Of a stretch of 64,000 nt of DNA, positions 1 to 64,000 are shown in pieces (position 1 is the first letter of the stretch; every line of letters begins with the position of its first letter). Position numbers and translations under genes: made by a program. The notes under the pieces were generated by a model. It saw only the letters and a list, made by a program, of their open reading frames with translations. It did no database searches and was not told the origin of the DNA. The stretch is from Stomorhina lunata (taxonomy: Eukaryota > Arthropoda > Insecta > Diptera > Rhiniidae): positions 17,984,884-18,048,883 of the forward strand of contig OW121743.1 of assembly GCA_933228675.1 (NCBI GenBank), in the 5' to 3' direction.

Positions 1-603
1 TATAGAAAAGTTGACGAAAGGAAGACATTTCTATAGAAAAGTTGACGATAGGAAGACATTTCTATAGAAAAGTTGACGATAGGAAGACATTTCTATAGAA
101 AAGTTGATGATAGGAAGACATTTTTATAGAAAAGTTGACGATAGGATGACATTTCTATAGAAAAGTTGACGATAGGAAGACATTTCTATAGAAAAGTTGA
201 CGATAGGAAGACATTTCTATAGAAAAGTTGACGATATTAAGACATTTCTATAGAAAAGTTGACGATAGGAAGACATTTTTATAGAAAAGTTGATGATAGG
301 AAGACATTTCTATAGAAAAGTTGACGTTAGGAAGACATTTCTATAGAAAAGTTGACGTTAGGAAGACATTTATATAGAAAAGTTGACGATAGGAAGACAT
401 TTCTATAGAAAAGTTGACGATAGAAAGACATTTCTATAGAAAAGTTGACGTTAGGAAGACATTTCTATAGAAAAGTTGACGATAGGAAGACATTTCTATA
501 GAAAAGTTGACGATAGGAAGACATTTCTATAGAAGAGTTGACGATAGGAAGACATTTCTGTTGGAAAGTTTAAGATAGGAAGACATTTCTATAGAAAAGT
601 TGG
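1..603 (+). repeat. 31-bp minisatellite, block 1 (GACGATAGG dialect)
   Basis: About 19 head-to-tail copies of a 31-bp unit run from the window edge. Each unit has the core TTTCTATAGAAAAGTTGAC followed by GATAGGAAGACA. Most copies differ by zero to two bases; a minority have GTTAGG in place of GATAGG. The block continues beyond the window. It ends abruptly at the target site of the Transib element. No coding role is seen: 31 is not a multiple of three, so any reading frame through it is accidental. Confidence 0.97.
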
Positions 604-608
604 CGACG

Positions 609-2030
609 CACAGTGGTTTACGGACGCTTTTTTTTTGGAAATAATTCTTTAACTTTTGAACGACTGGAGATATTTGAATGAAATTTGACATGGTGATAGT
701 CAAGGAGTATTCGAGTTGGTTTTTAAAAGCACTGGTCCATGAGGGGTCGGGAGAGTGATTGATGGACCTTCAAAGTTGGTCACCTCGGGTGTTCGACTTT
801 TTTAAAAATTCGCCAAAAATCCATTTATGTATGGATTGAAAAGAAATTTTAAACTTAAGTTGTCCTTGAGAAGATCTACAAAAAATATGCTTAAATGTGT
901 AGGTTATCTCCTTTGGATTTCGAGATATTTGGGTAAAAAGGAATTTTTAGGTTGATTTTTTACCTCTTTTTTTAAGCTTTTTTTGATCTGGTGGACGCAT
1001 CTGAGGACCAAAAATTTTTTAAGAATATTCTTTAAATTTGTAATAAAATTCTGAATAATTTTTGTGCAAGTTAGTTATAGAAATCTTCTTTTGTTTAAAA
1101 GTTAAAAATATTCAAAGTTGAAACTTACAAAAAATTTCGCTTTTTTTTAGTTTTTCCCCAAAAGATAGCTATATTTTTTCACTAATAAAAAAATATTTTC
1201 TTAAGAAACATAAAAAGATTTTTAAAGTTTTTAAAAGAAAACATAATGAGAATGCGTATAAAACAAATTTCTTGCTAATTGGACTTTTGGTCCTCGCACA
1301 TGTCCTCTCCAAAAAATGGCAATTTGTAAAAAAAAAAATTAGTTTAAACAAAAATTTCTCAAAAGGCAAAGCACCGATTTGAAAAAAATTATAATGTTCA
1401 TATTTTCCAATATATCTGTTATTGATTAGAAAAGTTTTTTCTGAAACGCGCTGCAAATAGAGACAGTGTTGCCATATTTGTAAAAAAAACTCATTTTTTG
1501 AAACACCTTTTTCCCCAGTTGGGAATTGGGGAATTTTTAAGTTAAAATTGGGAATTTTTTTTAGTCTATTGCTTTTACATCTTATTGGTCTACATTACTA
1601 CAAAATTTCATTGTAATATCTTTATCCATGTCATTTCCACAGAATATCAAAGATTAAAAATATTTTCCTTAAAAAAGCAGAAAAACAATTTTTTTTTGTT
1701 TTACGATACAAAGTGTAAAAAAAGTAACGCACTTAAAAAAAACTTTTACTTAGTGCTAATCTCCTAGTCTTTCCCGATCTAATGATACTAAACATGTATA
1801 TAAAGCATTAATACCGAGTCTTAAAAAACTCTGAAAAGTTTGGCCCCCGTAGCATTTTTACACTGTTTATTTAAATATAAGTGATGAATTTGTGCATATA
1901 AAGTTAATTATCATACTCAAATATTTCACTATTTTTAAGATGACAATGATCCTTCGCTAATAAACAAATATTTTCTTCAAAAAGATATAAATAGTTTTTT
2001 ATTTTTTTAAAGAAAACATTATAAGAATGA
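609..2030 (+). repeat. Left long terminal inverted repeat of Transib element
   Basis: This arm matches the reverse complement of 4705-6108 with only scattered substitutions and small indels; similarity fades near 2030. It starts CACAGTGGTTTACGGACGC followed by a T tract. Short open frames in it (for example 1585-1767) recur in the other arm and are by-products of the repeat, not genes. Confidence 0.92.
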
Positions 2031-2547
2031 CTTAAAAAAATTTTATTCGATTTTGCCTTTTGTTCCAAGCTAAAAAATAAAATTTTAGTAAAAGATTCTA
2101 AATAAGTAAGTACGAGTAAGGCACCGATTTTGATAACAGTGTAAAGGTAATATATCCATAATTTGTAGCAAAAGTTTAATTAGAAGAGTACTTTATTTAA
2201 AGGCATTTTTCCGGTATTTAAAATTGGTGTATTTGAAAAAATTGCAAAATTATGTTAAGGTTATAAAATGTTTTTTAATGTGAAAGTTAATGCAATAGGT
2301 AAAAATTGTTACAACTTGGGTTTTTCATAATGGTCAGAAAGGATATGGTTACTCACCTCCATACAGGTAGGTTTTACGAGACGCACATATTGGTTGAGTT
2401 ATATATGCACCTATTTTTAGAGGTAAAAAATACATTAATTCATTGATTTCTTTATTATTCTTTGGATACAGGTATATATAAAAAATGTTTTTTTTTAATA
2501 TAAAAAAGAAAGTTTTAAATGTAACTGCTATTAACAGTTAAAACATC

Positions 2548-4584
2548 ATGGCTATAACATTGGAATTTAAAGTGTTGTGCGATATTCTTTTTGAACAACC
2601 AAGCAGTTCGAGAGCAGAAAAAATTAAAATAATCATGCGATATGCTAAAAGTCAAACTAACTCCATGATTCTCAATAGTGAGGAAGACAAAGTCGTAAAA
2701 TTTGTAAAGTTATTTGAACTTAAAATTAAGTCGGTTAATTACTGTTTAAAAAGATTTGAATCTAAATTTAAAGACTGGCTGAAGGACTCAATTGAGCTTA
2801 AAACTTCTGGTGCTGGAGCCCCTCTAAAAAACTATGATGATATCGGAGAAAGATCTAAAAAGATGCGATTATCCGAAGTTCTTTCTACTCATTCGGATAC
2901 TGAAATCAAAGATTCCTTTAAGGAAGTGCTCAAACGAAATAATCAACCAGCTGAAGCTAAACAAATAGCAGATATTCTCCCAGAGGCTTCTCCTAAACGT
3001 CTTAAGCGAATTATTAAGAGTATACCAACTCCTTCTTCTCAATCAGAATTTTCGGAGGAAGAAGCACTTGCTCTTATGCTCGAGTTGAAATTGAGTAAAA
3101 ATAAATATATTAAACTCTGTAAGGCATTACGAGACAAAGGACACTCAATTTTACCAGGATATAATGCGTTATTAAAAACCAAAAAAAACTTAATACCAAC
3201 AAACGTGATAGGAGACGAAAGTGCATCTGTGGATTTATCAAAATTATTGGAAAATACGGCATCAAGGCTGATATCTACTACATTGTCTGAAGAAGAAGCC
3301 AAGAAACTTGACAACAAGGACTTAACTTTAATATGTAAATGGGGATGTGACGGTTTATCTGGATTACCGGAATACAAACAATCAACATCTCATCAGAACA
3401 CAAATGACTACAGAAGCGTTTTTATGGCATCCCTAGTACCACTAAGATTAAGAAAGAATCGTTCTGAACCATCCACATCAAAAGAGCGTACTGAATATGT
3501 GTGGGTTAACACATCTCCAGGATCAAAGGCATTTTGCAGACCGATCAGATTCGAATATTTAAAAGAAAATGCAGCAAGCACAAAAAATTGGGTTGATGAT
3601 ATCAAATATTCAATAGACAATTTGAGTCCAGTCTGCATAGACATACATGGATATTTGATTAATGTAAATTTTGAGCTTCAATTGACAATGATAGATGGAA
3701 AAGTAAGCAACGCTATAACGGAAACCCATTCAACTTGGAAATGCTCATTATGCGGAAAGAAGAAATCGGAATTTCTACAAACTTCAGAAGATGCATCAGC
3801 TAGTACTGCAATTAATCAAGAGGTTCTGGAATTTGGTATATCGCCCCTACATGCACGTATCCGATTTTTAGAATTTATGCTACATATAGCATATGATCTG
3901 AAATATAGGAATATACCTGATAATCAGCTAAAATCCGTGAGAAATAATAAGGAACTGATTGAAATGAGATCCAGTGAAAAAAAAAGGATTCAGGAAGAAT
4001 TCAAAACTATGACGGGTCTAAACATAGACAAACCACTTGTAGGATATGGCAGTACAAACGATGGTAATACGGCCAGGCGATTCTTTGAAAATTATGAAAC
4101 AACTTCAAAGATTACTGGAATTGATGAGGAAGTTCTTCGTAAATGTTACGTAATATTATCGGCAATAAATAGCAAATATCAAATAAATGCTGAAAAATTT
4201 CATTGCTATGCCCTCAACGCGTTAACTCGTATACGACATTTGTATCACTGGAAAGAAATTACACCAACAGTTCATAAAGTCCTTCAACATGGTCGTGAAA
4301 TAATTGAATCAAATCTTCTCCCACTTGGTGAACTAACAGAAGAGGCCCAGGAAGCGCGGAATTCAGATTTCAAGTATATCCAACTATTTAATACCAGAAA
4401 ATGCTCAAGAAAATCGCAAAATCAGGATCTAATAAATTATCTCTTGTTGTCTTCTGATCCTGCTCTATCAACGATAAGAAAGAAATGGTGGAGCAGTTAT
4501 ACAAAAACTTCTGAAAACGAACACCTGGAAGAGGTTCTTGATATAATAGATTGTACTGATTATTTTACTGAAAATAAAAATTAA
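2548..4584 (+). CDS. Transib transposase (RAG1-core-like DDE recombinase), intact
   Basis: This is an uninterrupted 678-aa frame in the unique centre of the Transib element. It catalyses cut-and-paste transposition through an RNase H-like DDE fold shared with RAG1. Visible motifs align with RAG1: CDG with D268 (RAG1 D600), D383 in MIDGK (D708), the zinc cysteines C399 and C402 in WKCSLCG (C727/C730), GNTARRFF at 507-513 (GNFARK in RAG1), the zinc histidines H576 and H581 in HKVLQHG (H937/H942), and E602 in EEAQEARN (E962). All three catalytic acids and the zinc ligands are present, so the enzyme may be active. The first ATG follows a non-coding stretch; no intron is needed. The gene has no RING or RAG2-like partner in the element. 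The alignment is from memory of RAG1 landmarks, not from a program. Confidence 0.95.
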   Translation: MAITLEFKVLCDILFEQPSSSRAEKIKIIMRYAKSQTNSMILNSEEDKVVKFVKLFELKIKSVNYCLKRFESKFKDWLKDSIELKTSGAGAPLKNYDDIGERSKKMRLSEVLSTHSDTEIKDSFKEVLKRNNQPAEAKQIADILPEASPKRLKRIIKSIPTPSSQSEFSEEEALALMLELKLSKNKYIKLCKALRDKGHSILPGYNALLKTKKNLIPTNVIGDESASVDLSKLLENTASRLISTTLSEEEAKKLDNKDLTLICKWGCDGLSGLPEYKQSTSHQNTNDYRSVFMASLVPLRLRKNRSEPSTSKERTEYVWVNTSPGSKAFCRPIRFEYLKENAASTKNWVDDIKYSIDNLSPVCIDIHGYLINVNFELQLTMIDGKVSNAITETHSTWKCSLCGKKKSEFLQTSEDASASTAINQEVLEFGISPLHARIRFLEFMLHIAYDLKYRNIPDNQLKSVRNNKELIEMRSSEKKRIQEEFKTMTGLNIDKPLVGYGSTNDGNTARRFFENYETTSKITGIDEEVLRKCYVILSAINSKYQINAEKFHCYALNALTRIRHLYHWKEITPTVHKVLQHGREIIESNLLPLGELTEEAQEARNSDFKYIQLFNTRKCSRKSQNQDLINYLLLSSDPALSTIRKKWWSSYTKTSENEHLEEVLDIIDCTDYFTENKN

Positions 4585-4704
4585 GTAAATAACTACTTTT
4601 ATATAAATATGTAATAAAAACTGTAAGTTTAAACTTTAACTACAAATACTTCAATAAAATGTATTTCACCTTTTAATATAAGTACAAATTATTTACATTT
4701 TGAT

Positions 4705-6108
4705 ATTTCATAAATCCTCATGATATTTTCTTTAAAAAAATAAAAAAATATTTGTTTGTTATCGAAGGATCATTGTCATCTTATAGTGAAATATTTGAGT
4801 ATGATTATTAATTTTATATGCACAAATTCATCACTTATATTTAAATAAACAGTGTAAAAATGCTACGGGGGCCAAACTTTTCAGAGTTTTTTAAGACTCG
4901 GTATTAATGCTTTATATACATGTTTAGTATCATTAGATCGGGAAAGACTAGGAGATTAGCACTAAGTAAAAGTTTTTTTTAAGTGCGTTACTTTTTTTAC
5001 ACTTTGTATCGTAAAACAAAAAAAAATTGTTTTTCTGCTTTTTTAAGGAAAATATTTTTAATCTTTGATATTCTGTGGAAATGACATGGATAAAGATATT
5101 ATAATGAAATTTTGTAGTAATGTAGACCAATAAGATGTAAAAGCAATAGACTAAAAAAAATTCCCAATTTTAACTTAAAAATTCCCCAATTCCCAACTGG
5201 GGAAAAAGGTGTTTCAAAAAATGAGTTTTTTTTACAAATATGGCAACACTGTCTCTATTTGCAGCGCGTTTCAGAAAAAACTTTTCTAATCAATAACAGA
5301 TATATTGGAAAATATGAACATTATAATTTTTTTCAAATCGGTGCTTTGCCTTTTGAGAAATTTTTGTTTAAACTAATTTTTTTTTTTTACAAATTGCCAT
5401 TTTTTGGAGAGGACATGTGCGAGGACCAAAAGTCCAATTAGCAAGAAATTTGTTTTATACGCATTCTCATTATGTTTTCTTTTAAAAACTTTAAAAATCT
5501 TTTTATGTTTCTTAAGAAAATATTTTTTTATTAGTGAAAAAATATAGCTATCTTTTGGGGAAAAACTAAAAAAAAAGCGAAATTTTTTGTAAGTTTCAAC
5601 TTTGAATATTTTTAACTTTTAAACAAAAGAAGATTTCTATAACTAACTTGCACAAAAATTATTCAGAATTTTATTACAAATTTAAAGAATATTCTTAAAA
5701 AATTTTTGGTCCTCAGATGCGTCCACCAGATCAAAAAAAAACTTAAAAAAAGAGGTAAAAAATCAACCTAAAAATTCCTTTTTACCCAAATATCTCGAAA
5801 TCCAAAGGAGATAACCTACACATTTAAGCATATTTTTTGTAGATCTTCTCAAGGACAACTTAAGTTTAAAATTTCTTTTCAATCCATACATAAATGGATT
5901 TTTGGCGAATTTTAAAAAAAATCGAACACCCGAGGTGACCAACTTTGAAGGTCCATCAATCACTCTCCCGACCCCTCATGGACCAGTGCTTTTAAAAACC
6001 AACTCAAATACTCCTTGACTACCACCATGTCAAATTTCATTCAAATATCTCCAGTCGTTCAAAAGTTACAGAATTATTTCCAAAAAAAAGCGTCCGTAAA
6101 CCACTGTG
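4705..6108 (-). repeat. Right long terminal inverted repeat of Transib element
   Basis: Inverted copy of the left arm, ending CCACTGTG, followed by the CGACG duplication. The pair could fold into a hairpin of about 1.4 kb if transcribed through. Confidence 0.92.
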
Positions 6109-6113
6109 CGACG

Positions 6114-7305
6114 CACCTACACTGCCCTGATGAAATGAAGAGGCCTCACTGTGGGCTATTATTTGTTTGAAGATCTGGTCAAACTAGCAGACATAAATTA
6201 ATTAGTTTAACTGTTTCCGGTTACCAGACTGTCACTATAATCAAACCCAGTGCAATATTAATCTGTAGTTCAGAGTCTATTCATGGCTGAGTTTCAGTCT
6301 ACGTCGAAGTCAATGACCTCATTGATGACTTCATCTACGTCGAAATTTATTTAATATATCTACTATAGATATGTATATATATCTTATTAATATATGAAAA
6401 TATGAGCAAACACCTTAGCCTTAAAAATTAATATTAACTGAAATCACTGTTTGCTAAATTAAATTCGCAATTACGTTGTTTTTAATACCCTTTTCACTTT
6501 TTAAAACTCATTAACTTTCTTTTTGAAATGATTTACATCATAATTATGTAAATAATGTTTATCTCCAATATTCATAAAACAATTATAGCTAAGTTCACAC
6601 TAGGAATATATTTGGCCAACTGGAAATAATCCATTTGAAATTTCTCATTAATATATGAAAAGTTCAAAATATATTTGTAGATCATACAATATATGTATTT
6701 TCAAAGATGGGCCAACGTGATAATTTCTTTAGATTTTTGCCTAGTCTGAACCTTTATAGCATAAGTGGTATATTTTTTCGCCTCTTTATCATTAATCCCC
6801 TTTAAGCAAATAATCATAAATTAATCATTGTCAGAGTCAGAGTCAGAGTGCTCTGAAAATCTGCTTGTCCGCCATATTTTTTCCAGCATTTTTTAATTAA
6901 AATGTCGTTTTTATCATTATGTTAAACATTTGCATATGTTGGCTGGGTTATTAAGTTTTCTTTTTTGCATAAAAATCATAATAAAAATATTTGTAGCTTT
7001 TTTGCTTAAGTAATTATTTGCAAGCAAAATGCAAATAGCGCAAAACTGGCCACTAATTAAAAAGTTTTTTAATCATTGATGTATAACTATTAAAATTCAT
7101 TTAAATGTTGGAAAAATATGAGCGATAAAACTTGATAGAGAAAATTGGGAGAAAGCTAAGGAAGGGATAACATATAGAAAAGACAACAGATGGTAGAAAA
7201 AGCTGATTTAAGTAGAGGAAACTTTTTGTGGGCAAAGTAATTTGTGGTAAATGGAAGAGCTATTACTGAAGTTATGTCATAGACTCAGTCATAGGGAAAT
7301 ACTAA
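6114..7305. other. AT-rich intergenic DNA, no gene seen
   Basis: No plausible exon was found. The only local structure is a short AGAGTC microsatellite near 6833-6852. The right flank of the Transib insertion does not belong to the minisatellite that forms its left flank. Confidence 0.6.
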
Positions 7306-7309
7306 TAAA

Positions 7310-9955
7310 CACATAGACATTTTGGAAGATATTTCTATAAAAAAGAGATCGATAGGAAGATATTTCTATAGAAAACTTAACGATGGGAAGACTTTTCTAT
7401 AGAAAATTTGACCAAAGAAAAATATTTCTATGGAAAACTTGACCAAAGGAAGACATTTCTATAAAAAAGTTGACCAAAGAAAGACATTTCTATACACAAG
7501 TTTACCAAATGAAGACGATTCTATAGAAAAGTTGACCAAAGGAAGATATTTCTATAGAAAAGTTGACCAAAGGAAAACATTTCTATAGAAAAAATGACCA
7601 AAGGAAAACATTTCTATAGAAAAGTTGCCAAAGGAAAACATTTCTATAGAAAAGTTGACCAAAGGAAAACATTTCTATAGAAAAGTTGACCAAAGGAAAA
7701 CATTTCTATAGAAACTTTGGCCAAAGGAAGACATTTCTATAGAAAACTTGATTAAAGAAAGACATTTCTATAGAAAAGTTGAAAAAATTAAGTCATTTCT
7801 GTAGAAAAGTAAACCAAATCAAAACATTTCCATAGAAAAGTTGTTCAAAAGAAGACATTTCTATGGAAAAATTGACCAAAGGAAAACATTTCTATAGAAA
7901 ATTAGTCCAAAGAAAGACATTTCTTTAGAAAAGTTGACCAAAGGATGACATTTCTATGGAAAAGTTGACCAAAGGAAAACATTTCTATAGAAAATTAGAC
8001 CAAAGGAAAACATTTCTATAGAAAAGTTGACCAAAGGAAGATATTTCTACGGAAAACTAGATCAAAGGAAGAGATTTCTATAGAAAAGTTGACCAAAGGA
8101 GGAAATTTCTATAGAAAAGTTGACCAAAGGAAGACATTTCTATAGAAAACGTGACCATAGGAAGACATTTCTTCGAAAACTTGACTAAAAACTCTATTGA
8201 AAATTTGGGCAAAGGAAGACATTTCTATAGACAAGTTGACAAAATGAAGACGATTCTATAGAAAATTAGACCAAAGGAAGACATTTCTAAAGAAAAGTTG
8301 ACCAAAGTAATACATTTCTATAGAAAAGTTGACCCAAGGAAGACATTTCTATAGAAAACTTGACCAAAGGAAGACATTTCTACAGAAAACTTGATTAAAG
8401 GAAGACATTTCTATAGAAAAGTTGAAAAAATTAAGTCATTTCTGTAGAAAAGTAAACCAAATCAAAACATTTCCATAGAAAAGTTGTTCAAAAGAAGACA
8501 TTTCTATGGAAAAATTGACCAAAGGAAAACATTTCTATAGAAAATTAGTCCAAAGGAAGACATTTCTTTAGAAAAGTTGACCAAAGGAAGACATTTCTAT
8601 GGAAAAGTTGACCAAAGGAAAACATTTCTATAGAAAATTAGACCAAAGGAAAACATTTCTATAGAAAAGTTGACCAAAGGAAGATATTTCTACGGAAAAC
8701 TAGATCAAAGGAAGAGATTTCTATAGAAAAGTTGACCAAAGGAGGAAATTTCTATATAAAAGTTGACCAAAGGAAGACATTTCTATAGAAAACTTGACCC
8801 AAGAAAGACATTTCTATAGAAAATTTGACCAAAGGAAGACATTTCTACAGAAAACTTGACTAAAGGAAGACATTTCTATAGAAAAGTTGAAAAAATTAAG
8901 ACATTTCTATAGAAAAGTAAACCAAATCAAAACATTTCCATAGAAAAGTTGTTCAAAAGAAGACATTTCTATGGAAAAATTGACCAAAGAAAAACATTTC
9001 TATAGAAAATTAGTCCAAAAGAAGACATTTCTTTAGAAAAGTTGACCAAAGGAAGACATTTCTATGGAAAAGTTGACCAAAGGAAAACATTTCTATAGAA
9101 AATTAGACCAAAGGAAAACATTTCTATAGAAAATTTGACCAAAGGAAGATATTTCTACGGAAAACTAGATCAAAGGAAGAGATTTCTATAGAAAAGTTGA
9201 CCAAAGGAGGAAATTTCTATAGAAAAGTTGACCAAAGGAAGACATTTCTATAGAAAACTTGACCCAAGGAAGACATTTCTATAGAAAATTTGACCAAAAT
9301 AGACATTTCTTTAGAAAAGTTAAACAAACGAAGACATTTCTACAGAAAAGTTGACTAACGGAAGACATTTCTATAGAAAAATTGACCAAAGCAAGACATT
9401 TCTATGGAAAAATTGACCAAAGGAAGACATTTCTATAGAAAAGTTGACCAAAGGAAGACATTTCTACAGAAAAAGTGACTAAAGGAAGACATTTCTGTAG
9501 AAAAGTTGACCAAAGGAAGACATTTCTGTAAAAAAGTTTACCAAAGGAAGACATTTCTACGGAAAATTTGATCAAAGGAAGAGATTTCTATAGAAAAGTT
9601 GACCAAAGGAGAAAATTTCTATTGAAAAGTTGACCAAATGAAGACATTTCTATAGAAAACTTGACCAAAGGAAGACATTTCTATCGAAAATTTGACCAAG
9701 TGAAGGCATTTCTTTTGAAATGAAGACCAAAGGAAGACATTTCTATAGTAAACTTGACTAAAGGAAGACATTTCCTTAAGAAAATAGACGGTAGGTAGAT
9801 ATTTCTTTAACAAAAGTTGACAAAAGGAAGACACTTTATTAAAAAAGGTTGACAATAGATAGACATTTCTTTAAGAAAACTTGACGATAGGAAGACATTT
9901 CTATAGAAAAGTTGACGATGTTAAGATATGTCCGTAGAAAAGTGGACGATTAGTC
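7310..9955 (+). repeat. 31-bp minisatellite, block 2 (GACCAAAGG dialect, higher-order)
   Basis: About 85 copies of the same 31-bp family, but with GACCAAAGG in place of GACGATAGG. Copies are more diverged than in block 1. A run of distinctive variants (TTGAAAAAATTAAG, then GTAAACCAAATC, then GTTGTTCAAAAG) recurs at about 7781, 8424 and 8889. The last interval, 465 bases, equals 15 units, so segments of many units were duplicated together. The last units, near 9850-9955, return to the GACGATAGG form. Confidence 0.96.
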
Positions 9956-10605
9956 AAGCAGAGTAAATTTCTTTGTTTTTGTTTTTATATCTTTGATTAT
10001 GCTATTTCCTGTTCATCCTCTAATTTCTAACATTCATGATAAATTTATACTACAAAACATGTTTTTTAAAATCTAATAAAAATATTTGTTTTTTCTTCAA
10101 ACCTGACCATCCTCCATTGCTAATAACTTCCTGTTTTCCTGTTTGCACTTCCTGTTCATACTCTTGTCACTCAAATTTTTCATGATTTAGCTTTTTGTGT
10201 AAAAGAAAAAAATGTAAATTTTTGAGCCTTGAATAATTTTATATCATAAAAAATATTTATTAAATCACAAAAGTATCCAAATACGAAAGATCAATTCAAT
10301 TTATATGTAAATTTTTTTGGGGTTTCGTCACACTAACGCATATTGAAGTGTGCAGAAGAAAAATTCATATTAATAAACCACAACAGGTGGCGGATACGGA
10401 AATAAATTTCAAAAAAATATTCAGAAATAATTGAATGAGAATTCCTTTGGGGTTGTATGTAAAATTTTAAGTTTTAATTAAAAAACAACTAATCCAATAA
10501 GGAATGGAGATTTGGATTAAATATCAAAATAGGACATTTATTATAAAAATATCTATAATATGTTTTCTATAGTGAACTTTTTCTTTAGAAAATTGTTTGT
10601 ATTTT
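9956..10605. other. AT-rich spacer between two opposed minisatellite blocks
   Basis: About 650 bases of unique AT-rich sequence with no supported gene. It separates block 2 from block 3, which run in opposite orientations, so the pair forms a large imperfect inverted structure with this spacer as its loop. Confidence 0.55.
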
Positions 10606-10609
10606 CATC

Positions 10610-12500
10610 TAATTCTTCCTTCTGTCAACTTTTCCTAAAAGAACTGTCTTTCTATCGTCAACTTTTCTTAAAGACTATCGTCAAGTTTTCTTAAAGAAAT
10701 GTCTTCCTATCGTCCACGTTTCTTAAAGAAATGTCTTCATATCGTCATCTTTTCTTAAAGAAATGTCTTTACATCCTCAACTTTTCTTAAAGAAATGTCT
10801 TTACATCCTCAACTTTTCTTAAAGAAATGTCTTCCTATCGTCAAAGTCTCTTAAACAAACGTCTTCCTACTTTTTTTAATAGTAAAGTCTTCCCATAGTA
10901 AACTTTTTTTTAGACATGTCTTCCTATCGTCAACTTTTCTTAAGAAATGTCTTCCTATCGTCAACTTTTCTTAAGAAATGTCTTCCTATCGTCAACTTTT
11001 CTTAAGAAATGTCTCCCTATCGTCAACTTTTCTTAAGAAATGTCTCCCTGTCGTCAACTTTTGTTAAGAAATATCTTCCTATCGTCAACTTTTCTTAAGA
11101 AATGTCTTCCTATCGTCAACTTTTCTTAAGAAATGTCTTCCTATCGTCAACTTTTTTTAAGAAATGTATTCCTATCGTCAACTTTTCTTAAGAAATGTCT
11201 TCCTATCGTCAACTTTTCTTAAGAGATATCTTCCTATCGTTAACTTTTCTTAAGAAATGTCTTCCTATCGTCAACTTTTCCTAAGAAATGTCTTCCTATC
11301 GCCAACTTTTTTTAAGAAATGTCTTCCTATCGTCAACTTTTCTTAAGAAATGTCTTCCTGTCGTCAACTTCTTTTAAGAAATGTCTTCCTGTCGTCAACT
11401 TCTCTTAAGAAATGTCTTCCTATCGTCAACTTTTCTTAAGAAATGTCTTCCTATCGTCAACTTTTCTTAAGAAATGTCTCCCTGTCGTCAACTTTTGTTA
11501 AGAAATATCTTCCTGTTGTCAACTTTTCTTAAGAAATGTATTCCTGTCGTCAACTTTTCTTAAGAAATGTCTTCCTATCGTCAACCTTTCTTAAGAAATG
11601 TCTTCCTATCGTCAACTTTTCTTAGGAAATGTCTTCCTATCGTCAACTTTTCTTAAGAAATGTCTTCCTATCGCCAACTTTTTTTAAGAAATGTCTTCCT
11701 ATTGTCAACTTTTCTTAAGAAATGTCTTCCTGTCATCAACTTCTTTTAAGAAATGTTTTCCTGTCGTCAACTTCTCTTAAGAAATGTCTTCCTATCGTCA
11801 ACTTTTCTTAAGAAATGTCTTCCTATCGTCAACTTTTCTTAAGAAATGTCTCCCTGTCGTCAACTTTTGTTAAGAAATATCTTCCTGTTGTCAACATTTC
11901 TTAAGAAATGTCTTCCTGTCGTCAACTTTTCTTAAGAAATGTCTTCCTATCGTCAACTTGTTAAGAAATGTCTTCCTATCGTCAACTTTTCTTAAGAAAT
12001 GTTTTCCTATCGTTAACTTTTCTTAAGAAATGTCTTCCTATCGTCAACTTTTCTATAGAAATGTCTTCCTTTCGTCAAATTTTCTTAAGAAATGTTTTCC
12101 TGTCGTCAACTTTTTTTTAAGAAATGTCTTCCTATCTTCAACTTTTCTTAAGAAGTGTCTTCCTATCGTCAACTTTTCTTAAGAAATGTCTTCCAGTCGT
12201 CAACTTTACTTAAAAAATGACTTCCTGTCGTCAACTTTTCTTAAGAATATCTTCCTGTCGTCAACTTTTCTTAAGAAATGTCTTCCTATCGTCAACTTTT
12301 CTTAAAAAATGTCTTCCTGTCGTCAACTTTTCTTAAGAAATGTCTTCCTATCGTCAACTTTTCTTTAGAAATGTCTTCCTGGCGTCAACTTTCCTTTAAA
12401 AATGTCTTCTTCTCGTCAACTTTTCTTTAGAAATGTCTTACTATTGTCAACTTTTCACTGGATCGTGCTTTTTTCGTCAGAAATATCTTACTATTGTCTA
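10610..12500 (-). repeat. 31-bp minisatellite, block 3 (CTTAAG variant, reverse orientation)
   Basis: About 60 copies of the 31-bp family in reverse orientation. The palindrome centre is CTTAAG (TTTTCTTAAGAAATG) instead of CTATAG; the rest is CTTCCTATCGTCAAC. A distinctive pair of variants with CAACTTCTTTTAAG recurs at about 11361 and 11733, a 372-base interval equal to 12 units, showing a higher-order repeat. Confidence 0.96.
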
Positions 12501-14085
12501 CTTGTTTACATTATACTTTTTGTATTTTTATCTTTTCTATGTAAAATTATTCTTATACTAATTTTTTTTAAGATTTATGTTCTTTGAATGTTTTTTAACA
12601 TTTTTTAAATCTGTTGCATACTTGTAGGCGGTTTTTTTTTATTTGCTTTTGAGTTATGTCTTTGTAAATTATGTTTGTTTGAAATTTTATTTAAAATTAT
12701 GTTTATTACCAGATTAAGTCAACCGTGTAAACCTTCATTGGTTTAGAATTCTGTTGTAATTATTAACTTTATGTAAACTTTAGCAACTTCTTAACTTCCT
12801 TAGCATATTTTGCGGCTGTCTAGAAAGTTTTTGTATAAGAAAACCAGGAGTAGGGAAGAACAAAGAAGGGAAAACTAACAAAAAGAAAGGTAGATATTGA
12901 TGTAAAGGAGTAGGGAAAGATGAGTTTATGTAACACAAGGAAAATTTTTACTCAACAATAATTTTACGGCAACACTTGACACAATAAAGGATATTTACAA
13001 TGAAGTAAATTTTACAACAATTGCAACATAATTGCCGCGACTTTATGGTTATTGTCAGGCAAATAAAGGCAGCGGTAGAATTATTCCAAACTCATACTCT
13101 TTGATTTACATTGACAGGCTTTTGTTGTCTGGCACGTGTCCTTTGTCAAGGCATAAGCAAATGAAAGGAATTGGAAGGATATTATTATTATTATTGTTAA
13201 AGTGATATTGATTTTCAAGTTGATTTCATTGATGTTCTGTAAGAAATAATGCAGTTCACTTGAAAAGTACTTAACATTTTTTATACATTCTGCTTCATTT
13301 ATCGAACAATCCTTAAAATCCTTAAGGATTCTCTGTATAAATTTTATAAACCCCCCCAACATTTTGTGGTTTTTCTAAAATCAATACTTTGGCACGAGTT
13401 CTGAACAGGGAAAAATCTCTGCATAAAAGAATATGGAAATGTGTGGTCGACATCGTTCTTTAGACATCCTCAAATACAACTCCTGCCTAGCCTTGTAATT
13501 TCATCGTAATCATCCTTTTTCAAATATTCACTATTGTATCAGATTTCCTTTATTCATCCTTTTTTTCAAATATTTTTTTGGAGTATGTGTTAAAAAATAA
13601 CTTACACCGGAAATTTTAAGTTATTGCTGCTATCAAGGCACGTAAAAGGGGTTAATTCCTTTATGATTTTGTCAGGACTCCATGAGTGTATGTGTGTATG
13701 TTTTTGTGTTTAATTTTAGCTGCATTCAAGGTTTTTGCCTGAATTGTGTAAAATTTATCCTGTTAATGTATTTGAAATATCAACAAAAGGACTTGACAGC
13801 CAATCAATTATTCTATTCATATTTACCTTATTTATGTTCTATTGTATTTTCCATCAATGGCCTGATATTGCCTGATTTAGGATAAAATGCGTTGTTTAAT
13901 CAATGAAATTTATTTAAATCGTTTAAAGTAAGACTTGTAATATAATCTTATTTTATATGTACTTTACTTTTAGCATAAAAGTTTCTCTAAGTTGTTTAAT
14001 ATAGAAATGAGACACATATGATACACGAAAGGCTTAAATCTTTGGTATACTTTATAGCTTTAAAGTATATCCAAGTTGTATTTAT
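12501..14085. other. AT-rich intergenic DNA
   Basis: No confident gene. A 93-codon open frame at 13081-13362 (minus) has a hydrophobic stretch but no signal peptide at its start and is not supported. Remaining frames are short and AT-driven. Confidence 0.5.
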
Positions 14086-14089
14086 GTTC

Positions 14090-16175
14090 TGATCTCATTT
14101 AATTTGTCACGTAAAAGTTTCCTTTAATTTTTTATAAACCTAAATGAGTCACACATGACTCAGGAAAGGTTTTAATCTACTTTATAGCTTAAAAGTTTCT
14201 AAAAGTTGTATAGCTACAGAAATGAGTTACATATGACTCATACAACTATTTCAATAAGCTCTTGTGAAACATATATGTGACGCGCAAAATAGAAAGGGAC
14301 CTAAGAGTAAAAAACGGTTTTGTTCAGGAGAGCCATTTTAAAGATTTAAATAATTTTTTTAACTTATTTTTTACCTTATTACCTTTACGCTAAGGTCCCT
14401 TTCTCATTATGACTCATTTAATAGGTCAAGTTATCGAAAGCAATGCTACGATTTCAGCGGCTATAGTCCTCCTATCCTAATTTTGCATTTATATTCTGAT
14501 CCCATTTAATTTGTCACATAATAGTTTCTTTTAATTTTTTATAAACCTAAATGAGTCACATATGACTCAGGAAAGGTTTTAATCTACTTTATAGCTTAAA
14601 AGTTTCTAAAAGTTGTATAGCTACAGAAATGAGTTACATATGACTCATACAACTATTTCAATAAGCTCTTGTGAAACATATATGTGACGCGCAAAATAGA
14701 AAGGGACCTAAGAGTAAAAAACGGTTTTGTTCAGGAGAGCCATTTTAAAGATTTAAATATTTTTTTTTAACTTATTTTTTACCTTATTACCTTTACGCTA
14801 AGGTCCCTTTCTCATTATGACTCATTTAATAGGTCAAGTTATCCAAAGCACTGCTACGATTTCAGCGGCTATAGTCCTCCTATCAGAAATAAATTTTGCA
14901 TTTATATTCTGATCTCATTTAATTTGTCACATAAAAGTTTCTTTTAATTTTTCATAAACCTAAATGAGTCACATATGACTCAGGAAAGGTTTTAATCTAC
15001 TTTATAGCTTAAAAGTTTCTAAAAGTTGTATAGCTACAGAAATGAGTTACATATGACTCATACAACTATTTCAATAAGCTCTTGTGAAACATATATGTGA
15101 CGCGCAAAATAGAAAGGGACCTAAGAGTAAAAAACGGTTTTGTTCAGGAGAGCCATTTTAAAGATTTAAATAATTTTTTTAACTTATTTTTTACCTTATT
15201 ACCTTTACGCTAAGGTCCCTTTCTCATTATGACTCATTTAATAGGTCAAGTTATCGAAAGCAATGCTACGATTTCAGCGGCTATAGTCCTCCTATCCTAA
15301 TTTTGCATTTATATTCTGATCCCATTTAATTTGTCACATAATAGTTTCTTTTAATTTTTCATAAACCTAAATGAGTCACATATGACTCATGAAAGGTTTT
15401 AATCTACTTTATAGCTTAAAAGTTTCTCCAAGTTGTACAGCTACAGAAATGAGTTACATATGACTCATACAACTACTTCAATAAGCTGTTGTGAAACATA
15501 TATATGACGCGCAAAATAGAAAGGGACCTAAGGGTAAAAACCGTTTTTTTTTCAGGAGAGCCATTTTAAAGATTTAAATATTATTTTTATACCTTATTTT
15601 TAACTCTTATTACCTTTACGCTAAGATCCCTTTCTCTATGCGCTGTCGCATATTTATGACTCATTTAGTAGGTCAAGTTATCGAAAGCAATGCTACGATT
15701 TCAGCGGCTATAGTCCTCCTATCAGAAATAAATTTTGCATGTATATTCTGATCTCATTTAATTTGTCACATAAAAGTTTTTTTTTAATTTCTTATAAGCC
15801 TTAATGAGTCACATATGACTCATGAAAGGTTTTAGTCCACTTAATAGCTTTAAAGTTTCTAAAAGTTGTATAGCTACAGAAATGAGTTACATATGACTCA
15901 TACAACTATTTCAATAAGCTCTTGTGAAACATATATATGACTCGCAAAATTGAAAGGGACCTAAGAGTAAAAAACAGGTTTGTTCAGGAAAGCCATTTTA
16001 AATATTTACCTTATTTTTTACCCTTATTACCTTTACCCTAGGGCCTCTTTCCCTATGCGCTGTCGCATATTTCTGACCAATTCAAAAGGTCAAGTTATCC
16101 AAAGCTGCTACGATTTCAGAGGCTATAGTCCTGTTATCAGAAAGAAATTTTGCAGAATTATCCGTTTCTGTCTTT
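14090..16175. repeat. Tandem repeat of about 410 bp, five copies
   Basis: The landmark ATGAGTCACATATGACTCA recurs at about 14144, 14551, 14964, 15371 and 15804 (intervals 407, 413, 407, 433); the first copy has ACACATG. Each unit holds paired TGAGTCA/TGACTCA heptamers forming a near-palindrome, a second GAGTTACATATGACTCA, and an inverted repeat about 110 bases long whose arms are AAAGGGACCTAAG and CTAAGGTCCCTTT. Copies 1 and 3 are most like 2 and 4 respectively; the last is the most diverged. No gene was found in it. Confidence 0.95.
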
Positions 16176-16249
16176 AAACCATCCAGATGATATGGTATCA
16201 TTTAATTGATTTATAAAGCTCTTTCGAGTTAATTAGTTTATTAGTTTAT

Positions 16250-16335
16250 GAGGCTGCATTGGCTTAGTTCTTTTACAATTCGACTACTAAACATAACATA
16301 TCATATTGTGTCCAGGTTCGAGCCCCAGTCATGGC
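16250..16335 (+). other. tRNA-like Pol III promoter, probable SINE head or decayed tRNA
   Basis: TGGCTTAGTTC at 16260-16270 fits the A-box consensus at 10 of 11 positions, and GGTTCGAGCCC at 16315-16325 fits the B-box. Spacing suits a tRNA-derived promoter. The T-arm stem pairs poorly and the acceptor stem does not close, so this is not a functional tRNA. A tRNA-derived SINE remnant is the likeliest explanation. Confidence 0.4.
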
Positions 16336-16659
16336 AACATCAATTTCTATATTATTTCTATTAAAATTATAAATTACCACAGAAAACAAAATTACCACAG
16401 AATCTTCCAAACCAATACAGTAACACGCTATCGATGTAGAAGTCAAAAATTGACTATAGAGCAAAAAGCTTAAATAATTCGTCTGAATAATAAAAAACAA
16501 AGCAACTTTAATTACAGTGTTGAACAATATAAAGCTTAATCTCTCCTTTGGACCGCCTTTCATCACTTTACTATCGCCTTTTCAAAGAAAGTAACGCAAT
16601 TCGTATATATGCTATATATAATAGTAAAGGCAATATTTGCCTTTACATAGTTGTAGTTT

Positions 16660-17165
16660 TAAGAAAAATACCAGTAGTAAAATGAAAAAGTCTGAATTAA
16701 AAGTAGTAAAATTATAGAGTCATTCATAAGTCTTTGCTATCCTAACATTTGAGTAGTTCATAACTTACTGCTACTGCTATCAATGTAGGTAAAAGTAGTA
16801 GCAGTGGAGTAGCAGTTTCTTATTAGTAAAAGCAATTGCCTGAGTATTACTTATCTTTTAAAAAAAAGTAGCAGTAGTAAAATGAAAAATTTGATTCTAA
16901 AATTAGTGGAATCCTAAAATCATTTATTTATTAGCAAATAAAAATTTCTGCATAGGCAACAGTTGCCTAAATCTTACATTTTCTTAAAAAAAGTATCAGT
17001 AGCAAAATGATAAAAGTTAGTAAAATTATAGTAATTTATTAAGTTTTGCTACCTTTACATTTGAGTAGTTCATAAGTTTCTACTACTGCTATCAATGTAG
17101 ATAAAAGTAGTAGCAGTAGAGTAGCAATTTCTTATTAGTTAAGGCAGTTACTTGAGTATAAATAT
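16660..17165. repeat. Imperfect direct repeat of about 312 bp, rich in GTAGTAGCAG
   Basis: The phrase TTTGAGTAGTTCATAA recurs at about 16748 and 17060. Each copy then has a CTACTGCTATCAATGTAG stretch and AAAGTAGTAGCAGT, which are partly complementary and could form a hairpin. About 1.6 copies are present. No coding frame is seen. Confidence 0.75.
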
Positions 17166-17169
17166 ATAT

Positions 17170-17885
17170 AATTAATTTAATTTACCCTAAAAGTATGCAA
17201 CATTATTTATTTGTTGATGAAAATCTAGCTTTAATGTCAAATAAAGGTACAAAAAGATAAATAAAGATAAAAAAATGAAATTAAATAAAAGTGATATAAC
17301 CAGACACTTTTTTGGTGGGTTTAAAGGTCAAATTTGTCAAATTTTATAACATTAGTAAATATCATGAAACGAATGGCTATGGAGTTCTGTTATATGAGGT
17401 AGCCCAAATAATGTGATCAATGTATGTATCTTCGAAATGGCGACATGAACTTCAACTTCAAGCGTTCAGACGGATATGCTATATATGTAGTGTTTAGTAG
17501 GTTTCAAATTAAGTTCGGAAAAGGCTATATATACAACTTCAAATACTAAGGAGAAGTTGTAATAAGTACATATTATGGAATATCCAATAAAGTAGAACAT
17601 TTGGAGTCTTCAAATTAAAAAAAAAAAATAAGTTTTTGTCGTATTATGGAGAAATTTAAAACGACTGGGTTATGTGAAGTATAGCCCCATACAAAAGAAC
17701 GAACTGGGTATGGGAAGTAGAAGACAGATAAATACATTGTTATCACTTTCGCGTAGCTTCACAAAATCTTAGTTTGTTTTTGTAGATAAAAAAACATATC
17801 GTGAGCCTATATTCAATACCGACTATGAACCAGTTTTTTTCTTTTTATTTTTTTTAATTGAAAAACTGCTTTTTCATTAAAGAAC
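17170..17885. other. AT-rich DNA without recognised feature
   Basis: No gene, no clear repeat. It leads into the dispersed repeat that starts near 17890. Confidence 0.5.
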
Positions 17886-17889
17886 AGCT

Positions 17890-18530
17890 CTTGTAATAAC
17901 AAGTAAGAAAGTGCTATAATCGGTCAAGACCGATACCCCTCACAACTAAGGTTAAAGGTGTTATTTTTCCTGTATAAAGACAAATATTTGCTAAATTTTG
18001 CCATCATACAAACATTTTCTCAAAACTTATTTATTTAATTTATATAATTCATTTGGACTTATATGAGAGCTAGGGTCAAATGTAGACCGATTATCAAATT
18101 GATAACAGTTGTTACAAAAATTACATATGCAAAAAATAATCTTAAAATTCTCATTATTTTCAGATTTATGAGCGTTTTAGTGATTTTTGTCTCATTTAGT
18201 GCGTTTTTAAAGAAAAGTTTGTATGGGAGCTATGATCAAATGTGGACCGATTTTAACGAAATTTGGTACAGTGATTTAAGTTTACATAGAAAGTATTTGT
18301 TTTAAATTTCATGAAGAAATATTGATATTTGTGGCCAATATTTCAATTCCGGGAAGTGGGACCTATGGGAGGTACCATAAATAATGCACCGATTTTGACA
18401 AATTTCAATTTTTCATTTCCTTAGCTGTTGGCTATTAGAGTATTTAAAAAAAAAATTTTGGTATAATATAGAATACACAATTGGCGAAAAGTAAAAAAGT
18501 CGAAAAGAAAAGTGATTTTTTTATACCCAC
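17890..18530 (+). mobile_element. Dispersed fly repeat, copy 1
   Basis: It starts ACAAGTAAGAAAGTGCTATA, followed by the small hairpin CGGTCAAGACCG, and contains several GGGAGCTATG and GACCGATTTT phrases. The same sequence in reverse orientation makes up 54640-55199 plus 56116-56245, so the element is dispersed in this genome. It has no long coding frame; the 80-codon frame at 18063-18305 is not conserved in the other copy. The class is uncertain; a non-autonomous Helitron/Helentron-like element is possible. Confidence 0.7.
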
Positions 18531-20170
18531 CATCAAAAAGAATGGGGGGTATACTGAGATTGTCTGTCTCTTGAAATCACTATAACACCTAAACGAGGGG
18601 CTAGCTCACTGAAACTTAGTAGAAACATTCTTCATCTATGAGAAAATTTTGATATTGAAATTGGGCAAAATCGGTTAACATTTGACCATAGCTCCCGTAT
18701 AACCTCGTTAAGACTAATCTCTTATTTGCTAATAAATGCCAAATTATAACAGTTATGATGACAAAATTTGGTTTCAAGAAGTTTTACATAATCACTAGGC
18801 AGCATATAAAATTTCATCAAAATCGGTTCACATTTAACCATAGCTCCCATATAAAAAACTTTTGGAAACAGCCTAAATTCCACCTGAAATTCACTTAAAT
18901 GCCAATAAATGATAAACTGTAATAGCTTTGGCCACTAAATTTAGCACAAGGAAGTCTTATGTGAATTGGCATTCAGTGTGGAAAATTTTGTCACAATCGG
19001 TCACCATTTGACCATAGCTCTCATATAAAAAACTTACGGGAACACAAAAATACAAAATAATAGGGGTTCATGTGCGTTTGTCCGTCGGATAAAAGCGCGA
19101 TAGCGCCTTAACGAAAAGAGTTAAAGGGACAACATTTTACAAAAGTATTTTCGGTATATTGAGAAAGTTGTGTATATAAAGTGGTCGAAATTGGTTCACA
19201 TTTAGTTAGAGCTCCCATATAACCCTGCCCCGGGAATCACATTAATGCAGAAAAATTTAATGCAATTGTAATAGCTATGACGACAAAATTAAGAATAGAG
19301 AATGTCAATGTATTAAATTTTATAGAAATCGCTTCATATTTGACTATAGCTCTCATATAAAAACCACTTCTGGAAACCAACAACAAATGTAACAAAGGCC
19401 AGTTAAGAGCTATTAAATTAGAAGCTATGACAGCTATGGCCTCTAAATTTTATATAAAGCCAGTGCGTAAAATTTTGTGACAATCGGTCAACATTTGGCA
19501 ATAATTCTAATATATATAACATCCCTAGTTAGTTCTTATATGTATAACATACCCTTTTTATACCCACCATCTAAAATAATGGGGGGTATATTAAGACTGT
19601 CATTCCATTTGTAATTTCCTCAATATTGGCCCAAAAACTAAAAGCGATATATATTCTGAATCCTTATGAAATTCTAAGACGATTGAGCGATGTCCGTGTG
19701 TCCGTCCGTCTGCCTGCCTGCCTGTTTGTATATTGAAATCACGATAACTCCTAAATGAAAGGAGCTAACTCACTGAAACTTAGTTAAAACATTCATCATT
19801 TCTTGGAAAATTTTGGTATCGAAATTGGTCAAAATCGGTTAACATTTGATACATAGCTCCCGTATACCCTCGCCTAGGCTAATAGCTTTTTTGCTAACAA
19901 ATAACAAACTATAATAGCTAGGATGATAAAATTTGGTATATCGATGTTTTTTAACAAAATCGGTGCACATTAAGCCATAGCTCCCATACAAAACACTTAC
20001 AATAACAGCCAAAATTTCACCTAAAATACACTTAAATGCCAATAAATCTACAACTATAACAGATATAACCACTAAATTATGTCAATCCCAGCCAGTGTGT
20101 CACAATCGGTCACCATTTGACCATAGCTCCCATATAAAAAAACTTACGAAAATACAAAAAAATATACAAA
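18531..20170 (+). mobile_element. Second dispersed repeat, two copies in direct orientation
   Basis: Both copies open with TATACCCACCATC, then AATGGGGGGTATA, which are partly complementary (at about 18530 and 19560). They share long blocks such as CTCACTGAAACTTAGT and AATCGGTTAACATTTGA. Copy 1 runs about 18531-19555 and copy 2 about 19556-20170. Copy 2 has a GTCCGTCCGTCTGCCTGCC stretch. Repeats of this look are common in higher flies; I do not assign a named family. No coding frame is supported. Confidence 0.75.
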
Positions 20171-20245
20171 TTTACTACTTTTTTTGTTTCAAGCCACTGT
20201 GCAACGTTTCTATTGGAATATATAAAAATCATTGATCTCAATGTA

Positions 20246-21517
20246 TCGGGTGGTTAACTTTCAAGGGCCAATGTTGGTTTTGAATAAAACACAAACTATT
20301 TAGGAAATTATTGTAATTTTATTTTATTATGATATATTAATATTATTCAATTATGCATGAAAGAAAATATCGGCCAAATGGGCGCCGCGACCACTGCGGC
20401 ACACCTCCATCCGATGGTTAAAATTTTCGATGACCCTGAGGCATAATGAAGGTTCTATGCCGTTAATGTGCCAAATTATCTCATCCTTTAGCTCTTTAAT
20501 TGTTGTTGGCTTATCGATGTACACCTTTTCTTTCAAATAACCCCAAAGAAAAAAGTCCAAGGGTGTCAAATCACATGATCTTATAGGCCAATTGACATCG
20601 CCATTACGTGAGATAACACGAATTTGAGCCATTGTTTCGTTAGCTGTGTGGCAAGTGGCACCGACCTGCTGAAACCACATATTGTACACATCCATATCTT
20701 CCAATTCAGGCCATAAAAAGTTCGTTATCATCTCACGATAGCGAACACCATTCACAGTAACTGCCTGACCGGCCTCATTTTGGAAAAAATACGGCTCGAT
20801 GTTGCCGTCAGCCCATAAACCGCACTAAACAGTCACTCTTTGTGGGTGCATTGGTTTTTCGACAATCACTCTTGGATTCTCATTCGCCCAAATGCGGCAA
20901 TTCTGTTTATTGACGAATCCACTGACGAATCACTGAAGATGATTTTCTTCGAAAATTGATCATCAACTGTTGCCATTTCTTGCCACCATTCTGCCCATTC
21001 ACGACGTTTGGAATGGTCAAGAGGCTTTAGTTCTTGAGCCAATTGCACCTTGTAAGCGTGTAAGTGTAAGTCTTTATGCATAATGTTCATCAACGACGAG
21101 CGTGAGAGGTAAAATTGTTGGGCACGACGACGAGTAAATGTGGACGGCTCTTCAGCCACACTATCGCGAACAGCAGCAATATTTTCTGCAGTACGAGCTA
21201 TACGAGCATGCACTGGTGTTCTCACATCTTCTACAGACCCGGTTTGCTCGAATTTTTCCACTATTTTTGCGATTGTACGCACATTTGGATGATCAAATTG
21301 ACTAAAAAAATCACGAAGTGCACGATATGCATTTTGATTTGAACGCCCATTTTCATAATAAGTCTGGATAACTTTAACACGTTGTTGGATTGTGTATCTC
21401 TCCATGGTTCAAATTGAGTAAGTCTGAAATAGAGAAATGTCATATAAAATTCGGAAAAAACTTGGCGTTTAGGTGTGGTTCACATTCAACATCGGCCCTT
21501 ACAATTTAACCACCCTT
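20246..21517 (-). mobile_element. Tc1/mariner-type transposon, inactive
   Basis: The ends are inverted repeats (GGGTGGTTAACTTTCAAGGG on the left; the right end reads GGGTGGTTAAATTGTAAGGG on the other strand). Both are flanked by the TA dinucleotide typical of Tc1/mariner insertion (20244-20245 and 21518-21519). Length is 1272 bp, normal for the superfamily. The single gene inside is broken. Confidence 0.9.
20351..21405 (-). pseudogene. Tc1/mariner transposase, broken
   Basis: Two collinear minus-strand frames (21405-20866, 179 aa, and 20755-20351, 134 aa) make one transposase. The first has the paired helix-turn-helix DNA-binding region (about residues 1-115) and ends near the first catalytic Asp in IIFSD. 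The second contains GATCHTAN and the third catalytic Asp in DLTPLDFFLWGY. Breaks: sequence around the first Asp is shortened and frame-shifted, a stop replaces a Trp codon before CGLW, and the second catalytic Asp, expected before GATCHTAN, is Val. The gap between second and third catalytic positions also looks shortened. It cannot encode an active enzyme. Confidence 0.9.
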
Positions 21518-22185
21518 TATAATACTCCACAATTATACTATATAATTCTTACTTAGTTCAACAAATTTTAGAATCAATATTAAACAATATATACAAGCAA
21601 AAATCTATAGCTTATTTTTCGGTTTATTACCTAATTTTTATTACATTTGAATACAAAACATTAAATTCCAAAGTTTATAGCTTCAAATTTAATATTCACA
21701 TTACAAACAACGGAAGGGGCTTAGCAAATAATACGGAAAACAAGACACCACCGATATCTAATTTACGTTTAACTAAAAAAAAATCATATAAATTTCATTG
21801 CCTACTTTTAGGTGTTTTTGCATTTTATATTTTATAAGCATTAAATTTACAAGACAAAACATTGAAATTTAATAAAACGCACATAAAAATAACAAAATAA
21901 AATTAAATGCTAAAGAAAATTTTTGGTAAATTTATAGGTTTTCGTTAAAGTTTGATTACAACAACACCTGACTTGAAATTTTTGTTCTTCTTTTCCCCCA
22001 AAAGGTAAAGGGAAGACCTCATAATTTATCCCAAAAACTTTGTTGTAATATCAAATTTACGACTAAACATTTTCCATAAAAAATTGTTATAAAATTTATG
22101 ATGTTTTTTTTTTATATGAAAAATGTCTTAAAAAGTAAGAAACAATACAAATGGTTTCTTTTTTGTTATTTGACTGTTTAGAAGA
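21518..22185. other. AT-rich intergenic DNA
   Basis: No supported gene or repeat. Confidence 0.5.
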
Positions 22186-22347
22186 TTAGAAGGAAATTCT
22201 TTTCTTGTTCTTATTTTCAATTTTACTCCTTTTCTTTATGACTTTTTGTGGCAAATTGTTTGGTTTATAATCAAATTGTTTTGTTGCTCTTTGAATGCCA
22301 CAAAATGTTTTTGTGGTTGGAGGTTTTCCTCTGTTGCAAGTAAGTGC
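22186..22347 (-). CDS. Candidate terminal exon of a small basic secreted peptide
   Basis: On the minus strand a CTTACTACAG acceptor is followed by 54 codons ending in TAA. The peptide starts ALTCNRGKPPTTKTFCG, with two Cys, then a Lys/Arg-rich tail ending KKRISF. The same frame stays open a little upstream but has no ATG, so an upstream exon with a signal peptide would be needed; none was identified. The Lys-rich composition may simply reflect an A-rich strand. Low confidence. Confidence 0.25.
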   Translation of the reverse strand, partial: ALTCNRGKPPTTKTFCGIQRATKQFDYKPNNLPQKVIKKRSKIENKNKKRISF

Positions 22348-22504
22348 CTGTAGTAAGCAATTTGTTAAACGCAAATAAATAAGATGATATTATTTTGGGG
22401 TTTTACTTATCCGTTTAAAGACATGTCGAATCTCTAAAGAATTTTTTGATAAATTTGTAAAAACATTTGAAGATACGTTTGTATGAATATTTATTTATTT
22501 GTTC

Positions 22505-24680
22505 TAAGAAAATAGACGATAAGAAGATATTTCTATAGAAAATATGATCATAGGAAGACATCCCTAAAGAAAAGTTGACGATAGGAAGACATTTTTAAAG
22601 AAAAGTTGACGATAGGAAGACATTTTTAAAGAAAAGTTGACGATAGGAAGACATTTCTAAAGAATAGTTGACGATCGGAAGACATTTCTACAGAAAAATT
22701 GACTATAGGAGGACATTTCTATAGAAAAGTTGATGATAGGAAGACATTTCTAAAGAAAAGTTGATGATAGGAAGACATTTCTAAAGAAAAGTTGACGACA
22801 GGAAGACATTTCTATAGAAAAGTGACGATAGGAAGACATTTCCAAAGAAAAGTTGACGACAGGAAGACATTTCTATAGAAGAGTGACGATAGAAAGACAT
22901 TTCTAAAGAAAAATTGACGATAGGAAGACATTTCTAAAGAAAAGTGTACGATAGGAAGATATTTCTAAAGAAAAGTTGACGATAGGAAGACATTTCTATA
23001 GAAAAGTTGACTATAGGAAGATATTTCTATAGAAAAGTTGACGATAGGAAGATATTTCTATAGAAAAGTTGACGACAGGAAGACATTTCTATAGAAAAGT
23101 GACGATAGGAAGACATTTCTAAAGAAAAGTTGATGATAGGAAGACATTTCTTTAATAACAGTTGACGATAGGAAGACATTTCTTTAAGAAAAGTTGACGA
23201 TAGGAAGACATTTCTAAAGAAAAGTTGACGATAGGAAGACATATCTATAGAAAAGTTGACTATAGGAAGATATTTCAATAGAAAATTTGACGATAGGAAG
23301 ACATTTCTGTAAGAAAAGTTGACGATAGGAAGACATTTCTTTAAGAAAAGTTGACGATAAGAAGACATTTCTTTAAGAAAAGTTGACGATAGGAAGACAT
23401 TTCTTTAAGAAAAGTTGACGATAGAAAGACATTTCTTTAAGAAAAGTTGACGATAGGAAGACATTTCTTTAAGAAAAGTTGACGATAGGAAGACATTTCT
23501 TTATGAAAAGTTGACGATAGGAAGACATTTCTTTAAGAAAAGTTGACGATAGGAAGACATTTCTTTAAGAAAACTTGACGATGGGAAGACATTTCTATAG
23601 AAAAGTTGACGATAGCAAGACATTTCTATAGAAAAGTTGACGATAGGAAGACATTTCTATAGAAAAGTTGACGATAGGAAGACATTTCTATAGAAAAGTT
23701 GACGATAGGAAGACATTTCTTTAAGAAAAGTTGACAATAGGAAGACATTTCTTTAAGAAAAGTTGACGATAGGAAGACATTTCTTTAAGAAAAGTTGACG
23801 ATAGGAAGACATTTCTTTAAGAAAAGTTGACGATAGGAAGACATTTCTTTAAGAAAAGTTGACGATAGGAAGACATTTCTTTAAGAAAAGTTGACGATAG
23901 GAAGACATTTCTATAGAAAAGTTGACGATAGGAAAACATTCCTATAGAAAACCTGACGATAGGAAGACATTTCTTTAAGAAAAGTTGACAATAGGAAGAC
24001 ATTTCTTTAAGAAAAGTTGACGATAGCAAGACATTTCTTTAATAAAAGTTGACGATAGGAAGACATTTCTATAGAAAAGTTCACGATAAGAAGGCATTTC
24101 TGTAGAAAAGTTGACGATAAGAAGGCATTTCTATAGAAAAGTTGACGATAGGAAGACATTTCTATAGAAAATTTGGCGATAGCAAGACATTTCTATAGAA
24201 AAGTTGACGATAGCAAGACATTTCTATAGAAAACTTGACGATAGCAAGACATTTCTATAGAAAAGTCGACGATAGGAAGACATTTCTATAGAAAAGTCGA
24301 CGAAAGGAAGACATTTCTATAGAAAAGTTGACGATAGGAAGACATTTCTATTGAAAAGTTGACGATAGGAAGACATTTCTATTGAAAAGTTGACGATAGC
24401 AAGACATTTCTATAGAAAAGTTGACGATAGCAAGACATTTCTATAGAAAAGTTGACGATAGGAAGACATTTCTATAGAAAAGTTGACGATAGGAAGACAT
24501 TTCTATAGAAAAGTTGACGATAGGAAGACATTTCTATAGAAAAGTTGACGATAGGAAGACATTTCATTAGAAAAGTTGAAGATAGGAATACATTTCTGTT
24601 GAAAAGTTTAAATGATTAGAAAGGTTGACGATAGAAAAAGTTTGCTACAGAAAAGTTGACTATAGGGTATCATTTGTTCG
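22505..24680 (+). repeat. 31-bp minisatellite, block 4 (GACGATAGG dialect, mixed centres)
   Basis: About 70 copies in the same orientation and dialect as block 1. The palindrome centre varies in patches: CTAAAG in the first third, CTTTAAG (adding a base) in the middle, and CTATAG in the last third. Neighbouring copies share variants, as expected from local duplication. Confidence 0.96.
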
Positions 24681-24766
24681 GAGTTGGCCGACTATAATAC
24701 TTTTGCTTGTTTTACATTTATTTTTATAGCTTTTTAATAAATTTCCTTTGATTTGCTTATTTTATT

Positions 24767-24898
24767 TCATTTGTATTTCTTTGTATATTCCCCTTTTCTC
24801 TTCAATTTGTGTAAAATGATTTTAGGGGCATCGTCATCATCATCATCATCGTCCCACCAGCGATAGATGTCATTATAATCCTTTGGGAATTTTTCCAT
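24767..24898 (-). CDS. Small ORF with a WW and eight-Asp run, possible peptide gene
   Basis: A 43-codon minus-strand frame starts with ATG at 24898-24896 and ends with TGA at 24769-24767. The peptide begins MEKFPKDYNDIYRWW, followed by eight Asp, then APKIILHKLKRKGEYTKKYK. The same frame is open for nine codons before the ATG and could instead be a later exon (an AAATAAG acceptor precedes QFSQIS). Minus-strand AATAAA lies about 50 bases after the stop. No function is assigned. The Asp run is a GAT/GAC microsatellite, so an accidental frame is possible. Confidence 0.35.
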   Translation of the reverse strand: MEKFPKDYNDIYRWWDDDDDDDDAPKIILHKLKRKGEYTKKYK

Positions 24899-25800
24899 AC
24901 TTATTTGTGAGAATTGCTTATTTTTTCATCTTTCTGGTAACGGTTGCTAAGCTCATAAAAGATTTACTACTACTTCAGTGGAACTTTTTTGTTGGGTTAA
25001 AATATTATAATTTTGAAGGGTACTTTTTTTCAGAAGGAATTTTCTAAAGAGGGGAAAGAAAACAAATTTTCAATTTGTGGTTCTCCATGCATGATTGCAA
25101 AGTACTTACGTTTTTTTTTTTATATTCAAAACCGAAGAATAATAAAGAAGCAGGAGTATTAAAAAGCAAAATAATGATTTAATCAAAATTCACTCAAAGA
25201 TAATTTCAATATAAATTGTAAGCAATAAAGTTATTTTGTGGTCAAATTGGGAATATTGAAAAGAAAAATTAAAAGTAACTGGGAAAAAGAAAACTTTGCC
25301 GAAAAAAGATGACAAAACTAAATCTATAAAACAATTTTTTAAGCAAAAAGTAACAAACAAAGATTTTTTGCTGAAAAATTTTAATATATTTTCTTCATAG
25401 CTCAACCTAAGACTCCAACGTCAATTCACTTATTACCATAATCTATTAATCTCTTTCAATCTTCAACATCAAACAGATTTTAAGCAAAAAAATTTAATTA
25501 AAAGTCTTTCGAAGTGCTTCTGACAAAATTGTCACAAAAATAGTTTTTAAAGCATAGCGAACAGGGGCAAACGAGTAGTAGCATAAGTTTGTGCACGACA
25601 AAGTCTGTTTCCGTGTAATTAGGATAAAAACTAGTTTTTCTCAATATTATCCAATATACAAATCAAATTTTTAAAGAATTCTTAAAAAGAAAATTCTGCT
25701 TAATCATGGTAATGTAATTTTTGTTTTAATAAGTTAGTCATAAAATCAATAGCATACTTTAAGAATTTTAAGAAGTTATGAGTAAAAACTTAACGTCAAC
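24899..25800. other. AT-rich spacer
   Basis: No supported gene. A 71-codon minus-strand frame at 25190-25405 is rich in Phe, Leu and Ser from AT-rich sequence and has no other support. Confidence 0.5.
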
Positions 25801-25804
25801 TAAT

Positions 25805-27355
25805 AGAAATTTGTTCCTTTTGTCGACTTTTCTACAGAAATATTGAAATGTCTTCTTTTGGTCTACTTTTTTATAGAAAAGTCTTACTTTGGTCAACTTT
25901 TCTACAGAAATTTATTGTTTTGGTCAACTTTTCTATAAAAAAGTCTTCCTTTGGTCAACTTTTCTATAAAAAAGTCTTCCTTTGGTCAACTTTTCTATAA
26001 AAAAGTCTTCCTTTGGTCAACTTTTCTATAAAAAAGTCTTCCTTTGGTCAACTTTTCTATAAAAAAGTCTTCCTTTGGTCAACTTTTCTATAAAAAAGTC
26101 TTCCTTTGGTCAACTTTTCTACGGAAAAGTCTTCCTTTGGTCGACTTTTTTATGGAAAAGTCTTCCTTTGATCAACTTTTCTATGGAAAAGTCTTCCTTT
26201 GGTTAACTTTTCTATAGAAAAGTCTTCCTTTGGTCAACTTTTCTATAGAAAAGTCTTCCTTTGGTCAACTTTTCTATAGAAAAGTCTTCCTTTGGTCAAC
26301 TTTTCTATAGAAAAGTCTTCCTTTGGTCAACTTTTCTATAGAAAAGTCTTCCTTTGGTCAACTTTTCTATAGAAAAGTCTTCCTTTGGTCAACTTTTCTA
26401 TAGAAAAGTCTTCCTTTGGTCAACTTTTCTATAGAAAAGTCTTCCTTTGGTCAACTTTTCTATAGAAAAGTCTTCCTTTGGTCCACTTTTCTATAGAAAA
26501 GTCTTCCTTTGGTCAACTTTTCTATAGAAAAGTCTTCCTTTGGTCAACTTTTCTATAGAAAAGTCTTCCTTTGGTCAACATTTCTATAGAAATGACTTCC
26601 GTTGGTCCACTTTTCTGTAGAAATGACTTCCTTTGCTTAATTTTTCTATAAAAATATTTTTTTTGTCAACTTTTCTATAGAAATGTCTTCCTTTGGTCAA
26701 CTTTTCTATAAAAATGTCTTCCTTCGGTCAACTTTTCTGTAGTATTGTCTTCCTTTGGTCAACTTTTCTATAGAAATGTCTTGCTTTGGACGTCTTTTCT
26801 ATAGAAATATCTTCTTTTGGTAAACTTTTCTATAGAAATGTCTTCCTTTGGTCAACTTTTCTGTAGAAATATCTTCCTTTGGTCAACTTTTCTATACGAA
26901 TGTCTTTCTTTGGTCAACTTTCCTATAGAAAAGTCTTTCTTTGATCAACTTTTTAATAGAAATGTCTTTCTTTGACCAATTTTTCTATAGAAATGTCTTC
27001 TTTTGGTCAACTTTTCTATAGAAATGTCTTCCTTTGGTAAACTTTTCTATAAAAATGTCTTCCTTTGCTCAACTTTTTCTATATAGATGTCATCCTTTGT
27101 TTAAGTTTTCTGTAGGAATGTCTTCCTTTGGTCAACTTTTGTGTAGAAATGTCTTCCTTTGGTCAATTTTTTTATTCAAGTGTCTTCTTTTGGTCAACTT
27201 TTCTATAAAAATGTCTTCCTGTGGTCAAGTTATAAATAGAAGTATCTTTATTTGGTCATCTTTTCTAAAGAACTGTCTTCCTTGGCTCAACTTTTCTATA
27301 GGAATGTCTTTCTTTGTTCAACTTTTATATAAAAATGTCTTCCTATCGAAAACAT
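25805..27355 (-). repeat. 31-bp minisatellite, block 5 (CCTTTGGTC dialect, reverse)
   Basis: About 50 copies in reverse orientation. The centre of the block is very homogeneous, with an 18-base perfect palindrome ACTTTTCTATAGAAAAGT in each unit (about 26200-26570). A run with CTATAAAAAA centres (about 25930-26100) is also homogeneous. The edges are more diverged and switch to the AAATGTCTTCC form. Confidence 0.96.
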
Positions 27356-29079
27356 TTATTATTTCACCCCAAGGAAGCTAAGTTCTCTTATCCTCAAAAG
27401 TATGCCCCTTATTCTTGATTTCTTGTCCTCTTTTCATACTTCAACATTAATCAATATCCAATTAAACTTTTTTGATAACTTTCATTAAATCCTACAAAAA
27501 TCTTATCATACATTTTAATATTGTTAAGCATAATAGGACAATAATCATTATTATATTATTTCGAAATGCCACCACAAAATAGCATCGAAAACTAAAGACT
27601 AATTGTCATAGATATTGCCAACAATTAAGAGAAAGTCCAAAAACTTTATACATTATGAACCCATAAAAAGTAATTATGTAATGGCAAAGTTAGAGCAAAA
27701 AATTCTTAAAAGGCTAAAGCAACAAATTGACCAAAGGAAACCTAAAGGAAAAGTTTGGTTATAATTTAGTCTAAGAAGAAAAAATAAAGGGACTTTTATG
27801 TCCAAAAATTTCGATTACGGAAAACTTAAACTATTATCTACACACATGTTGCCAGGACTTAGCTAAGGAAACTTCTTTATTACTTTGATTAAATTTATTT
27901 ATTTAAGTTCTTAGACAAGTGGAGCCAGCCGGTTTGACAGCTGAAAAAGACACTGCTACTGTTTTAGATAAAAATCTAATCATATTTACGAGTTTTACTT
28001 CAGAAACTCTTCTTTAATGATAATAAATTATTTAACAATTTATAGAACAAAAAGGAAAGGGAGAGAGTTTATCAAATGTTTTCACAAGGTGGGGAAGGAT
28101 ACATATAGTGACACGGAAGAGTTTTCTTTAGAAGAGTTGCCGGTGGGAAGAGCTTTCTATAGAAAGTAGATTCTTTACAATTTCCTATAAAATAGGAAAT
28201 TTTCGAAAAAAAAAATGTACAAAAAGAAAATTTTTGTATATAAAAATAAAGTGAAGCCTTAAAATAGGCAACACTTTTTTAAACTCCTCCAGCAATAACT
28301 AGCGCAAACTAATGCAGTTTAAAATTTCTCTGGTACTTATTTATTCTTATTCTTTATAAACCTGATAATATTTAATATCCGCACAGTGCAGCGTTCTTTC
28401 GGAAAATGTCTTAGAAAAAAAACATCCCTTTCTTTTCATGGCTTATTATTGCTCACTTTATTGTTGCAATAACTTTTGCGCAATTTTAACTTAAATCAAT
28501 TTTTGTCTGTCAAATGTCAATCAATTTACAATTCAATCAATTTCACTTAAATTTCTACCCCCAAAACAGATTAAGTCCTAACCAGGCGACAAGGGTTTTT
28601 GGGCTGAAATTCAGGAAAGTTAATAAATAATTGTTATAACAGAGAAAGCAAATACTTAATCTAACATATGGTTTACGATTATTGCCCACAGGTAAATGTA
28701 ATTTTCTTCGTTTCACTTGTTAAAAGTACTTAACATGATTTTTGAATTATGTATTTGATTAAACTGATGACGAAGGGGAAAATTTTTATATAAAATTTAA
28801 GATTAAAATGAAAACACTTAGGAAAATTAAAATTTTAAAAGTGAATTTTTTCTAAAGTAACGAAAAATAATATTAGGAACACGTGTCAGAAATTTGGAGT
28901 TTTTTGCAAAAAATGAAATAATTCTTCATATTTTTTAATGGATGAAATTTTATAACCCCCAAGATTTTTAAGTCCCAGTTAGGGATTTCTTTATAACTTA
29001 AGTACAGGAACGAAAAAAAAATAATATGTTCTTTTCCGATTTGTTTAAGTATCTCTTAAAAATTAGACTATTTCCCAAA
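27356..29079. other. AT-rich spacer with one isolated minisatellite-like unit
   Basis: No confident gene. Around 28108-28165 are one or two decayed units (GAAGAGTTTTCTTTAGAAGA, then CCGGTGGGAAGAG) closest to the block 8 dialect, separated from any block by over 750 bases. A short open stretch near 27890-27990 was considered as an exon and rejected. Confidence 0.5.
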
Positions 29080-31800
29080 ATTATCTTCAACTTTTCTTTA
29101 GAAATGTCTTCCTTTGGCTAACTTTTCTACAGAAAAGTCTTCCGTTGGTCAACTTTTCTACGGAAAAGTCTTCTTTTGGCCAACTTTTCCATAGAAAAGT
29201 CTTCCTTTGTCAACTTTTCTATAGAAAAGTCTTATTTTGGTCAACTTTTTTATAGAAAAGTCTTCCTCTGGTCAACTTTTCTAAAGAAAAGTCTTCCTTT
29301 AGTCAATTTTTTTAAAGAAAAGTCTTCCTTTGGTCAACTTATCTAAAGAAACGTCTTCCTTTAGTCAACTTTTCTATAGAAAAGTCTTCCGTTGGTCAAC
29401 TTTTCTTAACAAAAGTCTTCCTTTGATCAACTTTTCTAAAGAATAGTCTTTCTGTGGTCAACTTTTCTAAACAAAAGCCTTCCTTTGGTCAACTTTTCTA
29501 AAAAAAGTCTTCCTTTGGTCAACTTTTCTAAAGAAAAGTCTTCCTTTGGTCAACTTTTCTAAAGAAAAGTCTTCCTTTGGACAACTTTTCTAAAGAAAAG
29601 TCTTCCTTTGGTCAACTTTTCTACAGAAAAGTCTTCCTTCGGTCAAGTTTTTTAAAGAAAAGTCTTCCTTTGGTCAACTTTTCTAAAGAAAAGTCTTCCT
29701 TTGGTCAACTTTTCTAAAGAAAAGTCTTCCTTTGGTCAACTCTTCTATAGAAAAGTCATCCTTTGGTCAACTTTTCTATAGAAAAGTCTTCCTTTGGTCA
29801 ACTTTTCTATAGAAAAGTCTTCCTTTGGTCAACTTTTCTATAGAAAAGTTTTCCTTTGGTCAACTTTTCTATAGAAAAGTCTTCCTTTGTTCAACTTTTC
29901 TATAGAAAAGTCTTCCTTTGGTCAACTTTTCTAGAGAAAAGTCTTCCTTTGGTCAACTTTTCTAGAGAAAAGTCTTCCTTTGGTCAACTTTTCTATAGAA
30001 AAGTCTTCCTTTGGTCAAATTTTCTATAGAAAAGTCTTCCTTTGGCCAGCTTTTCTATAGAAAAGTCTTCCTTTGGCCAGCTTTTCTATAGAAAAGTCTT
30101 CCTTTGGCCAGCTTTTCTATAGAAAAGTCTTCCTTTGGTCAACTTTTCTATAAAAAAGTTTTCCTTTGGTCAACTTTTCGATAGAAAAGTCTTCCTTTGT
30201 TCAACTTTTCTATAGAAAAGTCTTCCTTTAGTCAACTTTTCTATAGAAAAGTCTTCCGTTGGTCAACTTTTCTATAGAAAAGTCTTCCTTTGGTCAACTT
30301 TTCTATAGAAAAGTCTTCCTTTGCTCAACTTTTCTATAGAAAAGTCTTCCTTTGGTCAACTTTTCTATTGAAAAGTCTTCCTTTGGTCAACTTTTCTATA
30401 GAAAAGTCTTCCTTTGATCAACTTTTCTATGGAAAAGTCTTCCTTTGGTCAACTTTTCTATAGAAAAGTCTTCCTTTGGTCAACTTTTCTATAGAAAAGT
30501 CTTCCTTTGGTCAACTTTTCTATAGAAAAGTCTTCCTTTGGTCAACTTTTTTATAGAAAAGTCTTCCTTTGGTCAACTTTTTTATAGAAAAGTCTTCCTT
30601 TGGTCAACTTTTCTATAGAAAAGTCTTCCTATGGTCAACTTTTCTATAGAAAAGTCTTCCTTTGATCAACTTTTCTATAGAAAAGTCTTCCTTTGGTCAA
30701 CTTTTCTATAGAAAAGTCTTCCTTTGGTCAACTTTTCTATAGAAAAGTCTTCCTTTGGTCAACTTTTCTATAGAAAAGTCTTCCTTTGGTCAACTTTTCT
30801 ATAGAAAAGTCTTTCTTTGGTCAACTTTTCTATAGTAAGGTCTTCCTTTGGTCAACTTTTCTATAGAAAAGTCTTCCTTTGGTCAACTTTTCTATAGAAA
30901 AGTCGTCCTCTGGTCAACTTTTCAACAGACAAGTCGTCCTTTGGTCAATTTTCTATAGAAAAGTCGTCCTTTGGTCAACTTTTCTATAATAAAGTCTTCC
31001 TTTGGTCAACTATTCTATAGAAAAGTCTTCCTTTGGTCAACTATTCTATAGAAAAGTCTTCCTTTGGTCAACTATTCTATAGAAAAGTCTTCCTTTGGTC
31101 AACTTTTCTATAGAAAAGTCTTCCTTTGGTCAACTTTTCTACAGAAAAGTCTTCCTTTGGTCAACTTTTCTATAGAAAAGTCTTCCTTGGGTCAACTTTT
31201 CTATAGAAAAGTCTTCCTTTGGTCAACTTTTCTATAGAAAAGTCTTCCTTTGGTCAACTTTTCTATAGAAATTCTTCCTTTGGTCAACTTTTCTATAGAA
31301 AAGTCTTCCTTTGGTCAACTTTTCTATAGAAAAGTCTTCTTTTGGTCAACTTTTCTATAGAAAAGTCTTCCTTTGGTCGACTTTTCTGTAGAAAAGTCTT
31401 CCTTTGGTCAACTTTTCTATAGCAATGTCTAACTTTGGTCAACTTTTCTGAAGAAATGTCTTCCTCTGTTTTATCGAAATGTCTTCCATTGGTCAACTTT
31501 TCTTTAGAAATCTCTTCTTTGAGACAACATTTCTTTAGAATTGTCTTCCTTTAGTAATTTTTTTGTTAGAAATATCTAACTTTGGTTAACTTTTCTAAAG
31601 AAATGTCTTCCCTAGGTCAACTTTTTTTTATAGAAATGTCCTCCTTGGATCAACTTTTTATAGAAGTGTCCTCCTTGGGTCAACTTTTCTATAGAAAGGT
31701 CTTACTTTCTTTAGCTTTTCTAAAGAAATGTCTTCCTTTGTTCAACTTTTCTATGAAAATGTTTTCTTTTGGTCAACTTTTTTATAGAAATTTATTATAA
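29080..31800 (-). repeat. 31-bp minisatellite, block 6 (CCTTTGGTC dialect, reverse)
   Basis: About 87 copies in the same dialect and orientation as block 5, again with the 18-base palindrome. The first third favours CTAAAG centres, the middle is nearly uniform CTATAG, and the right edge (after about 31430) decays toward the AAATGTCTTCC form. Short tracts of three copies with GGCCAGC (30045-30125) or CTATTC (31010-31090) show very recent local duplication. Confidence 0.97.
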
Positions 31801-31984
31801 AATTGGGAGTTTTAATTAAGGTCTCTTTTTATAATTTTTTTTATCTTATTTGATTAAAAATATATAATTTAGCTACAAAATTTTAATACTTTAATATATT
31901 GCAAAGAGTTCCCAAAAAATTTAATGGAATCCCTTTCGGGGGGATTTTGTTATTACATTTAGGAATTCAAAAAGTATAATTCTT

Positions 31985-32683
31985 CTAAGTAAAATAATAG
32001 TATTCACAATCATTAGCTGGCCGACATACGCAAGTTGGTGCTGGTGCGGGAGCAGCTGGTTCAGGACCTGGATTGGGAGGAAATGGTTAAGGTTTAAGGA
32101 ATGAGTTTGGTTAATTTTTGTTTTAGGAATTTAGAACAAAAAATAGTTTCGAAATTAATATTTGACTTACAAGGACAAGTTGGTTCTGGTGCTGGTGGTG
32201 GAGGAGCTGCTTTAGGAGGAGGGGGAGGAGGTGGTGGTGGGTAAGCTGCATAATCAGGCTTATGAGCTGGTGGTGGTGGAGGAGGAGGAGGTGGTGCTAA
32301 AGCAGCAGCTTCTGCCAATTTATCATGTACAAGTTTGGCCTTTGGCTTGTCATCTAGCAGACCCAATAATTGCTCTTCAAAATTACCCTTTTTCAAGCCC
32401 TTCTCTTCCTTTAAATCCATTAACTTTTCCAATTTTTCTTCCAGCTTATGATCGAATTTTTCTTTTTTCTTAAATAGTTTTTCAAACAAATTCGGTTTAG
32501 AAAACAAGCCCAAAGGATCGTCATCCTCGTCGGGGAAGTGCAGCGTGAGTTTGGGTAATAAATTGGCGGAGACTGGAAAAGACGAATATGATAAGAATGT
32601 AATTAAATTTCTCCTACTTTGACAGATGTTTTTCAAAACTTACCACAAGCCAAAAACATAAGGAAAATTATAAAATACTTCAT
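31985..32683 (-). CDS. Secreted Lys/Glu- and Pro-rich protein, 174 aa, three exons
   Basis: Reconstructed coding exons on the minus strand are 32683-32644 (40 nt), 32572-32171 (402 nt) and 32067-31985 (83 nt), with introns of 71 and 103 nt and GT/AG ends. The frame closes exactly. The start MKYFIIFLMFLAC is a signal peptide. The mature part has an acidic patch (DEDDD), a Lys/Glu/Leu-rich probable helical segment, two nine-Pro runs, and a tail with CPCPEPAAPAPAPTCVCR and a final DCEYYYFT. The Cys pairs could form disulfides. The 40-nt first exon and phase-1 intron match three other genes in the window, but the mature sequence is unlike theirs. TACGTGAC lies at 32966-32959, 283 bases upstream of the ATG. 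Function unknown; a structural secretion or matrix protein is a reasonable guess. Confidence 0.75.
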
Positions 32684-33760
32684 TTTTTACTACTTTAAAT
32701 GTTTATTATTTTTTTGAAATTGAAAGACCTTTCACAGCAATTTAAGCTGCTTTTTTAACGGTCATTGACTTGGTATTCACTTGAGTTATTTGCTGACGTT
32801 GCATCAATTTATTTTCTATTTATTTAATTTTGTTTTTATAGTTTCCAATATTTTGTTATTTTGCTAAATGCTTAAGACATTTTTTGTATTCTTTTAATTA
32901 CTTTTAATATCTCGTTTATTGCATTTTATTCGCAATATTTTCTATTTATGGCGATTTAGTCACGTACTTCTGTTAAAATAAATATTAGTTTTTGTTGTAT
33001 ATCTTTCCGTATTTGGTCTATAAATTGCGTGAGTTTAGAGAGCAATATTAAGGGCATTCACTTAAGTTTATAGAACTACAAAAAAAGAAAAAAATTAAAA
33101 ATTCAGTCTAGTCATAGTCAAATTCTACTCCAATTTCACCAATAACTGTCTCTTCGTATATCCCCATTAAGATCATTTTAAGTCAATTCGTTCAGTTCAC
33201 ATTTCCTCCTTTCAATAAATCGACTTTTTATGGCACCTCATCCTCAGTCATATTAATTTGTTTTCTGAATGTCTAATCTAGTCATAGTCTAGTCTTACTT
33301 CATCATACTCCTTTCTTTTCTTATAGCTCTTCAAAATTCATTAATTTTAATTATCTCTAAATCACAACATTTTCATTTCAAAAATTCATTTCATTCGATT
33401 TCTTCAATTAAAACTTATCTAATTAACACTTTTCAAAACATTTAATTATTTATTTTTCATTATATCTTAAGACGACACATGCGTCGATCTAAAATCATAG
33501 CCAAACCTCCCCTTTTGATGTCTTAACTTTAAGTGATACGATACGAGTATTTTAATGAAAATTTATCTAGTTTTGCTTATTTTGGCAAAGAAAATAAAAT
33601 TATTTTATTTGCTTTTATTTTAAGAAATTTTGAAATCTTTATTAAAAAGAAATATTTATTTGGAAGACACACACACACACAGACAGACATTAATATGATA
33701 TGTGATAATAGAAGTAAAAGCTTTGGTAATCATATTCCCAGCGTTCCTGGTTAAAGAGAG
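32684..33760. other. Upstream region of the Pro-rich gene; AT-rich
   Basis: It holds possible promoter signals on the minus strand: TACGTGAC (32966-32959) and TATAAAAAC near 32843-32835. A short CA/GA dinucleotide tract lies near 33667-33690. No other gene is supported. Confidence 0.45.
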
Positions 33761-33764
33761 AAAT

Positions 33765-36370
33765 AGTAGAGTCTTTCAAGTTAAACGAGCCAGATTAGTT
33801 GGTGTCGGCTAACTGCTGTCGGACTCTGACTATAGTCAGAGTCAACTATAGTCGGCGTCTACTCAGACTTTAGTCGACTCCGACTACAGTCGACTTTGAC
33901 TTTAGTCGACTCTGACTATGGTCGACTCTGACTATAGTCGATTCTGACTATAGTAAATTCTGACTGTATTCGACTCTGACTATACTAAGACTTCGACAAC
34001 GACGATAGTCGACATCGATTATAGTTGATTCCGACTATAGCCGATTCAGACTATAGTCGATTCTGACTATAGTCGATTCTGCCTAAGGTCGTTACTGACT
34101 ATAGTCGACTTTGACTTTAGTTGACTCTGACTATAGTCGACTTTGACTATAGTTGACTATAACTACAGTAGACTCTGACTACAGTAGACTTTGACTAAAG
34201 TCGACTCTGATTATACTCAGAACTCGACTACGACTATAGTCGACATCGATTATAGTCGATTCCGACTGTAGTCAACTCAGACTATAGTCGACTCTGACTA
34301 TAGTCGACTCTGAATATTGTCGACTGTGACTATAGTCGACTCTGACTATAGTTGACTCGGGATATAGTTGATAATGTCTATAGTCGCCTCTGACTATAGA
34401 TAACTCCGACTACAGTCAACTCTTAATTTAGTCGACTCCGACTTTTGTCGGAATCGACTAAAAGTCGACTCTGACTACAGTCGATTCTGCATATAGTCGC
34501 CTCTGGCTATAGTCGACTGTGAGTATAGTCGACCCTGACTATAGTCGACCCCATAGTCTACTCTGACTATAGTCGAGTCTCTCTATAGTTGACCCTGACT
34601 CTAACTATACTCGACTCTGACTATCGTCGACTCAAACTTTAGTCGACTCTGACTATAGTCAAATCTGACTATAGTCTACTCTGACTATAGTCAACTCTGA
34701 CTGTAGTCGACTCTGACTATAGTTGACTCTGACTATAGTCGACACTGACTACAGTCGACTCTGACTATAATCGACTCTGACAGTAGTCGACTCTGACTAT
34801 AGTTGACTCTGACTATAATTGATTTTGACTATAGTCGATTTTGACTATAATCAACTATGACTATAGTCGCCTCTGACTCTGATTAAAGTTGACTCTGACT
34901 ATAGTCGACTCTGACTACTGTCGACTATGACTGTAGTCGACTCAGATTATAGTCGACTCTGAGTATAATCGGCTATGGCTGTAGTCGACTCTGACTAAAA
35001 TCGACTGACTATATTCAACTCTGACTATAGTCTACTGTGACTATAGTCGACTCTGGCTATAGCCGACTTTGACTATAATCGACTCTGACTGTAGTCGACT
35101 CTGACTATAGTTGACTCTGACTATAGTAAAATCTGACTATAATCGACTCTGTCTGTAGTCGACTCTGACTATAGTTGACTCTGACTATAGTCGACTCTTA
35201 CTATAATCAACTATTACTATAGTCGACTCTGACTCTGATTAAAGTTGACTCTGACTATAGTCGACTCTAACTATAGTCGATTTGACTATAGTCGACTCTG
35301 AATATAGTCGAATCCGACTATATTCGGCTCTGACTTTAGTCGACTTTGAGTATAGTTGACTCTGACTATAGTCGACTCTGAATATAATCGACTCTGACTA
35401 TAGTCGACTCTGACTATAGTCATCTCTAACTATAGTCGCCGCTGACTATAGTCGACACTGACTATAATCGACTCTAGCTATAGTCTACTCTGACTATTGT
35501 CGACTCTGATTATATTCGATTCTGACTATAGTCGACTCTGACTATAGTCGACTATGACTATAATCGACTCCGACTATAGTCGACTCTGACTCTGATTAAA
35601 GTTGACTCTGACTCTAGTCACTCTGACTATAGTCGACTCTGACTATAGTCGACTCTGACTATAGTCGACTCTGACTATAATCGACTCTTACTATAGTCGA
35701 CTCTGACTATAGTCGGCTTTGACTGTAGTCGACTCAGATTATAGACGACTCTGAGTATAATCGACTATGGCTGTAGTCGACTCTGACTAAAATCGACTGA
35801 CTATAGTCAACTCTGACTATAGTCTACTCTGACTATAGTCGACTCTAACTATAATCGACTCTGGCTATAGTCTACTCTGACTATTGTCCACTCTGATTAT
35901 ATTCGATTCTGACTATAGTCGATTCTGACTATAGTCGGCTTTGACTGTAGTCGACTCTGATTATAATCGATTCCGACTGTAGTCGAATCTGAGTATAGTC
36001 GACTCTGACTTTAGTCGAATCCAACTATAGTCGATTCTGACTTTAGTCAACTCCAACTATAGTCGACTTTGACTATAGCCGACTCTGACTATAGCCGACT
36101 CTGACTATAATCTACTCTGACTGTAGTCGCCTCGGACTATAGTCGACTCTGGCTATAATCGACTCTGACTATAGTCTACTCTGACTATTGTCGACTCTGA
36201 TTATATTCGATTCTGACTATAGTCGAATCTGCCTATATTCGACTTTGACTATAGTCGACTCTGATTATAATCGACTCCGACTGTAGTCGGCTCTGACTAT
36301 AATCGACTTTGAAGATAGTCGACAATAATGGACTCTGACTATAATCGACTAACTATAATTGATTCTGACA
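33765..36370. repeat. 16-bp palindromic minisatellite, about 160 copies
   Basis: The consensus unit is GACTCTGACTATAGTC, tandemly repeated with frequent single-base changes. It contains two nested dyads, GACTATAGTC and AGTCGACT (across the unit junction). Larger shared variants (for example CTCTGACTCTGATTAAAGTT at about 34873, 35230 and 35588, about 357 bases apart) show higher-order duplication. It ends about 140 bases before the promoter of the neighbouring gene. Confidence 0.97.
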
Positions 36371-36509
36371 AAAATATTAAGATATATCTTATCACTAAGA
36401 ATTTTTTTCTAGGGTCATCATGTATTTTCTTGTTGCACAGTGTTACATAAAATAAAACATATTTAATGTATTTTAGAATATTTGATCAAACTAAATTCCT
36501 TTCTTACTA

Positions 36510-36578
36510 AAATACGTGACTTTTCACCATAAAGATCAATTCAGTTTTTTACAAAAGTTTTGAAGAATTCCTATAAAA
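36510..36578 (+). promoter_or_regulatory. Promoter: AAATACGTGAC motif and TATA box
   Basis: AAATACGTGAC lies at 36510-36520 and TATAAAA at 36572-36578. From TACGTGAC to the TATA box is 59 bases and from the TATA box to the ATG 66 bases. The same motif pair with nearly the same spacing precedes the genes at 42127-45812 and 51461-53841. A start of transcription near 36600-36605 is inferred. Confidence 0.7.
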
Positions 36579-36637
36579 TATCAGACTATTCTGGGAATTG
36601 TTTTACAGCAACTTTGAGTCCGGAGTAATACAAAACA

Positions 36638-37397
36638 ATGCGCTTTTATATCATAACAATATTTTTGTCCCTAATAGGTAAAATCAAATATATATATAGA
36701 AAATTTTTGATAATAATAATAATTTTTAAAATATTTGTTTATTTTCTAGCCTTACAACATCAGGTACAGTCTAAGAGTTTAAGAAGTGGTGGACCTATTT
36801 CACGTTTTCACTCAGGTCCTCTTCGCAAAGCAAGGGGCTTGCTAGGTAAGTCTAAAGTCTTTAAGTTATTACAAATTCGTGCAATAATAATTCTGATATT
36901 AAATTTTAACAGATGCAGTTACAGGGCCTTTAAAGCCTAAAGATGATGAAGTGCCTCCACAAGTTAAGGAACCAAAGGGTGTATTAAAAGATCTACCAAT
37001 TCCAGTTGATCTACCAATTCCAGTTGATCTACCACTTCCTATTGAAGAATTACCAATTCCCATCGATGGCATTTTAAATATTCCAAAGGGTCTGCTTAAA
37101 GGTCTACCACTTCCAGTTGATGAAATACCAATTCCTATTGACGATCTAGAGAAACTTCCAAAGGGTGTGTTAAAAGGTCTACCAGTTCCCGTTGATGATC
37201 TAGAGAAACTTCCAAAGGGTGTGTTAAAAGGTCTACCAGTTCCCGTTGACGATCTAGAAAAACTTCCAAAGGGTGTATTAAAAGGTCTACCAATTCCTGT
37301 TGATGATATAGTGAAAGTTCCAAAGGCTTTGACAAAAGATCTACCACTTCCTGTTGATCTACCAATTCTTGGAGACGATAAGGATGATAGCAATTAA
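36638..37397 (+). CDS. Secreted Leu-Pro-Val repeat protein, 206 aa, three exons
   Basis: Exons are 36638-36677 (40 nt), 36750-36845 (96 nt) and 36913-37397 (485 nt); introns of 72 and 67 nt have GT/AG ends and the frame closes. The start MRFYIITIFLSLI followed by ALQHQVQS is a signal peptide and cleavage region. A short basic segment (SRFHSGPLRKARG) follows, then a repeat domain of LPIPVD motifs and four 18-residue units of type KLPKGVLKGLPVPVDDLE, encoded by nearly identical 54-nt units, and an acidic end DDKDDSN. AATAAA follows at 37446-37451. The protein is probably extracellular and extended. The first exon, signal peptide and promoter make it a paralogue of the genes at 42127 and 51461. 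It resembles insect glue or silk-like secretion proteins in style only. Confidence 0.85.
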
Positions 37398-38095
37398 ACC
37401 CGAGTCTAAAGAAGAAAATGTCACGGAAAGTACAAGATGGGGCTTAATAAAAAGCTATAGCCGATCTTTTTAAACAGCAAATTTTTTCTTTAATAAATAT
37501 AAACAAAAGCAATTTTATAATCTAGTGCAAAAAGTAAATTTTTTATTATTTTATTTGTAATAAATAAAGAAGCTTTTTCCTTTCCTTCCGGTTATAGCAA
37601 AATGACAATTTTTGCAGTTGTCAAATTTCTTAAAAAGAACATGAAGAGGCTGGAATATGCATCCAGATTTTTTGTTGCCTAAAGAAAAATGTACAAGTTT
37701 TCGAAAATCACTTTTAACATTTTCGAAAACACCCGGCGAGAGACGAGACGACGACTGTCGGCCGATACATACAGTATTCTTTCTTGCTTTGTTTAGCTTG
37801 GATCACAAGACCATATGCTTGAGAGAATAAAATAAAAGAGAATAAAATCCTTAATCTTAGTTTGGCTTTAAAGGTCTAAAACCCTACCCACTAGACTTCA
37901 GTGGTTCCTCATGTTCTAAATATCTTTGTGTCTTTCGATGTACATGCAAAATGGAAATTTATTCCATTGAAATCTACCAAAATTAAGCTGTACATCGATT
38001 TGATCTCATAGCGCTTTTTATCATTTTTAAATAATTATTATTAGTTGTTTTCGGTTCAATATTTCTTCAGTTGTTTCAAATATTCCATGTACTGT
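37398..38095. other. 3' flank of the Leu-Pro-Val gene, no further gene seen
   Basis: AATAAA signals occur at 37446 and near 37560. The rest is AT-rich with no supported coding region. Confidence 0.5.
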
Positions 38096-40990
38096 GACTT
38101 CGCTTAGGTGGAATTCGCAATATCAAGTTCCCTTAATCACAAAGACTTTAGTCTTGGGAACCTGATCTTGATCAAAGGCTCGTTGGATGGAATTAGCAAT
38201 AGCAAATTTCCGTAATCCCAAAAACTTTAGTCCCGGACACCCGATCTTGATCAAGAACTTACGGAATACTTCGGTTATGTGAAATTCGCAATAGCTAATT
38301 CCCTTAACCACAGAGGCCTTATTTTGGAACACGCGATCTTGATCAAAGACTTACGGCAGATTTTGGTTGGGAAAAATTTGCAACATCAAATTTCCAAAAT
38401 CCCATAGACTTTAGTCTGGGACACGTAATCTTAATCAAAGGCTTATGGAAAAACTTCATTTAGATGCAATTCGCAACTGTAAATTCCCTGCGATCTTGAT
38501 CTAATACTTCCGGAAGGTTTTGGTAGGGTGGAATTCGCAAAAGAAAATTCCCCTTATCCCAAAGACTTTAGTGTTGGATACCCAATTTTGATGAAAGACT
38601 TATCGAAGACATCGGTTGATTGAAATTCGCAACTGCCAATTCCCTTAATCCCAAAGACTTTGGTCTTGGACACCTTAATTCCAAAGACTTTAGTCTCGGA
38701 CACCGGATCTTGATCGGGATTATTGTTCAAAATCCATTTTATGGCATGCAAATGGAATGGATAATGTTTGGTACAGGAACACCATAATTCGGTATTCTAT
38801 CTTCCTTAGTTCTGGTGTTCCTAAAGAAGATTGAAGTTTGTAGCCTTCACATATCCCAAAATCCCAAAGACTTAAGGCTGGGACACGTAAAGGCTTACAG
38901 AGAACTTTATTGAGGCGCAATTCGCTATACCCTTTATTCCAAAGACCTTAATCTCGGAAACACGATCCTGATTAAAGTATTATGGAAGACCTAGGTTAGG
39001 TGGAATTTGCAGCAGTAAATTCCCTTTAATCTCAGACTCGCGATCTTGACCAACTACTTCTGAAAGACTTTGGTTGGCTAGAATTCGCAAAAGAAAATTC
39101 CCCTTATCCCAAAGACTTTAGTGTTGGATACCCAATTTTGATCAAAGACTTATCGAAAATATCGGTTGGCTGAAATTTGCAACTGCCAATTCCCTTAATC
39201 CCAAAGACTTTGGCTTGGACACCTTAATCCCAAAGACTTTAGTCTCGGACATCCGATCTTGAACGGGATTATTGTTCAAAATCCATTCTATGGCTTGCAA
39301 ATAGAATGGATTATGTTTGGTACAGGAACACCATAATTCGGTGTTCTATCTTCCTTAGTTCTGGTGTTCCTAAAGAAGATTGAAGTTTGTTGCCTCCACA
39401 TATCCCAAAATCCCAAAGACTTAAGGCTGGGACACGTAAAGGCTTACAGAGAACTTTATTGAGGCGCAATTCGCTACAGCGTATACCCTTTATTCCAAAG
39501 ACCTTTATCTCGGAAACACGATCTTGGTCAAAGTATTATGGAAGACCTAGGTTAGGAGGAATTCACAGCAGTGAATTCCTTTTAATCTAAGACACGCGAT
39601 CTTGACCAAATACTTCTGGAAGACTTTGGTAGGGTAGAATTCGCAAAAGAAAATTCTCCTAGTCCCAATGACTTTAGTCTTGGACACCCAAATTTTGATC
39701 AAAAACTTATCGAAGACATCGGTTTGGTGAGATTCGCAACAGCCAATTCCCTTAATCAAAGACTTTGGCTTGGACACCTTAATCCCAAAGACTTTAGTCT
39801 TGGACATCCGATCTTGATTGGGATTATTGTTCAAAATCCATTCTATGGCATGCAAATGGAATGAATTATGTTTGGTACAGGAACACCATAATTCGGTGTT
39901 CTATCTTCCTTAGTTCTGGTGTTCCTAAAGAAGATTGAAGTTTGGAGTCTCCACAAATCCCAAAGACTTAAGTCTGGGACACATAATCTTAATCAAAGGC
40001 TAATGGAGGACTTCATTTAGGCGCAATTCGCTACAGCGTATACCCTTTATTCCAAAGACCTTAATCTCGGAAACACGATCTTGATCAAAGTATTATGGAA
40101 GACCTAGGTTAGGAGGAATTCACAGCAGTGAATTCCTTTTAATCTAGGACACGCGATCTTGACCAAATACTTCTGGAAGACTTTGGTAGGGTAGAATTCG
40201 CAAAAGAAAATTCTCCTAGTCCCAAAGACTTTAGTCTTGGACACCCAAATTTTGATCAAAAACTTATCGAAGACATCGGTTTGGTGAAATTCGCCACAGC
40301 CAATTCTCTTAATCCCAAAGACTTGGTCTTGGATATCTTAATCTTAAAGACTCGGACACCCAATTTTGATCGGGATTAATGTCCAGCATCCACTCTATGG
40401 AACACAAATGGAGTGAATTATTATTGGTAGTGGAACACAATAATGCAGTGTTCTATCATCTTTCGTACTTCTGGTATTCCTAAAGAAGATTGGAGTTTGG
40501 AGCATCCACATTATAGCAGGTCTTCTAACTAGAACTACTAGAACTTTATCAATTATATTCGAATGCTTGACTCTATGGCTTTCAAATAGTGTGGATTTTT
40601 ATTGTGAAAGGAACACCACACGGGTGATCTATCAGCCTTACTTCTGGTGTCCCTAAATTGGAGCTCTGAAACTTAATCGATTTGTTCGACAGCTTGACGG
40701 AGTATGTCAGTAACTGTCTTTCTCAATATGTGTCCTAGCCAACCAACTTCTCATCCCACAACTCGAAATATTCCATGTCTCAAAACTATATTGGAGCACG
40801 GCATTGAAATTTGTGTTAAGAACTTTAGTTCTCCCCAGATCAGATTGGAGTTTGGAGCCTCCACATATAAGCCTGTCTTAAAGACCTTCTGGATTTTTAA
40901 CAATTCATTTGATACCTTGATTAGATTAGATTTAAAGAGGATCCCACAGGATTGTGGGAGAATTCACAAGACCATAAGTTGATCCAGAGT
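38095..40990. repeat. Complex tandem repeat: units of about 550 bp built from roughly 90-bp subrepeats
   Basis: The phrase CAGGAACACCATAATTCGG recurs at about 38776, 39326 and 39880 (intervals about 550 and 554), with a diverged fourth copy near 40430. Within each unit phrases such as CCCAAAGACTTTAGTC, GATCTTGATCAAAG and GAATTCGCAA recur about every 90 bases. Short frames in it have no consistent phase between copies. Origin unknown; a decayed repetitive coding sequence cannot be excluded. Confidence 0.8.
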
Positions 40991-41421
40991 GATAGTTTAT
41001 ATCAGTAGTTGTGAGTCCTAGCCAATCATTCGTGTGCATATATTTGTCTGTAACATTAGTTGATCCATACGCAACTGCTCCTCCCTCGACTCGAAATATT
41101 TAATGTATCAGATCACGGCTTTGAAATTCTAAATAAAAACTTAAAGTTTAATACAATCAAGAAATTATAAAGAGTTCCCCAAGTCTTCTTTGCCTTGCAT
41201 AACATATTGGGAATCTGATGCCTCCGCTTTTTTTTTTAAATTATACTCCTTTGGCAACGGAAAGTTTTAACCTCATCAATAAATTGCCAGCAAAATTGGG
41301 GTAACATTTGGCACCCTTTTGTCCAAGACTTACTCTGATATCATCTGGCACCCCTTCATTGAAATCTGGCTTCCCAGAAGGTACAAGCTTCTAACATTTA
41401 ATTCCTGCCATTAAATCTCTG

Positions 41422-41580
41422 GATTCTGACATTCTGAATGTAACATCAGCTATAAAGTGCTTCAACGAGATGGCTAATCAGTTCAGCATCGATCATATAT
41501 GGGTGTCGGGCATACCAGGCCACTGTAGGGCAGATAAGTTAGAAAGACTTGCATCTAAGTATTTTAAAAGTTCTAGATGA
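41422..41580 (+). pseudogene. LINE RNase H fragment (Jockey-like), decayed
   Basis: A 52-codon frame reads DSDILNVTSAIKCFNEMANQ, then IDHIWVSGIPGHCRADKLER and LAS, before a stop. The motif matches the end of the RNase H domain of non-LTR retrotransposons (typically WVPGHSGIxGNExADxLA), with a short deletion in the glycine/asparagine loop. Nothing coding follows and no upstream reverse transcriptase is visible, so it is an isolated fossil. Confidence 0.6.
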
Positions 41581-42126
41581 ACTGAAAACAGTTGGTATTC
41601 CTCTAACTGCTTACAAGCCTTAACAGCGAGAAAAAGCATGTAATTTAGCAACAAATGTTAAGGCGTCTGTCCAATAATGTATTCCGTCCACAAAATGTCA
41701 GAAGTGGAAGCACTGATTACATAAAGTCAAATATTTTTCTACTGTCATCTAAAGTCGAAACTCGTTTAACACTTACCCAAAATTAATCTTTAAGTTCCAA
41801 GAAATAACTCAACAAATTGTACAAAATATTTAGTTGTTTTTTTTTGGGGCCAAACCTATATCGGAATGGCAAGCTAACATTGCCGTCAGACTTCCGAACT
41901 AATTCGGGTTTGACTTTAATTTATTATAACTATGAATTCTTGGAGGATAATAATCACATGACTGGGATATAAAAATAACATTCAGTACTTTTAGCTTAAA
42001 ATGAAGCCTTTAGTTTAGATCTACTTCGTCCAACTTGAAGTCCACATTGAGTAAAATTTTTAACAGCTTCCTTAAGACTTCCTAAATCGACCGAATGTTT
42101 TACAAATTTACATGATAAAAGAATTT

Positions 42127-45100
42127 TTAGGCTTTAGTAACAGTGTCCGTTAGGGGTACTATGGTTGGAGTTGCTGGGGGTACTGGTGGAACATCCACAG
42201 GTGGTAATGCCTTAGGGTCTGCTGGTGGTGGTACAATTGCTGGAGGTGCCGGAAGAGAAACGGCATCAGTTAAGGTCTTAGGTGCATCTACAGGTAAAAT
42301 AACTGGAAGCGGAGGAAGAGAAACTGCCTCAGCTGGAGCTCCTAAGGTTAGAGGTGCTGGAGATACTGGATTTGCAGGAGGTGCTAGAGATGTGGTTGGT
42401 AATGGGGAAACAGCCGCAGGAGTTAAAGCCCTAGGATCTGTAGTAGCTGGCGGTGGTGGAGAAGTTAAAGCATCTGCCCCATCAGGAAGTGTCCCGGGTG
42501 GAAGGACAGCTGTCAAAGCAGCCAATCCCTTAGGATTTGCAATGGCAACTAAAATGACCGGAAGAAGAGCATCAACTAAAGCTGCAAAGGTACTAGGATC
42601 TTTAGCTGCAACTAACATTACTAGAGGAAGAGCATTAGCCAGAGGTTCAAAAGCCTTAAGATCCGTGGCAGCAGCAGATAAAACTACTGGAAGAATTGCA
42701 CCTTTCAAAGCTTTTAATATTTGAGGATCATCAGCTGAAATTAAGATTAGTAAAGGCAAAGCATCAGCTAGAGGAGCATTTTGATCTGCTGCTGCTGTCA
42801 TAACTACAGGACGAAGAGCTTCCGTCAGAGCTGCAAAAGCCTTATCATCATCAGCTGAGGCTAAGGTTAATGTTGGAAGAGCATCAGCCAAAGGAACCAT
42901 AGGATCTAAAGCAGCGGCTAAAACTATTAAGCGAAGAGCATTGGCCAGAGCACCAAATGCCTGAGGATCGGCCACAGCAGCTATAGTTAATGTAGGGAGG
43001 GCATCAACTAAAGCTACAAGAGCCTTAGCATCTGAAACTGCAGCCAATACAACAAGACGCAGAGCATTATTTAAAGCTGCGAAGGCTTGAGAGTCGGAAA
43101 CTGCAGCAGAAATTAAAAGAGGAAGTGAATTTGCCAAGGCAACTAAAGCCTTAGGATCAGCAGTGGCAGCTGAAAGTACTAGGCGGATGGCATTTGTCAA
43201 AGCTGCTAATGCTGGGGGACTTGAGGCTGAAGATGTTATTAAAACAGGTAAAGCATTTGCCAAGGCAAGTAATCCTTTAGGATTTGAGACCGCAGCTGAG
43301 AGTACTAGGCGAAGTGCTTCAGACAAAACTGGTAAAGTGTTAGGATCTGCGGCAGCAGCTGAAAGTGCAGCGGGTAGAGCACCAGCCAAAGCCACTAAAA
43401 CCCCAGGATCTGCAGCTAAAATTGCTGGAAGAGAGAGAGCTTTAAGCAATGCTGCTAAGGCCGCAGGATCTGTAGCTCCAGCTAAGACTACAGGTAGGAG
43501 TGCCTCAACCAAAGCTGCCAAGTTCTTAGGGTCAGAAGCTGCAGCTAAAATTACTAGAGGCAGAGCATCAGCTAAAGCTGCTAAGGCCGCAGGATCTACA
43601 GCTCCAGCTAAAATAACGGGAAGTAAAGCATCCATTAAAGCAGTCAATGTTGAAGGATCTGAGCTAGCAGCTAATATAACAAGAGGTAGGGCATCAGCCA
43701 AGGCTGCTAATGCCGCAGGATCCACAGCTCCAGCTAAAACTACAGGAAGGAGAGCATCAATTAAGCTTTGCAATAACTGAGGATCACGTGCTGCAGCTAA
43801 AATTATAGAAGGCAAAGCATCAGCTAATGCGGTTAGGGCAGCAGGGTCTTTAGCACCAGCTAAAACTACTGGAAGGAGAACCTCGAGTAAAGCTTCTAAT
43901 TTCTTAGGTCTTTCAGCTGCGGCTAAAATAACAAGAGGTAGGGCATCTGCCAAAGGTACAAATGCATTAGGATCGGCGGCTGCAGCTGCTAGTACAGGAC
44001 GGAGTACCTCAATCAAATCTGCTTGATCCTTGGGATTTTCAGTAGCTTTTATTATAACTAGAGGTAGGGCATCAGATAGTGCTACAAAGGCTTTTGGTTC
44101 TGCTGCTGCTGCTAAAATTACTGGATGAAGGGCATCAGTCAAAGCTGCCAATACCTTGGGATCTGCAGATGCAGCTATGACTACAACTGGGAGTGCATCA
44201 GCCAAAGCTTCTAATCCCTTAGGGTCCTCAGCTGCGGCTAAAACTATTGGAGGCACTGCTTTAGATAAAGCTGCAAGTAACAAAGGATCTGCAGCAGCAG
44301 CTATTAGTAGTGGACGAAGTATATCAGCCAAAGCTGCTGCCTTAGGATCTGTAGGTGGATTTGCTGGAGGAGGCACTGAAGTTACGGTAGGTTCTGACAA
44401 TTTAGGAGGTGCAGGTGAAGTAACTTGAACTTCTGGAGGTGCTTGCGTAGAGATTTCCTTAGCATCTGCAGGAGGTAATGTTATTGCTGAAGGATCTAAC
44501 GTTTTAGAACCACCAATTGCTGCTAAAATTGTTGGAAGAAGTGCCTTAGCCAAGGCTGCTAAAGCCTTAGGATCTTCAGCTAAGATTGCTGGCAGTGCTG
44601 AAGGTGAAGCTGGATCAGGCAAAGCTGGTAAGGTCTTGGGATCTGAAACGGGCAATGCTGGAGGAGGCATAGAAGCCTTGGGCTGTTTATCTCCAGCTAA
44701 AGGTGCTGTTACTTCATTAAGGTCATCATCCTCCAAAGTTCCTGGTCCTGATAAGGTGGGATAGTCACCTGTACATGGTGTTGTTGGTGTTGATAATGCT
44801 GATCTCGGAACTTTGTCGGATTTTGGTGATGGGGCTGTTGACGAGGTTGATGTATAAGAAGAAGTTGGCGTTAAAGCGGCAGCCGTACGCTTCGCTTTTG
44901 ACTTATGTATTGATAATGTTGATCTGGGAACTTTTCCCGATTTTGATGCAAATCCCGTTGATGAAGTTAATGTATAAGGCAATGTTGGTGTTAAAGCGGC
45001 AGCCGTATCCTTAGCTTTTGTTTTATGTATCAATTTTCTTTTTGTCCTGCCTGCTGATCTTAGTACCTTTGCCGATGCTGGCTTTGAGGCCAACGATGGA

Positions 45101-45812
45101 GTCCATGTATAAGTAGTAGTAGTTGGTATTGCAGCTTCTGAAGTCTTATTAGCTTTAGCCTCTCTCTTTATCCTTCCTGCTGATCTTGGTTTTTTTGCTG
45201 ATGCTGGCTTCGAGGCAAATGATGTAGTCCACGTATAAGTAGTAGTAGTTGGTATTACAGCTGCCGACGTCTTATTAACTTTGGCAATGTGCACTATATC
45301 TCTTCTGGTTCTGACTGCTGCTATTGGTGCTTTTCTTGATGCTGACTTCGAGGCCACTGCTGAAGTCCATGTACTAGTATAAGTAGAAGTAGTAACTGGA
45401 TTTGCAGCAGCCGTCTCCTTAGCTTTTGGCTTATGTACCACATCCCTTTTTGTAATGCCTGCTGCTCTATGTAGTTTTGTACATTTTGGCTTCACAGCCC
45501 CTCCCGTAGTACAAGTAGTGTAAGTAGAAGTATAAGTTGTAGTAGGTATTGCAGCTGCCGTAATATTAGCTTTTGGTTTTTGTTCCACATCCCTCTTTGT
45601 TCTGCTTTTAGGATATAATTTTAAAATAGGCCCATGACTTGCTTCAAAATCCGGAATACATGATTTAGATAAGCTTCCTCGATGCTTATGTCCCGATTGT
45701 ACTTGATGAAAAGCTAAAATATTTAGGGATTTAATATTAATACTAACAACTTATTCTTAAATTTACACGTACCAGCTAGAACTAAAACTATTGTTATTAT
45801 ATGCAAACGCAT
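42127..45812 (-). CDS. Secreted Ala-Leu repeat protein, 1208 aa, two exons
   Basis: Minus-strand exons are 45812-45773 (40 nt) and 45713-42127 (3587 nt), with a 59-nt GT/AG intron; total length is 1209 codons. The start MRLHIITIVLVLA plus AFHQVQSG is a signal peptide region. About residues 50-290 hold six Thr-rich repeats of the style AAAIPTTTYTSTYT, the first ones separated by basic pairs (TKRD, RTRRD, RIKRE, RTKRK), candidate furin-type cleavage sites, and many possible O-glycosylation sites. The centre (about 390-1080) is some 30 units of 21 residues, typically DPAALAALADALPLVILAA, probably helical. The C-terminus is Pro/Ala-rich, ending DTVTKA. Paralogue of the genes at 36638 and 51461 by first exon and promoter. 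Extracellular structural role inferred; no named homologue. Confidence 0.85.
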
Positions 45813-45866
45813 TCTATCTAACGCACTGGCAAGTTATTCTAAACTAATGCCAAGAATTTTTTTATA

Positions 45867-45936
45867 ATTTATAAGAATTTTGCAAAATTTTACTTCAACC
45901 TGAGTTGAATGCGTTTGTTTAAAATGTCACGTATTT
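45867..45936 (-). promoter_or_regulatory. Promoter: AAATACGTGAC motif and TATA box
   Basis: On the minus strand AAATACGTGAC lies at 45936-45926 and TATAAAT at 45873-45867. From TACGTGAC to TATA is 60 bases and from TATA to ATG 61 bases. It matches the promoters at 36510 and 51329, including the ATTC.TATAAA context around the TATA box. Confidence 0.7.
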
Positions 45937-46379
45937 AAAGAAGGCAGGAATTTTTTTTTTATAAATCAGAAGGTACCAACCGACCTCGAGAAAAAAGCAT
46001 ACCCGAGGAGAACTTTGGATATTCGAACATACTTTTATACAGGGTCTTCCACTTTGCGAAATTTGACATCTTGTTGAGGCTACATCTTTCAAACGAGTAA
46101 CAAGTGTTCATCTTAAGCGTTGAGGTCCATTTCTGGCTAATGGGTATGTGTAGAAATTGTCGAATTTGGATGTTACAGTTTGTGTGACTGAACCGACTGC
46201 AGTCGGTTCTTCGTAACGTAACGACTCGATTAAAACCTAGGAATGACATTTCTGTGATATTTACAATAATATCGCAGTTGCTACATGCCGAAGAAACAAC
46301 ATTTGATGAGAAGTTTGGGTTGTCGACGTCATTAAATAATATGTAAAATAGTATTCCAAACGATTTCTATTAAATGCTA

Positions 46380-46650
46380 GATACTTTATTTAAATCCAGC
46401 TTTAGTTTCCACCGACCTACCCATTTCTTAGCTCTTTTGTGGAATTCATTCTACTGCCTATAGGCCGATGTCGTCTCTTCCATAAATTATGACCTTTTTA
46501 TCTCCATTAACGTTCTTTATTTTGTTTCCCTTCATTTGATAAGACATTAGGCAAGGAGATCCTCATAATTTTGCTTTAACATCTGTTTATTAATGCCCAC
46601 TTAACCTCAATTATCCCGACGTTCCATGCTTCACATCCGTATAGTATGAA
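46380..46650 (-). pseudogene. LINE reverse-transcriptase 3' fragment, decayed
   Basis: Minus-strand reading gives FILYGCEAWNV, then INRC, KIMRISLPNVLSNE and a basic region with stops. The LYGCExW and NEE-type motifs are typical of the segment just after the reverse transcriptase domain of non-LTR retrotransposons. A related stretch near 46850-46915 looks like a second decayed copy of the same part. Stops and frame changes make it a fossil. Confidence 0.5.
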
Positions 46651-46919
46651 GAACTTCACGTTTGAGTTAAAAATTCATTCAAATTCAAATTTTTTCTACC
46701 TTATTATGAATTTAGAGCATCACACATTACTTAAGCATCTAGAAGTAGCTCGAGCCTTCTCTTGGAGGTTCAAGAAAATTCAATCTCCACTTGCGTTCTT
46801 TTATTTCTTGAAGAGCAGCCCAGAAAATCGCGTGCTCTTCCTTAAAATAAGTCGTCGCTACGTTCCATATTTCACATTCGTAACGTATGCTGGACTTGAC
46901 GTTGAGTTAAAAATGTAGC

Positions 46920-47199
46920 TTGTTATAAACTTAAAGTGCCAAAGATCCAAAAAAACACGATTCTTCTCTTCCGTGTCTGCAATTTTGCCCAAAGTGTTCG
47001 CGCAATATCCAGCAACAAAAGAACTAAACAAAGAAAAAGATCTTACAATGCTCAAATTCCCAAACTATATTTCTGGGTGTTTTGTTGTCTTTCGCTTTTC
47101 TTCTCTACAATTTTGCCCAAAGGATTTAGTCTGCAATAGCCAGCAGTGACAGATCAGAAAGTGGAATTCTTATATAAAGTTCAGGTTGGGGGTTGAGAA
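46920..47199. other. Spacer, no gene seen
   Basis: Short frames only. Overlapping short ORFs on both strands (46936-47139, 46858-47055) have no signal peptide or motif. Confidence 0.4.
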
Positions 47200-50160
47200 G
47201 AAACGAAATGGGTCGAAGATGCTGCAGATGTTGTTGATATGGCGGGAGCTATACCTTTTAAATCTGCTGTAGCTGATGGTGAGAAAGAAGGCAATGTCTT
47301 AGCATCTATTGCACAAGGAAGAATTTCAGGAGGTAGTGCAGTTGCCAAAGCTACTTATCCCTTTGGGAAGCAGGAGTTAAACCTTTTGAATCAGCAGTGG
47401 CTGGTGTAAGTTCAGAAGAAGCTGAATTTGCCGGAATTGCTACTTTGATATTGTGGAAACAGCGGCGCGAGGAAGAATTCAAGGAGATAGTACAGTTGCC
47501 AAAGCTACTAATCCCTTTAGGAAGCAGGAATTAAACCTTTTGAATCTGCGGTGGCTAGTGTAAGTTCAGAAGAAGCTGAATTTGCCGGAGGTGCTACTTT
47601 GATATTGTGAAGACAGCGGCGGGAGCTAAACCTTTTGAACCTGCAGTACCTGATGGTGAGAAAGAAGGTAATGTCTTAGCATCTATTGCACCAGGAAGAA
47701 TTTCAGGAGGTAGTGCATTTGCCAAAGCTACTTATCCCTTTGGGAAGCAGGAGTTAAACCTTTTGAATCTGCAGTGGCTGGTGTAAGTTCAGAAGAAGCT
47801 GGATTTACCGGTGGTGCTACTTTGATATTGTGGAAACAGCGGCGCGAGGTAAACCTTTTGAATCTTCTGTAGCTGGTGGTGGGAAAGAAGGTAATATTTA
47901 AGCATCTATTGCACCAGGAAGAATTCAAGGAGGTAGTATAGTTGCCAAAGCTACTAATCCCTTTAGGAAGCAGGAATTAAACCTTTTGAATCTGCAGTGG
48001 CTGGTGTAAGTTCAGAAGAAGCTGAATTTGCCGGAGGTGCTACTTTGATATTGTGGAGACAGCGGCGGGAGCTAAACCTTTTGAACCTGCAGTACCTGAT
48101 GGTGAGAAAGAAGGTAATGTCTTAGCATCTATTGCACCAGGAAGAATTTCAGGAGGTAGTGCATTTGCCAAAGCTACTTATCCCTTTGGGAAGCAGGAGT
48201 TAAACCTTTTGAATCTGCAGTGGCTGGTGTAAGTTCAGAAGAAGCTGGATTTACCGGAGCTGCTACTTTGATATTGTGGAAACAGCGGCGGGAGCTAAAA
48301 CTTTTGAATATGCAGTAGCTGATGGTGAAAAAGAAGGTAATATCTTAGCATCTATTGCACCGGGAAGAATTCAAGAAGGTAGTATAGTTGCCAAAGCTAC
48401 TAACTCCTTTGGGAAGCAGGAGTTAAACCTTTTGAATCTGCAGTGGCTGGTGTAAGTTCAGAAGAAGCTGGATTTACCGGAGCTGCTACTTTGATATTGT
48501 GGAAACAGCGGCGGGAGCTAAAACTTTTGAATATGCAGTAGCTGATGGTGAAAAAGAAGGTAATATCTTAGCATCTATTGCACCAGGAAGAATTCAAGGA
48601 GGTAGTATAGTTGCCAAAGCAACTAATCCCTTTAGGAAGCAGGAATTAAACCTTTTGAATCTGCAGTGGCTGGTGTAAGTTCAGAAGAAGCTGAATTTGC
48701 CGGAGGTGCTACTTTGATATTGTGGAAACAGCGGCGGGAGCTAAACCTTTTGAACCTGCAATACCTGATGGTGAGAAAGAAGGTAATGTCTTAGCATCTA
48801 TTGCACCAGGAAGAATTTCAGGAGCTAGTGCATTTGCCAAAGCTACTTATCCCTTTGGGAAGCAGGAGTTAAACCTTTTGAATCTGCAGTGGCTGGTGTA
48901 AGTTCAGAAGAAGCTGGATTTACCGGAGGTGCTACTTTGATATTGTGGAAACAGCGGCGGGAGCTAAAACTTTTGAATATGCAGTAGCTGATGGTGAAAA
49001 AGAAGGTAATATCTTAGCATCTATTGCACCAGGAAGAATTCAAGGAGGTAGTATAGTTGCCAAAGCTACTAATCCCTTTAGGAAACAGGAATTAAACCTT
49101 TTGAATCTGCTGTGGCTGGTGTAAGTTCAGAAGAAACTGAATTTGCCGGAGTTGCTACTTTGATATTGTGGAAACAGCGGCGCGAGCTAAACCTTTTGAA
49201 CCTGCAGTACCTGATGGTGAAAAAGAAGGTAATATCTTTGCATCTATTGCACTAGGAAGAATTCCAGGAGTTAGTACAGTTGCCAAAGCTACTAATCCCT
49301 TTGGGAAGCAGGAATTAAACCTTTTGAATCTGCAGTGGCTGGTATAAGTTCAGAAGAAGCTGGATTTACCGGAGGTGCTACTTTGATATTGTGGAAACAG
49401 CGGCGGGAGCTAAAACTTTTGAATATGCAGTAGCTGATGGTGAAAAAGAAGGTAATATCTTACCATCTATTGCACCAGGAAGAATTCAAGGAGGTAGTAC
49501 AGTTGCCAAAGCTACTAATCCCTTTAGGAAGCAGGAATTAAACCTTTTGAATCTGCAGTGGCTGGTGTAAGTTCAGAAGAAGCTGAATTTACCGGAGTTG
49601 CTACTTTGATATTGTGGAATAAGCGGCGCTAGGTAAACCTTTTGAATCTGCAGTAGCTGATGGTGAGAAAGATGGTAATGTCATGGCATCTATTGCACTA
49701 GAAAGAATTGCAAGAGGTAGTATAGTTGCCAAAGCCACTAATCCCTTTGGGAAGCAGGAGTTGAACCTTTTGAATATGCGCTGGCTGTTGTAAGTTCAGA
49801 AGAAGCTGAATTTGCCGGAGTTGCTACAACCTTTTAATATACAGTAGGTGGTGGTGGGAAAAAAGGTAATGTCTTGGCATCTATTGCACCAGGAAGAATT
49901 TCAGGAAGTAGTGCAGTTGCCGAAGCTAATTATACCTTTGGGAAGCAGGAGTTAAACCTTTTGAATCTGCAATGGCTGGTGTAAGTTCATAAGAAGCTGA
50001 ATTTGCCGGAGTTGCTACATTGATATTGTGGAAACAGCGGCGCGATGTCTTGGCATCTATTGCACCAGGAAGAATTTTAGAGGAAGGGCTTTTGACAAAG
50101 GTTTAAAAGCCTTCAGATCCAAGGCAGCTAAAGATAAAACCACTTGAAGGATTGCCTTTA
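47200..50160 (-). pseudogene. Decayed tandem-repeat gene related to the 1208-aa protein gene
   Basis: About a dozen copies of a unit near 223 bp (CAGTGGCTGGTGTAAGTTCA at about 47773, 47998, 48221, 48443 and 48666). On the minus strand fragments read VAPPANSASSELTPATADS and KGLTPAS, like the Pro/Ala tail of the 1208-aa protein (PPPATTDPRALTPAAVS). The end near 50080-50150 (GGTTTAAAAGCCTTCAGATC, then GCAGCTAAAGATAAAACCAC) closely matches that gene at about 42643-42700. A period of 222-225 instead of a multiple of three, plus stops, destroys the frame. No first exon or promoter was found. It was probably born by duplication of the neighbour and then amplified after losing coding constraint. Confidence 0.7.
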
Positions 50161-51320
50161 AAGTCTTTCTAGCTGGATGTATGAAGATCGACGAATATAA
50201 AAGAGTTAAAAATGCTTTTGTAAACCGAACACCAACATCAATAGACTATCGTTTTAAGGCCAAAACAGATCGAATGTATGGAATGGATGTATAGAAGAAT
50301 GCGAGCGTAGAACGACTTCACATATTGGAATTTTTCAGTTGTATAGTCAGATTCGCAAAGTCAAGAGGAGTTGGAAATAAAACAAATCACCATCAATTAT
50401 GATTTCACTACTCAACTTCCACAAAGAAGACTAAATTGGGCTCCGATACATTCGTTTTTATCTATTGCATCATAAATGTTACACTTAAATTGAGGAATGG
50501 GGGAGACTAACTTAAAGATAAACAATCTGCGTTTTTAAAGTTTTGGGATGGGAGACTACACTTAAGAAATGGATCACCAAGTGAATTACACAGTCGTTAA
50601 CATCTACCGCATCGTGAAATTTTCAATTAAATTGAGGAATGGGGGAGATTAACTGCAAAGTTAACAATTTTCGTTTTCTATTCTAGACTTAAGAATAAGG
50701 TTATTCTGCCATATTAAACTAAGAAGAAAATGAGTTAACTGAACTTGGTTTCCGCAAAAGCTTTAGTTGACGAAGACCTGAAATTAGAGATAATGTAACA
50801 ATTCTAATCAAATCTGTCACAAACTCGACTATTACCACAATATCTTCCGACGATATCGAGATCTTGGACATTTTGCAAGCGAGAACTTAATTAGTCAAAG
50901 GAGGGTACATAGTCGTTAACTTTTATCGCATCGTTAATATTCCAATTAAATTGAGGAATGGGGTAGATTTCAAAAAACATACCTCAGCAATCATCGTTTT
51001 ATTGACTCGACTATTAGATGGCAGATGTCAGCATAAGGCTGAGAAGAACAACTTAGCTTGTAAAGAGTAGATTATCAGATTTAAAATCTAGATAACGATT
51101 CCACAAGACGCCTACATAGACTATTGATAAGAAAAGTCGAAGAGACTTCAAACATTTAGCTATTTAATATTTAATATCACTAAAATAAAATATTATTCCA
51201 AAATTTATTTGTCCCATATTCTCACACCTCCACGAAGTAGACAAAATATTTCATTAATTACATTTAACAATTACAAATATCATTACATTATAAATAAGTT
51301 TATCAATTAAAATTCATAGT
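50161..51320. repeat. Spacer with three diverged repeats
   Basis: AAATTGAGGAATGGGG recurs near 50488, 50632 and 50949, accompanied by GTCGTTAAC...CGCATCG stretches at about 50592 and 50911. The repeats are imperfect and irregularly spaced. No gene was found; the right end is the upstream flank of the Pro-Ala repeat gene. Confidence 0.55.
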
Positions 51321-51328
51321 TTCTGGAG

Positions 51329-51400
51329 AAATACGTGACTTTACGACCACAAAATCTTTCAATTAATTGAAATAAAATTGCGTTAAAAATTCTTATAAAA
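51329..51400 (+). promoter_or_regulatory. Promoter: AAATACGTGAC motif and TATA box
   Basis: AAATACGTGAC lies at 51329-51339 and TATAAAA at 51394-51400. From TACGTGAC to TATA is 62 bases and from TATA to ATG 67 bases. The stretch after the motif (CTTTACGACCACAAAATC) is also similar to that of the gene at 36638 (CTTTTCACCATAAAGATC). Confidence 0.7.
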
Positions 51401-51460
51401 TATGAAACAATTTGAAGAGTTTAGGCAGAGCATTTTCGAATATCGAGTGTGAGCAATAAA

Positions 51461-53841
51461 ATGCGCTTATATCTAGTAGCAATAATTCTAATATTAGCTG
51501 GTAATTTTGAAATATTTTAGAAAAACTTTTAAAAATTCAACTAATAATTTTTAAACTATTTCCCATTATTATAGTTCTACAGCTGCAGGTAGAATCATTT
51601 GGTAGGCTTAGAAGGGGAAGATTACATAAATCTGGTGCTAAATCGGTGGGACATGTTGTACGAATGGTGCCACTCCGTGTGCAGAGATCAATTTTAGAGG
51701 CACCTGCACGTGGCTTAAGAGTTAGGGCCAAGCGTGGTTTGAAGAGAAAAGGAAAACATAGTAAGAAATTCGAAGCCTTTTTAACATCGTCGCCATCTAC
51801 ATCGTCACCAACTTCGCCACAAGCAGCTCCCGAAACGAAAGTTGAAGCTTCACCTTCAGTTGACGTACCCGCTCTAGAGGGACCTCCATCAACTCCAGTT
51901 GCAGCAGCAGCACCTGAATCGCCTGGAATAGCCCCAGATACTCCACCACCAACATTTATAACACCAACATCATCACCAACAGTACCAGATACTACACCTG
52001 GAGCAGGACCGGATACTGCGCCTGGAGTAGTACCAGAAGCTGCACCTGAAGTGGCACCGATAACACCAACCTTGGGAACATTTCCAACAACATTAGCAGC
52101 AGTACCAGAACCTGCAGTAGTACCAGATGCTGCTCCTGAAGTGGCGCCAGACACAGCACCTGGAGTACCACCGATAACATTACCAACATCGCCGGGAATA
52201 GCGCCTTCAGTACCATCGCCGGAAGTAGCTGCGATACCACCAACAACATCAGCAGCAGTACCGGAACCTGGAGTAGCACCAGATGTTGCACCTGAAGTAG
52301 CACCAGACACTGCACCTGGAGAACCACCGATATTTCTGCCAACATCACCAGGAATAGCACCTTCAGTACCATCGCCAGAAGTAGCTGAGATACCACCAAT
52401 AACATCAGCAGCAGTACCGGAATCCGGAGAAGTACCAGATGCTGCGCCTGAAGTAGCACCAGATGCTCCTGAAGAAGGACCAATATTTCTGCCAACAATA
52501 CCGGGGACAGCACCTTCAGTACCATCACCAGAAGTAGCTGCGATACCACCAACAACATCAGCAGTAGTACCGGAACCTGGAGTAACACCAGATGCTGCAC
52601 CTGAAGTAGCACCAGATGCTGCTCCTGAAGAAGGACCAGTATTTCTGCCAACAATGCCGGGGACAGCACCTTCAGTACCATCGCCGGAAGTAGCAGCGAT
52701 ACCACCAACAACATCAGCAGCAGTACCGGAACCTGGAGTGGCACCAGATGTGGCACCTGAAGTAGCACCAGACACTGCACCCGGAGAACCACCTATATTT
52801 CTACCAACATTGCCGGAAATAGCTCCTTCAGTACCATCGCCAGAAGTAGCAGCGATACCACCGACAACATCAGCAGCAGTACCGGAACCTGGAGTGGCAC
52901 CAGATGCGGCACCTGAAGTAGCACCAGACACTGCAGCTGCAGAACCACCGATATTTCTGCCAACATTGCCGGAAATAGCTCCTTCAGTACCATCGCCAGA
53001 AGTAGCAGCGATACCACCAACAACATCAGAAGCAGTACCGGAACCTGGAGTGGCACCAGATGCGGCACCTGAAGTAGCACCAGACACTGCACCTGCAGAA
53101 CCACCGATATTTCTGCCAACATTGCCGGAAATAGCTCCTTCAGTACCATCGCCCGAAGCAGCACCAGATGCTAAACCAGAACCAGCACCAGGAAGAGCTC
53201 CTGAAACATCACCAACAGGAACAGTACCAGATACGCCAACATCGCCAACTTGGTCTCCAAGCTTACCTGCAGCCGTACCTGGAGAAGCTCCAGATGCTGC
53301 ACCTGGAGAAGCCCCAGACGCAGCACCTGGAGAAGCACCAGGCGCTGTACCTGGAGAAGCCCCAGACGCAGCACCTGGAGAAGCCCCAGGCGCTGTACCT
53401 GGAGAAGCACCAGAGGCTGCACCTGATGCTGCACCTGAAATTGCACCAGATGTGGCTGTTAAATTGCCACCAATAACAACACCAACATCCACATGGCCGA
53501 CAACATCCCCAGCGGCAGGACAGGGACCTCCTGATGTCGCCTTACCTCCATTCGAAGTTGCTCCTCCCGAGGTCGCTCCACCTTCAATCGAAGTTTCTCC
53601 TCCTGAGATAGTTGTAGATCCTATACCTTGTGCTGGACGTCCTGGTAAAGCAAAGGGACTTTGCCGCAGACCACCTGGTAAGGGAAAAGGTCATAGCAAG
53701 CCTCATAGCGGTGAACATGGTAATAGCGAAGGACATGGATCTCACGAAAAGGATGAAAGTGGTGAAAAAGGCAATGGCAAAGGACATGGATCTCATGAAA
53801 AGGATGATAATGGCAGTGAACAAGGATCTCGAGAAGAATAG
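51461..53841 (+). CDS. Secreted Pro-Ala repeat protein, 768 aa, two exons
   Basis: Exons are 51461-51500 (40 nt) and 51575-53841 (2267 nt) with a 74-nt GT/AG intron; total length is 769 codons. The start MRLYLVAIILILA plus VLQLQVES is a signal peptide region. Residues about 20-85 are strongly basic (RLRRGRLHKSGAKS, AKRGLKRKGKHSKK). The centre holds about seven 52-residue units with VAAIPPTTSAAVPEPGVAPD and PPIFLPTSPGIAPSVPSPE, then 8-residue APGEAPDA units. The last 65 residues are His/Lys/Gly/Glu-rich with two GHGSHEKD motifs. AATAAA follows at 53847 and 53925. Its antisense strand has a long open frame by composition only. Paralogue of the genes at 36638 and 42127. Extracellular, probably unfolded; the basic and His-rich ends might bind acidic polymers or metal, which is speculation. 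Confidence 0.85.
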
Positions 53842-53989
53842 TGATAAATAAATTATGTTCTTAATCATTAGGGATTTTAAATTCGTATTAGGAAGATTAT
53901 AAAATTTGTGATTTTGTGATTGAAAATAAAAAGATTTCTAAAAAATTTCTTAAACATTTTTTTATATTTGGTCCGAGACTTGAGTTAGC

Positions 53990-54640
53990 CATACAACTCA
54001 GTTCAATCTTACTCAACAGATTTTCGAATATCGGCATTTTACAGATATGCAGCGCCATCTAGTTATAAGTAGGTGGTTATAAGATGGTTAATCAATTAAC
54101 GTATGGACTTTTTCGAATATTGTTTTTAATACAAATATAGCGGCACCTAGTTTTAAGCCCATATATCACAATAGATTTTTAGGACAACGCATTGATCAGG
54201 TTTGTGTCTTAGATAAAAATGGAGACCGTTTTTTAATAGATGATAGTTACGAATAATTTTGTTATAAGCAAGTGTCATAAGAGGGTTAATCAATCAATTT
54301 ACTATATCTTTTTCAAGATTCTTACTTCAGACTTTTTCGAATATATTTTTTAATAGCGGTAGATTCTCTGAGCCGATTTGTGTCTTAGCTAAGATTATAG
54401 AACTTTTTTCTTTAGGAGAGAGTTGTGAACGATTTTGTTATAAATAAGGGGTATAAGAGGGTTAATCAATTAACAATTATAACCTTTTAATATTAATAAC
54501 ATTAATATAGCGACATCTAGTTCTAAGTAAAGCTTTGAAATCGACACATTTTCTAGCTTAAACATTGAGCCGGTTTGTGTCCTAGCTAAAATTAGAAAAC
54601 TTGTTATACACTATAAGTGGAAAGGGTATTATAAGTTTAT
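53990..54640. repeat. Diverged tandem repeat, left part
   Basis: Phrases such as GTTACGAAT, AGAGGGTTAATCAAT, TTTCGAATAT and AGCGCCATCTAG recur about every 180-200 bases. The same phrases continue at 56255-56570, so one array is split by the dispersed element between them. Confidence 0.65.
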
Positions 54641-55199
54641 AAGTTTGTAACGCATAGAAATATTTTAATGTACCAATTGGCTTAGAATCACTTTCTGAGT
54701 CAATTTAGCGATGTCTGTCAGTCCGTCCGTCAGTCTGTCTGGCTGGATGGACTACCATGTAATCAAAGTACAGGTCGCAATTCTAAAGATAATTGGATGA
54801 AATTCGGCACAGATAATTTTTTTGATAGTAGGACCATGGCTATTGAAATTCGTCAAAATCGGTCCATAATTTGTGGTACCTCCCATAGGTCCCACTTCCC
54901 GGAATTGATATTTTGGTCACAAATATCAATATTTTTTTATGAAATTTGAAACAAATACTGCTTATCTAAACCAAAATCACTGTAACAAATTTCATTGAAA
55001 TCGGTCCACATTTTATCATAGCTCCCATACAAACCCTTCTGTCAAAACGCACTAAATAAGACAAAAATCAGTAAAACTCTTCGTAAATCTAAATACATTA
55101 TTTTTGTAAAAACTGTTATCAATTTGCCAAATTTCGAGATAATCTGTCCACATTTGACCCTAGCTCTCATATAAGTCCAAATGACGTAAACAGCTTATA

Positions 55200-56113
55200 A
55201 AGGGTGTCCCAACTAGAACGCAATTTTTAAATTTTAAATAAAACACAGATATTTAAAATAAAAATTGTGAAACTTTATTATATCGTAAAGTAGACAGAAT
55301 GAGGTTATGTATGGAACGAGATATCGTGCAGATGGCCGCCGCGGCTTTGCTGGTGTACATGCGATTTGATTTAGCTGATTTTGCCGATAAAATCATCTTT
55401 AGTGATGAGGCCTATTTCCATCTTGATGGCTTCGTCAATAGGTAGAATTGTCGCATTTGGGATGCGCAAAATCCTCGAGTGATCCAAGAGAAGCAAATGT
55501 ATCCTCAACGTGTCACTGTGTGGTGTAGTTTTTGGGCTGGAGGAATCATTGGACCTTTTTTTATGAAAGCGAGGCAGGTCAAGCGCAAACAGTCAATGGT
55601 GTTCGGTATCGTGCAATGATAAACAGTTTTTTCTTGTCTATAATTGAAGAAATGAATGTTGAGGGCATGTGATTTCAACAAGGACGGCGCTACATGTCAT
55701 ATAGCCAGACAAACAATTCAATTGCTGCATCAGCCATTTCGCATTTTGGAGACCAGAATTGGGCGCCTAGACCGTGCGATTGAACACTTTTATATTTTTT
55801 TCTTTGGGGTGTTTTGAAGTCGATGGTTTACGCGAATAAGCCGACGACGACTTAAGCCTTAAAAAGAAGAAATTGGGCGCTGCATTAATGAAATACCGCA
55901 GCATTTATGCAAAAAGGTCATTGAAAATTTCATTAAAAGATCGCGTGTGTGGCAGCAAAGCCGCGGTGGCCATCTGCACGATATCGTGTTTCATACATAA
56001 CCTCATTCTGTCTACTTAACGATATAATAAAGTTTCACGGTTTTTTTTTTTGTTTTTTAATATCTGAGTTTTATTTAAAATTTAAAAAATTGCGTTCTAG
56101 TTGGGACATCCTT
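55200..56113 (+). mobile_element. Mariner-like element with enlarged inverted ends
   Basis: The element is 914 bp, flanked by TA (55198-55199 and 56114-56115). Ends read AAGGGTGTCCCAACTAGAAC on the left and, on the other strand, AAGGATGTCCCAACTAGAAC on the right. The inverted ends are about 155 bp because the left arm is an inverted copy of the right terminus, including the end of the transposase gene. The left half of the gene is missing. Confidence 0.88.
55360..55998 (+). pseudogene. Mariner-like transposase, 5'-truncated and frameshifted
   Basis: In order, fragments read DKIIFSDEAYFHLDGFVNR, a stop, NCRIWDAQNPRVIQEKQ, YPQRVTVWCSFWAGGIIG, then in a shifted frame ESEAGQAQTVNGVRYRAM, a stop in place of a residue before FQQ, GATCH, and a decayed C-terminus. 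The first catalytic Asp (SDE) is kept. The DNA-binding N-terminus is absent, replaced by the inverted right end. It belongs to the same broad transposase group as the copy at 20351-21405 but has different termini. Confidence 0.85.
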
Positions 56114-56254
56114 TATAGATAAATTTTGAAAAAATGTTTATATGAAGGCAAAATTTAGCAAATATTTTTCTTTATACAGGAAAAAGAGCATTTTTGATCT
56201 TCGGTCGGGCTTGACCGGCTATAGCATTTTCTTACTTGTATTAATATAAGTTAG

Positions 56255-56575
56255 TTACGAATCATTTTATCATAAACTATGGGAATGAGAGGGTTAATCA
56301 AATAACAATTGACATATATTTCAAATCTATTTCAAGATTTTCAATTAAGATATTTTCGAATACCATTTTCAGCGCCATCTAGCTTTAAATAGTACATTCG
56401 AGGTGGCTGGTGAGCTAACGTATTGGGCTGGTTCGTGTCTTAATTAGAGGCAAAAGTTGGAGGCCTTGTTTTAAATGAAGAGGGTTTTAAATAATGTTAC
56501 TTTTAGCAATGGGCATAGGTGTTAATCGATTACAAATCAAGATATTTTTTAAATGGGTGCCTCTGTTCTTGTGGG
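56255..56575. repeat. Diverged tandem repeat, right part
   Basis: Continues the array of 53990-54640 (GAGAGGGTTAATCAAAT, TTTCGAATACC, AGCGCCATCTAG). Confidence 0.6.
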
Positions 56576-57604
56576 TAGTATTCTGAGCTGTTAATGAGGG
56601 AGTTGTGGGTTCGATTAATAACAGAAACTCCAGTCTTAAACTACACAGAGGATTTGGTCTTCTTCACTCTGTTCCTAAGAATTGGGATACAAGTTAACAT
56701 TGTATTTTATATAATTTTAGTAAGTTTTGTTTGGCAAATAGTAAACCTCTTGAAGTGCCTCTGGTTCAAAAATACCGACATTACTAAACTGATTTTTCCT
56801 CAACTATTAAGGTATGCAAGAAAATTGACTTATACAATTTCATCTTCAATTTTATCATATTTATTTATCCTTTGAGTGCTCATATTCCTATATCCTGACC
56901 ATATTCACAAACTCTCAAAACAACTTGTGAAGCACTCATGTCTACTCGCTTGCTCTCTCTCTTCCCCTACTTCCCCCTCTTTAATAAAATCTGCCCAAGT
57001 ATTACTTTCCCTTCATTTATAAGATAAAACTCTATGATTTTTTATCAAAATCCATTTTTTTCTTCTGTTATAATTTTGCCATATAATTTTGACAAATTAT
57101 CCTTACATAGAACCGCATTAAGGAGTCATGGCAGCAGCAGCAGACAAAAAAAAAAGACAGAGCAGTTTTATACAGATAATAGACTAAACATGAAACATCA
57201 TTCAATATAAAAGGAAGAGTCAAGAAATGGTTGGGGAAAAAACGTACAAGCAGAAGAAACTACTTCGAGTGATGCAAATGATAAATGTTTCCCCAATGGC
57301 ATGCAATTTTATGCATTACACTTGTCATATCATGAATTATAACACACAAACCCACAAAAGGATAAACCCTCACACAGACACAATCACACGACTACTACAA
57401 ACATTTTTCTTCCCGTACTTGCACTCTCAGAAGAAAGTATGAGCAACTTTTCTAACAAGACAAACTAAAACATGATATGAGGATGTATTACCGTTAGCTA
57501 AAAAATGCAAATGTCTGTGTAAAAGGATTTTGGTTTATAACGGCAAGGATGAGAGTACTTTTAAAGAAAAGTACCGATTAGGGACAAATATTTTAAAAAG
57601 GTGA
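56576..57604. other. AT-rich spacer
   Basis: No supported gene. Open frames at 56594-56875 and 57227-57442 have no motif, signal peptide or splice support. Confidence 0.5.
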
Positions 57605-60600
57605 TGATGACCAGAGGAAGACATTTCTATAGAAAAGTTGATCAAAGGAAGGCATTTCTATAGAAAAGTTGAACAAAGGAAGACATTTCTATAGAAAAGT
57701 GGACCAAAGGAAGGCATTTCTATAGAAAAGTTGACCAAAGGATGACATTTCTATAGAAAAGTTGACCAATGGAACAGGTTTCTAAAAAACAAATGACCAA
57801 CGGAAGACATTTCTACAGAAAAGATGATCAAAGGAAGACATTTCAATAGAAAAGTTGACCCAAGGAAGAAATTTCTAAAGAAAAGTTGACCAAAGGAACA
57901 AATTTCTAAAGAACAAATGACCCACGGAAGACATTTCTACAGAAAAGTTGACCAAAGGAAGATATTTCTATAGAAAAGTTGACCAAAGGAAGGCATTTCT
58001 ATAGAAAAGTTGAACAAAGGAAGACATTTCTATAGAAAAGTTGACCAAAGGAAGGCATTTCTATAGAAAAGTTGACCAAAGGATGACATTTCTATAGAAA
58101 AGTTGACCAATGGAACAGGTTTCTAAAAAACAAATGACCAACGGAAGACATTTCTAAAGAAAAGATGATCAAAGGAAGACATTTCAATAGAAAAGTTGAC
58201 CCAAGGAAGAAATTTCTAAAAAAAAGTTGACCAAAGGAACAAATTTCTAAAGAACAAATGACCCACGGAAGACATTTCTACAGAAAAGTTGACCAAAGGA
58301 AGACATTTCTATAGAAAAGTTGACCAAAGGAAGATATTTCTATGGAAAAGTTGACCAAAGGAAGGCATTTCTATAGAAATATTGACCTAAAGAAGACATT
58401 TCTATAGTAAAGTTGACGATAGGAAGACATTTCTATAGAAAAGTTGACGATAGGAAGACATTTCTATAGAAAAGTTGACGATAGGAACACATTTCTATAG
58501 GAAAGTTAAACAAAGGAAGACATTTCTATAGAAAACTAAAAAAAAGACATTTCTATGGAAAAGTTGAATCGGGAAAGAAATTTCTATGGAACAGTTGCCC
58601 AAAGGAAGGCATTTCTATAGAAAAGTCGACCAAAGGAAGACATTTCTATTGAAAATTTGACCAAAGGAAGATATTTCTATAGAAAAATTGACGAAAGGAA
58701 CACATTTTTATAGAAGAGTTGACCAAAGGAAGACAAAGAACACGTTTGTATAGAAAAGTTGACCAAAAAAACACATTTCTATAAAAAAGTTGACGAATGA
58801 AACACCTTTTTATAGAAAAGTTGACCAAAGAAAGACATTTCTATAGAAAAGTTGACCGCAAGAAGACAATATTATAGAAAAGTTGATCCAAGGAAGACAT
58901 TTCTATAGAAAAGTTCACCAAACGAAGACATTTCTATAGAAAAGTTGGCCAAAGTAAGATATTTCTATAGAAAAGTTGACCGAAAAAAGACTTTTCAATA
59001 GAAAAGTTGAACAAAGAAAGACAATTCTATATAAAATTTGAAAACACCAAACATTTCTATAGCAAAATTTATATTAAAAAGACATTTTTATAGAAAAAAT
59101 GGCCAAAGGAAGACATTTTTATAAAATAATTGACCAAAGAAAGACATTTCTATAGAAAAGTTGACCAAAGGAAGACATTTCTATAGAAAAGTTTACTTGA
59201 AGAAAACATTTCTATAGAGAAGTTGACCAAAGGAATCCATTTCTTAAAAAAATTGACCAAAAGTAGACATTTCTAATGAAAAGTTAACCACAGGAAGATA
59301 TTTCTACAGTAAAGTTGTCTAAAAGAAGACATTTCTACAAAAAAAAGTTGACCAAAGGAAAACTAAAATTTGATAAAAGGAAGACGTTTCTATAGAAAAG
59401 TTGACTTAAGGAAAACATTTCTATAAAGAAGTTGACCAAAGGAATACATTTCTATAGAAGAGTTGATCAAAGGAATACATTTCTATAGAAAAGTTGACCT
59501 AAGGAAGGCATTTCTATAGAAAAGTTGACCAAAGGAGGACATTTCTATAGAAAAGTTGTCCAAAGGAAGACATTTCTATTGAAAAGATGACCAAAGAAAG
59601 AAATTTTTATAGAAAAGTTGACCAAAGGAAAAAATTGCTTTAGAAAAGTTGACCAAAGGAAGACATTTCTCTAGAAAAGTTGACCAAAGGAGGACATTTC
59701 TATAGAAAAGTTGTCCAAAGGAAGACATTTCTATTGAAAAGATGACCAAAGAAAGAAATTTTTATAGAAAAGTTGACCAAAGGAAAAAATTGCTTTAGAA
59801 AAGTTGACCAAAGGAACACATTTCTATAGAAAAGCTGACCTAAGGAAGACATTTCTATAGAAGAGTTGATCAAAGGAATACATTTCTATAGAAAAGTTGA
59901 CCTAAGGAAAGCATTTCTATAGAAAAGTTGACCAAAGGAGGACATTTCTATAGAAAAGTTGTCCAAAGGAAGACATTTCCATTGAAAAGATGACCAAAGA
60001 AAGCAATTTTTATAGAAAAGTTGACCAAAGGAAAAAATTGCTTTAGAAAAGTTGACCAAAGGAAGACATTTCTCTAGAAAAGTTGACCAAAGGAAGAAAT
60101 TTTTATAGAAAAGTTTGCCAAAGGAAGATATTTCTATAGAAAAGTTGACCTAAGGAAGCCATTTCTATAGAAATGTTGACCACAGGAAGACATTTCTATA
60201 GAAAAGTTGACCTAAGGAAAACAGTTCTATAGAAAAGTTGACCAAAGGAAGACATTTCTTATGAAAAGTTGACCAAAGGAAGACATCTCTTAGGAAAAGT
60301 GGGCCAAGGAAAGATATTTCTGTAGAAAACTTGACCAGAAAGAGACATTTCTATAGAAAATTTTACAAGTGGAAGACATTTTTACAGAAAAGTTGACCAA
60401 GGGCTGAAAATTCTTATAAGAAAATAGACAAAAGGAAGACGTTTCTATAGAAAGTTGACCAAAGGAAGACATTTCTACAGAAAACTTGACCAAAGGAAGA
60501 CATTTCTATAAAAAAGTTGACCAAGGGAAGAAACTTTTATAGGAAAGATAACCAAAATAAGACATTTCTGAGGAAACGTTGACCAAATGAAGACATTTTC

Positions 60601-61415
60601 ATGGAAAAGTTGATCAAAATAAGACATATATAGAGAAAAGCTGACCAAAGGAAGACATTACTTTAGAAAAGTTGACAAAAGGAAGATATTTTTATAGAAA
60701 AGTTGACCAAAGAAAGACATTTCCATAGAAAAGTTGACCAAATGAAGACATTTCTATAGGAAATTTGACCAAAAGAAGACATTTCTATAGAAAAGTTGAC
60801 CAAAAGAAGACATTTCTAAAGAAAAGTTGACCATAGGAAGACATTTCTATAGAAAAGCTAACATTTATATAGAAAAGTTGACCAAAGGAAGGCATTTCTA
60901 TAGAAAAGTTAACCAAAAGAAAGCACTTCTATAGAAATTTTGACCAAAGGAAGACATTTCTATTGAAAACTTGACCAAAGGAAGATATTTCTATAGAAAA
61001 GTTGACGTTAGGAAAACATTTCTATAGAAAAGTTGACGTTAGGTAGACATTTCTTTAGAAAACTTATATAGAAAACTTGACATTAGGAAGACATTTCTAT
61101 ATAAAAGTTGACGTTAGGAAGACATTTCTATAGAAAAGTTGACGTTAGGAAGACATTTCTATAGAAAAGTTGACGTTAGGAAGACATTTCTATAGAAAAG
61201 TTGACGTTATGAAGACATTTCTATAGAAAAGTTGACGTTAGGAAGACATTTCTATAGAAAAGTTGACGTTAGGAAGACATTTCTATAGAAAAGTTGACGT
61301 TAGGAAGACATTTCTATAGAAAAGTTGATGTTAGGAAGACATTTCTACAGAAAATTTGACGTTAGTAAGACATTTCTAAAGAAAAATTGTGGTTAGGAAT
61401 ACTTTTCATTAAGAA
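57605..61415 (+). repeat. 31-bp minisatellite, block 7 (GACCAAAGG, then GACGTTAGG)
   Basis: About 120 copies, the largest block, in the orientation of block 2. Most carry GACCAAAGG and are diverged, with large-scale repeats: a stretch of about 370 bases at 57635-57990 recurs at 58000-58350, and another of about 180 bases recurs three times between 59480 and 60080. After about 61000 the dialect changes abruptly to GACGTTAGG and copies become nearly identical. Confidence 0.96.
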
Positions 61416-61494
61416 AAGGTACTTGTTTAACTCTACCTCATATCCTTCTCTACCTTTCATTTATGCACGTATTCAAGCATTTTATGCACATTTA

Positions 61495-61610
61495 TTAAAA
61501 CACTTGATACATGCAACTTGATCCTTGCAAATCCGAATTGGTTATAGGTTGAGCCTGAGGAGAGGTAGTAGGTGGATAGCCGGATGCTGAGGATGATGAT
61601 GTTGCTAGAA
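61495..61610 (-). CDS. Candidate last exon of a small secreted peptide
   Basis: On the minus strand a good acceptor (GTTTTATTGCAG) is followed by a phase-1 frame: VLATSSSSASGYPPTTSPQ, then AQPITNSDLQGSSCMYQVF and TAA. Small polar residues and the phase-1 junction after an unknown first base recall the secreted genes at 36-54 kb, but no 40-nt signal exon was found upstream. A GTAAGT donor at 62225-62230 ends an open stretch (ending LATNLVTSH) in a different phase, so the two do not join. Low confidence. Confidence 0.25.
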
Positions 61611-61619
61611 CTGCAATAA

Positions 61620-62415
61620 AACCAATCACAAAATAACCCCATTAATAAATATTGAAAAAGGAAGAAAAATGTTTGATGTTGATGCTTATAAACTCAAAGA
61701 CTAGACAAATGATTGTGGTATTATGGACTTCGGGTACATAATAAGGCAAACATGGAATCTATGATTAGAATGAGAGACAGACATTAAGAGTCTAGGAATT
61801 GGAGTGTGCTACTTTTTTGGGTATAGAAAATTAAATTCAATTGTGTATGACAAGTTAATAATATTTTCGTTTAAAGCATAGTTAAGTGTTTCTGATTGTG
61901 TATGTGTTTCTAGGCTTACAGGCAACCGTATTTGTATTTGTGTGTAATCCTCTGTCAAAATTGTGAATTTTGAAATTTCTCTCTCCGACTGCGTAAAATA
62001 TTTGATTGAACAATTCACAACAAAATGTTTTGTCTCTAAAGAGTCTTCAGTTGTTCAACTTGAATTGCAGTAGAATCTTTTTTTACTTTTAGAATTTTAT
62101 TGAACATTTCCTCTAAAATTGTCCTTCTTGGTTTCTTAACTTACTATCTTCTTTGTTTCTTTACGCTTCATCTTTTATGCATTACATGGACGACTATTAC
62201 TGTATCATACAAGTACTCATACCCCTTCAGACTTACATGAGATGTAACGAGATTTGTTGCTAGTGGTGGTGGTGAGGGATAAGGAAGGAGTTGGACATCG
62301 AATGAATTATTGATATCTGTGGTTGATTGTAGTGTCGCTGCATTAGAAATGGTGGCGACATTGTGGTGGTTTTTTAAGTATGAGATGATGTCATGAATTT
62401 TTAAAAAGAACTTCT
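61620..62415. other. Spacer between blocks 7 and 8
   Basis: Unique sequence. The minus strand has an open stretch at 62231-62411 ending at a strong donor (CAT|GTAAGT), rich in Ser, Thr and Pro, with no start codon or acceptor that makes a complete gene. Otherwise nothing is supported. Confidence 0.35.
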
Positions 62416-62419
62416 AGGA

Positions 62420-63645
62420 CTGTATAGAAAAAATGACGATAAGAAGTTTTTTTTCTACAGAAACAATGACAATAGAAAATTTCTACAGACAAAAACCAAA
62501 TGAAGATTTTTCTATGCAAAAAAAAAAACTGATGAAAGTGAGATTTTCCTATATAGAGAAAATGACTTTTCCCATCGACAACTTTTCTATAGAAAACTCT
62601 TCCCAGCGACAATTCTTCTATAGAAAACTCTTCCCAGCGACAACTTTTCTATAGAAAACTCTTCCCAGCGACAAATTATCTATAGAAAACTCTTCCCAGC
62701 GACAACTTTTCACCAAAAACGTTTCTATAGAAAACTCTTCCCAGCGACAAATTTTCTATAGAAAACTCTTCCCTGCGACAAATTTTCTGTAGAAAACTCT
62801 TTCCACCGACAACTTTTCTATGGAAAACTCTTCGCACCGACAACTTTTCTATAGAAAACTCTTCCCACTGACAACTTTCTATAGAAAACTCTTCTCACCG
62901 AAAAGTTTTCTGTAGAAAACTCTTCTCACCGAAAAGTTTTCTGTAGAAAACTCTTCTCACCGAAAACTTTTCTATAGAAAACTCTTCTATAGAAAACACT
63001 TCCCACCGACAACTTTTCTATAGAAAACTCTTCCCACCGACAACTTTTCTATAGAAAACTCTTCCCACCGACAACTTTTCTATAGAAAACTCTTCCCACC
63101 GACAACTTTTCTATAGAAAACTCTTCCCACCGACAACTTTTCTATAGAAAACTCTTTCCACCGACAACTTTTCTATAGAAAACTCTTTCCGCCGACAACT
63201 TTTCTATAGAAAACTCTTCCCACTGACAACTTTTCTATAGAAAACTCTTCCCACCGACAACTTTTCTACAGAAAACTCTTCCCACCGACAACTTTTCTAT
63301 AGAAAACTCTTCCCACTGACAACTTTTCTATAGAAAACTCTTCCCACCGACAACTTTTCTATAGAAAACTCTTCCCACCGACAACTTTTCTATAGAAAAC
63401 TCTTCCCACCGACAACTTTTCTATAGAAAACTCTTCCCACCGAAAACTTTTCTATAGAAAACTCTTCCCACCGACAACTTTTCTATAGAAAACTCTTCCC
63501 ACCGACAACTTTTCTATAGAAAACTCTTCCCACCGACAACTTTTCTATAGAAAACTCTTTCCGCCGACAACTTTTCTATAGAAAACTCTTTCCGCCGACA
63601 ACTTTTCTATAGAAAACTTTTCCCACCGACAACTGGTGAGTCATC
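62420..63645 (-). repeat. 31-bp minisatellite, block 8 (CTCTTCCCACCGACAAC dialect)
   Basis: About 38 copies in reverse orientation with centre TTTTCTATAGAAAA and a distinctive CTCTTCCCACCGACAAC arm. The right two thirds are almost identical copies; the left edge decays through CAGCGACAA variants. A few decayed units run on to about 63770. Confidence 0.96.
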
Positions 63646-64000
63646 CAAAAGTTTCTAAGTCGTCTTAAGGCTGATGAGTCATTCTCAATTAACTACAGGC
63701 AAAGTTTTGTATAAAAAAGTTTTCTATATAGAAAAGTTTAAAGTCTGACGACTTTTCTATAAATATATTTAAAGTGTGAAGTTCTGGATCATTCATATAC
63801 AACTTTTGCGAATTAGTTTTTCCTTCTGCCGTTTTACATGTGTGTCATTTATTTTTATGTACAAAAAATATAGGCCTAGAGTCTGCCATTTCTAAGGGAG
63901 GGAATGTTGAATGTTATAAAGAAAATCTATGGCAAGGAAAAATAAATTCAAGCACATGCTAAGAAATACTTAAGAAAATTTCTCACGTTTTTACTATAAT
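63646..64000. other. Right end of window, AT-rich
   Basis: Decayed minisatellite pieces (GACTTTTCTATA near 63740) followed by unique AT-rich sequence; no gene is supported. Confidence 0.45.

Follow-up and report, generated by a model that had tools for sequence, protein, structure and literature searches.

Judged from their sequences, genes B, C and D of a four-gene cluster in the fly Stomorhina lunata are paralogs across a sharply bounded cassette, which extends over about 135 bp of promoter, the first coding exon and a few further residues, and the repeats of their mature products are unrelated to each other. The cluster lies in a 64,000-nt stretch of contig OW121743.1 (the window, whose first letter is position 1), and its span, positions 31985-53841, holds up. 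Of the two halves of the cassette, the promoter is the stronger, and it was absent from the preliminary description, which had proposed a fixed secretion and expression cassette with swapped products for all four genes; this proposal stands for B, C and D and fails as a four-gene family, gene A falling outside it.

Genes of the cluster and their products

In each of the four genes the coding sequence is open to the stop codon. Gene B (36638..37397, plus strand; 206 aa) has three exons, at 36638-36677 (40 nt), 36750-36845 and 36913-37397, and thus one intron more than C and D. It encodes 18-aa repeats of the LPxPVD type without cysteine, and its core promoter (36513..36577, plus strand) carries TACGTGAC at 36513-36520 and TATAAA at 36572-36577. 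Gene C (42127..45812, minus strand; 1208 aa) has two exons, at 45812-45773 (40 nt) and 45713-42127, and a core promoter (45868..45933, minus strand) with TACGTGAC at 45933-45926 and TATAAA at 45873-45868. The N-terminal part of its product contains Thr-rich segments split by basic furin-like sites, and the remainder comprises about 25 helical Ala-Leu repeats of 21 aa (42 aa as paired repeats). Gene D (51461..53841, plus strand; 768 aa), with exons at 51461-51500 (40 nt) and 51575-53841, encodes 52-aa Pro-Ala repeats followed by a basic C-terminus; its core promoter (51332..51399, plus strand) carries TACGTGAC at 51332-51339 and TATAAA at 51394-51399. The LPxPVD, Ala-Leu and Pro-Ala repeats are unrelated, in agreement with the earlier observation of wholly different mature parts. 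Gene A (31985..32683, minus strand; 174 aa, with exons at 32683-32644 (40 nt), 32572-32171 and 32067-31985) encodes a Pro-rich protein whose C-terminus contains cysteines (CPC, CVC).

Between C and D, on the minus strand and in the orientation of C, lies a decayed tandem array (47200..50167) with about 11 copies of a 223-bp unit. It is related to the 3' part of C by both blastn (E 8e-16) and tblastn (58% over 45 aa). All three frames of C's strand are interrupted in this array, with 42-45 stops per frame.

A shared promoter and first exon in genes B, C and D

The three promoters follow one order, namely an invariant AAATACGTGAC, 51-54 bp, TATAAA, 55-61 bp and the ATG; the distance from TACGTGAC to TATAAA is 51, 52 and 54 bp, and that from TATAAA to the ATG 60, 55 and 61 bp, in B, C and D, respectively. 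For the 200-bp 5' regions, the scores of 77 (BC), 58 (BD) and 63 (CD) compare with highest null scores of 36, 38 and 98, and the observed score was reached in 0/3000, 0/3000 and 1/3000 null comparisons, drawn from a set that included the genes' own region. Compared with shuffled sequences, similarity among the three genes was high in the promoter (z 9.7-11.1) and exon 1 (z 5.8-8.0) and gone upstream of about -135 (far upstream z -1.1 to 1.8); in the downstream direction, the homology ends within about 60-80 aa. A search of the 728-Mb genome with the exon-1 pattern, allowing up to three mismatches, returned three matches, namely genes B, C and D, and the reversed pattern returned none. With homology over both -135..-1 and exon 1 as the test of membership, B, C and D belong to the family and A does not.

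The TACGTGAC element occurs 4893 times in the 728-Mb genome, corresponding to 0.43 copies expected per 64 kb, and five copies were found in the window (P 9e-5), a probability that is after the fact because the 8-mer had been chosen by eye in the upstream sequences and was counted afterwards. Four of these five copies are on the sense strand upstream of genes A-D.

Gene A was taken out of the family because it has only the intron layout in common with the other three genes: its promoter, exon 1, intron and exon-2 start are at shuffle level (z -1.5 to 0.8). Its copy of TACGTGAC (32959..32966, minus strand, the strand of A) lies 276 nt 5' of the ATG, a spacing unlike that in B, C and D, and the chance of one same-strand copy per 300 bp is about 0.001. 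Exon 2 of A matched only itself in the genome, and no match to A was found in the protein collection, which may be insect-poor, so that this last result is weak.

The first-exon layout

A 40-nt first coding exon (13 codons plus one base) followed by a phase-1 intron is present in all four genes, as first described, the GT...AG introns measuring 71 (A), 72 (B), 59 (C) and 74 nt (D). The motif [AV][LF]..QV[QE]S, which had been attributed to three of the genes, breaks down in gene C, where A-F-H-QVQS is one residue short. A strict scan for hydrophobic exons beginning with M[RK], 34, 37, 40, 43 or 46 nt long and followed by a phase-1 intron of 48-109 nt, matched only genes A, B, C and D in 264 kb, made up of the window and its two 100-kb flanks. 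When any second residue was allowed with a 40-nt exon, the window also yielded six further starts, of which five lie in gene C and the 47-50 kb array or antisense to them; the 40-nt layout alone is therefore not rare. In addition, phase-1 introns are reported to be abundant near signal peptides (PMC1626468), and those at signal peptides are described as typical of the Drosophila Sgs glue genes (PMC6352337, PMC10835880). Taken by itself, the 40-nt phase-1 exon is not supported as a remarkable feature.

Repeat sequences and their relatives

None of the four proteins matched a Pfam family above its cut-off. A sub-threshold match to DUF7391 on gene C (E 1.7e-5; 24.9 bits vs a cut-off of 27) is probably an effect of composition. 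Exon 2 of C had no match among the 7990 top word-sharing candidates scored from the protein collection, which may be insect-poor, and this negative is likewise weak. Within the genome, the repeat segment of C found its own gene twice and one weak match (E 4e-4, 23% identity), and the promoter and exon DNA of C found only itself. Exon 2 of D found itself and 32 weak matches (best E 2e-17); the two places inspected among these were both simple-repeat frames.

A single-sequence model of 311 aa of the gene C repeat showed regular helices (pLDDT 72.6). The top folds in a Foldseek search were importin-4 and designed armadillo proteins (best E 4e-3, none at or below 0.001; TM to query 0.17-0.55 in the best 50 rows). 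The modelled repeat may thus resemble HEAT/ARM alpha-solenoid proteins in its regular helices, but it differs from them in being strongly Ala/Leu and secreted.

A further gene with the same promoter spacing

A loose promoter search led to gene E (L059), a further secreted repeat gene on the minus strand of the same chromosome (C10, ATG at 14396497), at a distance of 3.6 Mb. It is arranged as TACGTGAC-51-TATAAA-64-ATG and has a 43-nt exon, a phase-1 intron of 77 nt and a 204-aa product with internal repeats. The spacing is kept and the similarity of the promoter is partial, in a gene that was selected for the motif and the TATA box.

Across the genome, the loose TACGTGAC-TATA grammar gave 88 matches vs 114 in the reversed control. 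As there is no enrichment, TACGTGAC and TATA alone are no marker of such genes, and the grammar was ruled out in this use. Three of the 88 matches are B, C and D, 44 were examined, nine overlap sites already taken, and 32 were set aside, by eye, as repeat families with a common prefix. The signal-exon scan at 40 codons passed two of the 44 outside matches vs 0.3 expected, gene E and L077, the latter being taken for a chance frame; among random 560-bp stretches, 40/5463 passed at 40 codons and 4/5463 at 100 codons. No intronless signal frame in the 44 could be called a gene by eye. Gene E is the sole convincing gene among the 44.

Comparison with known secretion genes

The cluster shares several features with the Drosophila genes Sgs1, Sgs3, Sgs7, Sgs8 and Eig71Ee, as these are described in PMC6352337 and PMC10835880: a phase-1 intron that interrupts the signal peptide, larger members with repeats in a long exon, clustering by repeat-rich DNA, and rapid turnover of the repeat sequence. 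For Sgs1, a first coding exon of always 28 bp, a phase-1 intron of 50-71 bp and a long repeat exon are reported (PMC10835880); the first introns here are similarly short (59-74 nt), whereas the first exon is 40 nt in all four genes. With the intron of A-D placed after codon 13, the Sgs-type layout is thus present in kind and different in position. The repeats also differ from those of Sgs genes, being Ala-Leu helices, LPxPVD and Pro-Ala. A common promoter is demonstrated for B, C and D; in PMC10835880, neither "promoter" nor "upstream" appears in the main text.

Lepidopteran fibroin heavy chain is likewise described with a very short exon 1 encoding part of the signal peptide and then a large repeat exon, and two sericin genes are described as close together and thought to derive from one progenitor (PMC9684489). 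These belong to another insect order and have other repeats, the likeness being one of gene arrangement. The new glue (ng) genes of Drosophila are also small secreted genes, adjoining glue genes, and are reported to lack introns and to encode fewer than 180 aa, including Thr runs and a C-terminus rich in Arg/Lys (PMC10835880). Genes B, C and D exceed 180 aa and contain introns, and A (174 aa) contains introns and 3.4% Ser+Thr, so that none of the four is of this type.

Origin and possible function of the locus

On the sequence evidence, B, C and D probably constitute a co-regulated exocrine repeat-protein locus, similar in logic to the Sgs glue genes and diverged from a common cassette. The part following the signal peptide would have diverged through internal repeat expansion into unrelated products, a single exocrine tissue would express the genes jointly and strongly, and their products would be mixed in one secretion, acting as an adhesive, coat or lubricant. 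By analogy, the locus may be glue-like, working as the Sgs genes do, with no descent from them implied. Two points tell against this reading: B contains an intron that is missing from C and D, and the blowfly Lucilia cuprina reportedly produces no Sgs glue (PMC9880899). A defensin puts S. lunata close to blowflies and flesh flies. In Drosophila, Trachealess/Tango, reported to act in the trachea and the salivary gland, favours a context that TACGTGA matches, though the ACGTG core of this sequence is common to several PAS factors (PMC3896416). The fit to this context makes a salivary-type gland the first candidate tissue.

A real possibility, somewhat short of an even chance, is that local duplication and fast repeat turnover produced secreted structural or mucin-like proteins other than glue, for example of the female or male accessory gland, the gut lining or the tracheal lumen. 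This account has the duplication in common with the exocrine glue-like reading and differs in tissue and use. The same sequence evidence speaks for it, TACGTGA fits the tracheal context of Drosophila (PMC3896416), phase-1 introns around signal peptides are common (PMC1626468), and the blowfly Lucilia cuprina is reported to be without Sgs glue (PMC9880899). However, the resemblance to the Sgs layout is close (PMC6352337, PMC10835880), though a layout is no evidence of tissue.

The fading of homology shortly past the phase-1 intron is also what would be seen if the promoter and signal exon had been copied in front of unrelated repeat frames, by exon shuffling at this intron. We regard such capture as unlikely: C and D remain weakly similar over the 40 residues that follow (p 0.0015; B-D 0.10, B-C 0.49), intron 1 is alike in B and D (z 4.8) and the start of exon 2 in B and C (z 4.5), as suits duplication followed by divergence, and a search of the genome for donors of the C and D repeats gave no convincing candidate, two of the outside matches of D having been inspected.

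Direct descent from the Sgs1/3/7/8/Eig71Ee glue genes would account for the phase-1 intron in the signal peptide, the short intron 1, the long repeat exon and the repeats nearby. It is nevertheless highly improbable, as the C-terminal IRxC[LV]C motif of that group and the PCxxxxK motif found near the C-terminus of Sgs4/5/5bis are absent from all four proteins A-D, exon 1 has 40 rather than 28 nt, B has no cysteine, and Sgs1 and Sgs7/8 are reported to have originated within Drosophila and to lack clear homologs in species further away (PMC10835880). Finally, a chance convergence of signal exons in unrelated secreted genes describes gene A and, refuted by the promoter and exon-1 similarity, has next to no probability for B, C and D.

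The rapid evolution of glue, silk and mucin genes makes them hard to find by protein similarity. The promoter and signal exon described here stay recognisable while the products turn over and can therefore serve as a search hook, and the spacing rule found one more secreted repeat gene, 3.6 Mb away. Rather speculatively, the cassette may be a modular platform on which calyptrate flies build new structural proteins for exocrine secretion. A single module, present on B, C, D and E of one chromosome, would have received new repeat products again and again, among them a secreted alpha-solenoid polymer released from its precursor by cleavage at several sites. If so, a lineage thought to be without such genes would have its own, independent equivalent of Drosophila glue or moth silk. 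If tissue expression agrees, the secreted structural proteins of flies other than Drosophila could be catalogued directly by means of the cassette, and new repeat proteins could be observed arising under a constant control unit.

A shared promoter and signal exon in three of four neighboring genes

The four predicted genes in the window (C10:17984884-18048883 of the 728-Mb assembly), designated A to D, were modeled by splice-site reading, and their junctions are predictions. Gene A (exons 32683-32644, 32572-32171 and 32067-31985, minus strand) would encode 174 aa, gene B (36638-36677, 36750-36845 and 36913-37397, plus strand) 206 aa, gene C (45812-45773 and 45713-42127, minus strand) 1208 aa, and gene D (51461-51500 and 51575-53841, plus strand) 768 aa. 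In these models, every first exon comprises 40 coding nt and is followed by a phase-1 intron of 71 (A), 72 (B), 59 (C) or 74 nt (D); the preliminary description was thus right about this layout. AATAAA or ATTAAA words occur within about 200 nt past every stop, which carries low weight in such AT-rich DNA.

When 264 kb (the window and its flanks) was scanned, only A to D combined an M[RK] signal exon (34-46 nt) with a phase-1 intron; under relaxed criteria, applied to just the window, six further starts also passed. The flanks are rich in repeats, with few plausible gene frames of at least 110 codons, as judged by eye in a list cleared of the most frequent repeat frames. A genome-wide search with a 35-place exon-1 pattern, allowing up to three mismatches, matched B, C and D and no other site; the reversed pattern, used as a control, matched nowhere.

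When exon 1 and the 160 bp preceding it were aligned pairwise, the scores were 77 (B-C), 58 (B-D) and 63 (C-D), values reached by 0, 0 and 1 of 3000 null comparisons, respectively. The scores of gene A against the others lay within the null, being reached by 320 to 2395 of 3000. Phase-1 introns are reported to be generally abundant near signal-peptide cleavage sites (PMC1626468), and this abundance is enough to account for gene A. The similarity among B, C and D was concentrated in the promoter at -135 to -1 (z = 11.1 for B-C, 9.7 for B-D and 9.7 for C-D) and in exon 1 (8.0, 5.8 and 6.5), with lower values, in the same order, far upstream at -400 to -136 (1.8, 1.1 and -1.1), in the intron 1 core (1.2, 4.8 and 1.5) and in the first 90 nt of exon 2 (4.5, 1.0 and 2.2). 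For the residues following the signal peptide, similarity p values were 0.49 (B-C), 0.10 (B-D) and 0.0015 (C-D). BLASTP aligned 60-80 columns of the three N-termini (E 6e-5 to 1e-3) and found nothing better than E 1 among these proteins past that point. Taken together, the segment z-scores and the extent of the BLASTP alignments indicate that the unit common to B, C and D is the promoter, the signal exon and a few codons.

The promoters of B, C and D carry AAATACGTGAC as an invariant block, together with AATTC[CT]TATAAA[AT]TAT. The promoter 8-mer TACGTGAC precedes TATAAA by 51 (B), 52 (C) or 54 nt (D), and TATAAA precedes the ATG by 60, 55 or 61 nt, respectively. The proposal of a fixed secretion and expression cassette is therefore strengthened, as the promoter itself is homologous among the three genes. 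The proposed family of four neighbors was not borne out, because A is within the null; the data instead favor three genes (B, C and D) together with a distant one, gene E.

The promoter motif and distant gene E

The TACGTGAC motif occurs 4893 times in the genome, or 0.43 times expected per 64 kb, and five times in the window (P 9e-5, for an 8-mer picked after the upstream sequences had been viewed). Four of the five copies lie upstream of A to D on their sense strand; the fifth, at 14106, has no tie to them. Genome-wide, TACGTGAC N40-68 TATAAA N42-70 ATG gave 88 matches versus 114 in the reversed control, so the TACGTGAC-TATAAA pair by itself predicts little.

Among these 88 matches, 44 places outside the window were examined, and one opens into a predicted secreted gene. 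This gene E, 3.6 Mb away on the same chromosome (ATG at C10:14396497, minus strand), is predicted to have a 43-nt first exon, a 77-nt phase-1 intron and a product of 204 aa with internal repeats; its sequence contains MRSSEALVILIALT, and its promoter reads TACGTGAC-51-TATAAA-64-ATG. A comparable frame of at least 100 codons was found in 4 of 5463 random stretches, corresponding to 0.03 expected in 44. The 5' region of E exceeded the null in 2000 of 2000 comparisons with C, in all but 3 with B and in all but 10 with D, a comparison that is partly circular because E was selected for carrying the motif and TATA box.

Elsewhere in the genome, two insect defensin gene clusters were observed, at about 25.83-25.85 Mb on C7 (four matches) and about 125.43 Mb on C2 (three matches). 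The mature peptide of one defensin is identical to insect defensin A (1ica) at 36 of 40 residues, followed in closeness by sapecin and lucifensin; these three come from Phormia, Sarcophaga and Lucilia, respectively, which makes the fly a probable calyptrate.

Protein products and repeat turnover

The product of gene B consists of 18-aa units around LPxPVD, and that of gene D of 52-aa Pro-Ala units with a basic C-terminus. In gene C (42127-45812), the N-terminal part carries Thr-rich segments separated by basic sites spaced 42-50 aa (in order, RTKR, ITKR, RTRR, RIKR, RTKR and KAKR), and these regularly spaced RxKR-type sites span residues about 50-290. The Thr-rich part is followed by 21-aa helical units paired as a 42-aa period. 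The regular spacing of the basic sites suggests cleavage of a precursor into several Thr-rich peptides and a helical repeat domain. Alignment-free fold prediction of a 311-aa piece of C gave regular helices (mean pLDDT 72.6); the top Foldseek matches, importin-4 and designed armadillo proteins, reached E 4e-3, with none at E <= 0.001. No Pfam family exceeded its cut-off in the A-D proteins.

An array of 223-bp units at 47.2-50.2 kb (47200-50167) is related, in decayed form, to the 3' part of gene C, pointing to turnover of repeats here. A coding repeat of C appears to have been copied, to have decayed and to have been re-amplified as this non-coding tandem array.

The cluster is surrounded by large arrays of 31-bp GGAAGACATTTCTATAGAAAAGTTGACCAAA-like units in both orientations (1-606, 7324-9916, 10675-12456, 22502-24608, 25841-27344, 29087-31790, 57608-61407 and 62565-63634). 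A 2.5-kb array of the 16-bp unit GTCGACTCTGACTATA (33857-36323) ends about 190 bp before the B promoter motif. Transposase-like open frames lie at 2542-4584 (plus) and 20351-21408 (minus); as judged by eye, one resembles Transib/RAG1-like elements and the other mariner.

Comparison with known secretion systems

A phase-1 intron within the signal peptide is reported as common to the Drosophila glue genes Sgs1, 3, 7 and 8 and Eig71Ee (PMC6352337), and Sgs1 is described as having a first exon of always 28 bp and an intron of 50-71 bp (PMC10835880). The same source gives IRxC[LV]C as the mark of the Sgs1/3/7/8/Eig71Ee family and PCxxxxK as that of the other Sgs family; in contrast to both, none of the four A-D proteins contains either motif. 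Sgs1 and Sgs7/8 reportedly lack clear homologs in more distant species (PMC10835880), and Lucilia cuprina reportedly makes no Sgs glue and perhaps lacks Sgs genes (PMC9880899). Like this locus, the moth fibroin heavy chain is described with a tiny signal exon (PMC9684489). A literature search on glue genes and other secreted repeat genes of non-Drosophila species, covering mainly open-access papers, showed no such calyptrate-fly locus among the matches listed.

In Drosophila midline and tracheal enhancers, TACGTGA reportedly accounts for 10 of 66 ACGTG elements and fits the consensus for tracheal use by Trachealess/Tango, with Trachealess expressed in both trachea and salivary gland (PMC3896416). 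A Trachealess/Tango link of the B/C/D motif is a candidate by analogy, and a lead only. For the locus as a whole, a glue, silk or mucin function would be a reasonable analogy.
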